In this document: positions 1-64,000 of the stretch, piece after piece
How the letters are laid out: each line of letters starts with the position of its first letter
Numbering within the stretch: the stretch's first letter is position 1
Source: Loxodes magnus
Taxonomy: Eukaryota > Ciliophora > Karyorelictea > Loxodida > Loxodidae
Direction: 5' to 3'
DNA length: 64,000 nucleotides
Assembly (NCBI GenBank): GCA_946699065.1
Contig: CAMPDV010000240.1
Span: 310,001-374,000, forward strand
Translations under genes and position numbers: made by a program
Notes under the pieces: model-generated
Database searches by the model: none
The model's input: the letters and a program-made list of their open reading frames with translations, nothing else
Told to the model about the DNA's origin: nothing

Positions 1-3000
1 AATTAAAGAATATTGTAATTAAAAATTAATATCGTAGCAGCAAATTTTTTGTTAAAAGCTTTTAGAAAAATTGTTTTTTTAATTAATATATAAATAAAGT
101 ATAAAAATCATAATCCAAAATATATTATAATTCCTACAATAAAATTTATATTTGAAATAATTTTAACACAGAAATTTATTTAAATTTTAATAAAAAGAAA
201 GATTGAAGTTCTTGCAAATTTTATATATTTATTTCAATAATACTCGATACTTTCTTCAAGTAAAATTAGAAGATCTTTCCTTTAAAAAATATTAATAATA
301 ATAAAAGTCTAAAATTTAGATAATTTTTTGCCATTAATAATTTTTATTTCAAAATGGTAAATATTTTTCAAACATTTCATTAAAAAGATAAATTATTTTA
401 ATGTCTTTTTAATTCTCTAAATTATAAAGTTTCATTGTATTTATATTACTCGGTCTTTAAAATTTTTTATTGCAGGCATTTTTATTATTTTAAATATAAA
501 TTAATTAAAATTTAATTTTTTTTATTATTATAAAATATTTATTTAAAAACTAAATATTCATCTTACTAATATTTTATTTTTTATATCATTTTTAAATCAA
601 ATGCATTGATTTATTATTATAGTTTTTAATTTAATTTAATTTAAATTTTGTTTTTTATTATTTTAATTATTTGCTCATTAATTTTTTATTATATTATTAC
701 TTATTTCTTTATTCTTAGTATGATGATTACTCTCACTTTTTTATAAATTTTATATTTAAGTCTTTAATACTCCATTAATTTTTATCGATTTTTCTCTTTT
801 AAATTAAGACCAAATTTAAGTAAATTTTAAAATATAAAACATTAAAATATCTTATAATAATTATATTATATATCTCTAATGTTTTTTCTAAATTTATATT
901 ATTTTTAAATTTATTAATTTAATTTTTAGTTTATTTTTTCAAAAAAAATTATTTTATATTTTTGAAGCATGTTTTTATCTTTATCATTATATTTTAAGTA
1001 TTTTATATATATTTGTTACTTTACTTTCTACTTAAATTTGCTTTTTTTATTTTTATTTTAAAATTTAAAATAGTTAAACATTTAAAATAAAACTATAAAT
1101 ATTTTTTCCTTTAAATGAATGTATTAAAAGACAATGATATTTAAAATTAATTTATTTAAAAAAGTATTCTAGAAATTAAATATTTTACCTTATCTTAATA
1201 TTTATCACGCTCTTCACTAATATTTTTCAATTTTTTTCTATAGATTCAATTTTATTTTATTTTTGATAATTTAATTTTTACTTTTTTGATTAAATATCTT
1301 TTTTATTAATTTTGTTTGCAATTTATTTGTAGTCTTATGTCTAATTCCAAATATAAAAAATTTTAACTAATTATTTTCTATTATAATTTTTACTAGCATA
1401 AGCCCATTTCTGTCTAGATTAGTCTAAAGAAAGCCTTTCAGTTTTCTTTTAAATTTTCATCATAATTTATAAAAATTTTCGTATTTTTTATAACGATCTT
1501 CTATATAATACTATTTTAACCAAATTTTGCTTCAATATATACTCTAAGCTTGAAAAGAATTTATATAGTCGAAGTGCTTAATTAAGATAGCAATAAGTTA
1601 CTATTTTAGAAGAAAGTATGAGGATGATAAAAATTAAAGGTTTTACTTCAATTGGTATTCTTATAGCCTTGATTCTTATAAAGTTTCATTGAAAAACTAT
1701 TGCTACAATAATTTTATAACTATCATTTTTTAAATCTAAACTTTATCCTAAGTAAAATTTCTGCATTATGTTACTTATTTTTCATTGTTTTTTTTACAAT
1801 AACTAAAGTGAAATTTTTTTCGACTTTTGCGCAAATATTTAGTGATATTTACCATAAAGAATGTTAGACTTATGCGAACATATAGACTATATAAAAAATG
1901 AAATAAATGTCTTAAAAATAAATTTTTTAATAGTATTTCAATTATCGCGCTTATAGAGTATTCTTAATTAAAAATTTCTACATAAATCCTCGCAATCTTT
2001 TTTAAATCAATCGGATGTTGGCGAACTTGATCCAAATTGATTTTTAATCAAATTTTATTTCTTTAGAACGAACATTTAATCGTCTCTTTGGCATTATTAG
2101 GAACGATAGATTTCTTCTATGACTGGGCTACTTTAATTCTTTTTTTAATTAAAAAATTTCAAACATCAATCGCAGATATAATTCTTTATAATAAATTCTT
2201 ATATATATAAAAATAAAGCTGAATTATTTAAATATACTGCAAGCAATATTTTAACTTTTCTTATTTACTATAAAAATAACTTTAAAGCAAAAAGGTAATC
2301 ATCTTTTGATTTTTATTGTTTGGCAAAAATAAATAAATTTATTAATATTTGTAAAATGTTGTGTATATTATTGTAAAAAATAGAAAAAGCTTCTAATCAC
2401 TAATTTTTTATATTAGATTTTATTTTATAACTTTTAATTTTTAAATGAAAAATTTAAGTTGAAGTAAATTAAAGTTTTAAGAGAACAAGATATGTATAAG
2501 TATGACTTGTTATTTAAAATAAAAAATCTATGCTAGATAATCTAGAAGAAAACATGTTGTTTGAAGCGAGATACTTCGATTTATTTTAAATCTAATTATT
2601 TTGACTTCAAACATAATTTTTAGATTCTGAAACTATTATGCTTAATTTCATTTCCCTTCAAAAACAGATATGAAAATTTTGATATTAAGAGTCAATAGTA
2701 TATATTATAATATTATTTCGACTTAATAAAAAAATTACTTGTCTTACTTTTTAAGTAATATCTAATATAATATTTATCTAATTTTGTAATTTTAACTTAT
2801 TTAAAATAGTTTTATTTTGATTAATGAGAAAAATATAATCTATTTATAGATATTTATTAAAAATAATTATTTTCAATGAAATTACTACTTTTTTTATTTA
2901 TAATTATCCTTATTTTTTAATATTATAATTAATTGACTAATTTTACATAATTTTATTCACTCAAACATAAAAAATATTAAACATTTTAAAAAGATTTTTC

Positions 3001-6000
3001 TTAAAAAATGCATTTGAGAAAATATCAAATTATTTTATTTTGATTATAAGAAAGCAATAAAATTCATTTCTTTCTTTAATAAAAAAGGGTATTTTTTATT
3101 ATATTTTTGATTTTTAAATAATGAAAAATAAATAGTAAATACATATTCTATTAATCAGTAATCAGATATTTACCTATTTTAAATAAAATATTTTAACTTA
3201 AAAAAGCTTTTTTCTTTATCTAAATTTATATATTATCTTTTTATTTTTATTAAAGCTCATTTAAATATTCTATCAATCTTTTTTGATTTTAAATGTTAAT
3301 TATTTAATGTAAAATTTAAAATTTGTAATATTTATTTTCAAATATTTGTTTATTTTAAAAAAAGTTAAGAATTTTTTCTTAATATATTAGTAGATTCTAA
3401 ATATTTAATTAATCTAATCTAAGATTTAGTTATTTATATTTATTGATTTATTTTTTAATTAATTTTTAATTTTTTTCATCATTTTTTATTCTTATTCATA
3501 GTTTCACTCAAATATTAAAAAAAATTCGCATTATTTATTTGAAAAATTAAATAAAAATATAAAGCACAATAAAGATAAAAAACTTTTATGATATTTCTTT
3601 ATTTATATATAAAAATTTCTTTTTATTTAAAGTTAAAATAAATATGATCAACACTTTCATATTACTCAGTATAATTATTTAAAAATAGATAGTTTTTTAA
3701 TCATGTCCTTTACTAAGTAAGTTCAATTTTTTAAGTTTACTACATTCTTATATTCTAAATAGACAGTAATCGAAAATGTATACAAAATTTTTTTACTTAT
3801 ACTTCATTTATAGAACTTTATAAAAAATCGTGATTGTAATTTAAATTTTTTTATATAGCGTTATATTTAAAAATATTTATATCTTTATTAATCAATTATT
3901 TTATTTATTACTTTAAAAAAATATTAAATAAAATGTTTATTTTTAAAATACAAGTAATTTTTTAACTAATTTAATATTCAATATAAATGGGAATTATATA
4001 TCTTTAAAGGTAAATTATAAGGAAAATTTTAGGAAAAGTAGAAAAAAATTATAGTGTAATTTAAAAGAGTTTTAAAGAGCTTAATTTATGTCTTTTTTTA
4101 AGATTTAATATGCTTTATTTGTCTATTCTAATAAATAAAGAATGAATCAAAAGTCAATTTGTATAAAGATAGACAATTTCAATTGATGTTAGAATGATTA
4201 GAAAATATTACATTAATTTTTATTAATGTTTATCTTATATTTTTTTAAATTTTAATAAAAAAAGAAACTATAATCTTATCTTCATTGATTTGCCTTTTTA
4301 GAGTGTTATATCTAATTTTTTATAAATAAATTTAATATGCTTTTACTATATTTCATAAAGAAATAAATTTTTTTTTAACACTTATTCATCAAATATCTCG
4401 AATTATTTCTTGTTTATCTATTTTTCCTACTTCTCTCTAATGTTTGCTCATTCTTTCACTGACATCTTCTCACTTTCACTTCTTCTACATCTTTGTTAAA
4501 GTCATCTAAATAGAGTTGTATTTCCTTTTAATGCTTTAATTATTCAAATTATTTAATTATTAAGATATTTAATCTTTATTCTTATGATTAATAACATTAT
4601 TATCAATTTACATCTCAATGATGACATTTATTGACCTTCATAAAGTGATGTTCGCTTTAACATAGAAACTTATAACCAAAGAATCCTCTTTAACCTAGAG
4701 TTGAAATATTTTTAGAGTTTATCTTTAAGTTAAAAAGTTTTATTTTTTATATAATCTACCTGTTTGCATTAGTCTAAATATTTTGAAGTCAAATAACATT
4801 AGATATTTATTGAGCTCTCGAATAGCTTTTCCGTATTATAAAAACGCATAAAAAATTAGGAAGAATAAAAATAGTAAGAAGAAACTAAATATAAGATAAA
4901 GCTAGAATTTTGCATTGATAATTACAATATAAGTAAATTATATTTTTCCAGCAAATATATCAATTTATAATCAAAATTATAGAATTTTAAAAAATTTTAA
5001 TTAAAAATGTTATCATTCTTAAACTTATATTGATTTTCAATTATTGTCAAAACAAAAAGCAAAAAAATAAAAAAATGCTAACTACTTAAATTTCAATTTA
5101 AAAATAAAAATGTCATAATAATTAAGATATATAAGATAAAAAATAGAATATAATTAAATAAAAAAGATTGAGGTGTGTTATTGTGTTTTTATATAAAATA
5201 AATGTTCATCATATATTATGTATGAAATTCAAAAAAAATTAACTCTAATAATAATTTCATTTTTGTGTAAATAATAGTCTTTTAAAATTTTATAAAAATA
5301 CCAATATTTTAATTAACATTTTATTTCATAATAAAAGTAAAATTTAGGCAATTTTTTGCTTTTTTAGCTAAATTTTTATAATGGAAATCAGAAAGAGCAG
5401 ACTACTAAGTATTTGTAGTCTTAAAGAAAAATTGCTAGTAAAATCTTTATAATAAATTAAAAAAAAAGTTAATGATAAAAGATTTACTATATGTGTAAGT
5501 AAAAGACAAAGAGATACTATAATTTAAAATACTAAAATCACATAATATAATATTCACTTAAAATATTAAGAAAATCATTTAATCAAATTCGAAGATAAAA
5601 TTTTAAACTAAAAATTTAAAATTTGTGCTGTTTAAAGCTTTCTTATAAAAGAAAATTTTAAAACTATAACTTATAAAAATATTAGTCATTATTGAAAGAT
5701 ATTCTATTTCTGTTTATAATAAAGATAAATTAATTTCTTAAGTAAAAAGGAATTTAAAATATAAAAACTAATAATGCCAACCATAAATAAAAAAACTCAT
5801 AGTTATTCTATTTTTATTTTATCTATTATTATATTATATTTTTTATACAAATTTTAGAAAAATAAAAGCAATTTGCAACTAAATTAATACTATAAATTAA
5901 ACATTCTTTAACATTTTAGAGCAAAATTATATCATTTTTTAATAGTTTCTTTAAAAATACCTTTAAAGAATGTAATTAAATAAGGATCCTTTCCGATCGT

Positions 6001-7800
6001 ATTATACCTTTTGTGGATAGCAAACAATTTCATGAATTGAAATTTTATTAAAAGAAATAATTCACAAGTAAAAACATGAATTAATTTCCTATTTAATTAA
6101 AAGAAATTTTCTAGTAATCATAACGGAGTTTAATTATTAACGAAAAAATTTTAAAACCAAATTATTTCTAAAATCAATTTTCTGATTTGATTTTTATTTT
6201 CGCTAAAAATTATATAAATATTAAGTAAAAAAATAGTTTGATGGCTAAAATAAAATCTTTTCTATTTCGTAATTTTTATAGCAAAAACAGTATGAATCTA
6301 AATTTATTTTCTAGTTAAAAATCAAATGAAGGGTTTTATTTCGTTTTGCGATTTATAATTTTCTTTCTCTTGTTTGCTAACTTAGAAATTAAAAAGTTAT
6401 GCTTTATGTTTAGACTTGAGTATTCAGCAAATATATTTATTTTTTATTCGATTTTTGCAGATTTTTAATTATAATAAGAGAGTTATTGGATTAGTATCTT
6501 TATATGCATATTTCGTCTTAAGATATAAAGTTTCATGTTTCAATAATTAACTCATTTAGTCGCTAAGTCAACCACATCCTTAAATTAATTCTTTAAATTC
6601 AACTTTTTAACTATTCAGTACAATGAAAATAAAGACTAATGTCTTTCAATTTCTTAATTTAAGCTAAATAAAGTTGAATTTTATTCAATGGGAAAAAATA
6701 GCTTTAATCGAACAGAAAAAATGAAGAGGTTCCAAAGCAAATAAAAGGTGTCTGTTTACATTAAATTTTTACTGCAAAATAATTTGTTTATTAAGCAATT
6801 AAAACTCATTAGGAGCTTTTCTAAAATTTTTTCTAGTAGTACTTATTCTAATAAAACATACTAAAATTCATAATCTAAGAAGTAATTTTATTATGTGCAA
6901 ATTTAACTAAAATTTACACTTTTAATTGTACAGCTAAACACGTTCTTAAATTTAAGACTTTAATTCTAACTTATTTGTTATTCAGTATAGTGGAACCGAA
7001 ATATTTTGGATAGAACTTTAAATATTTAAAATAGATAATATAGATGAAAATTAGCCAAACTTATGTAGAGAAGACATATGTCTTGCAATCTTTAAGATAG
7101 AATTATAAAAGTCTAATTCATTGGAAGTTATCGATTCAGTGAAACAAAATAAATAAAAAACTTCAAAAACGTATAAAACTTAATTTTATAAAAAGCTTTT
7201 CTAAAGGAATTATAAAGGATATTTTTTTTATTACACTTATTATTTTTTCAAAAAGCATTGTATTATACATACAAAGATTCATAAAAAAGTAAAGAACCAA
7301 ATTATTTATAATTATCACTGAAATTAATACAAAAGATAAATAAAAATAGAAAAACTAATATTATCAAATATTAAAATTCTCTTTTAATAAGATTAAAAAA
7401 AAGATAATATAAAAATAGTTTCTAATCAGGTAGCCAAACTTACAAAAAATTAAGAATTTAATTTATATTTTGATAAATGTTAAAAGCAAAAAATGAATAT
7501 TTTAATCTTCTACAGAAACTAAGCCTTTTAAATATAATAAAAATAAGATTAAGTTATAAATATACCAGTAATAAATAATAAAAATTGTTTTTTAGATATA
7601 AATATAAGCAACTTAAAAGTTCTATTCAGCTATTTTAGTTTAAAAAGTTTGATGTGAAGCTTTTATATTTTTCAAATTGATATGAAATTTACAATTTTTT
7701 TAATTTTTTAATTTTCCGAATATTTTAATTAAGATTATTTTAAGCAAAAACTTAATTTTTTAGTTATAAAAGTAATTTAAATAAAAAATTTTATTTAAAT
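1..7800. other. Very AT-rich, gene-free tract
   Basis: By eye the GC content is far below that of the rest of the window, with long A/T homopolymers and few C or G runs. I found no domain, no conserved motif and no purine-rich coding-like strand in either direction, whether stops were read as standard or reassigned. No telomere repeat, tandem array or terminal inverted repeat is visible. It could be intergenic, centromeric, subtelomeric or germline-type spacer DNA. The composition shifts toward that of the rest of the window between about 7.8 and 8.6 kb. Confidence 0.7.
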
Positions 7801-8673
7801 GAGTGTAGTACTTTAAAAAGTAAATTGAATTCAAATTCTTCCTCTAAGATACCTTTTGGTAATAAATATTCCTTCATTATTTCCTCTATCTCCTTTTATT
7901 TTTCTCCTTCAAGCCTCTACATAGTTTATCTATTTATCATTCCTCTCTTCAATAAAAGTATTAATTAATTAATTTTTTCTATCACTATTCATGAAAAAAG
8001 TTCTAGCACTGAAATTATTTAAATAAATAATAATTATAATTTTGTTGATTAGGAGTGATGAAAATAAAACTATTAAACTTAGAAAGAACTTAAGTAATCA
8101 GAAAAGTAAATTTGATATTATAATATTTATTTCGATTATCACATTTTTAATCTATTTCTGGAATTACTTGCTCGATATCTTTAAAGCTACTTTTAATCCA
8201 ACCTTTCTTTATTTTTGTAGTTTTTTTAAACTACTTAACTTATTTTTTCTTTTATAAGTAACTTTCTTAAGTTTTCATATTTTGATAATGTATAACATGT
8301 TCAATTCCATTTAGACTTCAAACATTTATTTCTCCTTGTTGGAGTAAAATCTTACATCATCTTCTCTTATTCTACACTAGTAGAATCAAAACAACTTTTA
8401 AATTCAATTATCATATCTTAACTATTTCTAGTGGTATAAATATTGATCTAGTTATATGTAATATTTAAAAGTATTTTTACACATCTTTTTCAATGCATTT
8501 TCTTTTTGGCATATATATTTAATTCCATATATAAAAAGATTTAAAGTTTCAAAGAAGGAAAATATTTACATCATAACAAGAGTTTACATTATATCCTTTT
8601 TTAGTTCTCAAAATTTTGACATTTTTAAAAGAAGGGGAAAATAATTTATTTAAGTATTTAAGAAATAAGAGTG

Positions 8674-9390
8674 ATGGAAATAGAAAAAATCTGAAATAAA
8701 ATGAAAAAATAACAAACTTGAAATAATTTATAAGCAATCTCAATGGAAATTGAAGTGGTATAAACGGGAGCAGGGATTTAAAAGAAGTAATGCTGCACTT
8801 GTAGTAGCACATGACATCTCAGAAGAAGCTGCAAGTAAAATAATATGATTAGAAAGAAGATTTGAAAAAATTTTACTGCCTTTTACCTAACAAAGGATGG
8901 AAGACTATGGAAAAAGAAGCTGTATCAATAAACGTAGTATGAATCTAGAATTGAGCTGGTTTTAAGCTAGAGAATCCGGGGACTTGATCGCTACCCTAGG
9001 AGAAAATAATTTTTTAAAGGGACAATTTCTTTTTTTATAAAACCTTTTAATTTGATCTGATTTAAGCTATTAATTTATTGAAAATCATAACAAATATTGC
9101 ACGTAATTATCGTTAAACTCAGTTATTATTAAAATAATATTTTAATAGGAAGGAGTAATCCTCCAACTGAGAATAACTTAACTCAAGTACCAGGAAGTAC
9201 TTTAGGAGCAACAAATGAAGCAAGAATCTTGGCAGGAACCAAGCAGGAAAAAACTTGAGGCATTGAGTAAAGATTGTTGAAAGACACCAAACGATTAGGT
9301 TTCTTGGGGCATCATTCTGACCTTGTCCTATTAGAAGACAGAGTTTCCAAAGGAGTGAAGTACTGGAGGAAACTTCAGAGGAAAAATTTT
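8674..9390 (+). CDS. CCHC zinc-knuckle (Gag-like) ORF A, in-frame TGA codons
   Basis: With TAA/TAG read as Gln and TGA as Trp this is one open frame of 239 codons; both ends are uncertain. At 8791-8832 it encodes a CX2CX4HX4C knuckle (CCTCSST-x-HLRRSC, x = TGA at 8812-8814). A MEIE motif lies just before it (ATG at 8743), as in ORFs B and D. The region after the knuckle is basic, ending near KGVKYWRKLQRK. CCHC knuckles bind single-stranded nucleic acid and are typical of retroelement Gag proteins and some RNA-binding proteins. TGA occurs seven times and TGG twice. It faces ORF B tail to tail. A decayed element is the main alternative; a short intron near 9101-9147 (GT...AG) is possible but unproven. 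Confidence 0.42.
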
Positions 9391-10370
9391 ATTAAATTTA
9401 AATCATTAAATCTGTAAAATAAATGTTCGCCTTCCGGCTTAATTGAAATTTTAAATGTATATTATCTCCTTTCCTGCATGTTCGTTCCTTGCATTGTTCC
9501 TTTTCCTTGATTTCTCTCTTTTGAATAATCGGAGTTGAGAATTTTTTTTTCTCCAGATTTTCCCATTTCCCGATGGGAAGAATTCCATCGCTCGCTACTT
9601 CAGTTGCTATTAGTTAATATTTCTCCAAATATTCATTCTATCTTTTTCTATTGGGGACATTTCCTCTATAAATGTCAAGTACTGCTGCAAATATAGCATC
9701 TTTTTCTTGCTCCCGGAAATGTCTTTTCTTGTTTCTCTATTTCCATTGGAGTTCCTTATGAAGGCTTCTACAGGTTTTCTTCTATTAATTTGAGTCTAGA
9801 ATTTAATTTTACTCAGTTTTTCTCGTCTTGCTCTTACATTACTCAGATATCATTCTCTAAACTTGTCATTTACTCATAAACTCCGGCTTTATCTCTTCGG
9901 TCTACCATATGGGCTTCATCATCATCTTCATGACTTATTAAATCTTGACATAATACAAATATCTCTTCCTTTTGGGAGTTTAATTCCTCTTCAAGTTTTT
10001 TTATGTTTCTAATAAGTTGATGAATCAGCTGTTTCATCTACTCAGAGTCCATTTGTTCTATTTCGGTATTGCTTAAATCAAAGGTAATAGGATCTATATT
10101 GAACTATCGTACTTTACCTTCTTCGTTTATTTTTTGTTTTTTCGTTATTATTTTTATCGATTCAGTTGAATGGTCTCTTTTTTCAGTTTTCAATGGAAGT
10201 GTTAAGAGTTGTGTTAATTTTTCTGTTCTGAATTTTTATCTCAGTTCTTATTTGTCTTTTGATGGAAGGGATTCACTTTATTTTAATTTGTAGGAGTTAG
10301 TATTTTTTATAAGTTCTTCTAATCTATTAGATAGTTCCGGTTATTTTTATTAAGAAGAGCGTTAAGTTGA
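9375..10370 (-). CDS. CCHC zinc-knuckle (Gag-like) ORF B with coiled coil
   Basis: A single minus-strand frame runs from about 10370 to a TGA at 9375-9377. The first in-frame ATG I see is at 10052, so the true start is unresolved. The N-terminal half is hydrophilic, then a coiled-coil-like stretch (QMKQLIHQLIRNIKKLEEEL), an acidic run, a PMEIEKQ motif and a knuckle at 9657-9698 (CYICSST-x-HLQRKC, CX2CX4HX4C, x = TGA at 9675-9677). Five in-frame TGAs and one TGG occur with no frameshift. The order coiled coil, MEIE, knuckle, basic tail matches ORFs A and D, so they are one family, plausibly Gag-derived. A second frame downstream of about 9790 also looks protein-like, so a short intron is an alternative reading. 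Confidence 0.5.
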
Positions 10371-10392
10371 AGAAGACGTGGTGAGAGTATGT

Positions 10393-10861
10393 GCTTTCTG
10401 GCTTTCTCTCCTGTTCTGAGGAGGTGGTAAAAAAATCCTTCTTGAAGCCAGCCATTTATATATATTTTTATTTTTAAATTTAAATAAAATTAATTTAAAG
10501 AACTGTGCATCATCAAGAGTGCCACACACTCTATGATCTAGTTTATTTATTTAATACACAACAGATTTTATTTCTTTTAAAGTCATATTTAAGTGAACTG
10601 TTCAAAAAAAATTATTACTTAATCCTTTCTTTTAGGCTCTTTATTCTTAATAAAGCACGAGTCAATCCAATATTTTATATCATTGATTTTTTAAATTATA
10701 AAGTTACATGCTATTACTTCTCATAATAGTATCATATGCTAACATTCCAATCAACCTACTATAAATAATAACTTATTCATAGTATATAAAATTAATATAA
10801 TCTCAGCTTATCAGATGCTAATTCACGGTTATATGGTATATTTGAACCTATTGCAACTTCA
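10393..10861. other. Spacer between ORF B and the two-copy family
   Basis: A mixed AT-rich stretch. The plus strand has a short hydrophobic ORF with no recognisable motif, and the minus strand is the likely 5' side of ORF B. No RNA gene or repeat was recognised. Confidence 0.4.
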
Positions 10862-11311
10862 TTTTTGAAGTTTATATTTATAAGTCCTAAAATATGTTAA
10901 TATTAAATATGTAAATATGATTATAGAGCGAGTAGCACCTTGTTGACATGCATCTCTTTCAATATTAATATTTATATTAAAAAAAATGTTGTTATACTTC
11001 TATTGCCTTTCAATTCGTCCAATGAGTCACTTTATTTTCTCCAAATGGTGAATCTAATTATTAAAAATTATTCTTAAATCTTGAATCAAATGATCTAGTT
11101 TTCTTGAATAAGATCCAAATAAGAATTAAGTCATCAGTAGACCCGTCAGTCAAACTTTCATACTGCTAGGGATAACCCTTGGGTAAGTTAGACTGTCTCT
11201 TCCAGCTTATTCACCCTACTCTATGGGGGCATCTAATGCGAAATTACTCGCAATACAGTATACACTACGCCAGATTACTTACTAATTCTCCTGATCGCAG
11301 CCGGCATTCAT
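10862..11311 (-). CDS. Small protein of unknown function, copy 1 of a two-copy family
   Basis: Starting at the ATG at 11311 (MNAGCDQENQQVIW...) one frame of 150 codons runs to a TGA at 10862. An in-frame TGA sits at codon 54 (11150-11152), in SSMKV-x-LTGLLMTQFLF. Against the copy at 18270-18657, codons around that TGA differ mostly silently (Leu CTA/TTA, CTG/TTG, TTA/CTA; Gly GGT/GGC; Thr ACG/ACA). That is the mark of a translated frame running through the TGA. Upstream, codon 14 is TGG here and TGA in copy 2. The predicted protein is mixed alpha-helical with a hydrophobic centre and a charged coiled-coil-like tail (RRIIF-type residues, then LEKIKWLIGRI). I do not recognise the family. The local GC is higher than the surroundings. 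Confidence 0.55.
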
Positions 11312-12504
11312 ATTTTATCATATTTAATAATGGAGCTATTTCAATGTGATGTAATAATATTGATAAAACAACTAATCTTAGTTAGTCTATTTTTCTTCTT
11401 ATAATAGTTACTTGCTAGTTAGAAAATTATATTAATTTAGATGCTCAAATCTTTATGAAAATTTGCTATACCTACTAAGAACTAGACTTGTCCTAGTGAT
11501 TTAATAAAATGATATATTGAAATTCCTAGATTAAAGACATACTTAAAGTGAATTTAAGGTTATATTTGTATATTAATCTATAAAAGGTTCATACTATTCA
11601 TACATAGTATCGTTCTGCAAGTTTAATTTAAACAAACGTGTATATACTAGTAGCTATAAAGCTAATTAGTTAGGTTCAAACTCAGAATTTTTAAAATGAT
11701 AATTTTAGATTTAGTTTATCAAGCTTTTGAAATGCTTCATATATGGTTTCTGAGTAATATGCTCTTATCCCATTTTAATAGTTAAAAATAAAGACTAAGT
11801 ACTAGTATAAAGATTACTCTTCTTTAGCAATATAGATAGCAAATATCAATGTAGTTATTACTTTAACTCTCTCTTTTTCATTCTTTACATTCCAAAGTAT
11901 TTACATTGATACAATCCAATTTAATAGATTTTAAAAATTCTATCTTTTTTATTGAGTATCAGGTAAATTAAAATTGTTCGTAATACAAAGTAAGAAAAGT
12001 TATCCTTATGATCTTAAAACGGATAGGTGACTTTAAAGCAAAGTAATAAACCTGTATACCATAATAATAAAAATGTAGAGACTTAGTTCTAACTAGTTTT
12101 CGTAATAGCAAGGCAGTTCTTCACCTACTATAAAAGAGCTAGAAGTAAAAAAGAAATAGAAAGGCTATATAACTCATATAAATACACTACCTTCTTATAT
12201 CCTAGAACTTATCTTTTCTTACTTTAGTCTTAAAGAAATTTCTCTGTGTGAGTTAGTACAGAAAAAATGATTAACCGTCAAAGTAGAAATTTTTAAAATT
12301 GATAGCTAATGGCTTTAGTATTTTAAATACACAGATTAAAATAGTACCTTAGAGAGTGAAGGATAACAAAGTATGTAGGTAATTTAACTTGCAAAATTGA
12401 ACTTTAATAAGATATGAAAACATAAACCTGCTACGCTGGTTTTCGACTTTTGAGACGTATTGCAAAATGTGAACAATAAATAGTAACTAAGATTCACTAC
12501 TTAG
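11312..12504. other. Intergenic, no supported gene
   Basis: An AT-rich stretch of about 1.2 kb between two divergently transcribed genes. Scattered A/G-rich segments occur, but no frame carries a motif I can defend and no repeat or RNA gene was recognised. It must hold the promoters of both flanking genes. Confidence 0.4.
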
Positions 12505-13791
12505 ATGAGAGAAACTAGTCAGTATCTAGTTTAAGTTTTATAAAAGAGTTTAATATGCAGAACAAAAAAACTCTAAAGAGATCAAAATGAGACTACTATC
12601 GGATCTTTAATCACAAGACTCTCTATCTCTTCTTGAACTCAGTATTGCTTTAATGATATTTTAATAGCCTGTCCAAATTTAGAGTATTTAAAACTAAGAG
12701 ATTGTAATATAAATGACTATGATCTTATAAACTTAAGCCAATTAAAAAAACTATAGCACTTTTATCTAGATTGCAACTGAGGTAAGAAGTTAACAGGCAA
12801 TAATCTTAACTTTCATACAGATTGCGCTCTATAAACTATTTCATTTGCACATAACAGGATATAAAACTATGACTTTCTACTAAACTATATAAGCATAAAA
12901 GGATAGAACATTAAGAAGCTAAGATTAGATATTTCAACAATGAGTTCAGAATAACTAATCAGTATATCTAGTTAATGCTCACGTCTTAATGGGATATGGA
13001 TAAAAAATGGATAATTGGAACATTAAAAATGACTTAAGTATTTTACCTGCAATCAAAATAGTTTATTACACCTTTCATTTATCGACTGTAGTTTCGAATA
13101 GAAATAAATGTTAGAGTTTTTCGAGTAAAATACTTCTTAACTAGAAAAACTGACAGTTGATAATTATAATTCAGTAAGCTTAGAAATAATTCAAGCTGTG
13201 ATATAAAGATAAAAGAGTCTTAAGTTTTTGAGACTAAAGTTAATAGACATGGAAATACAGTCTGTCTAGTATATCTTTTAACATGGTCTAAAATTAAAAA
13301 CTTTATGGCTATATGAAGTATCATTTCCAACCGGATGCTTATAGTTTAGAGACGACTAAGGATAATACTACTAAATTTGGAATAATTTAGAAGTTTTAAA
13401 GATTGAAGAGTGCTGGCTTGAAAATTCAGATTTAAAAGGAATGATGGGGATGATAGAAGATTTGAAAAAGAATTTTCCAGCATTAAAAATAGAATTTTCT
13501 TGAAGAGATAATTTTAAATCTATTATATCAAAACTAGATATAATCAATATAGCAACCCAATCATTATCTAAGTAAATATTTCCTTTTTATATGAGTAAAT
13601 ATCTTATACTATTTGAAAAAGCTGAAATTTAAGTAATTCAATTTCTAAATCGGGATATCAAATAAGAAAGGGATTATATCATAAGATTTAGATAGAAGTA
13701 CCTTAAAATTTTTAGGTATATAAATATATTTTTGGTGTTATATATATCATTTTTCTAGATTCTAAGAGTGTAAAAAATGTTATGCAAATGA
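12505..13791 (+). CDS. Leucine-rich-repeat protein with in-frame TGA codons
   Basis: One frame of 429 codons from the ATG at 12505 to a TGA at 13789-13791 encodes repeated LRR units of the irregular F-box/FBXL-like kind: ACPNLEYLKLRDCNI, QLKKLQHFYLDCN, SLLHLSFIDCSF, SLKFLRLKLIDM, GLKLKTLWLYEVSF, NNLEVLKIEECWL. LRRs make a protein-binding solenoid. In-frame TGA falls at codons 44 (12634), 92 (12778), 176 (13030) and 333 (13501). TGG is used four times. If the TGA at 13501 ends the protein it has 332 residues, otherwise 428. The text after codon 333 (SKLDIINIATQSL...) still looks protein-like. A 15-nt GTAAG...CAG segment at about 12782-12796 could be an intron that keeps the frame. A pseudogene is possible, but no frameshift is seen in 1.3 kb. 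Confidence 0.68.
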
Positions 13792-13959
13792 ATAAATTAT
13801 CTACAGTCTCTCTGGAATAAAAGAACAGATATTAGTTAAGAGTTATACTTCTTTTATGTTTAATCGTCTATATTTTTATTCTACTATATCTTCACTTTTC
13901 TCTCTGTAATGCAGTTAGTTTTTCTACATACGTTAATACTTTTTGCTCTATGATACTAA

Positions 13960-14490
13960 CTTGTAAATGGGTGATAAATAGAAGTTAAAGATAGTGGATC
14001 AGTGGATCTTTTAGAAGATAGATATGTTGTTCATCAACTCTCTAAAAGGGTTAAAAAGCCTCAGAAAAATAAGGAAGGGATTAAACGAATTTCTATGGAA
14101 TGAAAAAATGAATATTAAAGAACCGTTTAATAGCATTCAATTAATTAACGTTCTATGCTTTTAATACCATCTTAACTAGCAATCGTATATCAAATTATTT
14201 TCATTATCACTCTGATTATGTGGCGAATATCTAGAGTTGAGATAAAGTAAATTGAGAGAGAGATTGATAAATGAGATTAGATACTAAAAAGGTAGTATTA
14301 TAATAAGTAGGCTCTCATAGATCGGGGGTAATCTGGGAAATGTATTCTCTGTATTTTTAAGTTTAAATAAGCTGCTACAAAATAAAGCCTGCTTATAATA
14401 CCTATTACTATGTGTTTTTAAGCTTCATATAAAGGTTGAAAAGGAATGTAAAGTATATAGTGTTTTCATTGAGAGCTAAGCAAGGTAAAT
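13960..14490 (+). CDS. Possible short CDS containing the 253-bp repeat
   Basis: With TGA as Trp, one frame reads VKDSGSVDLLEDRYVVHQLS and continues into the repeat as MWRISRVEIKQIEREIDKW, then CILCIFKFKQAATK. The part before the repeat is unique to this locus. There is no recognised domain. The three differences between the two repeat copies all change amino acids in this frame, so there is no sign of protein-level constraint. The call is weak and the repeat may be non-coding. Confidence 0.25.
14216..14468 (+). repeat. 253-bp direct repeat, copy 1
   Basis: Starts TTATGTGGCGAATATC and ends AGTATATAGTGTTTTCA. It matches 17860-18112 over exactly 253 bp with three substitutions and no indel. The similarity begins and ends abruptly. 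I see no terminal inverted repeat and no target-site duplication, so a classic MITE is not supported. Confidence 0.9.
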
Positions 14491-14580
14491 ATTCTTTAAT
14501 CTAGCTTTAAGGGGGATTAATTAGTAGACTAAATAAGAACTTACAGAATAGCATATACCAGGAATACCTACATCAGAAGA

Positions 14581-15243
14581 AAAGATAAACAAGCAACTGG
14601 AAATTTCCATGCCCAGTTAGAGTAGCATCCGACTTTGGAACTGAGCAAATCAATATTGTTCAACTTGCACTGGGGTTTGCTAACTACCAGGAAGAGGTAT
14701 AGATGCTCAAGTATCTTAACCAGAATTTTGCAGAAAAGCTGAAAGAGAAAAAACAGGATGTCTCCAGAATCGATAGCTACGAACACTAAATGGATGCATT
14801 CTCGAATATTTAGAACTACAAATCGTGTCTCAGCCCAGCTTAATGAGCGTATTAGAAAACAGGAATAAAATTTGAAGTAATTAAAACCAAGACTAAAGTA
14901 AATTAGCAATGAAATAATATAAATGGATATGAAATCTAAGGAAACATTAGAAAGAAAAACTGATAAAAATTATGAAAAAATACTTCTGAAATAAAAACTT
15001 ATAGTACTTGTATCGGAAGTGTTGGAATTTTCAATAGAAGCAGCAAATCTAATAGATTTAAGAGAAAAAGGATAAAATGAGAAGAAGACAGACTGAACAG
15101 ATTTTATTCCTACCTGAGTCGAACAATTTACAAAATCAAGAAAAATGAGAATAACCCAAAAGCAACAAATGAAAGTTAAAAAAAATTGAAAAACCCAATT
15201 TCCTAATCTCGTCAAAACTGGGTATCCCAAACATTTAAATTAA
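14581..15243 (+). CDS. Basic coiled-coil ORF E, possibly element-derived
   Basis: A continuous frame with TAA/TAG as Gln and four in-frame TGAs (14740, 15094, 15115, 15187) encodes a basic N-terminal part (MSPESIATNTKWMHSRIF) and a long coiled-coil-like helix (AQLNERIRKQEQNLKQLKPR, then QISNEIIQMDMKSKETLERK). No start or stop is assured; 15243 is a TAA after PKHLN. A second frame at 14607-14846 reads PVRVASDFGTEQINIVQL and ends at TGA. It resembles the RxDxGTEN region of retroviral-type integrase cores. Which frame is real cannot be decided here. The neighbouring CCHC ORF D on the opposite strand fits a degraded retroelement neighbourhood. Confidence 0.38.
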
Positions 15244-15570
15244 ACAGGAAGAAGCAAGAACTGCTATCCTTCAAATAGGATTGAGATTTTCTACCAAAAA
15301 ACTTTTGCAAGTTAATAAGTAAATATAGAACAAAATATAACAAGTATACATTAAAGGATTAAATTTAAGAGTATGCATTAAATATAAAAGCTAAATACTT
15401 ATTCAAGATTAAATTATAATATTAAAGATAAAATATACCCCAAAGTATAATATAATAAGGGTGCTTAAAAAATATAATTAATTAATTTTAACTATAAGGG
15501 TTAGGGTCATCTTTAATTAGAGAAAATGTTTCCTCAAATTAAAGACAATAAAAGTTTTTATATTCAATAC

Positions 15571-16422
15571 TCAACTGTACATGTCTTCATCTGAATCAAT
15601 TTCAAACTGAGATAATTCTTCTTTCTCTTCAATAAGCTCATAGAATTGTTCTTCCATCTTCTTGTAATTTTTCTCCAGGTTCTCTAAACAAATTCTAAGG
15701 TTATTGTTGTTCTTTTAAAGCTATTTATTCTGTTATTATTAATTACCAAGATCCTGTTTGATTAATATCACACTTGAATCATCTAATATCAGCTTCTTTC
15801 TGTAAATACCTCCAAAGTAATTACAATATAGCCTCCTCGATATTCCAAGTTATTTACGGTGCTGCTCAAGTACTCTTCTTCACTTCGGACATTACTTCCA
15901 AAAATGCCCAGCCTTTTGACAACAATAGCAACGTTTTATTAAGGATTTTAATTAAAATTTTTATTCTGTTTACATTTTTTCAATTTCCATCTTTTCTGAT
16001 TGAAGTTAGTTTTTTTTGATTGGTAATCGAATTTCTTCTTTAATTTTCTATTGATTTGCTTCTAGGTTTTTTTCTAATAGTTCAAATTAGGAAGTTAAGG
16101 CTTCAATTTAAAACTAATCTTTACTTACCAAGTCTTGATCTTCCTTTTTACTATCTTAAAAAAGAAGCCGAAGATTCAAGTTTTCCGCCTTCAGGATCTA
16201 TATTTCGGTATTCATTTTCTCAATTAATGAATAAAGTTAAATAACGTCTAGCTCGTGGGTTTTCTCAAGCTTTTTCAGTTTGCTAGGAAACTCCGTATTT
16301 CCCAATCCTTAACAGGAGTAGATTTATCTTTTTTGAATTCTTGGTTCTCGTTAGTCAACTGAGACTTAAGATTGATCTTTAAGATTAGAATTCAAGGTTT
16401 ATATTCCCGGGTTTTTTTCCAT
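15571..16422 (-). CDS. CCHC zinc-knuckle protein (Gag-like) ORF D
   Basis: The best member of the knuckle family: 283 residues from the ATG at 16422 to a TGA at 15571-15573, after an acidic tail (SQFEIDSDEDMYS). Order: hydrophilic N-terminus; coiled coil (about residues 50-140; IEKMNTEIQILKAENLNLR); MEIEKMQTEQ; knuckle CYCCQKAGHFWKQC at 15889-15930 (perfect CX2CX4HX4C with the usual Gly before His); then a second coiled coil (ICLENLEKNYKKMEEQFYEL). One in-frame TGA follows the knuckle (codon 181, 15880-15882, CPK-TGA-RRV). As W it gives a full-length protein; as a stop it leaves a coiled coil plus knuckle of about 180 residues, as in Gag with readthrough. Likely a single-stranded nucleic-acid binder. 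Confidence 0.7.
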
Positions 16423-16609
16423 TTTTAATTACTTAAAAGATATAAAAAGCACTACATTCATTTATTATAATTATTAAATGGTAGACAAGAAGTAATATTT
16501 TACTAAATGTCTGTATATTCGTAAAATTCTAAGACGAAGAGAAAATTCCTTGGTAAGTAAAATTCCTCTCCTACTTTTCAAGTACGAAATTTTGCCGAAT
16601 TTATGTTAT

Positions 16610-17398
16610 ATGGAGTTGAAAAGATTCATCGTAAATAAATCGGCAAACAGTGAATGATTGGTTTATGAAACTGAAGAAAACTAAATTGAATCGCATGAGA
16701 TGTAAGATGAATAATGAAGTGACATGAGCTACTTTATATTTCAACTGACTGATAAAAAATTTGTTCTTTCTAAAGATTCACTTTATTTTTTTTCCGAATA
16801 CTAACTTAAAAACTAATATAAGCTAGTAAATAACTATGAAGAAAGAAACAAATTAACTTTAGATAGAAAGAGAAAAAAGCTTTATGTTATAAGCGCTTGA
16901 AGTAGTATTTAGCCCAAGCCAGGATTTTTCGAAGTCTTTGATATGAACCTAAATAAGTCTTAATATCTTTCAAAATGTCCTTAAGAATCAGCAGGTAGCG
17001 GATTTACATATGCAAAAGACAATGTATATAGTATTGGAGGATATACTGGATTAATGAGCTCAGATATATTTTAGTATGAATGTACAAGAAATGAATGGCT
17101 TAAAATAGAGAATATTCTTAAGTCAGAGTCCCATATAATTCAAAGTTTATTCATTTAAAAGCACGAATCTATTTTACTTTTTGATGAATACTAATATTTT
17201 GATGGAACAGCTTTATTCGATTTTAAACAAATAGTAAGACATGGACCAAATTTTCCATAAATAACAGGAGCTTATCCTAACTTCTAGCCTTTATAATCTA
17301 ATAATATAATTTATAGTTACTCAATATTCCGTAATGTCTACAAACTTTGTGCTTACGATTTGAAAGGAAGATTGTGGAATACTTTGTTTACTCTTTGA
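16610..17398 (+). CDS. Kelch-repeat protein 2
   Basis: Frame from the ATG at 16610 to a TGA at 17396-17398 (262 residues). Kelch blades are visible: KKLYVISAWSS...GFFEVFDMN, AKDNVYSIGGYTG...SDIFQYECTRNEWLKI (double Gly followed by the Y...W pair), and a last strand ending LCAYDLKGRLWNTLFTL. Kelch repeats form a beta-propeller for protein binding. TGA occurs in frame three times (after NSE, after DEQ and after ISA) and TGG twice, including one kelch Trp. The N-terminus is uncertain: an ATG at 16506 opens another frame with a GTAAGT donor at about 16554, so one or two tiny introns may join it. It is shorter than most kelch proteins, so possibly partial. Confidence 0.65.
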
Positions 17399-17859
17399 AA
17401 ACTTTTCTTACTCTTAACTTTTACTAAAATAAGTTAACAAATCAAGAGCTATTTATATTAACAGCACCGAGTATATTAAATAATTATACTAAGCCAGTCA
17501 AACATATTTTTAAATATCCTGCTTGAACCAGTTTATCTCTTTCTTTTCTTTCTAGCTAGATAAAACTGATTATTATAGATTAATTCCTAATTATATCTCT
17601 GTTTACTACTATCTTATACTTATAGCTTCATTTTCTTACTTTGGTAATAGAGGAAAATAATGGTCAATAAAGTGTATGTGGTATAGGATTTGAAGAGCGC
17701 TTTTTTTTATTTATTTGTCTTGCTTTTTAAATCTCATAACTGAAAATTTTACCTTTTATCGATATTTCTGGCCAAAATACCCTATATAGTAAAAAAAATT
17801 TCCTTATAGATAAAGTATATACAAATATCATATAACTGGGTGAATATAAGTGGCTATAG
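17399..17859. other. Intergenic between kelch 2 and the repeat
   Basis: AT-rich, pyrimidine-rich on the plus strand. No motif, repeat or RNA gene was recognised. It must contain the 3' end of the kelch transcript. Confidence 0.4.
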
Positions 17860-18112
17860 TTATGTGGCGAATATCTAGAGTTAAGATAAAGTAAATTGAG
17901 AGAGAGATTGATAAATGAGATTAGATACTAAAAAGGTAGTATTATAATAAGTAGGCTCTCATAGATCGGGGGTAATCTGGGAAATGTATTCTCTGTATTT
18001 TTAAGTTTAAATAAGCTGCTAAAAAATAAAGCCTGCTTATAATACCTATTACTATGTGTTTTTAAGCTTCATATAAAGGTTGAAAAGGAACGTAAAGTAT
18101 ATAGTGTTTTCA
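17860..18112 (+). repeat. 253-bp direct repeat, copy 2
   Basis: Same orientation as 14216-14468 and 98.8 percent identical (three substitutions, no indel). Its flanks are unrelated to those of copy 1. It lies about 160 bp from the degenerate second copy of the unknown small gene. Confidence 0.9.
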
Positions 18113-18269
18113 ACTGAATTTTCTTAAATGCTAAGATAATTCAAAATTTATGGTGGACTTATTATGTCTAAATAGTATAATAAAAATTACATATTTGAAG
18201 CAAACCTTCTAGTAAATTAAGCATATGATAATATATGATTTTCTTAGTAAATAAATAAAGATAATTTTA

Positions 18270-18657
18270 GAGCGTAACAACTTCGTTGGCACACAGCTCT
18301 TTCAATATTAATATTTAGTATTAATAAAAAGTGTTCTCATGCTTCTTGCTAAAATTCTAGCATTGCAATAAGTTACGTTAGCTTCTCCAAATGGGAATCT
18401 ACTTCTTAAAGATTACTCTCGAATTTTGAATCAAATGCTCCAGTCTTCTTGTATAGGATTAAAATAGGAATTAAGTCATCAATAAGCCTGTCAGTCAAAC
18501 TTTCATACTGCTAGCGAGAACTCTCGGAAAAGTTAGATTTTTCTCTTACAGCTTGTTCACTCTTCCCGGTGATGGCATCTACTCTGAGATTACTCGCAAT
18601 GCAGTATTCAATGCATCAGATTACCTTCTAGTTCTCCTAACCGCAGCCAACATTCCT
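18270..18657 (-). pseudogene. Copy 2 of the small unknown gene, frameshifted
   Basis: Homologous along its length to 10926-11311. The start codon is lost (AGG for ATG at 18657). One base more than copy 1 lies just before the SSMKV segment and one base fewer near the PIW/HHLE segment, so no single frame covers the protein. Codon 14 is TGA at 18616-18618 where copy 1 has TGG. The TGA after SSMKV is retained at 18495-18497 and the codons after it differ mainly silently from copy 1. It is a diverged pseudogene or a relative whose indels are sequencing errors. Confidence 0.58.
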
Positions 18658-18743
18658 TTTATATATTTATTAATAATAAACTATCTTGTCTTGTGTTGGG
18701 TATATTCTAGGATAAAATTTTAAATACTTACAAGGGAGGAGTA

Positions 18744-19397
18744 AATGAAGGGTAAAAAAATAATAAGTTTAGTCAAGAAAAGATAGAAGAGAAAAAGAGG
18801 AGTCACCTGAATCTTTTTCATCGTATCGAGAAAAACGACTACAAAGTAACTAGGACAGCACTCGATAATCGAATAGGAAAATAAATGTCTATATGAGAAA
18901 TGTGATAAAAAGAAAGGTAATTTTAGAAAGCAGGATGAGATTTGTTTAAAATCTTTCAAAGAGAATAAGAGAACTTTTGACGGATATTGAGCAACTGATC
19001 TTTGAAACGATGTGCTTATGAGTGCAGCTGGTTCAAAATAAAGTCTTAAAAGAAGAACATCTTTTGACATTAATCTTAATCCAAGAAAATATAGGAAGCA
19101 TAAAAAAAAGTAAAAAAGTGCTGTTATTGTAATTCTTCACAACATCTAATAAGCACAGTTCTAGAATAAAAGACTAAAAAGACTAATTAAAGAACCTAAA
19201 GAGAACTAGCAAAATTTTTTGCAATCAACAATAGAATCTACAAAAAAAATCGGATATAACCGACCTTAGTGATAGAGAGAATCTGGCAACTATCCAAATT
19301 AAAAAAAGGATCGAGGACTCCAACTTGGATAAAAAAATGGATAACTGAAATGGTAGAAATTTCAAGGAAAGCAAACATTTATCAAACTTTTATTTGA
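18744..19397 (+). CDS. Degenerate CCHC (Gag-like) ORF C
   Basis: In the frame ending at the TGA at 19395, 19119-19160 encodes CCYCNSSQHLISTV. This is the family knuckle with the last Cys replaced by Val, so zinc binding is doubtful. The region upstream is Trp-rich if TGA is read as W (MSIWEMWQKERQ). Downstream it reads GSRTPTWIKKWITEMVEISR, resembling the tail of ORF B. A second frame upstream of the knuckle looks equally protein-like, so a frameshift or small intron is possible. Most likely a decayed member of the A/B/D family. Confidence 0.35.
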
Positions 19398-20570
19398 TAA
19401 TATTCAATATGTAGTGTATAAAAAGCTTTAGCTTTCTGCATAGTAGGAACTTAATTATCTTATTTTATCTAAACTTATTTTTCTTTTTTAGCTAATTCTA
19501 CTAAATGATAAGACTAAGATATCAATTAATATAGTACCTTATCATATAATTAGCAATTTTATATATCATTGCTCCATGCATCTCAATTTTTTGGACATTA
19601 TAAAAGACTTATTTCCATCAAAAAATGTCGTTTACTTATAATTTAATCGCCTTGATCTCAAGCTCCTCTTACTTTCAAGTTTTTGATCTTTTTAATTTCC
19701 TGATGATCTAACTATAAGATCCACTTTGCACAAAGCAATTATTTGCTTATATACATTACTCCTCTTTTTAAATTGAGTGCTACTATTAATGCTTTATCAT
19801 AGCTCTACTTTATATAGTTAAAAATACCTAATGCTTCTATCCTACTTACCATTATGTATATTGCTTAGAAAAAGTATCTTTAGGCCATCTATCAATAATT
19901 TTATTCTGCTAGTTGAGTATACGGTACATACTTATTCTCAAATACACTACCAAAATGTAACCAATTAACTACTCCTTTATGTTCAATAAAAGATTAGATA
20001 TCTCTATCAAAATACTCTTTCATATAACAGAGTGAGGATTAAAAAAGCTTAACTGCTAACTGAACGGATTTATTTAATAAGATCGGACGCATAAATCAAG
20101 TTGAGTATCAGAGAAAGTAATAATCAGACTTAGTAAGTTCAATACCAGTAAATATAGATAAGTACAACATACTCATATAGAGATGCTAAATAGAATATAA
20201 GGATAAAATGCTGATACATTTATGTTTAGCATTCTTCATAACAGTATATCGCACATCATATTCATGCTTTAGATTGACAAATGCTAAATATTTAGACACC
20301 TTCTTAGTAAAAAGTTCGAAAGCTATTAGCAAAAATTTAGATCAGCTAAAGTAAATAAATGTTATCTAAGTCATCTAAGTAAAGTCAAAATAGTTGCAGT
20401 CTGTTAATAAAGCCATTTTAGCATAATGCTATCATCAAATATACGAACTATCTCTACTTCTTGCTTAGCTTAGATAATACAAGGATATAAGCATTATATT
20501 TCTTAAAATGATACTTATTGATATTAACTAATGTTATCTATTTTCTTTAATAGACATAGTGATATCCAAA
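19398..20570. other. Unresolved, no supported gene
   Basis: The minus strand around 19560-19800 looks coding-like in two competing frames (for example LESKRSLRSRRLNYK), but there is no domain or conserved copy. 19900-20570 shows nothing I can name. Confidence 0.3.
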
Positions 20571-21539
20571 ATGTCTAAAAAATAGGAGAATAATGCTATA
20601 AAAATATTGTACTTGAGGAAGCTACTTAAGAAGGAAAATAAGATGTAGTTTGGAATAGGAATAATACGCTATGATATATTCCCTAACTTCTAGTGTTATG
20701 ATCTACGTCTAAGGAAGCATAACTCGCAAGGGGTTTTATTATAATACCGAATAATAGAATTCTGGAGTAACATTCTATTGTCGTTTGATCTAGAAAATTA
20801 TTAAAAAACCAAGCAGAATTTAGAAACGCTAGAGCCTGTCTATTAAAATACTACTTTCTCGTTATAAGCCAGTAATAATCTAAGTATTCTGGCAGGAGGT
20901 TATGATAGTCATGACTTTAAAAGTCATAAAGAGAATATCATTGTAATAGGAGAGGCAGAAATAGAAATTCATAGATTAAGAAATCCAAGAGAGTCAACTA
21001 GATTAGAGTATGATAACAAGAAACAAGTTTTCATCATTGCTGGTCGAGATCCTTCGATAGATGAATACACAAATACATGTGAAGTTTTTAATTTGGATAC
21101 CAAAAAGTCAAAATTAATATCAGAGCATCCTTTTTTAATGAAAAAGAATGGAGTAAGTTATGCATATGAAATGATATTTACATTTGGAGGTTGTAGTAAT
21201 TAAGGTTATCTAGATAATATTTGCTGCTTTGATGTGATCAAGTAGAAGTGACTATAGTTTTAAAAGGTCTTACCTGAAAAGCCAGGGGCAGTCTCAGCAA
21301 TATTTGCGAAAGATTAAGAGTAGTTCCTATTATTTGACAGTGACGAAGTTTTTAAAAAGACATATAGTTATGACTGGAAAAGTATCGACGAGCATGGAAA
21401 AGAGTTTCCTTATGTAGATACGAATCCTTGGTTCAATGCAATATATTAGGGAAGGAAGATATACATGTATGATGGAGCACATACAGAAATAGTTTATTAG
21501 TATGATACAGCAAATGGAAGATAGTGGGTTGAAGTTTGA
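20571..21539 (+). CDS. Kelch-repeat protein 1 with TGA at a canonical Trp
   Basis: 322 residues from the ATG at 20571 to a TGA at 21537-21539. Blades are clear: ILAGGYDSHDFKSHKENIIV; STRLEYDNKKQVFIIAGRDP...EYTNTCEVFNLDTKKSKLI; EMIFTFGGCSNQGYLDNICC-FDVIKQK-x-LQFQKVLP; and a last blade with RKIYMYDGAHTEIVYQYD...RQWVEV. The x is the only in-frame TGA (codon 227, 21249-21251) and sits where kelch blades carry their conserved Trp. Three or more other Trp codons are TGG. The protein probably forms a partial beta-propeller for protein-protein contacts. The alternative is a pseudogene with one TGG-to-TGA change, but the rest of the frame is intact. An upstream in-frame stop does not help fix the start, so the first Met is a guess. 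Confidence 0.75.
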
Positions 21540-21963
21540 AAATAATCTATCTTTATTCTTTATTTTATTAAATAATGATGTAGTCATATGTAAAACCACC
21601 AAAGCAAAAAGATTTATAGATATGATTGCATATTATTGATTACTTAGATAGAAGGAAAAATGTGATCACTTCAATATCGACAATCTGAATTATTTCACAG
21701 AAAGAAAAACATCCATAAATAATGTTGGCAAAACTTTATCAAATTATGACAAATCAATAAGATTAAATAGTGATCTGAATGATAACTTGGTATAAAAGAG
21801 AGTTGAATGATATATTACACAATTTATAGCATTTAGTTCGCAGAAAATATTATAAAATATGAATGAAATTACACTAAATATGCTAATTTTTTGAATGGTA
21901 TTATAATCATTCATATATATTGCTATTTTAGATATCTTATTTCCTTCTTTTTAAATAGAATAT

Positions 21964-23127
21964 TCAGAAGATAACAAAAGCCATTTTTTTATTTTTTATA
22001 GCTTCTAGATTTATATCTAGAGTTACCTTTGAACTATATCTTCATCTTGCTAGCTCAATTTTAGTTTTTAGCTCTACAATTTATTTTATAAGTACTCGTT
22101 ATTAGCATTCATAGTAGCTTTATTATTGAAGCTTTAAAGCCTTCTATATAAATGAAAAGTTTCATAATCTTTTACAGAAATGATACTTCCTATTTACTTG
22201 GTAGATTGATTACTTTGCTAAAATTAAAACAAGCTTCATTACGAAACTTTTTATTTTCTATTCTTGTTTTCACTTTCTTTTTTACCTAACTTTGAAATAT
22301 AGTTAGCTACTTTCTAGAAACGCATCACTACTTTATCTTACTGATGATACGATCATTTTATTATAGTTGCTAGATGATAGTTATTTTGAATGTTTGGATA
22401 TCATTAAAAATCTATTGTCTATACTTAAAATTTTCCAGTGTTTAAATGACTTTAGCCCGTTTTTTGTATTCCTTATTTAGCTGCTAATTTTTATATAGAA
22501 GCTACAAAACCAAATTTTTAAGCTATTCATGCTATTGTATCTTTCAATGAGGCTGTAATAAGATAAAATTTAGCCAATTGCAGTTTTACTTACTTCGATT
22601 GATAACCATTCTTTTTCTCAAATCGCTTTACTTTACTCTTCTCTTCAGTTTCTTGTCTATTTATTCTCTAATTTTATACAGAAAGCAAAACCCTGATTAC
22701 ACTTCTCCTCTTTCAATGAAGCTTATAAAATTAAGCTAAAAGTAAAGTTTATTTTAAGCTTTATTATTTGGCTATGGTAAGCATGAGTTATAATTAAACT
22801 ATATCTTCTTTATATTCCAATTTAATAGTTTTGGCTACTAAACTTAAACGGATAGGTTTAAGACTCCATTTGGCTTTATACTTCTCTAAATCTAAGCTTT
22901 GCTTGCCTGATTAATAAATAGCATTTATTTATGCTTTTTCTCTTTGAGACTTGTATAGTCAAGGATTATTATCAAAGGTTTATATCCTTTTTCTTAGTTT
23001 AAGCTGCTTGATATTGACTAGTTATTGACTTTATTAATTTCACTTTTGCTTCTTTATAAGATTGACTTGCTCTTTAAAGAGCAAAACTTCTAAGAACAAC
23101 TTTCTAAATCTCATTTTTGCACTCCAT
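21964..23127 (-). CDS. Possible helical-repeat protein, frame uncertain
   Basis: A minus-strand frame of 388 codons from the ATG at 23127 to a TGA at 21964-21966, purine-rich as coding strands here tend to be, with six in-frame TGAs and three TGGs. Two DNA repeats of about 85 bp lie near 22550 and 22710 and encode ASLKEEKCNQGFAFCIKL and ASLKDTIAWIAQKFGFVASI, but in different frames. Either a small intron separates them or the gene is decayed. The helical repeats recall TPR-like solenoids without matching a consensus. Treat the coordinates as a coding-like zone. Confidence 0.3.
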
Positions 23128-23789
23128 AGGAATATTTTCTAGACTGCAACTAGCCAGTCTATTCTCTCCCCTTACTGATATCAATCAGTTTCCATCTAAG
23201 TTTTTTTCAGCTAAGTACTATATAGTACTAGATAAGCTTTATAGGACTTTATTTAACAAACTCCTTTTAGTGTTTCAAAGCTTTTCTTTTAATCTACGCT
23301 ACTATAATTAGCACTATTGAGTGTATATCTATTCTACTGGGTAGTTCCTAAAGATATGGCTATGCCTAGACTATCTCATAATCATTAAGCCTTCTTTTTA
23401 AAAATACCACATAGCATCTCCAGATTTTTGTTGGTTCTGAATATCTTTTCGCTTCTTATAGCTAAAAGATCCACAAAGTTGTACTGAAAGATGTTTTAGA
23501 CTATTAATAATGGATTTTATCTTAAGGTCAGCTAATCAGAACTCTATTATACTAGGTAATAAAAAAGGCAACGAGAGTAAGATGAAAAAGGACATTTCCA
23601 TCAGTAATAAACGCAGCCTGGTCTTTTTCACTAATATGAGATGCTCGGAGTCAGTCTTGAAAGCGAACCTATGCTTGTGATATTTAACACTAAGAATAAA
23701 AACCTAAATTGTCAAAAGACAGAAGTAGAGTAATGATAATGGTAAAGATTGAGAGGATACATCCTAAAAACTGCGAAATGTAATTAAAG

Positions 23790-25220
23790 GAAGAAGATTA
23801 GTAAGAAATACTAGTGATAGCTGTATTTAGATTGGATTAGTTAAGGAGCTATAATGAAGAAGCATATGTATTTAGAATTATAAGGTACATTAGTGAAACA
23901 TATAATGGACTGCGAGGTTATAGAAGCTTTTTGTTTGTATAGCATAGCAAGGAATTGATTTAATCATATGATAAGTTTGCAGATTAAAAGAGTTATTGTA
24001 AGAGTCTTGGAGATAAATGAAGAAGATATAGAACCTTAAAATTAAGCAGATAGATCTAACCTTTTTAGTGCAAGAACATGAGGCGATAAAGTGATTATTG
24101 AATTAGATACTAGGATATTGAAGAAGCTATTAAATGATACGTTAAGTTACTTTTATTCAACCTTAAAACGCTGAAATTAAGGTAATAAAGACTCAGCCTT
24201 ATAAATAAAAGGAAGATCTGAAGCAAACTCCTAAATCATTAAATAGGCAGGATAATCAAATCAATTAGCTAAAGCCGATAAATCAAAAGCCATGTCTAAA
24301 TTAATGAAGAAGCTCAAAGAGCTTCAACTTAGAAATCCATATCCATATTATTTTTACATAGTAAGTATCTTCAAATAAGAAGGTCTAATCTATATCATAC
24401 TCAGCAAATCTTAGCTTAACAAATTATCTAGTCTACCCTCTAAATCCTTATACTAGTGTTTAAATAACTTCTTAAAAGCACTGACAGTTAATACATTCTT
24501 AAGCTTAGTAAAGCAAAATAGAGGGTACAAAATAAGCTTGAGAATAGAGAAATTATTAAGGTATTAATGACAAAATCCTCATCTTTATTCAATGATCAGC
24601 ATATTACTCTATTGCTGCGTTATAATACGTACACTCTCTAAAGTTATAAAGTCACATCTTAATACCAATCATATTACTATATCAGTCTGAAGAGACTAAT
24701 AAAGCTATACACTTGGAAAAGGATATAAAGGTATGACTAACTGAAGTTAGTACTTCATATTGAATATTTAAGTGAGATATTAAGTCATTTTTATAATATG
24801 GAGCAAACGATGAGCTGCTAGAATCTTGGGTAAGATTATCAGATTAAGGATTTTGAATTATAGAGAGAGTAAAAATAATAAAGCTATTGAAGATCCCAGC
24901 ATGTAGTTTAGATTAATGAAATCATGCTGAAGCTTATTATAATAAAGGTTCAGTAGAGAGATTTTATAAGGCAATTAGCAATTAAAGAGTTGATCCAGGC
25001 GAATATGAAAATCCTAATTATGCTGAAGCTTATTATAATAAAGGATCTAACTACAGATTTTATAAAGCTATAGAATGATAATATTGCAATGAAGAGAAAT
25101 CTTATTAATCCTAATTATGTAGAAGCTTATTTTAATAAAGGCTTTTTATTTGTTTTGGATACATAATAAGAAGAGGCTTTTACTATTTCAACTAGCATCT
25201 CATTTAACCAAGTTTTAACA
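23790..25220 (+). pseudogene. TPR-like coding remnants
   Basis: Tetratricopeptide-type text recurs in the plus strand: NPNYAEAYYNKG (near 25010), NPNYVEAYFNKG (near 25110), HAEAYYNKG (near 24930) and DIEEAIK-x-YVKLL (near 24110, x = TGA). The first two match the ciliate TPR consensus NPNYAEAYYNKG well, but the helices between are short or degenerate and the frame changes between the last two units. TPRs form protein-binding helical solenoids. No complete gene can be assembled, so this is a broken or intron-rich TPR gene. Confidence 0.45.
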
Positions 25221-25439
25221 GAATCTGAGGGAGGAAAGATTATCTTTAGAAAGCTTTAAAGATATGAAGAATGATGTAGCATAATAACTAGAATATTCAT
25301 ATAATCCTTGCCACTCTGATGGTTATGACAATAATACATGATTTTAGGAAGATATGAATACTCTGGCAGATGTACAATAATACAGGAGAAATGAATCCTA
25401 ATTTCTTTATAACCCAAAAACGCGGAAAAGACTAAATTT

Positions 25440-27400
25440 TCTAGAAAGAAACTTAGAAACTAAGTTAAATCATTATTTCAATATATATTCTTTACCTTAA
25501 CCTCTTAATATATCAACATAAGCACTCTCTAATCAATATTTTCGATGGCTTGATAATCATATGATTGTTCTATATCTCTAAAAATAGATTAATAATTTCC
25601 ATTATTCTTTGATTAACTCTTTCTTATAGATCAGCACTTCTATTTCCTTATATATTCTTAGATAGATTTATTATTTAAAGTACTGGATTTAAATCACTAG
25701 ACCCCATTCTTAAATAATTAATGTTTACTATTAACGAGTTAATTTTATGCTAAACTAAAAGGTTTTTCTTTCCTTATATTCAAAGATTGCTATTTAAATT
25801 AGCTTTCCTTAACTTAATTCAACTATTAAATTGAATAATGCCTTTAAGATTAAAGCCTTATTTTAATAGCTATTACCATCCTTATATCTAAGCTTGATCC
25901 CTTAGATATTAAAATCTAGTATCTTACTTCAAAAACCACTTTGAGGATTAGCTATTCTTTGACTATCTTTCATATATGGTTATGTCTGCTTTTTATTCGT
26001 TTCTCTTTTAATATCTATCAATCTTAGCACTTCAATACCACGTTCTGTTTTTAAGCCTTTCTCTACAACTCTTTCACTTAATTTTACACATCACTAGTTA
26101 TAGACATTTGTATGTTAAAGAGCTTCTTTGAGTTGATTCCATCTTTATATTCCTAAAGTTATTCTCACATCTAGTGGTAGTAGACATAGTTATGGAATTA
26201 GAGACTAGATAGTCTATAAAATGCTTAGCTTTTTATTTAAACTTCATTATAAATGCTTTACCCTCGATTAATATCTTCCTTTTATATTATCCACTAGCAG
26301 TATCCCTAATAAGAGTGCTAATCTTAATACCATTATTGAAGCTGTTAATTAAATAATCACCTTGATTAGTACTAATATCTTTACCCTTATATCTTAAATA
26401 ATTCCCTTATAAAACCTCTTACATACTAGTATCTAAGCTCTACTAGTATTAGTGACTAATTGTCAGATTATAAATTATTGAAGTAATACTCTAAGAATTT
26501 ACTTAGATTGTCCTATTTAGATCTAATATCGTACTCGTTATTTTACCTTCTCCCTTTTTATTACTTTAGCACTTTAAATATGATACTCATATCTCCCTTT
26601 TGCTAGCTTTTATTACTTCTCCCTTCCTTTTTTATAATCTGCCTTTTTTATTTAATTTAATCTCCTTTTTGGAAGTTTATTAACGTTCACTGTGTTAGTA
26701 TTAAACTATAGGGATGTAATATAAAATAATAATTAGCTTTGGATGATTTAGTGGTAGTATCTTACTACGATTTTAGCTTTGATTTAAAGCCTAAATTGTA
26801 TATTCTGATGTTTATACCTTGATTGTTACCTTTAACAATAAGCTTATAGCTGGTTTCTTCAAAGCTGCTCTGATAACTGTATTATGGTTCTCTATTTAGT
26901 GTTCAAGAATTCGTTTCTAGGATGAAACAACTTTTGAAGCATTAAAAAGCGTTTAATGTTGATTTCTTTGATCTCCTTTCAAACACTAACTAGCTTTAAG
27001 CGTTTTTTATCTTACTCCTTGATTTATTTTTTTTGTCTATACGCAAATTTCAACTCTCACTCCTTTATATGCTTCCCTTTCTCTAGCACAGATCTGCAGC
27101 ATTCTTGTATAACCTGCTTGAGGTTATTTAATGAGCTTATAGAGGATCTCGTCTTATAGCTAGAAAGCTAATTTCTATCACTTGTTCTTAAGCATTTCTT
27201 TAACATCACAGTCGCTATATTCTAAAGTAATTCTTCGAAGTCTATTTATAGTAGCAAGTTGATATGCTTATACATAGCACAAATCTGAGTTTGCTATAGC
27301 CTAGTAAATACAGCTCTTTATCTAGTATCTCCAATAACTTCTCAGCGTGAAGCTTTATGCAAGATATTCCAGTAAAGGCCAATATTCGGTTCAAATCAGA
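25440..27400. other. Pyrimidine-rich tract, possibly minus-strand coding
   Basis: The plus strand is C/T-rich, so the minus strand has a coding-like purine excess. One minus frame near 25900-26100 reads SERVVEKGLKTERGIEVLRL. No domain was recognised and competing frames exist. No repeat or RNA gene was seen. Confidence 0.25.
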
Positions 27401-27649
27401 ACAACATTGAAGTTTTTTAGATCCTAGGGTTACAAAGCTGCGTGATAGAATTGCTATCCATATATCTGAGTAATGCTAAATGTTGTGTCTGAGATTGATT
27501 GAGGATGATTATTGTATCCTTAGCGATGATTTTCAAATCCTCAAGATATTTAAAAGGCGGGTAATTTAAATTATAAGTCAAGGATCTTCAAAATAAGTAA
27601 TACTAGCTAGAAGATTCTCTGGTAGTAAGTCTCATGGAAGCTATTATTT

Positions 27650-28960
27650 CAGCTATAGAAGCGATCAAATTTAGGTAGTCAAGGCTATAAATCACATTCT
27701 TAGCCTGCTTTGAAAAATGTATTTAATCCGTCAAATTTCTGTCTCGAATGACTCCTTTCCTTAAAAGCTTGAAATCAAAGAAACTATCACTGCAGCTAAG
27801 GAATTAAGTAAATAGTGAAGCAAGAAGTTGAAATAGCTTTAACAGTCAAAACTACTCAAATCTAAGCATGGAACTTGAAAGGGATTGAATAACCAGAGGA
27901 AAAGGATATTAAGTGATTCTTGTGATATGTCTAGCTTTAGTAATAGTGAAGGGAAATAAGATTAAAAGCTACTTTTTCAGATGGAAAGAGAAACTTCAGA
28001 ACCTTAAATAGCAATTCCCAAAAATTAAGAAGCTCAAGACTAAAAAACCTGGTTTGGATAGACATATTATAACGTACCAAAAAATTGAAAAGCAGAAAAG
28101 AATAAAAGCTCATTAAAGTAAAGGTAGCTTGGAAGAATCAAGAGCAAGCTATGATTATATGGATATGAGAGAAATCGAAAACGGAGGGAGTTAACTAAGA
28201 CATTTGACTTAAAACAGAGCAAACTAAAATCAATGTAAGCTTTTTTATAAGGATTGCTAGATTATGCAAGAAAGAGAGAAAGCATCCATAAATAAAAGAT
28301 AAATTCAATCACAAGCCTTACTCAGCCTATTAACAAAAGCTCAACTTAGGATTTAAAAGGAAGAGAAAAACCTTTTAACGTACATTCGTACAAGGGATGG
28401 TTTTTTGGATTAGACAAATCAGATTAGAACGTTAATAAAAAGGCAGATCACAGTAAAAGTACTTTTTATAACTAAAATCTAAAAGAAAAAACAAAGAGAG
28501 ACTTAACAAGCAATAAGTAGCTAGAACTTAAGAGTAATTACTAGAACTTTCAGCAATATAAATCTAAATATTCAATATCTTAACTTAAACAAAAACGAAG
28601 ATTTGATTTTTATAATAATTAGACTAATTAAAATTAAGACACTCTAGAGCAAAGCAGATTTGATAATAGTAGCTTAGTAATTAATTTTTTAGTATTTGAA
28701 TATATAATTTAGTAACGAAATGGGTTGTAAAAGCTTAAGCTTAACTTTAAATTAACTCACTTTAAATAAGAAGTAGCTTTATTAAACTTACCCTTATATT
28801 ACTAATTTTAGACATTAAAGGACAAGCTTTTCAAATTTAAGAAAGATATTGATGATGGCAAGCGTGGCTACTATTAGTTCTTACTAAACCTAATCTTGCT
28901 ATTTGTAGCTGCTAAGAATCTAGTCTAATTTATCTTTCAAGTAAGCTTAATTTAATTTTT
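27650..28960 (+). CDS. Possible hydrophilic protein, structure unresolved
   Basis: Purine-rich plus strand with long protein-like stretches in more than one frame: SLEESRASYDYMDMREIENG near 28130, SMQAFLQGLLDYARKRES near 28240, and FNVHSYKGWFFGLDKSDQNV near 28380 followed by a Lys/Asn/Gln-rich tail. The frame switches suggest tiny introns or decay. No family was recognised. The boundaries are the limits of the coding-like text, not start and stop codons. Confidence 0.3.
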
Positions 28961-30580
28961 CCTGATACTATCAGTGTAACTCTTTAACAATCCATGGACA
29001 GTAATGATATATATTTAACATCTTAATCCAACAAATACTCATAACCCTTTCTCAATGATATGCTATTAAGTATATATCACGAGTTATTCTAGACTTATCA
29101 TATTTATTATACTAGCAAGTTTAGATTCCATCTGATTATCCCTAATAGAAACTAAAGCATCCTACTACCTTTAATATCTTTGTATTATTTTCTACTATCT
29201 ATCTTTCCTTTAAATACTAGTACCTTTTACTAGCCTTATAACCTACAAAGCTGATAGTTATTAATCTAGTATGCTATTACTTTATTTTATATCTCTAAGT
29301 TATTAAATTAAGTGCTTTTATAAATCCTTTTTACTAGATATCTCATATCTGACTTCTTTCTTCTTTAATTACACTGAACTAAAATAAAACTTCCTTACCC
29401 TTACATTTAAATTACCAGTCTTGTTCTAGTAACTAGTCTCAACTTATTTATTGTAGACAACTTCTTATGTATCAGCTATTTAACTCCTACTATACTCACA
29501 TATTAGTCTGCTTGAGGAAACTATGCCAGTAATATATTTGATGCTTGTGATTTGATGATTTAGAGATATTAGAAGGTTAAGTTACCGCTGTAAGTTGCCT
29601 TATATGCTGTTGATATTACTGCTTGAGTGTCTTTATTACTTCTGCTCTATTATTACTGTAGCTTGCTAGCTTAACTTTGTATATCAAGGTTAGTTAGTTA
29701 GATTAGCTATTTTAAAACTTATTATTCTAGATACTCTTAATTACACTAGTATCAGCTAGATATTTAAGATTGAGTCTAGTTTGAGTTTAATGAGGGAAGT
29801 AAAAGATACTAGGGATTAAGTACAGTGAGGAGGAACTAGTAACGCTAGATAAAAAGAAACTATTCCAGAAGCTTAGATCGAGGGTTTTAGCCTAAAGTTA
29901 CAAGTTTAATTGGCAAGCTAAGAAGCCTAAGAATTTTTCAGAGACCCAAACTTGAGAATTCATAGCTAAGCTAAGGAAAATAAATCAAAGGTTTGCTAAT
30001 TGAAAGTAAGGATAAGGCTTTAGAGTACAATTTGTTAAGAAAGACTACTATAAGGCTGATCATTTTAAACTTAACTAAGATACTAGCTAAGGAGTTAACT
30101 GGCGGAGGGTGATCTTGAGCTCTGTAGACAGAAAGTGAATATAAAGTAAGAAAGTGGAAAATTGAGAAAGTTCTAAAATATAGACAAACAAGCAATTCCC
30201 TCTGCGGACTAATGAGCAGTATAAAATAATTTCCTGCTACGATTACTAAGTACACTAAGCTAAAAAGGGATTAACTTATCTATCTTTGCAGATTAAAGCT
30301 TCTTGGTCAATCTAGTTTAGAATGCCGCTGAAAGTAAGTTTAAAAAGCTTAAGAAAATAGAACGAAATCAGCAAGCTAAGCTTTACATGAATGGAAAATT
30401 AAGCAGATTAGACTTACTAAAGAGAACTAGACTATTTTAGTTTTAGTTGGACTAATCTCATTATACAAAGAAAGTGTTTTGAAATTAACCTACAAAGATA
30501 CAATCCATAACTCTGAACAACTGTAGGAAACTATTTCAATCCTCTCTAACTGCAGATGCTAGAGACATATGAAGGGTATT
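28961..30580. other. No supported gene
   Basis: Mixed strand composition: pyrimidine-rich on the plus strand to about 29700, then purine-rich. No motif, repeat or RNA gene was recognised. Confidence 0.35.
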
Positions 30581-30589
30581 ATCCCAGTC

Positions 30590-31480
30590 AGCAGAATAAA
30601 ATCTATTTGTACCTAATCACATCAGATTACTTTCTTCTATCGATTGGTTTATAGTAATGATAACTATTCCTCAGTTTTTGATTTTAGATTGTGAAACTGC
30701 CTTCTATATCTTTATCCAGTTTAATTCTTTCGATAATGCTTTATCTGGCTAAATCTTAGAGTTGATACAAATGTTAATAGCTATCTTAGTTATACTTCCT
30801 CTTGATATTTTGATATAAAAGGGAGTCATTTTAAATGCTTCTAGTCTTAAATTTTTGCTGGTCAGAATCTGTTTAGTTATTATCTAAATTTATCAAATCC
30901 GATTATCAGTTCTTAGTTTTCATTCCGAGCAGAAGTTTCTAACTAGATGGTCTTTAAACATGATTTCAACAATTGAGTATCATCCTTGAAAGCAACTATC
31001 TCTTTAATGTCTAAATTCAAGTTTATTTTCCCTTAGAATAAGATCAGAATTCTCCTATTAGATTTTAACCTTTAAATCCTTCTCAAGATATATCCAATAG
31101 CCCAACTTAATTACTTTCACTACCCAGAAAGTAAAGACATTTCAGTCATATTTTACTATCATTCGGTCTAAAGTTTTTCGAATATCTTTCTTCTATTGTC
31201 AATTTAGTCTTATACAATGTCCTTACACTAAGCTTGATGAACTAAGATCATCATTCTCAATAATAGTATTTAACAGTAGCATCTTGATCCTTATGGATTC
31301 TATAAATGTAACTCTTATCTTTTAAGTTAGGATCGCGCTTTCTTTATACGATTTCAACTCCAAGCTCTCATCCTTTTTATCTATAAACTGAACTAAAGTA
31401 ACCAAATTAAGCTTTAGAAGCTGTCTTTAATATTAATCGCAGCATTACTAACTTTAACCTTTTGATAGGAATAAGAATTA
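30590..31480 (-). CDS. Possible coiled-coil protein, frame uncertain
   Basis: The minus strand is purine-rich. The most protein-like frame contains DIKEIVAFKDDTQLLKSCLK followed by SARNENQELIIGFDKF and a helical stretch, which would form a coiled coil. Several in-frame TGAs occur, and a competing frame (KMTPFYIKISRGSITKIAI) cannot be excluded. It lies upstream of and divergent from NBR1. No start or stop can be fixed. Confidence 0.25.
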
Positions 31481-32009
31481 CATTTTCGAAGGGTGTTATA
31501 GAAAGAAGGTACACTCTACCTGACTGCTATTCCCTTTTAAAGAAGGATCCATAATCTTATCCTTCTTAGTTCGTGTATAAGATAAAAGCTCAGTATGAGA
31601 TGACAAAGCTAGTTCTTTATGATTTCTTTATGATTCAAAGAAGAAACTTAAGCTTCTCTTAAATACACCTCTATGATCATTTCATATCTCTTTTCTAAAC
31701 TTCCCTTGATAACTAAAGATATCTTGGACACCTTTTCCCCACTTCTCTCTAATAAAAACGCTTAAGCTATACTGAAGCTTATTTATCCTACCTTAAGACT
31801 AGGTAGACATATATACATCTAAGTGCCTTTCTTGGTGATACCTTGTTGAGTATACTTTTCAAAGTAATTTTCTAAGAAAAAGCTTCGCGTTCAATTTAGT
31901 TATCCCGCTTTTAAGGGAATATACCAGAAAAATTTAACCAGAATTGCTTATTCCTCCATTTAAATTACTTCACTACTATTGAGTTTATAAACAGACTACT
32001 GAGTCTGAA

Positions 32010-33614
32010 ATGGCAAGTAATACTTAAGTTCTAAAGCTTTTCATTGGCGATATGATTATTCGTGTGAAGGAGAACCCGTCCACCTTCATATAGCTACAAA
32101 ACGTTATAAGGAATGCGATTGGGGATTAAGAAAGCTAGAGATATTCAGTTTCATACCAGGATGAGGAAAATGATACTATTTAGATATTGAGTGACAGCGG
32201 ACTTCAGGAGGCTCTATAAAACTGCTAGACCAATATTTTGAAACTAAAGGTGGAGAAACTACCAAACTAGTCTGATTGCGTTTCAGCGAAATATGAACCT
32301 ATTTAGACTCAACCTTTACCTAGCTTCCTAGGAAGTAACTTCAATTCGAGCTAATCAAGTTTTTAATTCTCGAAACTTGGAGATGAAACTTAATGCTTAG
32401 AGAAGAACTCAAAGACGTGTAAAAAAGAGGAAAAACCAAAAGAGGATAAAAAGGAAGATTAAATATCTAAGAATAAAGCTAAAAAGCTGTAAAAATATGC
32501 ATAGAAGTAAGCATAGAAAAAAACAAAGATACAGGAGAGGTTGTAAAAGCAGCAGGAATAATAGCAAAGAACCTAGTTCTAGAATGAGGAATTTAGCAAT
32601 AATGATCAATGGGTTTAAGAAAGCATCCGAAATGAAGTATCAAGTTTAGCAACTTCTTTCCTTCAAAATCTAAAGGATTCTGAGTTGAATCTAAACTACT
32701 AAGGAAGTGATTAACTCGTCATTCATCATAATGTAGAATGTGATAACTGTGGAATTCACCCTCTGGTAGGAATAAGGTACAAATGCACAGTTTGTGATAA
32801 CTATGATTTTTGCTAGAAATGCGAAGTTGAAGTACAGCATAGTCATCCTTTCCTCAAAATAAGACGTCCAGAATAAGCCTTAAAATACATTCAGGTTTAA
32901 TATGGTAATGAAAGCAATGAAGGAAAATGTGAGCATCAAATATAAAAGGAAGAAAGCAAGTAACTTAGCTCGTAAAATGAAGAGGAAGATTAGTTTAAGC
33001 TTCTAGACTTTGAAAATAAGGAATCTTTGACCTAGTAGAACACGCAAGATTCGTTCTCGTAAGATTCCACTTAATCACAATAACAACCATAATCAAAGCT
33101 CAAAAGCATATGGAATAACGTAACCAGCATCTTTAGTAGTGGCCTATACAGCTATGATGCTACCTTTTTACTACCTCAGGATTATACATTCGAAACTGTT
33201 CTTTAGCCTAAAATAAATGTTACCCAAATGTACAAAGTATAGAATACAGGGAATTAGCCATGGAATGAGACAATTACTTTATAATAGATTCAAGGAGATT
33301 TCAAAGCAGAGCCAATTAACCTACCTACACTACAACCTGGTTAGACAGGAGATATTGCTATTAAAATCGAAGTACCAGAAAAAGAAGGAAAATATCGTGG
33401 AACACTACGCTTCTTTGATACTGACCAAGTCGCATTTGGTTCTAAATTAGTGATAAGCTTCAAGGTCCAAAAGAGTTAGTACGAAAATGAAATTTATTAG
33501 ATAATGTGTTTAGGATTTGACAATAAGCAGAAAATAGAGAGGTTATTAATGGAAAATGATGGAAATATGGAAATTGTTGCGGACATTTTAATGAATCAAG
33601 CATCAAATAGCTGA
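32010..33614 (+). CDS. NBR1: NBR1-type selective autophagy receptor (PB1-ZZ-FW-UBA)
   Basis: 534 residues from the ATG at 32010 to a TGA at 33612-33614, with TAA/TAG as Gln and no internal TGA; its three Trp codons are TGG. Domain order is that of animal NBR1 and plant Joka2: PB1 at 7-75 ([14 protein letters not shown]...[22 protein letters not shown], the acidic OPCA motif); a Gln/Lys-rich linker; ZZ zinc finger at about 243-290 ([17 protein letters not shown]...CDNYDFCQKCE); Ser/Gln-rich linker; FW (NBR1 central, Ig-like) domain at about 390-495 ([13 protein letters not shown]...[10 protein letters not shown]); UBA at about 498-531 ([19 protein letters not shown]). NBR1 bridges ubiquitinated cargo to Atg8 on the autophagosome. 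A canonical Atg8-interacting motif was not pinned down. Choosing the earlier ATG keeps PB1 complete. No intron is needed. Confidence 0.93.
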
Positions 33615-35068
33615 TCTTGTTGGTTTTTGAACTCTACTTTTAAATGATTCTACTTAAAGCAATTTTTCTAAGTCTTATATTAACATAAATAAAGAATCCG
33701 CTTCTTAAAGTATAACCAATGCGCTTATAAGGTCATAAATAAACCTTTAGCTATACTTCTAGTTCTAGAAAGGTTAAATAATATTAAGGGCCAACCAACA
33801 GGCAAGAGAACCCTACTGTACTCTCCAAATTCTATAGAACGCTTATTCTGACTGGCAATCTTCAATTCTATCTACGGTAGCTTTTACTGTTGGTATGTGT
33901 AGTATGATATTAAATTTTTATTAGTGATATAGAGTAACAAGCAACTAAGTGGTAATCCTAGTATATCAAAAAGAAAATTGGTTTGACATGGAATTTTAGC
34001 GGATTGTAGCTAAAAATTTTAATCTAAACTAAATAAGAAAGCAGGCAGTTTCAGTACTAATTCAAGTTAAAAAAACATACAAGAGGGTAAATTCTTACCC
34101 TCAAAATAACTGAAAGGGTAATTCTGATACATCGGTTAGAAATAAGAAGTTATATTATATAATAGAAAGCTTAATCAAGAGAGGCTATTTCAATATAAAA
34201 GCATAAGCTTGAGTCTATAATAAAAACACTTATCATCATAAAAGAATATCCAGTTGAGATATATAAAGTGCTATTCAGTTTATAAATAATAGAGTTTATA
34301 TACTGATCGCATATAGCGAGATAAATTAAAAATAAGCTTACTATAAAATCGATTTTGATATATTAAGCTCACCGTAAAACTGAGAGGCTTTTATTAATAT
34401 TGACTATAAACAAATAAATTAGTTAACAAATTGAAAGCTTTTAGATATCTTTTTTGGCTGTCGATTATAAAGTTGACTGGCTGAGAGAAATATTACAATA
34501 AGTCACTAACTTTTCTTATCTTCAAATCAGCTTTAATAGCTTTTTCTTCTTCTTGCTTTCATATATATAAATTAAATAACTTGACTTGCCAAACTTTTTA
34601 ACCTTTTTAGCTAACTTGATCTGAATTTAACCTCTGGTTCTTTAATTAAAGAGTATATTAAACCTATTTATATCTCTCAGTATACAACTCTTTTCTCCTA
34701 AGTATCTACAAGTAAATATTTAGCCTCAGTTACCTTTTCTGTCCTAACAACTTTATTTTCGATACAGCACAAAAGTCTAATTTCATACTCAATCCTCCAA
34801 AAGTTTACTAGAAGCTTTCCAATTTCTGAGTCAAATTTTTATCTTTCAACAATTCTATTCTTTTCAACCCTCACAGGATCAGCAACTCTTAGCCATAGTA
34901 CCTTTCCCTCCATAGTTATATGGTAATATCGAGCCTAATTATTGTAATTCCTTAGCTGCCTAAAATTGCAGCCATATTGAGCTAGTTTAAATTCGAAGCT
35001 TATAAAATAAAATAATTTACCGTCTGTAAATTATTCACCCCTTCAGCCCTGTTTTGTACCTGAAGATC
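33615..35068. other. Intergenic downstream of NBR1
   Basis: AT-rich with no defended gene. 34490-35000 is pyrimidine-rich on the plus strand. No terminator-like hairpin, repeat or RNA gene was recognised. Confidence 0.4.
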
Positions 35069-35506
35069 ATGGATGGGTATCAAAATATTAGCGAAGCTCA
35101 ATTTGGTCGCGCTTTCCATGAATAATGCTTCCTTCTACGATCATTGTAGAAAAGCTTGAATGCGAAGATCATAAATAACTTCGCGAAACGATTAAGGAAT
35201 TTACCAAGCTAATGCATTAAAGAGGTCAAGAGGATATATGAGTTTCAAAGATCTCTAAGAAGAAAAGTTGGTTAGCTAGTTCAAGAAATATAAGACACTA
35301 ATCAACTGGATGTAGAGATCACTAGTTAGTATTAATAGATCTACTAGATACGAGACTAAAGAGGAGTAAATTACTAGTATTTACTTGTACCGTTTGGCTT
35401 TTTCTTAGTTACTTTACAAATCTAGTTAAAGTAATTGAAGTGGATATGCAGATGGAAGGGAATAGCTAATAGTATCTTTAGCTAACCGAGGAGACACCCA
35501 GTTTGA
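35069..35506 (+). CDS. Small hypothetical basic protein
   Basis: 145 codons without internal TGA from the ATG at 35069 to a TGA at 35504-35506. It starts MDGYQNISEAQFGRAFHEQC, continues as an amphipathic basic helix (AKRLRNLPSQCIKEVKRIYE) and a coiled-coil-like part (VGQLVQEIQDTNQLDVEI), then a hydrophobic segment (YLLVPFGFFLVTLQI) that could be membrane-associated. No family was recognised. The early part has higher GC than its surroundings, which favours coding. The hydrophobic end may instead be 3' sequence if a TAA or TAG acts as the stop. Confidence 0.42.
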
Positions 35507-37140
35507 AGCGTTATTAAGATTTAGTTCTTAATTACGTAAGGAGAATTAGGCTTAAAGAAGCCTGAACTACTTAGTTTATTAAATAGTTCTTATTTTTATT
35601 TCCCTTAAATGAAGTCTATTAAAGTGATAGATTAAACCTCTTCTTTACATGCTAGCTTTGCTCTTGCATTTTCCTTTTTTATTTTAAGCATCAATATTTA
35701 CTTAAACCCTTAGAACACTCGAGCAGAGTATAACTTAGTTACTAAGCTGCCATGCTGTACTTAAGAGAACTCTTAAAAGCTAAAAAGAGTGACTGGTCTT
35801 CTCGCGTTAGTTGATTTCATCATTTTTAGCTTTTTTCAGTTCTTGCAAAAGAAAGAAAACAGAGAGACGGATTTTTTTTTTCGTCTATCTAAAACTAGGT
35901 CTAATATACACTTCGCTAGTACTAAGGTTAGCACTGTGAGTAGAAAGAAACAAGATTCGTCAAGCAACCAATCGCAAAACTGTTAAGATCAAATGATCAA
36001 TTAAACATCCATTTTCTTCTACTCTCAGTCCTGCTTTCCAATACTATAAAATAGCAAAGCCACAGTAAAAATTAAGTCTTTAGTTTCAAGGTAAAATCAT
36101 CTCTTTACTAATAAGTTCCTTATAAAAGGATTTCTAGCAACTGCTAAGAAGGTAAAGCATGATATAAATACAAGCTCCAAACATAAAAACTATGCCCTAC
36201 TTCATTTCCTTAGTTCTCTGCTTACTCCTTCAGTATACAAACATTACCTTTCTTTACTTAACCTGACTTCTAGTAATATCTTTAATAATTACCTAGATAC
36301 ATATAAAATATCTATATGTATGACTTAAATTGGATGAGTATAAATAATGTAGTTAAGTAAGTTAATTGAATGGTATGGAAAAGAACTGCTATAGGTTAAG
36401 AGGTAGGATTGGTAGGGAAGACTGGAAAATAAGATAGAATTGGCTGAGATAATTAGCCTTAGAGTACAAGGGGCTTATGTGAGTAAGAAAGAAGTAGATC
36501 ATATAAGGAAATGAGGATAACTATCATTCTAAAATGGTATAGCTAGTAAGGATTGGAGTTTAGGAGTTTTATAGGAATCAAATACTTATGGGAGCAATCT
36601 CTTCCTACTCTTAGACACTGAATTAGAATTCTAAGTAGTAGGATTATTTCTAAAGGAATAAAGCCAACTCTATTACAGTTAAACCAGCTTAACTTTCTTG
36701 TTCAGGTTAACTTTTCTCGTTCATCCAATGTTAAGTCTAAAGAGACAAGTAATAAGGAGATCATCCAAAGATATTAGCTTTTTTGGATGTTAGCTCACTA
36801 TTTTTATAGTATCTTATCTAAAATATTCATTTAATCAAGAAACTACAATCTAAATTGCAACTTCTAAGACATAGATTAAAAGTAATTGCTTATGTACTTA
36901 GATTCTTCTAAACCTAGTATCTAAGGATATTTCGCTAAAGCGGTATAAATAATAAGAGAATGATATAGTATGAAACGGTGGTAGAAAAAGGGCTAAAATG
37001 GATATGTTAGAGCTATGAAATAGTAGTTTCTCATTATAAGAATAATCCATAGATAATGACAGCAAATTTAAGGATTGAATGAATGACATACTTTTGTAGT
37101 TTAATTTAGCTTAAAGTAATAGAAAGAAACAAGAACGGCT
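35507..37140. other. Intergenic, no supported gene
   Basis: No domain or repeat was recognised. 36300-36500 is purine-rich on the plus strand but gives no defensible protein. Confidence 0.4.
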
Positions 37141-37370
37141 GCTTGGTGGTAGAAAAAGTTAGTACCTAAGTGATGATAGAAGTAAAGAGTAATGCAATAC
37201 TGATTTGCTGTAGTTAAGTATTTTAGTTACTTACATTTTCACTTTGTAAGTTATGGAATGAAAACATTAGGTATTTAACTTTCTAAACCTAATTAATTAA
37301 ATGCTTAATTAACTTGAGTTTAATTCTTATTATTGAATTCTTTATTCGATCGCCATATTTAAATTAGAGG

Positions 37371-37378
37371 TATAAATA
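37371..37378 (+). promoter_or_regulatory. TATA-like element of Myb copy 1
   Basis: TATAAATA ends 27 bases before the ATG, in the conserved context AGAGGTATAAATAGG. All four Myb copies keep a TATA-like word at this spacing, including the broken copy 3. It is a core promoter candidate implying a very short 5' leader. Confidence 0.5.
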
Positions 37379-37405
37379 GGCTGATAAGGGATTAAAATAA
37401 TAAAA

Positions 37406-38593
37406 ATGAAATACGACAAAGCAATTGGAAACGGCTAAAGTGAGTAAAGTAGCGAAAGATAAAGCAATGTTATTTCAGTAAAGCAGTTGCCTTGGACTGA
37501 AGAAGAAGATAATCTTATCTATCAATTCTATGAAGATTTGCCTCAAAGTTAGAAGTAAAGAATACCTTGGCTTTAGGTAGCGGAACTTATCAACTAAACG
37601 GTTTATAATGGTAAAGCTATAAGGAACAACCATAATGTCAGAGAACGTTGGGCTAACTATCTTAATCCTTAGTTAAAAAAAGCTACTTGGACTTTCGAAG
37701 AAGATTGCCTTATTGTTGAGAATAGAGTGAAGAATGGAAAGAACTGGAGACTAAGCTCTTAGATAATGAAAGAGAGAAACAGTCACTAGATAAAGAACAG
37801 GTTTTATTAAATCTTTTCAAGCAGTTTAAAGAAACAAGAAGAAAGCTTAAGTGTCTTTAAACAGGTACTTAACATTTAGAACCTCAAAGAGTTTATTGAG
37901 TATTTCAAAACTAGTAAAGACAAAAAGGTTCTAAAGTAGATAAAGCAAATCTAGGATAAAAAGCTTAAAGCTCAAGAACTAAAAAAGCATTTAATCCAAG
38001 AAGGATAAAAGCAATAAAAATAGTCTTCAGAGTAAAAGGAAGTTAAAAGTTAACCAAACAGTTAGATAAATCAACCAAGTTAATAGCCAAAAGATTTGAT
38101 ATAAAAGGATTAAAAACAAGAAAATGAAACTGAATAAAATCATTCTACACCAAACTAGGACTTCACGTATATTAGTTTCCCACAACCGTATTATAAGTAG
38201 CAACCATTGAGTTTTACAACTCAGTAAAGTACTTAAATGAATAATCCAAATGAAATGGGATTATTGTAGTAAAATAGTTTATAAAATAGTTATCTAAACT
38301 AGTTTAATAATTAGTATTATAATTGCCAATCTATTGGCAACGTATATTAATACCCATGGACGTAAACTAACTAAATATTCTAAAATACATATTTTATTCA
38401 ATATCCATAAAATTAATTTTAGGAATTTAAGCAGCCCCAAGATCAAATGTATACGTCCAGCATGTCAAGTCCGTTAGAAGCCTCCAAGAGTTCGCAGAAT
38501 ATGTAGTTTAGTAGTTAGAAGTATAATTGTAACTCAACTAATGCAGGAAATGATTAAAGTAGAGGAAAGTAAATTAACTCTATTATTTATTGA
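37406..38593 (+). CDS. Two-repeat Myb-like DNA-binding protein, copy 1
   Basis: 395 residues from the ATG at 37406 to a TGA at 38591-38593, with many TAA/TAG Gln codons and no internal TGA; all six Trp are TGG. Two Myb/SANT repeats: first at about 29-88 (LPWTEEEDNLIYQFYEDLP...IPWLQVAELINQ...IRNNHNVRERWANYLNP), second at about 92-140 (KKATWTFEEDCLIVENRVKN...NWRLSSQIMKERNSHQIKNRFYQIF). The spaced Trp residues and the RERWANYL/KNRFYQIF recognition helices mark an R2R3-type DNA binder. Residues 140-215 are a Lys-rich coiled-coil-like region; the rest is Gln/Asn/Ser-rich low complexity, as in activation domains. Probably a nuclear transcription factor. Copies 2 and 4 encode the same protein; copy 3 is broken. 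Confidence 0.9.
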
Positions 38594-38767
38594 AGTTAAC
38601 TTTTTATCTTTTAACTCTTCCTATCTTCAAATACTTTTTAAATACCTTGCTTTGCTCTTTTTACTCTCTATTATATGATTTATTAACTAAGTAGTGCTAA
38701 AGGAGATATGTGTTCAATAATAAGGAAATTTACTTAGTTTCAAGGGGAAATTAAGTGATTAGAGGTA

Positions 38768-39235
38768 ATGCAAGAATCTTTAGTTTCTGATTCTTTTTGA
38801 TAGTCAGCAAATATAGAGTAATATACCTTAGCTGTTAGTTGTGTACTTTTTTCATATAATGAGGGAATCAAAGTTGCTATGAATGAGCAGTTCTACTTCT
38901 TAAGAATTAGACTTCAACATTTTAAAACCGATGAAGATAAGATAGCTACCTTCACTAATAAAGCTTAACGGTTATTTGGACTTTTACTTCCTTATTTCAA
39001 ATATTTGTGTTTCTAGAGATAAGGAAAATGAGGTGGCAGGGTAGAAAGGATAGAATCTCATTTATTAAGGAAGCTTTATAATCAAGAAATGTGGTGAGAA
39101 GTTGTCTGAAAGTTGATTAGACAGACATATTATCTTAGATTTAGTCACTATCAGGAGTATCAAACCTACAGCTTCAAAAAGCAAGCGAATCGAACTTAGT
39201 TTCATCCCTCTATAACAAACCACAACATAAAATGA
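38768..39235 (+). CDS. Hypothetical protein with in-frame TGA codons
   Basis: One frame from the ATG at 38768 to a TGA at 39233-39235. It encodes a mixed hydrophobic/basic protein: YTLAVSCVLFSYNEGIKVAM, QFYFLRIRLQHFKTDEDKIA, QRLFGLLLPYFKYLCF, then RVERIESHLLRKLYNQEMW. TGA occurs four times internally, twice in the short stretch after EMW. No family was recognised. The text looks like a folded alpha-helical protein, but only base-level conservation would settle it. It starts about 175 bp after Myb copy 1 on the same strand. Confidence 0.38.
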
Positions 39236-41100
39236 ACTAAAAGCCTCATTAACATTCTGAAACCACAATTAAAACAAGTGAGTATTTTAACCCTTTTAAT
39301 CCATAATTTAACTTAATTGCTTAGTTTTCATATCAAAAAAGTATCTTAAGCTATTAGTGTTAGTTAACGCATAAATAAGAATATAACAGGCTTTAAAAGA
39401 AGAGTAGCCAAGAGGTATCAAAGTACTTATATATAGTTTGCATATAAAGTCTTTTAGTTACTATCAAATAAGATGTATTTATATAGAGACAATTAAGTAA
39501 ATATCAAACATAGATATATAAAAAAGACACCTTTAATAATTAAAGCAATTATATCTATATTAGATTGAGACAAGCTAGCTTCTTACCTTTTGCGCTATTA
39601 CTTTTAATTGAAAAAAGTAAAAATTAATTTAACCAAGATATGCTTACTAGAGTAATTACGCTTCTTCCTATTAAGATATATCACTAGCATATTCTACTTG
39701 AGATATCATTAGAAGGTTAGTAAGATCTTGAGTGGTATCCCTATTATTGCAACTGTTCCTGAAGCCATGCTATTTACTTGTTTTAGCTTCAGTTCTATTA
39801 TCCTTTCTTCGTCTGCCTTGCTAATATTAATTAGCCGCTTAATTTGATTCCTATAGCCACTAGATTAGATTTAGCTTTTCACTTAATCTTAGCAATCTCT
39901 ATTACAGTCTATTATTACTAGAAAACCCTTTAGTTATATATAATGCTATTAGGTAAAAAGAGGCAGCTGATATAACTTAGAGGGTTTATACTATAACAGA
40001 TGATTAGGCATAATTACTGACAAGACTTAGGATCTAGAAAAGCGATGGTTAGTGATTACTTTAGAAGACGGTGAGATAAGCTAGAGGAGTAATTAGAGGT
40101 TAAGTAATGAAACGTAGTATTGAAGATCTGATGAAATGGAGTTATACCTAAATTTACTGAAAGTGCAGAACACGCTTAACTAGGTATGATATAGAGACGT
40201 TGGAGTAGATACTGGAATACCTTAATAAATTAATCCCGTTTACTATATGTTTAAACAGAGAATTTTTAAGATTAACAGGTAAAAGCAGATTCACAGAAAC
40301 TTACTGAAGATGAGCATTTCTACTGTAAGGCAATAATTTAGCTAGATAGTTTAGAAAGTTAAGACTATATAAATGAAGACGCTTTACATATCTACGACTT
40401 CTAGTTTATTACTTAAGAATCTAAATACAGGGAAAATGCTTCTATAGCAGGCTGCAAATTAAGCAGAAGCTTAGCTAATCTTTATAATATCTACCATTTA
40501 AATGAGAAGTCGAATAATTAAAGGAAAAAGAAGCATCAAAAGTATATTATTAAGTGGCTAAGTGTATAGTAATGAATGACAGTGTAGTTTAAAAGAGTTA
40601 AGTCTAAAGCATTCTGTTCAGCTGGTTTAATTATAAGGGCTAATTACTTTAAACTGTCATTAGCTTCAATCTTCAAAGTCTAAGGAATAGTCCCTATTTC
40701 AGCTAGTAGGCTTACATCAAGCAATCTATTAAGAATTCTCTTTGACTTATATAGCAAGACTAACTCCCTTCTTACTATAGGATAGTAAGTTTCATAGACC
40801 ATTTAATCAACATTCATAAATAGACCCTCAAATACTCTAGTCTCATAAAAGCAAACTAACATCATACTTCTTCTCCAAGCAAGAAGTCTACATACCTACT
40901 ATCAAATCTAGTATCTAAAAATGCTATAATAGTAGTTAAGCTTTGGAAGAGCTAAGCATCCTTAAATAAGCATACTTAATGATAACTTCATAAGATGTAA
41001 GTATTGTAAAACTAGTGAGGTAAAATGAGGACTTAAGTATTATACTAATTTGAGGGAAGGATATTTAATACTTACTATCTAGTTGCATTTATATAGTTAG
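39236..41100. other. Intergenic, no supported gene
   Basis: Mixed composition without a nameable motif. No repeat shared with other parts of the window was noticed. Confidence 0.4.
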
Positions 41101-41112
41101 ATGTTTACCGAA

Positions 41113-41660
41113 TGCCATATCGAGAAGAGGGTTTTTAATTTCTGCTTCATGAGATAGATGAAGAGAAGAGTGTGTTTTAAGAGAGAAGACTGGAAATGTG
41201 AAGAGCTGAGTACTTAGGATAGGTGAACTTATACTCACATTAGCAGATTATGAAATAGGTAAGATTTGGATTCTTAATAAATAAGTAAAATATCATCTTA
41301 CAGTCAAAGTCAAAGAGGCTAAGTATTCTCTTCATAACTCATAAATAAACATTTCCTTAAAGAAAATTAAAGAATAAAGTCACATTTATATGTAGCCAGG
41401 AAAATGCTTATTATTGAGCAGTCTTAAAGACCATATCTAAACTTATTATGAATAAGTAATATTAAATCAATTCAATGCAGATTGGTAGGGATTATATATT
41501 TATACTTGTTTTAGTGAGAGTGCTAAATCTAGAGTTGAAGGGTATGCTAAACAAAAATTATTTTGCAATATTTTGAGTCAAATCTGAGACTTTAATAATC
41601 ATTCTTATTTTTACAGTTAAAAGAGTAAATTTTAATCAAACAAAGAAGTGAAAGTAACAA
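41113..41660 (+). CDS. Possible protein convergent to the kinase gene
   Basis: Two protein-like stretches lie in different frames: EKRVFNFCFMRQMKRRVCFK near 41120, and FNADWQGLYIYTCFSESAKS near 41470 followed by VEGYAKQKLFCNILSQI and a TGA. A small intron near 41220 would be needed to join them. No domain was recognised. It ends close to the 3' end of the kinase gene on the other strand. Confidence 0.3.
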
Positions 41661-41833
41661 GATTCACTTGTCTATATACTACTTGACTAAGAGTATACTT
41701 AAGCATACTAAGGATAGTAATAACTAGATGTCTTTGAATGGTAGGAGTATATAATGGCTGTATAAAGGTAAATGAGAATGGATAATATTTAATATCTATT
41801 ACTTGTAAATAGAACATATTTAAATGTGTCATG

Positions 41834-43240
41834 TCAATTATTCTTTAGCATCTGCAAAAACTCTTCATACGATAGTTGCCCATCGTTATCTATATCCACT
41901 TCCCTCATAATTTTTTCTATAGTTTCTTCGTCAATTCCCACTAAATCTGCTTTTAAAAACTCTCTTAGCTCCTCGAGAGAAATTTGACCATCTTTATCTC
42001 TATCCATTGCTATAAAGCAGGCTCTTATCCTTAATTCGTCTAAATAATTCTAGCTGTTCATACAAGCAGCGATGAATTCTGTATAATCTAAGCTTCCATT
42101 TTAGTTGGAATCAAGAATCTGCACTAGAGTGCTTATAGCTTAAGGATCCACAAAATTGCCTATAGTTGATAAGCCAGATTCAAGTTCTTCTTTATTAATA
42201 TATCCATCTCCATTCTAGTCCAACTTCAAGAAAGCATCTCGTAATGGCTCTATCTCTTCCTCAGGTATTTTAGACGCTATATAAGTGAGAGTTGCTCTTT
42301 TTAATTTTCTAGCTTCCAAGAAATTTCCTAAATTCTCTATTGCATCCATTGGTATTTCAATTTCGTTCATTTTCTCTTCAACTTGCCTCTAGATCCATGG
42401 ATGCTTGTAAGCTTCATCTGCAGTTATTCTAGTTATAGGGTTTCTATCGAGTAGCCTTTTAATTAAATCCATGGATTCTGGAGACACTTTCTTAAAAATA
42501 GGCAGTTAAAAGCTCAAAATTCCATTTCTCACATTCGACAATATCTCCTCATTATCTTTACCCTAAAACGGTGGACAACCACATAACATTATGTACAGAA
42601 CTATGCCTAAAGACCAAAGATCACATGCTTTACCATAATGTCCATCTAATACCTCCGGTGCTACATAAAAAGGAGTTCCGTTAATAGAAGTCATTATAGT
42701 GTTTAGATCAATAACCTTCGCTAATCCAAAATCGATTAGCTTTAAAGAGTTATCATCATCCTCGAATTTCAATAAAAAGTTTTCTGGTTTTATATCTCTA
42801 TGGGAAATCCCTTTATCATGACAATACCTTACAGCAGCTATCATTTGCCTCATACAGTTAGCAGCATCCTTTTCTGTGAGTCTTTTTTACTTCGCTATAT
42901 GATGGAATAGTTCTCCTCCTTCACAATATTCAGCTACTAAGAAGAAAATTCTATCTGATTCGTAATACTCCAATATTTTGATTACATTAGGATGATCTAA
43001 AGTCGCTAAAATTCTAACTTCATTCTAAAACTGTTCTATATCCTTAACTCTTAACTTATGCACGATCTTAACAGCCCGGTACTCTTAAGTGACTTTATGC
43101 TACGCAAGCATTACTTTCCCAAAAGCGCCACTACCTAATTCCTACTTGAAATCATACTCTTCTTTGATAGGATTCTTTTTACTTTCCACGAACCATTCCT
43201 TTTTCAGAAGAAGAGAATTTATTCTACTTTCAGTTTCCAT
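41834..43240 (-). CDS. CDPK: Calcium-dependent protein kinase (kinase plus four EF hands)
   Basis: 468 residues from the ATG at 43240 to a TGA at 41834-41836, uninterrupted once TAA/TAG are Gln; no internal TGA and three TGG Trp. Kinase at about 30-290: Gly loop LGSGAFGKV (35-43), ATP lysine K58 (YRAVKIVHK), HRDIKPEN (147-154), IDFG (169-172), GTPFYVAPE (188-196), DLWSLG. A junction/autoinhibitory helix follows, then four complete EF-hand loops: DQNGDGYINKEE, DSNQNGSLDYTE, DRDKDGQISLEE, DIDNDGQLSYEE. This is the plant/alveolate CDPK design: a Ser/Thr kinase switched on by Ca2+ binding to its own calmodulin-like domain. There is no N-terminal Gly for myristoylation, so it is probably cytosolic. 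Family-typical in length. Confidence 0.96.
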
Positions 43241-46200
43241 GATATTATATAGTGAAGTTTTATGTTCTATTTTCTAAGTTTAATTATTTAAACATCACTC
43301 ATTCAATTTCAAAATGCTCTTTGCTACATAATATGAACTTTAATATCCATTCTTATTATAGTCCATTTTCATCTTAGCTGTACTTTATATTATCCAGTAT
43401 GTCTTTACCTTCTCTATCCTTAGCTTCATACTTATCTTTTCTTACTGTATCGATGATGATGATTATGCTCATTGTGTGGATAGTGATAGTAGTATAATAT
43501 CATTAGTCGAAAGAGGAAAAAGCTATTATATCTTATCCAATTTACTCTCTATATTCTAAACTGCCATTCTTAGATCAGTCGAAAGGTGATTAGCATTTTA
43601 GTGAGGTAATGTAGATTAAAGGATGTAAAAGGCTAGATATCTGAGTATGTAGACCGATCTTAGATAGACCTGTAGAAATTTTAATTGAGCTAACGCTGAA
43701 AAAGTTTACAAGAAGGTTTGGTATTTTTAGCACTCTCAGTTCAAAAGCACATAAAACATAATTTCAATAAAGAAAAATATAGAAATGTAAGTACATAATG
43801 CTGTATTTATGATATAGATAGTATATTAAGGCACAAGTAAAAATTATCCTTGCTTAATTTTCATTTTATTTTGAATTATTTATTCCTTTATTTTACTTCA
43901 AATGATTATAAGGTATAATTAATGGGTAGTAAGTTGTAGATAGAGCTATAGGATTAACTCTTGAAGAGGAATAATGGAATTTTAAAGATTTATAGAAGCT
44001 TTTTAAGGATAGAGATTCTTTTGTGGGTTATGACTTGATTTGTCTTAGTGTTTTGGTTTTTTTTTTATGTATTAAGGTAGATGAAGCTGGCTATATGGGA
44101 GCTGTTTTAAAATAAATTATATGTATAGACTCTTTAACTTAGATGTTCAAGAAACTTTCATATGTGCCTTGGGTAAAATATCTTTTATGAGATCTTGTCA
44201 TGAAGCCCTTTGATTATATTTGCATAATCTAAGCCAGATTCTTCAATATCTGTTCTAGATAGACAATTTCTTTCTCCATTTATTTAAGCAAACTTTAATT
44301 CAAAAAGTCTTGATCTCTAGCTCTACCTTACTAAGACAATTAAGAATATAGAGTACTAAATCGAAGATTGATCTTTATATGAAAGTAATATTAATGTACC
44401 ATTCATTTGCTCCTGATCCAAAGAGAATCTATACTAGCAAGCATTTTTATTTATTAGGCTTTCATTTTTCTGTGTATACTTTTCTTCTCGTATCTCTCTG
44501 ATAAAATCCTTTATATTCCTTATAATCCAATAATTATTTTTACTCCTTAAGTTCTTAACTCCTTTTAAACTGTTTTTTAATTTTCTGCTTTATGGAACTT
44601 ATCTATACGCACTCCCTTTCAACCTCATAAGATTGAGTTAATTTCTTTTTGGAATGATAAGGAAAGTTAAGCTTTTAGTTATATCTTTTATACTTAATCT
44701 GTAGCTTGAATATATACAATGAATATGGTTAATATGTCACATATATACTTCATTTATAAAGAAAGCACTTTATTCTGCTAGTTTTACCTTAGTTATTATA
44801 TTTGATTTGCTAATTTGATAGTTGATATAAAAGGATTCAGGTACTTTTATTTGAAGGACTATTGTTCTTACATTCTTAGTATGAAGATATGTGTTTTAGA
44901 TTGCCCTGGTCTACAACCTTCACACTTTGGTGTATTCAAAACAGCTTTATCCCTTAGCTTTCTACTCGATATTCATATTCTAGGGATTCTAGGCTTGTAT
45001 ATTTAGCTAGTGGAAATTGGCGTTGGTTTTGATGTTTTACTTATGCTTGACTTGATGAGTGAGATCTACTTTACGAATCCTTTTTCTTTTAAAGTTTTGA
45101 TTCATATGGTATTTTGACTATCTTAAGTTGGCTGGCTAGTAAACCAAGTTTCCTCAATTTTTCATTTGCTATAGTATAAAAATGCTTCCCTCCTTTCTTT
45201 AATTGTACTTTGGATATTAAAAGATATTCCTTTAGTCATCTCATTTTTACTATCCAACACAGAGTAGCAATCCTCTACTAATTTCCATCTTAGCTCCTTA
45301 AAGTTCCATGCTTGCCTGATTTCTTCTAGCTCTCTTTGGCCATTAAAGAACTATTAAATCCAGGGTTTCACTCTATTAGACATGTGGCTACCTAGCGTTT
45401 CACTAATCAACATTCACTATGTTCTTATTCTAATTCTCAAGTGCTTATCAAGGAGTTTAGGTAGGTGAAGTCAAAAATTATTAAGAAAGGCAATTCCCTT
45501 GGACAAAGTCTCTTCAACTCTATCCTCTTGCATCTCATCCTCCTAGGTACTTAAGTAATTCCTTTAGGGAGAAAATCCGAATCCTGGCATCTATAAAACA
45601 GGCAATCGTAAAATAGTATGTTTAGAACCTATCTAGCTGATAGATATCAAAGCATCCAGACTTAAGAGCTAGTATCTCTAGAATTATTCGTAGTTATACA
45701 TTAGCTAGCAAGAAATAAAGCATCAAGCTATCTTAGCTCTCTGTATAAATAAAAACTAGCAGCTATTAAGGATATTTAGGCTAGAAGCATTACTATGATC
45801 TGCCCTAAAGACAGTACTAAGAGCTTTGTCTTGGAAAAAGTTTAAAGAAGCGACTCTTTTAAATCTATGCTGCTGGAAGAAAGCAAGAGAACTAAAATTA
45901 CGCTAAAGGTCTCTGCTAATAAATAATAGCTTAGGTATACTTAGAGATAGAGGAGCAGAAGGTCGTTTAGGGAATATAACAACTAAGTAGATAGAGTTCC
46001 ATGTGCGTGGTACTATTAATAAGCTGATTCAAGAATGTTTATTACTGTCTACAATCGAAGATCAAATTTGCCGCTCTTATATATAAAAAATGATTATAAA
46101 GATCATTTTAAAATACATACATTCCTTACTATTACCCTTAAAGAAATCTAGCCATTAAGTCATATTGGGTAAAGTACGAATGGCATAAGATCTTAATACT

Positions 46201-46436
46201 CTTAAATTGTAATTCACTAGCTTTTAAAAATAAGGATAGCAGTATAAGATATTAAGCATTGATAGACCTAGTCCTTATGAAGAGGTTTGAACAGATTGAT
46301 TGTTATTAAACTAAATTGTAGGCTTAAATATAATGAAAATTATAAGCAAGAAAGATATATTTCAGAATGGTTCATTTAGTCTAGATTTAACAGTAGACTT
46401 TAATTCTTGCACTAGGATAGTTAAGGAGTAAATAAT
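43241..46436. other. Intergenic between kinase and the 671-aa gene
   Basis: About 3.2 kb. 43241-43280 is the kinase 5' flank. 44150-45400 is pyrimidine-rich on the plus strand and could hold minus-strand coding sequence, but no frame shows a motif. Nothing else was recognised. Confidence 0.4.
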
Positions 46437-46451
46437 TCATTAGTGAGCCTA

Positions 46452-48541
46452 TCAAGCGAGTTGATTAACTAATTCCTAGCTTTTATTTAATCTCTTTGGC
46501 CATATTTCATCTTCACTATCTAGCATACTAACTGTATAGTACTTTTTAAATGCTTCACTTGTTCATAAAATTAAAGCCTATTTTAAAGGCTTAACTATAG
46601 GTGTAAATTTATAAGCTTTGAAGTCAGTTCTTATATCAAAAGTCTCTTATATGCTTCTAATATGATTTAGCTATTGTTCTATATGAAACATTCTTTTAAG
46701 TTAGCATTTAATAACTTCTTATAATACCAAGTCCACAGTAGCTTTCTTTTATCTTCTTCCCAATAGACTTTTTCATTACGATCACTGCTAGCACTCCATT
46801 CTATTCTTCTCTCATGCCATTTCACCTTTTTAATCCTCGTAGTATCTTAATTTAACTGCTTAAACTTGTGCTTCTTAGTTTAGATGTAGTATAAGTAGTC
46901 AGGATATCTTTCATTTGAATGACAAACTGTAGTAATTAGTCTCTTAATTTGGAGACTCTTTTTCGAAGGGTTAATAATATTGTCTAAGAAAAGCCTAGTA
47001 AGAAAGCTAAATCTGATGGACTATGAAAAAGCAACTCTGCTCTCTATACATAGGAGCTTATCGAAGTAGCTCTCTTAATACCTCATTAACATATGCAACA
47101 TAGGAGATACGAGGTACAACCTTAAGAGGGCTTTTACCTTTTACATCAAACTCCTAGAAGCCTAAAGACTCCAGAAAGGCAGTTGAGCAAAAGCACCAAG
47201 ATAATAAGGGTAGATATATCATTAATATCTTATTTAAGCTGTATCCTTAAAAATGACTCTATAGCCATATGCATAAATTAAGAAGCTTCAGCTTTTTCTA
47301 ACTGCTTATAGAAGCTTCTATCAAGTATATTAAGTATGCTCTTTTATAAGAGAATACTAAATATGCCATATCATGATAGTTCAGATATGGTTTATGATAA
47401 GATTCGAAGTAATAAACCTATTAGATAATTTAAAGCATATGTCTAGAAGATAACTTGCTTGTGCTTGTAAATCTAAATTCGGTAATTTTAGGAGAAATTA
47501 AAGTGTTATCGCTTGTTTTAGCTACTGACTTGCTTCTTGATGGCTTTCTATTAAGAGGAGAGAAACTACTTACTATAGACTAAAAGTGGCCCTGGGAAAA
47601 GTAGTTATTATCTAAAGATTTCTAGTTATGCTGCTCAATTGCTCCTCTAGTGTAGATCTACCTCATAAACGAGGGTAGAGGATTTCCTTTTTCTATGCTT
47701 CTAGGTACTTAAGTTTTAAATTTGGGAATGCCCTTGATATTATCTGAGAGCTTGTAGTCATAGTACTCTTATCCATTTGCTATATAAACGGCAGGCTTTT
47801 CCTTTATTATACCTTATCTCTTTACATACTTAGAGAACTTAATAATACTCTTAGCTAAAGGCTTCTCTACAATGCTGTAGTTAGTGTCATATGATTTTCC
47901 ACAGAAAAAAGGCTAATGTGCGTAGTTGCTTCTAGCTGTTTGACTTTTGAAGTCAGGGACTTTTAAATGCTTCATTGCTACATTGGGAACTACTTTCGTT
48001 TCGAACCTATGATCACTTACTTGCAAGTCCGCATTTAATGGCTTTCTAGCAAGCATTTTAGAGAATTTAACCATACCGTTCTATAGCCAAACTTGAGAAG
48101 ATTCAAGGTAAGGCTCACTGCCTTTATCTTCTTATCTACTTTTCAATGAAGTGGAGAAGCGGTTAAACTTTAAGACGCATCTTTAAATTCGGCTAAGTAA
48201 AAGACTTACGGTTTAACAGAATTCACATTTGGCTCATAGTTCCAACAAGTAGGAGTTTTATCCTTCAGCTAATTTGAATTGTAATACTACTCTCTTGACT
48301 AGGTTTTGAACATAAAGCTCTATCTTTCTCTCTTAGCTCTATCCTTAGCATGAACTTTCCTTCTCTATGCTTTCTTTCTCTTCACTTATTCACTCTCTTC
48401 AACATCAATCTTCTTCTTGCTAAAGGTACCAGCAGTGATTGGTCTCCCAGCTAGTATATCAAATTTGTTCTTCAGTATAAAATGTCTTGATGCAGCTGTA
48501 TGACCAGGCCTTGAAAATATTTTCTAGGTGGTAAAATCCAT
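46452..48541 (-). CDS. Unknown 671-aa protein with four tiny introns
   Basis: Start ATG at 48541; predicted stop TGA at 46452-46454 (another 15 bp on). Removing four GT...AG segments (48193-48209, 47341-47357, 47121-47137, 46693-46715) leaves exactly 672 codons and joins stretches that each read well but lie in different frames. The N-terminus (MDFTTQKIFSRPGHTAASRH) is basic; the middle is rich in motifs such as YLESSQVWLQNGMVKFSKML and KPLAKSIIKFSKYVKRQ; the second half is helical (ILNILDRSFYKQLEKAEASQ; KVKWHERRIEWSASSDRNEK). Two TGAs are in frame (GV-x-CKR, LIL-x-TSEAFKKYY). About nine Trp codons are TGG. I do not recognise the family; the repeated short Lys/Tyr/Pro motifs would suit a cytoskeletal or axonemal protein. 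The exact splice choice at the third intron is uncertain. Confidence 0.75.
46693..46715 (-). other. 23-nt intron 4 of the 671-aa gene
   Basis: GTTATTAAATGCTAACTTAAAAG on the minus strand. Its removal joins LLWTWYYKK to MFHIEQQLNHIRSIQETFDI in frame. It contains CTAAC, a branch-point-like word. Confidence 0.6.
47121..47137 (-). other. 17-nt intron 3 of the 671-aa gene
   Basis: GTAAAAGCCCTCTTAAG on the minus strand. Its removal joins CLSGVFRLLGV-x-CKR (x = TGA) to LYLVSPMLHMLMRYQ. A 14-nt or 32-nt segment just upstream would also restore the frame and would delete the TGA. Confidence 0.5.
47341..47357 (-). other. 17-nt intron 2 of the 671-aa gene
   Basis: GTATTCTCTTATAAAAG on the minus strand. 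Its removal joins NYHDMAYL to SILNILDRSFYKQLEKAE in frame. Confidence 0.72.
48193..48209 (-). other. 17-nt intron 1 of the 671-aa gene
   Basis: GTAAGTCTTTTACTTAG on the minus strand. It has a consensus donor and acceptor, and its removal shifts the reading into the next long protein-like frame (CVLKFNRFSTSLKSRQEDKG). Confidence 0.75.
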
Positions 48542-48768
48542 CTTAATACTATAAACCTAACACTATAATATAAATCATCAGCTTCAAACAAAACACTCTC
48601 TAGTACTTAAACTATTTTAACTTAGCAAAGCTAATAAGACTTAGTAAGGGATTCATTACTTAAACATTACTTAGTCAATAAGATATATAGAAGAGGGTAA
48701 AAAGAACAAAGCAAAGATATTTAAAAAGTATTTGAAGATAATAAGAGTTAAAGGGTAAAAGGTTAAGA

Positions 48769-49953
48769 TTAATAAAATTAGAGTTAATTTACTTTCCTCT
48801 ACTCTAATACACTTCCTGCATTAGTAAACTTACAACTGTACTTCTAACTACTAAATTACATATTCTGCGAACTCTAGGAGTCTTCTGAAGAGCTAGACCT
48901 GCTGGACGTATACATTTGATCTTGAGGCTGCTTAAATACCTAAAATTAATTTTATGGATATTGATTAAAATATGTATTTTAGAATATTTAGTTAGTTTAC
49001 GTCCATGGGTATTAATATACGTTGCCAATAGATTGGCAATTATTATACTAATTATACTAATTTATATAAGTGTTTTATAAACTATTATACTATAATAATC
49101 CCATTTCACTGGGATAATTTATTTAAGTACTTTACTGAGTTGTAAAACTCAATGGTTGCTACTTATAATACGGTTGTGGGAAACTAATATAACTGTAATC
49201 CTCGTTTGGTGTAGAAGGATCTTAGTCACTTTCATTTTCTTGTTTTTAATCCTTTTTTATTAAAACTTCTGGCTATTAACTTGGTTGATTTATCTAACTA
49301 CTTGGTTAGCTTTCAATTTCCTTTTACTCTGAAGACTACTATTATTGAGCTTAGTCTTCTTGGATCAATCGCATTTTTAGTTCTTGAGCTTTAAGCTTTT
49401 TATCCTAGATTTGCTTTATCTACTTAAGAACCTTTTTGTCTTTACTAGTTTTGAAATACTCAATAAACTCTTCGAGGTTCTAGATATTAAGCACCTGCTT
49501 AAAGACACTTAAGCTTCTTTCTTGTTTCTTCAAGCTATTTGCAAAGATTTAATAAAACCTGTTCTTTATCTAGTGGCTATTTCTCTCTTTCATTATCTAA
49601 GAGCTTAATCTCCAGTTTTTTCCATTCTTCACTCTATTCTCAACAATAAGGCAATCTTCTTCGAAAGTCCAAGTAGCTTTTTTTAACTAAGGATTAAGAT
49701 AGTTATTCCAACGTTCTCTGATATTATGGTTGCTTCTTATAATTTTACCATTATATACCGTTTAATTAATTAGTTATGTTACCTAAAGCCAAGGTATTCT
49801 TTACTTCTAGTTTGGAGACAAATCTTCGTAGAATTGATAGATAAGATTATCTTCTTCTTCAGTCCAAGGCAACTGCTTTACTGAAACAGCATTTTTTTAT
49901 CCCTCGCTATTATTCTCCATTTAGCCGTTTTCAATTGCATTGACTTATTTCAT
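48769..49953 (-). CDS. Two-repeat Myb-like DNA-binding protein, copy 2
   Basis: The ATG at 49953 opens a frame parallel to copy 1 through both Myb repeats (SVKQLPWTEEEDNLIYQFYE; IRERWNNYLNP; ATWTFEEDCLIVE), the Lys-rich region and the Gln/Asn-rich tail. All six Trp are TGG and there is no internal TGA. Near the C-terminus a one-base insertion and a one-base deletion relative to copy 4 cancel, bringing a TAA (48769-48771) exactly where copy 1 has its TGA; ending there gives 394 residues against 395. If TAA is read as Gln the frame runs on to a TGA at 48472 and overlaps the start of the 671-aa gene, which looks wrong. A TATA-like element lies at 49983-49990. Probably a transcription factor like copy 1. 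Confidence 0.87.
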
Positions 49954-49982
49954 TTTTATTATATTTTAAACACTCACCTGCC

Positions 49983-49990
49983 TATTTATA
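49983..49990 (-). promoter_or_regulatory. TATA-like element of Myb copy 2
   Basis: TATAAATA on the minus strand, 29 bases before the ATG, in the same context as copy 1. Confidence 0.5.
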
Positions 49991-50225
49991 CCTCTAGTTT
50001 AAATATGGCGAACGAATAAAGAATTCAAAAATAAGAATTAAACTCAAGTTAATTAAGCGTTTAATTGTTAGGGTTTAGGAAGTTAAATACCTAATGTCTT
50101 CATTCCTTGGCTTACAAAGTGAAAATGTAAGTAACTAAAATACTTAACTACAGCAAATCAGTATTGCATTACTCTTTATTTTATCTAGCTTAGCTATCGA
50201 CTTTTCTACCACCAACAGCTACTCT

Positions 50226-53200
50226 AGTTTCTTCCCTGATACTGACAACTGCTGCTATACCACAAAAATACTGATCCTCAGTTAGTTCTGATACTCTAAA
50301 TTTTTCCTTTCGTTCATGCCTCTTCGTTTAACTTTGTAAACAGATAATCATTTCACTTGTACTTTGATACATTCAATTAAAAGAATAATGTATTTATTAA
50401 ATCTGCTTTGATCTAGCATAAAAGAAAGTTGTTTACTAAACTAAAGATTGACTCTAATAATTGACATAATATGTAAATAAAAACTGATTTAAGTAAATAT
50501 ATGCAAATCTTTACTCCTTTAGATGGTAGCTTCACTTTTTATCTTTACTATTGTTTTTTAAAATTCTTGATATTCTTAAGCATTTCTTTTCGTTTCTATT
50601 GTAGCAATATTTTTAGCCTTTTTTACTTTTAATTTTAGTTATTTAACATCCTATAAAATAAACCTGTAATTTGAACTTCTGATTGTAAATATCTAAAATC
50701 TAGCTTTGATAATATCAACTCTTATGTACTTCTTTAATCTAACTACTTTTAGCTTTCTGCTAGTATAGATGTTGAGAAGTAACCCTTGAGTATTATCTAG
50801 TGAGCTTTTATATGATCTGCTTACTTTTTTGCTTTTTGATATTTTCTGCTCTTTTGATAAAACTTGTTTCAAAAGCCTTTTAGTTATATTTACCTAAATT
50901 CCTTAGGCTTCTTTTTACCTCTCCTTCTTTCTTCTTTTATCATAGCAATTTAGGCTTGAGAATCTGACTTATTTATAATTGAAACTGCTCGCTTCTTTTA
51001 AAGGCTTATATGGCTTTAATTTCCAAGGTATGAAGGTGATCTCTTAAAGCGAGCCTCTGTGTTTTATTAATCTGTTTACTTTATTACTTAACCGCAAGTC
51101 ATGATTACAACCACTCTATTCTTTCATAACTTACTCTATAAAAAGCAATCTAAATACCAAGCTCCCCCAAATTCAAATCTCACAGACTCTAAAATCTACT
51201 TCCCTTCTAAACTACCAAAAATCAAAGCTACAATTGCTAGCCTTAGATCTCTAACTTACCTAGTACTCTCTTCTTACAGTGATTTATTATCTAATCACTA
51301 CTTCTAGTATTTATTTCTCTTTTAATAATAGAAGTATAAAACAAGCTTAGATCTATATTCTTAAGCCTAATTAAATGATACTAACCTATTTCTAAATATC
51401 CTTAATCTGTTACTTTAACTTTACTTTGTCTAATAAAGCTAAGCATAGAGTTGCTATATCTTTGATATCTAGTTTGTGACCGCTTTTGGTGTTAATGCAT
51501 ATGCTTAAATGCGCTTTTTCTTTTGGCTTGTAGGAGTTTGAAGAAGAGGCTTTAGGAGGAGGTTGAATTCTTGCTGCTCTTTTGTCAGGAGGAAGTCAAT
51601 GCTTCTTCTAATTCACTTGAGTGTCTTCTATGTAGAACTTTGGATACTCTTAATAGCACTCAGTCTACTATAGCTGAACTTTCTTTAGGGAAACTCAAAT
51701 TGAAAGACTTGGCTCTATAAGAATCTCCTTTACTCTCTAAAGAAGCTTCATTATATTCCATCAGCAGTTGCTGAATAAGACCCTCAACTAGCAATTTGGT
51801 AAAAAGACTTCACACAAAGACTGATTTTAAGACTTTAGTTCCTTTTTTTAGATTTACAAATAAACTGCCAAGAACAAGAGTTCAGCTAGCTGTTATGAAG
51901 GGAAGTTTCCTATTTCATAGGTTATGAAGTTTAATAGACTTGGAGATTTTATAAAAGCTGCTTAGCTGATAATTATAAAAATATTTATAGCATAAAAGAC
52001 GAAAGCTGGCCACCTTTTGGGTTTACCGAGGGAATTATTCCTTAAATTTGCTCTATCCCTAGTATCTCTCAAGCTTTACTCAAGTGACTCACTTCTCTTA
52101 TCTTCAACTTAATCTCTCAGACAAATCATCTCTCAATCTTAGGTTAGCTTATTGTATAAATCCCTAAGGTAGTAAATCCAACTATCCTTCCATAAGAGTT
52201 CATCTAGGCTTTTCCATCTAAATCTACTTTATATACTTTAAGCCAATATTTAAAGCCTTTTTAAGCTTTATAAATAGAGGGTTTTCTAGTATATCTACTT
52301 AAGTAACCTAAAGCTAAATTAGCTTAGTTTTATTTAAACCAATTTAAAGCTTAAAATTCCTCAGTTTGCTGTTATTGTAGTGCTTCCGATTATTTATATG
52401 TAGGCTAATCTTTACCTTCTTTACTAAATAGCTGACTTACCATACTTTAAATAGTCAAGCATTTAGAAAATTCTAATTCTGAGAGTTGCTTAAAGGTAGC
52501 TAAGATTAGAGAGGCCTAGGAATGCTAGCATAGCACTATGATTTGTACCCTTTTTTATCTCTTATTAATAAGGCAAAATAAGCCAGTGCTTGAGCCTTAA
52601 ATACCAGCTCTAAGCACTTACTTTACCAATTAATATCCCTTTATATGGAGTTAGTGAATAAGTATATAAGACTAACTCTGAGCTATTAGTAATAGTAACC
52701 AGGATCACTCAAAAGTCTAGTAAGACAAGTCTATTTCTAACCCTCTTAGTATATAAGATCAATAAATATAGAAGGCAAGCAAATAGCAGAGCATTTTTAG
52801 TGAAACTGTTATAAAAAGCGACTTTTATCTTACATTCTACTGACAGTAAGAAAAGAAGTAAAGTACAAAAACTAGCCTCTAGATATATTCTCAGCCCTTT
52901 ATATATACAAACTGTATCAATCAAAAGAAGCGTTTTTATATCTTAATGGCATTAAAAAAACTATATAGCTAAAGGAGTCTTAATAAGTAAAATTAACCTA
53001 ACAATCAATTTATTAAAGCCTTTAAGGATAATTTAGTATCGATCTTAGCTCTTATATATAGTACAGGGTTTAGAAGGGAGAATTAGTATGTTAAATAGTG
53101 CTAATTTGGGTGTGTAAGCAAATGATATGTTAGACTGATTTTAGTGTAGTAAAAAAAGGTAAATGGATAGATTTAAACTATCTGTTATTATATTTCTAGC

Positions 53201-53302
53201 AATATGGCATCAAAGTTTTATCTCTAAAGTTAGTCTGCTATTTTTTATGCCTTATTGGACATTGAGGTATATATAGGCTTATGGAGGGTTATTATAATAA
53301 AA
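50226..53302. other. Mostly unresolved; one coding-like zone at 51380-51705 (minus)
   Basis: In the minus strand near 51380-51705 one frame reads YPKFYIEDTQVNQKKH-x-LPPDKRAARIQPPPKASSS (in two parts, x = TGA) and then SICINTKSGHKLDIKDIATL. It is Pro/Lys-rich and protein-like but unrecognised. 50400-51350 is pyrimidine-rich. The rest holds nothing I can name. Confidence 0.35.
53268..53275 (+). promoter_or_regulatory. TATA-like element of Myb copy 3
   Basis: TATATATA, 27 bases before the former ATG, at the same spacing as in the other copies. Confidence 0.4.
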
Positions 53303-54235
53303 ATGCTGTTTGATGAGTAAGATGCTAACATTGAAATGGGAGTTGTAGTGATGGATTAAGCAGAATCGTTTCAGTTAAGTAGTTATCTTGGGCGGAAGAA
53401 GAAGATAATCTTATCTATCAATTCTATAAAGATTTGACTTAGGTTTAGTAATAAAGAATTAATGGGTTTAAGTCGTAAAGTTGATAAACCAATCTGTTTA
53501 CAAAGGTAAATATGTAAGAAGCAACCATAATATCAGAGAACGTTGGAATAACTATCTTAATACTTAGTTAAAAAAAGCTACTTGGACTTTCGAAGAAGAT
53601 TGCCTTATTGTTGAGAATAGAGTGAAGAATGGAAAAAACTGGAGATTAAGCTCTTAGATAATGAAAGAGAGAAACAGCCACTAGATAAAGAACAGGTTTT
53701 ATTAAATCTTTGCAAATAGCTTGAAGAAACAAGAAAGAAGCTTAAGTGTCTTTAAGCAGGTGCTTAATATCTAGAACCTCGAAGAGTTTATTGAGTATTT
53801 CAAAACTAGCAAAGACATTAAGATTCAAAAATAGATAACGCGTTTTATATGTAAAAAGTTAAAAGTGTAACTACTTAAAAAGTCTATAAATCAATAAGAA
53901 AAAGTTACTATAACATAGTATTCTGAGAAGTAAGATGTACATATATTACAAAATAACTAAATTTTGCTTCAGAAAATAAAGTACCATAAAGGCTTAGAAT
54001 AATACCCTCTTCACTGAACATTGAAAGTAAGTAAATTATTTCCCCACAGCTTTAGTATAAGAAATAACTATTAAGTTAATCAACTCAGTTAAGTACTTAA
54101 GTAAATAACTAAGTTCCTGGGATTGTAGTAAATAAATAAGTTATACTAAAACTATTGCAACTAGTATAATAATTGCCAATAAACTAGCAGCGTATATTAA
54201 TATCCATAAGCGGAAATTTATTAAAATATGTCTTT
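53303..54235 (+). pseudogene. Broken Myb-like gene, copy 3
   Basis: From the ATG at 53303 the frame shifts before the first Myb repeat (SVKQLSWAEEEDNLIYQFYK lies in another frame). The first repeat is cut short by a small deletion and a TGA near 53485. 53530-53810 is nearly identical to copy 2, including the second Myb repeat and the start of the Lys-rich region. After about 53820 the sequence decays, keeping only fragments of the Gln/Asn tail (ATAATTGCCAAT near 54170). The relation to copy 2 is much closer in the middle than at the ends, as expected of a dead copy or one patched by gene conversion. Confidence 0.85.
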
Positions 54236-57200
54236 AAACCTTATTTAATCACCATCCTTAAAGTTAGCTTTATTCCCCTCAAATGATACCAAGTTCAGGC
54301 TTAAATTTCTATATGCATATCCTCCTGGAAACTTTATAGAACTCGTAGTAAAGCTAGGTAGTTTGTAGAAGCATCCTGTAGGGTAGAAAATGGATTAAAA
54401 TTGACAGACTGGAAATAAACTTGTTAGTATTAATTAATATTTTTAAGTTCGAAATCAAGTCTTGATACCTTCAAGCTCTCTATTGTGGATTAAGGATATT
54501 AAGATGTGGGTTAAGGGCTTTGGAAATGATAACGACTGAAATATTGAAATTCATGATAAATACCATTCTAAACATAATATGTTGACTAAATTTTACTGAT
54601 CTTAACTTCATTTTTTAAGTTTCAGTGTGGCGTTTTTATATAAGGCCATATTAAAGTTTTACGCTAAACTTAAGGCTTAAAGTTTAATCTATAAAGCAGC
54701 ATAAATGAATAAAGGTATTGAGAGTGAGGAATCATTCATTTAAATACGCATCTAACAAAGAAAGTCTAACTAAGATATGTAATAACCTTTGCTTATACCT
54801 AAGTACTAATAGCTTTATAGAGTTCTTTTAGTTACTAAGACACAACAATTTTTTCCAAAGGGAAGGACATTTCAATACCAAAATCTTTTATACTTCTGTT
54901 TGATTTAAAACCAAAATTGATGGTTTTTAGTTCAGTATTATACTAAAAGCATGAATACAACGATTAATCTTTATTAATACTCCTTTAATCTTCTCTTAGC
55001 AAGGATTTTGTTCTTTTTAATTTCTTTCCATGAAGAATCAACATTGAAGTAGATTCAATCTGTTTACTAGTTTCAAGCCATTTTTTCTATATCTATAGAT
55101 ATCATGAGTATACTCTACCTTCCTAATCTTCTGCTTATGTAACTACCTACTATCTTAGTCATAGTGAATCATTACATATATTCCTTTAAGCATCTATTTT
55201 AACTGATTGCTTAGCTAACGTTCGTAAAGGTAGTTATATGTGAAATTCTTTTATCAGGTTACTAAAAACTTTATGGTACTAAGAAACTTTCTCAAATAGG
55301 AGTTTTCTTACTTCCTTAGTTACCAGAATACCACTATTCAACTATAACGCTCGTAGCTTTATATTCATTAAGCTACTTTTAGACAAAAGTGTATTAAGAT
55401 TAAAATGAGTAGAGTAAAATCCTAATATCTCTTCAGTTCTTTAATCGTGATACTTTTTACTTACTTACTTATATTTTCCCTTGTGTGTTCATATTACTTT
55501 TTTAGTGTTTCTATCTTAGAGAAAACTTCAGAACTCCTAATACTCACAAATTCTTTTGTCTGGATTGCTTCTTAGCTTATTAAACCGATTATTGATGATA
55601 AGTTTTTTCCTTCACTATCAATTCAACATTTTTTACCTAATCTGCTATCATTTTTATTGCTTTAATCTTCAGTTATTAGTCTTAATTTTATCTATACCAT
55701 CTTCGTTATCCAGTATCTAACTTATTGCCTTAAAATAATAATAGTGAATTATAAGGCTTTATAAATTAGACTGAAAAAAGGTAGCTGCAATTGATAAGAT
55801 TCAAATCCTTCTTCATATTCAAACTTATTATATTCACAAATAAAGTTTCTTCATATTCCAATTTAATTAGATTTAATGCTCGAATATCATAACTTCCTTG
55901 GTCATTTCTTAATAGTACCTTCAACTACATTTTTAAAGAATTATAGTTCTGGTTTTATCCTTTTATACAGCTCCTAAAATAAAATGATATATATGCTGAT
56001 TCATTTCTAACTAGAATCGTTCAATAGGTTCTTCTAATTTACTAGGTCTAGTTCTTATTAAACCTTCTAACTTTGATTATAGCAACATCTCTTAACTTAT
56101 TATTCGTTTGTCTTTTAGATTTGTAACCTTTAGATCAAATATAGACTTCTCATTTATTCAACCCAGCTTTAGACCGATTTAGAGACTATCTTCATCAAGA
56201 CTAGTTCATCTCATAGCAGCAAAACTTTTCTCTGCTTATGTCTCTTTTAGGATTAAATAAGGTTTCAATCTATCGCTAAAAGGGTTTTCCTCTACATCTC
56301 AAATTCATTTTGCTCTACTTTCCATTCTTTAATATTTGACTTTCTTCATTATAAAGCACGATCAATTTCTATCTTGTTAGTACTAGTATTTCCATCCTTA
56401 GCTTCATTCTAAAAGACACCAATTAACCTTTATATACTTTTCCCTCTCTAACATATCCCTAGTTTAGTCTATATTCCCTTTAGCTATTTAAGTTACAGCA
56501 CTCTAGCAATTAGCCTGCTATAATTATCAAGTAGACTACAGTAAAATAATGGCTAACTAAAGTTAATACTATATAGTCCTTAAGCTTAATTATATATTGC
56601 CTATGCTTTTCCATAGTATGCTAAGTGAATATCGTATCTGGTCTTTAGAGATAATAGGTTGAGTTTGGTAATAAAATAAGACCATAGGATGAGCTTAGGG
56701 TTATAGGTAGTTTAAATAGGCTCTGGTAAGGAAGTCCAGATAATATAAAATTAGACTTATTAGATAAATAGATGAAAATAGACTTTATAGCTTATTAAGG
56801 AAAAAGGAGATTAGTAATCAGAGTAAAGTTTAGGATACTTAAGAGGTAATAGAATAGGATAAAGCTAGGTTAAGGAAAATCTAGAAATACTATGAAATGC
56901 TTAGAGATCTATTTAAGGACAGAAGCATAAGCATATTCATTTTAATTAGTTAGATTATAGATAAATCATTGAGGAGAAAAGAGGAAAGATTTTAAGGTTA
57001 GCTTGAGTAATAAAGGATACTACAATGTTATTAGTAAGACTATTCTGTAATTCTTTTAAGTTACTCAGAAAGAATTGGCTTTTAAGATTAGATATTGAAG
57101 TAAAATAAGTGGATCTTCATAAGATAACATTGAAAAAGCTTGTGAAGAAGGAATTAATATGATATCTATAATACCTCAATCAACCTAGCGCAGCTTTTTG

Positions 57201-59248
57201 AAAATAGTCTATGTTTAAAGGCAAAAAACCTATTATGGGACTAGATAAATAGAGAGTGTAGCTTCTGATAGTAATTTCGAATTAGATAATTGAATAAAAA
57301 AGAAAATAAAGAGTTCGAAATAAAAACTCTAATCTTTTAAAAGCAACAAATAGAAACTTGAAACAAGACCGTCTTCATTTTGAGAATTAGGCTTTTTATC
57401 TTCAAGAAAACTAAACTTAAAATATTAATTGACGTCTTTAAGTACCCGAACTGCTTCTTTTAATTAAAGACATTTTATTGCCTTTAGAATAAAATCATCA
57501 TTCTCTCTTCTCCTTTTTGCCGTCTTGTTATTCGCGCTCTTTACAATTTTCTCCAGAATAGATATCTTAGTTCTGAATGAAAGTACCAACAAGTGAAAAA
57601 ACTTTATTTAAGCTTCCAAATATTTAACCTACTTTCTAGAAAGATAGTTAATATATACTTAATCGCAGAGTATCAGTCTCTTTATATCTAGGATTCTAAC
57701 CTTTTACTCAATTCATCCTTAAAGTCACTATAATATATACATTCCACTACGTGATTAAAGTGTCGTTATCTTACATTTACAATGTGGGTAGTCAATTAGA
57801 TACTGACAGTCTTATAACTGAGTTCTAGTTTTTTAAAACTAATCATTTCTTATCTATTTACTTATTGAACTTAGCATATGCTTTTACTGGGAGATACTAT
57901 AGATTTCGAAATTATTAGGTATACATTTAATCAGTAGCCTCCTGCCTAATCTTTCAGTGACAGACTTATATAGTTTATGTTATATCTTTATCTGTCTAAA
58001 AGCAATAAGGCTGTTGCCATTCTCTTTCCTTCTTAAGTCAATATCATAATAAGTAGCCATTTTATTAGCATCATTGTAGTATTGATATCCTTCTCTTAAG
58101 TTGTTTGCAAAAGTTCTCCTATTAGTGAATTAGGTTAAAATGCACTTTGTTTGCTTATTTTATAAAAGAATATAAAAAACCTATGTGACATTATTTGCGT
58201 AAAAGGAAGTCAATTCAAGTCTATGCTACATGATTCTATAAATGATGTTCCCACTGTCTAAAGGGGTTTCGCTTAATAAGACTCATATTTGTCTCAGTTT
58301 TATTTAATGTAGAAGTAACTACCAACTAAGTTGCTCTTGGGATTATATCTCCTCCTCCATTTTCTGCTTTGGATAATGCAAAAAGCCTACAAAGGTTTTA
58401 AAGCGTTAAGGTGCTACATTCCAATATCTCGACAGTTAAAAGTCTACTTTTTTCATGTCAGCGAGATATTTAGAACCTACTTCCTTACAATGGTCAAGTA
58501 TTACTGCTACCTTCTATAAAAATAAATGACTAGATAGTAAGCATCACAAGAGAAACCCTATAAATGCACATTTTACCAAGCAAATGAAAGTTGATATATG
58601 ATGAGATTCATTAAGTAAAAGCGTGAAACCTTACTGAATTGTTCTTACTAAGTCAGCTAAATTATGGATATAGTAAAGTCTTCGGAAAGGAAGTGTGGTT
58701 CTTATTAAGGTTGCACTATTTCCAATCAACGTCACATTTAAACTTGTATTTGATGTTATGTTCTTATTGGCATTATACCCTGTCTTTTTATAAGGCTTCA
58801 TGGATATAAAACTCCATTTATTATGGAAAAAAGTTTTCTTTACATCAACTCATTTTATCATATTTCGCAGTCGATTTATATCCTGGAAATTGAAAGGGAG
58901 CAATGAAGCATAATTAATTTTCTTAATTCCATTCTTACTGCAAAAGTTATGAATTCCTACAGAACTTCATCATACCCCTCACTTGTATGATTCTACCAAA
59001 GTAGCAGAAATCGAAAATAAACTATCTTAGGATAAATAATTCTAAAGGATGCAGCTAGATTAATCTCTTCTGCTCCAACTTTCATTCACCTAACTATCTT
59101 TTTCTTATTTACATACTTTAGCTTCAACCTAGTTAAATCAGCCTTATTATTAGTCTATCAGCTAGTAGCTTTACTAAGATTTGATAAGAAGTAAGGAAGA
59201 AAAAAAGGTTAATGAAACAATTATTAAACAAGAGTTAAAAGGTTACGA
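54236..59248. other. Long interval, one weak coding-like zone at 55720-56330 (minus)
   Basis: In the minus strand around 55990-56220 a frame reads TSLDEDSLQIGLKLG-x-INEK (x = TGA) and then SKLEGLIRTRPSKLEEPIER, plausible for a helical protein but without a known domain. 57500-58500 contains short Ser/Phe/Leu-rich readings only. No repeats or RNA genes were recognised. Confidence 0.3.
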
Positions 59249-60430
59249 TTAATAAAAAATAGAGTTAATTTGTTTTCTTCTACTTTATTCATTTCCTGCA
59301 TTAGTAAACTTACAATTATACTTCTAATTACTAAATTACATATTCTAAGGATTCTAAAAGGCTTCTTCAGGATTGAACAAACTGGACGTATATGCTTGAT
59401 CATGTGTCTGCTTAAATACCTAAAATTAATTTTATGGATATTGATTAAAATATGTATTTTATAATATTTAGTTAGTTTACACCAATGGGTATTAATATAC
59501 GTTGCCAATAGATTGGCAATTATTATACTAATTATACTAATTTATATAAGTGCTTTATAAACTATTATACTATAATAATCCCATTTCGCTGGGATTATTT
59601 ATTTAAGTACTTTACTGAGTGTTCAAACTCATTGTCTGTTACTTATAATACGGTTGTGGGAAACTAATATACTTGTAATCTTAGTTTGACTAAGAAAGAT
59701 GCTGTTCTGTTTCATTTTGTCGCTTTAAATCGATAATTATAAAATCTGTTGGCTAATATCTTGGCTGGTCTATCTAACTGCTTGGCTAGCTTTTAACTTC
59801 CTTTTATTCTGAAGACTATTTATATTGGTTTTATCCTTCTTTGATTCGTTTTTTTAGCTCAAGAGCTTTCAGTTTTTTATCCTAGATTTATTTTATCTTT
59901 TTTATTATTGCATTATCTTTGCTGTTTTTGAAATACTCAATAAACTCTTCGAGGTTCTAGATATTAAGCACCTGTTTAAAAACTCTTAGGCTTTCTTCTT
60001 GCTTCTTTAAACTGCTTGAAAAGATTTAATAAAACCTATTCTTTATCTAGTGACTGTTTCTCTCTTTCATTATCTAAGAGCTTAGTCTCCAGTTCTTTCC
60101 ATTCTTTACTCTATTCTCAACAATAAGGCAATCTTCTTCGAAAGTCCAATCAGATTTTTTTAGCTGAGGATTAAGATAGTTAGTCCAACGTTCTCTGATA
60201 TTATGGTTGTTCCTTATAGCTTTACCATTATAAACCGTTTAGTTGATAAGTTCTGCTACCTAAAGCCAAGGTATTCTTTACTTCTAACTTTGAGGCAAAT
60301 CTTCATAGAATTGATAGATAAGATTATCTTCTTCTTCCGTCCAATATAGCTACTTAACTGAAAAATCATTACATTATCCATCACTAAAATTCTCGTTTGA
60401 GCTGCTTTCAATTACATTGACTTGTTTCAT
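59249..60430 (-). CDS. Two-repeat Myb-like DNA-binding protein, copy 4
   Basis: The ATG at 60430 starts a frame matching copies 1 and 2 throughout: first repeat YWTEEEDNLIYQFYEDLP... RNNHNIRERWTNYLNP, second repeat KKSDWTFEEDCLIVENRVKN... KNRFYQIF, Lys-rich region, Gln/Asn-rich tail ending near RRKQINSIFY. All five Trp are TGG, with no internal TGA. At the position of the TGA stop of copy 1 (TAT TGA) this copy has TAT TAA (59249-59251), giving 393 residues. Read through as Gln, the frame continues to a TGA at 59138 and adds 37 unrelated residues. It is more diverged from copies 1 and 2 than they are from each other. Confidence 0.87.
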
Positions 60431-60456
60431 TTTATAAACAAATTATCATTCCCAGC

Positions 60457-60464
60457 TATTTATG
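60457..60464 (-). promoter_or_regulatory. TATA-like element of Myb copy 4
   Basis: CATAAATA on the minus strand, 26 bases before the ATG, in the conserved context AGAGGCATAAATAG. Confidence 0.42.
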
Positions 60465-63285
60465 CCTCTAGTTCCAATATGGTGTAAAAAATGGCTGACT
60501 TATTAAATAGAAGATTTAAAGCTAGCCATTAAATAATAGGGTTAGTATACTTAAAACTAAATAGTAGCAAATATGTAATTAAAGAGATAAGAAGAGCAAA
60601 TTCTTAAAAATAGCTTACTAGTACATCTTTATCTATTTTTTGAATACTAACTAGTTAAAGTACCTTAGTCTCTACTATGCTATGATCAATTCTATTTCTT
60701 CACTCTACTAAGAATTTCAAATGCCATTGTAAAAGGGGACTTTTAAATGCTTCCAGGTATTCTGTACTGTTTATTAAAAGTTCGAACTAATGTAGTTGTA
60801 GGAGTGTGAGAAGCTTGGATTCCTTTTAATGGGATAACTTAGAAAGCTAGACTATCCAGTCTTGAGTAGACCTAGATCTTAAAGGTAGATTATACAGAAC
60901 ATGGTTATTTGATTCTGACTAAAGTAAGAGAAGTATACCTTCATAGAGATCTCGCGAATATCACAAGACGAAGTGCTAAAGATCAATATAAGTAAAGGAC
61001 TTTGATTAGCAAAGTATCTGAAAATATGTTCCTAATAACTGGCAGTATTCTTAAAATACTCCTTAAGATTATTTAACTTTAACCTTTTGTTCTATCGATC
61101 TTAATTAAAACGTCTCACTTCTAATTACTTAGATAATAGAATAAACTTTCATTATTTGAGAGCATATAGAGACTAATGTCAGTATAAAGGAGAACGATTA
61201 GAAGGTTTTTCTGTTTAAGAACTTAGAAATTGATTCTGTAAAAGGCTAAACTATTTGATGCCGTTAGCTTATAGAAGTTTTGAGTAGTAAGAAAAGGGAG
61301 TTAGCAAAGCTTAAGAGATGAAGATGGTAAATGCTTAGGATGGGAAAGAAGATTGATAATTGGATACCTTTGACTAATTAAATACTGAAATAGAGTATTA
61401 TAAGGGTAATGGTACAAAAAGGATAATGAAAGGAAGGTTGATCAGGTTGTTTTTGAGATGTTGGAATGAGAGTGAAGTGTAGCTAGTCTCATGTTTAAAT
61501 TCAGAAATTTGAAAAATAAGTAAAAGAAAAAGAAAAACTCAAGGAAAATAACCAGAGGAAAACTAGGCTTGATAGTACAAACTTAATCTCCCGTTTAAAA
61601 GACAGAATCACTATTTGACATGCACGTTTTGATATATTAAAAATGCTAAATATCTGCAAAGTTATGTTGATTAGGAACCTAAGGAAACTACTTAATTAAA
61701 TAGTCTGACTAATGAGAAAGTTTGGCTGAAGGGTAATTAGCTCTCTAACTATGTTAATTAAGGTTTTTAACTAAACTAGTTAAGAAATGAAAAGGACTTC
61801 TGTTTGGAAAGGCAGAAGAGACGTTCTGTATTGTCATATCTTTTTAAAAAGGTAAACTAATACCAAGACCTAAGCGTTTAGATAGAAATAACGCTATAGA
61901 GAAGAGTTTGAGAATAAAGGGGTTAGGTATAAAGTCAGTTATCCAGTCGTTATGCTTTAACTACTTAATTTCAATTATTACTGGAATAGCACAAGCATAA
62001 GAAAATTGAAGATGATATGATGCGATGGGAATAAAGCATCCTAAACAGAGAATATACTGGGTTCTAAAAGTTGGAAAATTGACTCCATATTCAAGTAACT
62101 AGATACAAAATAAAGCAAGAAAATAACAATTGCATGAAGGAACTAACTAAAGAGAAAGCTTCTTGACCATACCATTATAGAAGAAATGTTGATTGCACAA
62201 ATAGAATTGCAGTATAGGAAGCAAGTTACCATGTTTTACCCAACATAAGGAAAGAAAAATTTGATAGCAGAAAAAAAATTATCCAGTACTAAAATAAATG
62301 GCACTTTATCAGCTAAACGAACAAGAGTTCAAGCGTTTTTATTATGAACCAAGATAATAACAAACAGTTAAATATCTCTTTTCTCCACATATTATTATTT
62401 CTAACTCCCTTCAAAAAAGAAGGCAAAAAGTAATAAATCTAAGCTAGTAAATGTCTTAAAACTATCCTTCATAAAAATTTATAATATTAAGCAATTCTAA
62501 GCAGTACTAAGTTAAATAACTCTATTTCTGGTAAAAGAGCCAAGTGAGAGATTATATAAGAGTAGATAAGTAAAAGGGATTAAATATCAGTATGAAGTAA
62601 GAGATCTTAAAAGATTGATAGCATTTAGCAATACTTAGAGTATAAAGTATCTAGTTTTGATTTATACTTTTAATTGAGCATTTAGTATATAAAGGAGATA
62701 GGAAGATGTAACTAGAAGGTGAAGATATGAATGGTTGGGATTTTGTTAGTTTAGGTTAGATTTAAACTAAATAGTTTAAGAGTGGCAAGGATATTTGAAG
62801 GAAGATCAAAAGCAGATTAGTTGGTATTATAACATAGAACTTAGATAAATCGAATGCTTAGCTTCTTTATATTTAAAGTAAAAACCCAAAATAGGGTTAG
62901 CGTTAAAAGGTGGGGTTTTAATCTCATAACCATGTTTGTTTAGCTTAACTAAAAAAGTAACATCTAGCTTTTCTAAAAGTCCTAAAAGAGCAAGATTAAA
63001 ATACATTTATCTATATACAATGATAATATTGGTAAGGAATAGTTTAAACTGTATATATAAAAAGGCTAAGATTACTATGATTAATGATATTTTAGTAATG
63101 CTTAAGTAGAATAAGGATATTAGAAGTTTAAGGTAAACAATTCAATACTAGAGTGATTGGAGGTACCAAAGAATTCAATTCTTAGTCAATGTTGAATAGT
63201 CAAGCAACATGGATAAAATACAGAAACTAAGCTAGAAAATGTGGTTATAAAAACATTATAGAGTGAAGATTAGATTGAAGCTAAA
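60465..63285. other. Intergenic, no supported gene
   Basis: The upstream flank of Myb copy 4 lacks the long 5' similarity seen between copies 1 and 2. The plus strand is purine-rich between 61100 and 62300, but no frame has a motif. No repeat or RNA gene was recognised. Confidence 0.4.
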
Positions 63286-63620
63286 CAAGCAAAATAAAGA
63301 GGTTACTATACATATGGATGAAGAAGGTTATAATTCAACAAGATGCTTGATTTTTATAAGGAAAGAAGAAATAGACTGGTTTAAGAAGGTGAACATTTAG
63401 GAGATTTCTTAATCTCATAAAAAGCTAAGAATGCATTTTTTCTGACCATTAATGATCCATGAGCAGACTTGAGGGAAAAAGTAAGTATTTCAAGACTTCC
63501 TAACTTTTTTAATATTATCTACCTATTAAAATATCATCTTAATCCTTATGAAATAACTAAGAAAAAATAGTTTGAATCTATCTCAATAATATTATAATAG
63601 GATAAGATCATACTAAGGGT
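63286..63620 (+). CDS. Possible partial CDS with TGA as Trp
   Basis: One plus frame reads NKMLDFYKERRNRLVQEGEH, then GDFLISQKAKNAFFLTINDP, then x-ADLREK, where x is TGA. The text is strongly protein-like and mixed alpha/beta, but the family is unknown and neither end can be set. 63621-64000 holds nothing recognised. Confidence 0.32.
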
Positions 63621-64000
63621 TATACTATACGATTCAGTAAGAAAAAAAGTATAAACTCAGTTTAGCAAATCGATAAAAAGAACAATTTGAATACCTTTTC
63701 CAACTCACCAGTTTTAATACCAATTGAATATTTGAAAAGATTTGAGTGATAAAAGGAGACAGTAGAATTAACTTAACTAGATATATTTATATGGTACTTA
63801 ATGAGTCAAGAAGAGATATATATTAAGCAGTACTATAAAAGAGAAAATAAGAGCAAAAGTAATTTATAAGAAGATCTATACTTAAGAAGTAATTAAAGTA
63901 TAAAAGGCTTATTTATCTAGATCCTTCAATGCTATGCAATAATCAAGTTAGCAGATTTCATAAATGAAGGTAATATTAGAAGATATATAATTTTATTAGA

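What the first reader, a model, noticed from the sequence alone, without database searches (positions are those of the whole stretch)
8674..63620. UGA appears to be both tryptophan and stop in a genome where UAA/UAG are glutamine
Seen: TAA and TAG occupy Gln positions in the kinase, NBR1 and Myb genes. In-frame TGA occurs in two kelch genes, the LRR gene, the zinc-knuckle ORFs and the 671-aa gene, while the kinase, NBR1, Myb copy 1 and kelch proteins all end naturally at TGA. Known: karyorelict ciliates (NCBI table 27) and Condylostoma (table 28) have such context-dependent codes. Inference: this organism belongs to or converges on that state.
Basis: partly seen in the sequence, partly recalled or inferred. 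Interest (0 to 1): 0.82.

Follow-up and report, generated by a model that had tools for sequence, protein, structure and literature searches.

The report
UGA read as tryptophan and stop

Summary
The window lies in a 705,730,643-base genome, matching the 706 Mbp Loxodes magnus MAC assembly; that paper states karyorelicts use NCBI table 27, UGA as stop or Trp. In the window the evidence is thin: one TGA (21249, kelch gene 2) aligns with a TGG of its paralogue; the CDPK, NBR1 and both kelch frames end at TGA. The other in-frame TGAs I could place do not match Trp; the 671-aa gene and a convincing LRR gene were not found. The whole genome settles it: at the kinase D-x-W-S-L-G motif 28 sites have TGA and 27 TGG (reversed control 1). 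In 30 of those loci plus the window CDPK, 24 of 35 other TGAs fall in Trp columns holding 1.7% of codons. Machinery fits: tRNA-Trp(CCA) arrays with a 4-bp anticodon stem (reported for Loxodes), no nuclear tRNA-Trp(UCA) found, eRF1 changed at its stop-reading motifs with a TAA-coded GGQ glutamine, and tRNA-Sec(UCA), suggesting a third UGA meaning. Not seen in what I could read: a lone 5-bp tRNA-Trp gene and two array types.

The parts
20730..21539 (+). kelch gene 2 (start uncertain): in-frame TGA at 21249-21251 read as Trp; stop TGA at 21537-21539
   Evidence: Pfam Kelch_1 E 1.1e-5 (25.3 bits, cut-off 20.1); the KLHDC2/KLHL20 kelch model E 6.1e-8 is below its cut-off; TGA aligned with TGG of kelch 1; coordinates
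21249..21251 (+). TGA codon at a kelch Trp column
   Evidence: paralogue codon is TGG (RNEW/KQKX)
16652..17398 (+). kelch gene 1 (5' part uncertain); in-frame TGA at 16898 facing Asp; stop TGA 17396-17398
   Evidence: Kelch_4 E 0.0021, below cut-off; BLASTP to kelch 2 E 7e-17; coordinates
32010..33614 (+). NBR1-like gene (PB1, ZZ, NBR1 Ig-like), 46 UAR codons, frame ends at TGA
   Evidence: Pfam E 6.6e-8, 1.3e-13, 1.6e-15; codons
41834..43240 (-). calcium-dependent protein kinase (kinase + EF hands), 12 UAR codons, no internal TGA, ends at TGA
   Evidence: Pfam Pkinase E 3e-77; PDB CDPK E 3.2e-105, C-termini coincide
37406..38593 (+). Myb copy 1; TGA end not conserved in the other copies
48850..49953 (-). 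Myb copy 2 (part counted); 3' end frame differs
   Evidence: Pfam Myb E 3.5e-12
59138..60430 (-). Myb copy 3; frame runs on beyond the copy-1 stop to a TGA at 59138-59140
53334..54225 (+). fourth, degraded Myb copy
9264..10349 (-). zinc-knuckle-like frame with several TGAs, one inside the knuckle at a non-Trp column; probably an element relic (inference)
   Evidence: zf-CCHC E 0.16, below cut-off; translation
15880..16740 (-). zinc-knuckle-like ORF without internal TGA, followed by TGA
   Evidence: translation; no Pfam hit

Best explanation
The window is nuclear DNA of a karyorelict ciliate, almost certainly Loxodes magnus, using NCBI table 27. UAA and UAG are glutamine. UGA inside a coding sequence is read as tryptophan by an abundant tRNA-Trp(CCA) whose anticodon stem has lost its top base pair (27-43), which lets C34 pair with A. 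The same UGA terminates translation when it lies at the end of the coding sequence, close to the poly(A) tail, where an eRF1 with a changed stop-recognition surface wins. Shown here: the codon meanings, the tRNA and eRF1 gene sequences, the failure to find a nuclear tRNA-Trp(UCA) of normal shape, and tRNA-Sec genes. Inferred from published work on this and other species: that the 4-bp stem causes UGA reading and that 3'-end proximity decides sense against stop.
For: Genome size 705,730,643 bases against 706 Mbp published for the L. magnus MAC; that paper states table 27 for Loxodes. Kinase motif pattern: 55 matches against 1 for the reversed control, 28 TGA and 27 TGG. In 30 of those 55 loci plus the window CDPK, motif column excluded, TGA falls in columns that hold at least 3 TGG in 24 of 35 cells (TGG 19 of 27; background 122 of 7008; hypergeometric P 2e-35, treating paralogues as independent; the next codon reaches 1 of 13). 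eRF1: 8 of 18 aligned TAA/TAG codons face Gln in the best PDB eRF1 chain (CAA/CAG: 2 of 8), and the GGQ Gln is TAA in both copies. Stops: CDPK and both eRF1 genes end at TGA where homologues end; NBR1 and both kelch frames also end at TGA. tRNA-Trp(CCA): A27xC43 in the C67 array, U27xC43 in the two C148 copies read; 12 of 12 Lys, Ala and Arg tRNAs in the stretches fetched have 5-bp stems. eRF1 differs from the PDB chain at E55A, F56H, T58R, S60Q and Y125F (human numbering by a shift of 4, recalled).
Against: 11 of 35 kinase TGAs fall outside Trp columns; 2 are in an upstream stretch of L048 that does not look like kinase in that frame, one is at the GTPYW site of STE20-type kinases (recalled), the other 8 are unexplained. 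In the window only 1 TGA is at a supported Trp column, one faces Asp, and five window genes have 0 TGA against 23 TGG. No transcript, ribosome or mass data were available. The species name rests on the size match plus the code, not on an rRNA comparison. Each eRF1 copy has one TAA within 20 codons of its stop, and Myb 1 and Myb 3 have two and four, so the published depletion is not absolute here, or those Myb ends are not true stops.
Confidence: 0.95

Rival explanations
1. Ordinary ciliate code (table 6): UGA is only a stop; in-frame TGAs mark pseudogenes, element relics or short introns.
For: The window TGAs I could place, other than that of kelch 2, are at non-Trp positions or in frames without recognised domains. 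The genome is rich in retrotransposons (PMC11441545 abstract). Five window genes have 0 TGA against 23 TGG. A 2019 transcriptome paper reported UGA as stop and UAR as Gln in Loxodes, without UGA as Trp in the passages seen (PMC6935857).
Against: TGA stands at the kinase-motif Trp in 28 of 55 sites, in frames that by eye read as kinases, and 24 of 35 other TGAs are in Trp columns. Pseudogenes would scatter TGA over columns.
Confidence: 0.03
2. Condylostoma-type code (table 28): UAA and UAG also serve as stops near mRNA ends.
For: Same sense meanings and the same 4-bp tRNA-Trp type (PMC13092985 passages).
Against: Three gene ends that homologues let me judge (CDPK, two eRF1 copies) use TGA, none UAA/UAG; a small sample. 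The published L. magnus work calls UGA the only stop.
Confidence: 0.02
3. UGA is read by a cognate tRNA-Trp(UCA), for example an imported mitochondrial one, rather than by the 4-bp tRNA-Trp(CCA).
For: A mitochondrial tRNA-Trp(UCA) was considered for Condylostoma (PMC4967479 passage). My UCA pattern would miss divergent tRNAs, and the mitochondrial genome may be absent from this assembly.
Against: Pattern for a UCA tRNA of normal shape with C32: 1 match against 6 control matches. Three more UCA-type matches with T32 are among the 100 listed. ARAGORN calls no tRNA in the loci that hold these four. Arrays of tRNA-Trp(CCA) with unpaired 27-43 exist.
Confidence: 0.08

Closest known systems
Karyorelict nuclear code, NCBI table 27 (Swart et al. 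2016, PMC4967479, passages read; Seah et al. 2022, not held, recalled and seen only as cited; Seah et al. 2024, PMC11441545, outline, passages and section 9 read)
   Same: UAR = Gln, UGA = Trp or stop, TGA at the gene ends examined; assembly size equals the published L. magnus MAC
   Different: Nothing tested contradicts it; TGA is at 28 of 55 kinase-motif Trp sites against 0 of 23 Trp codons in five window genes
Condylostoma magnum code, NCBI table 28 (PMC4967479, passages)
   Same: All three stop codons also have sense meanings; 4-bp tRNA-Trp(CCA)
   Different: UAA/UAG stops were not seen in the few gene ends judged here
4-bp anticodon-stem tRNA-Trp(CCA) of Blastocrithidia nonstop, Condylostoma, Blepharisma, Loxodes and Amoebophrya Kv (PMC13092985 and PMC12005148, passages read)
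   Same: CCA anticodon, top pair of the anticodon stem unpaired, no nuclear tRNA-Trp(UCA) found; the U-C mismatch of the C148 copies is as given for Amoebophrya, there said to be identical to Condylostoma
   Different: Here two arrays with different mismatches (A-C and U-C) plus one gene with a full 5-bp stem; whether print describes these for Loxodes is unknown, as the primary report cited by both papers is not held. Amoebophrya also mixes forms (1 of 7 TrpCCA genes is 4-bp)

Membership tests
NCBI table 27 (karyorelict nuclear code) | UAA and UAG encode glutamine | tested here: met
   8 of 18 aligned UAR codons of eRF1 face Gln in the best PDB eRF1 chain, including GGQ
NCBI table 27 (karyorelict nuclear code) | UGA encodes tryptophan inside coding sequences | tested here: met
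   24 of 35 kinase TGAs in Trp columns, P 2e-35; 28 TGA and 27 TGG at the kinase motif
NCBI table 27 (karyorelict nuclear code) | UGA also terminates genes | tested here: met
   CDPK and both eRF1 copies end at TGA where homologues end; NBR1 and both kelch frames end at TGA
NCBI table 27 (karyorelict nuclear code) | UGA and UAA depleted in about 20 codons before the stop (PMC11441545) | tested here: inconclusive
   none in NBR1, CDPK and kelch 2, none seen by eye in kelch 1; one TAA in each eRF1 copy, two in Myb 1, four in Myb 3
NCBI table 27 (karyorelict nuclear code) | Sense or stop decided by distance to the poly(A) tail | not testable with these tools
   no transcript data
Loxodes magnus MAC assembly | 706 Mbp assembly | tested here: met
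   705,730,643 bases in 7843 contigs against 706 Mbp
Loxodes magnus MAC assembly | rRNA sequence identity | not tested
   no named rRNA reference was used
NCBI table 28 (Condylostoma code) | UAA and UAG also serve as stops | tested here: inconclusive
   0 UAR ends among 3 gene ends judged by homologues; too few to exclude rare use
4-bp anticodon-stem tRNA-Trp(CCA) | CCA anticodon with unpaired 27-43 | tested here: met
   A27xC43 on C67, U27xC43 in two C148 copies; matches with C32 and a base other than C at 43: 2, of which one, C110, is a tRNA; with G27 and C43: 0
4-bp anticodon-stem tRNA-Trp(CCA) | raises UGA readthrough | not testable with these tools
   published for other species only

The most novel reading that the evidence does not exclude
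Sense against stop at UGA in Loxodes could be set by gene dosage: at least 92 listed copies of 4-bp tRNA-Trp(CCA), of two mismatch types in two arrays, with a single 5-bp tRNA-Trp gene for UGG only, competing with a two-copy eRF1 weakened at E55, T58, S60 and Y125. A true tRNA-Sec would give the codon a third meaning, and genes would differ sharply in how much UGA they tolerate.
Probability: 0.25. Interest if true: 0.45.

Novelty: already known. Interest (0 to 1): 0.2.

Why it matters
An ambiguous codon that is sense or stop by context challenges the idea of a strict code and helps explain how codes change. Here the phenomenon is published. The added value is an independent check from raw genome sequence, and parts of the decoding machinery (two 4-bp tRNA-Trp array types, one 5-bp gene, tRNA-Sec, an altered and duplicated eRF1) that make the competition model testable in this species.

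Tried and rejected
Pfam on 30 segments and 12 long frames: besides kelch, NBR1, CDPK and Myb, only matches below their cut-offs (TPR, MA3, LRR_12, zf-CCHC and others), not used as Trp evidence. ARAGORN and Rfam on the window: no RNA genes. Considered that kinase TGAs lie in introns: rejected for those in Trp columns, because they sit in aligned motifs in frame. PDB search with kelch 2 gave only weak matches, which disagree at the TGA, so the paralogue comparison carries that point. Another window pair (11197-11331 and 18543-18677, 49% alike) shows TGA facing Trp once and Arg once, but its frame is unproven and it was not used. Gln columns in kinases were too few to test UAR well (4 columns; CAA 15 of 85, CAG 3 of 25, TAG 9 of 97, TAA 11 of 183 in them); eRF1 was used instead. 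I did not search for UAR-reading tRNA-Gln genes. A first alignment with UAR as Gln gave the same picture.
Full report
What the window is. The window is part of a 705,730,643-base genome in 7,843 contigs. The Loxodes magnus paper (PMC11441545; [quoted passage not shown] I take the source to be L. magnus on that size match plus the code; no rRNA comparison was made. Taxonomy places L. magnus in Karyorelictea.

The window evidence. Clear genes are a CDPK kinase (41834-43240, minus), an NBR1-like gene (32010-33614), and Myb copies at 37406-38593, 48850-49953 (minus) and 59138-60430 (minus), with a degraded fourth copy at about 53.3-54.2 kb. UAA and UAG run through the five counted. The CDPK TGA stop coincides with homologue C-termini. 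Kelch gene 2 has TGA at 21249 where kelch gene 1 has TGG, within a paralogue alignment of E 7e-17, and both frames end at TGA (17396, 21537). Two weak structure alignments disagree on the kelch 2 TGA. The knuckle TGA of the 9-10 kb frame stands where another copy has Gly, by eye. The Myb 1 end is not shared by its sister copies. The 671-aa gene was not found, and only one weak LRR match appeared. Seven window genes contain 29 TGG and one supported TGA-Trp.

The genome test. A DNA pattern for the kinase motif D-[VIM]-W-S-L-G-[VI] with the Trp codon left as TGA or TGG has 55 matches, against 1 for the reversed control; 28 are TGA and 27 TGG. Thirty of the 55 loci were fetched, and by eye nearly all read as kinases around the motif. 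In an alignment of these 30 and the window CDPK, I left out the motif column, on which the loci were selected, and defined Trp columns only by having at least 3 TGG (4 of 230 columns). TGA then falls in such columns in 24 of 35 cells and TGG in 19 of 27, while these columns hold 122 of 7008 cells; the next codon reaches 1 of 13. The P value of 2e-35 treats related genes as independent. The 11 other TGAs come from L045, L048 (2), L054, L056, L057 (2), L061 and L064 (3). Some are probably outside the coding frame, such as L048, or Trp sites of another kinase class (L054, recalled); the rest are unexplained. UGA is therefore tryptophan in this genome, at about half of the Trp sites of this motif.

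Glutamine. Two very similar eRF1 genes lie 35 kb apart on contig C196. In copy L075, 8 of 18 aligned UAA/UAG codons face Gln in the best PDB eRF1 chain (2 of its 20 UAR codons were outside the blocks compared; CAA/CAG face Gln in 2 of 8), and the GGQ glutamine is TAA in both copies. The third and best-scoring PF03463 match, on C2, looks like Pelota (recalled, not tested).

Decoding machinery. A tRNA-Trp pattern has 137 matches, 100 listed. Forty-eight listed matches are on C67 and 44 on C148, all with the same 30 letters, hence C43. The C67 copies read have A27; the two C148 copies read have U27; in both the anticodon stem is 4 bp. No match in the genome has G27 with C43, so none of these copies can pair 27 with 43. 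Only 2 matches with C32 have a base other than C at position 43: one on C12 that ARAGORN does not call a tRNA, and a tRNA-Trp on C110 with U27-A43, a full 5-bp stem and one T-stem mismatch. All 12 non-Trp tRNAs in the stretches fetched have 5-bp stems. A tRNA-Trp(UCA) of normal shape was not found (1 match against 6 control matches; three T32 matches; ARAGORN calls none of them), though an imported mitochondrial tRNA is not excluded. The 4-bp form in Loxodes is already in print, as cited in PMC13092985 and PMC12005148 (passages). eRF1 keeps NIKS but differs at E55A, F56H, T58R, S60Q and Y125F (numbering recalled). Three tRNA-Sec(UCA) genes score over the Rfam gathering cut-off; the other 49 rows of that search are below it, and the one of them looked at is a tRNA-Ser. 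A triple meaning of UGA is already described for Parduczia and Condylostoma (PMC4967479 passages). A search for papers holding both Loxodes and selenocysteine returned only one 2015 review, which I did not open.

How it works. The best-supported model is the published one. A near-cognate 4-bp tRNA-Trp reads UGA in the body of the message, UAR is sense throughout, and a modified eRF1 terminates at UGA near the mRNA end. Codon meanings and sequences are shown here; the causal steps are inferred from published work.

Verdict. Possibly new are the two mismatch types in separate arrays, the lone 5-bp gene, and the contrast between 0 of 23 UGA in five window genes and about half at the kinase motif. 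I could not check these against the primary Loxodes tRNA report, which is not held.

Noticed in passing
window 1-8000: GC drops to 15-20% against about 27-33% in the rest of the window; no RNA family there; not searched for domains.
   Followed up: no
window 14216-14468 and 17860-18112: A 253-nt direct repeat, 99% identical, 3.6 kb apart.
   Followed up: no
window 37.2-38.6, 48.7-50.2, 53.3-54.2, 59.2-60.4 kb: Four copies of one Myb gene in both orientations within about 23 kb, one degraded; copies differ in their 3' frame.
   Followed up: partly
L041:5078-5149 and L041:8893-8965 (contig C110): The single 5-bp tRNA-Trp(CCA) lies about 3.7 kb from a tRNA-Arg(CCT) of similar sequence in several stretches; one may derive from the other.
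   Followed up: partly
G000 contigs C78, C103, C158: tRNA matches at regular spacing (about 1753, 527 and 1752 bases) suggest tandem arrays; these arrays were not fetched. The nine other RF00005 places fetched were tRNA-Lys(TTT).
   Followed up: partly
L075:2764-2766 and L076:2764-2766: Both eRF1 copies have a further in-frame TGA 3 codons after the stop, and L075 another at 5, like tandem back-up stops.
   Followed up: no
window about 24.7-25.3 kb, plus strand: TPR-like repeats (NPNYAEAYYNKG) continue in a different frame, suggesting a frameshifted relic or an intron.
   Followed up: no
window 11050-11331 and 18395-18677, plus strand: A diverged repeat pair alike at protein level (47-49%), with one TGA facing Trp and one facing Arg; no Pfam domain known.
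   Followed up: no
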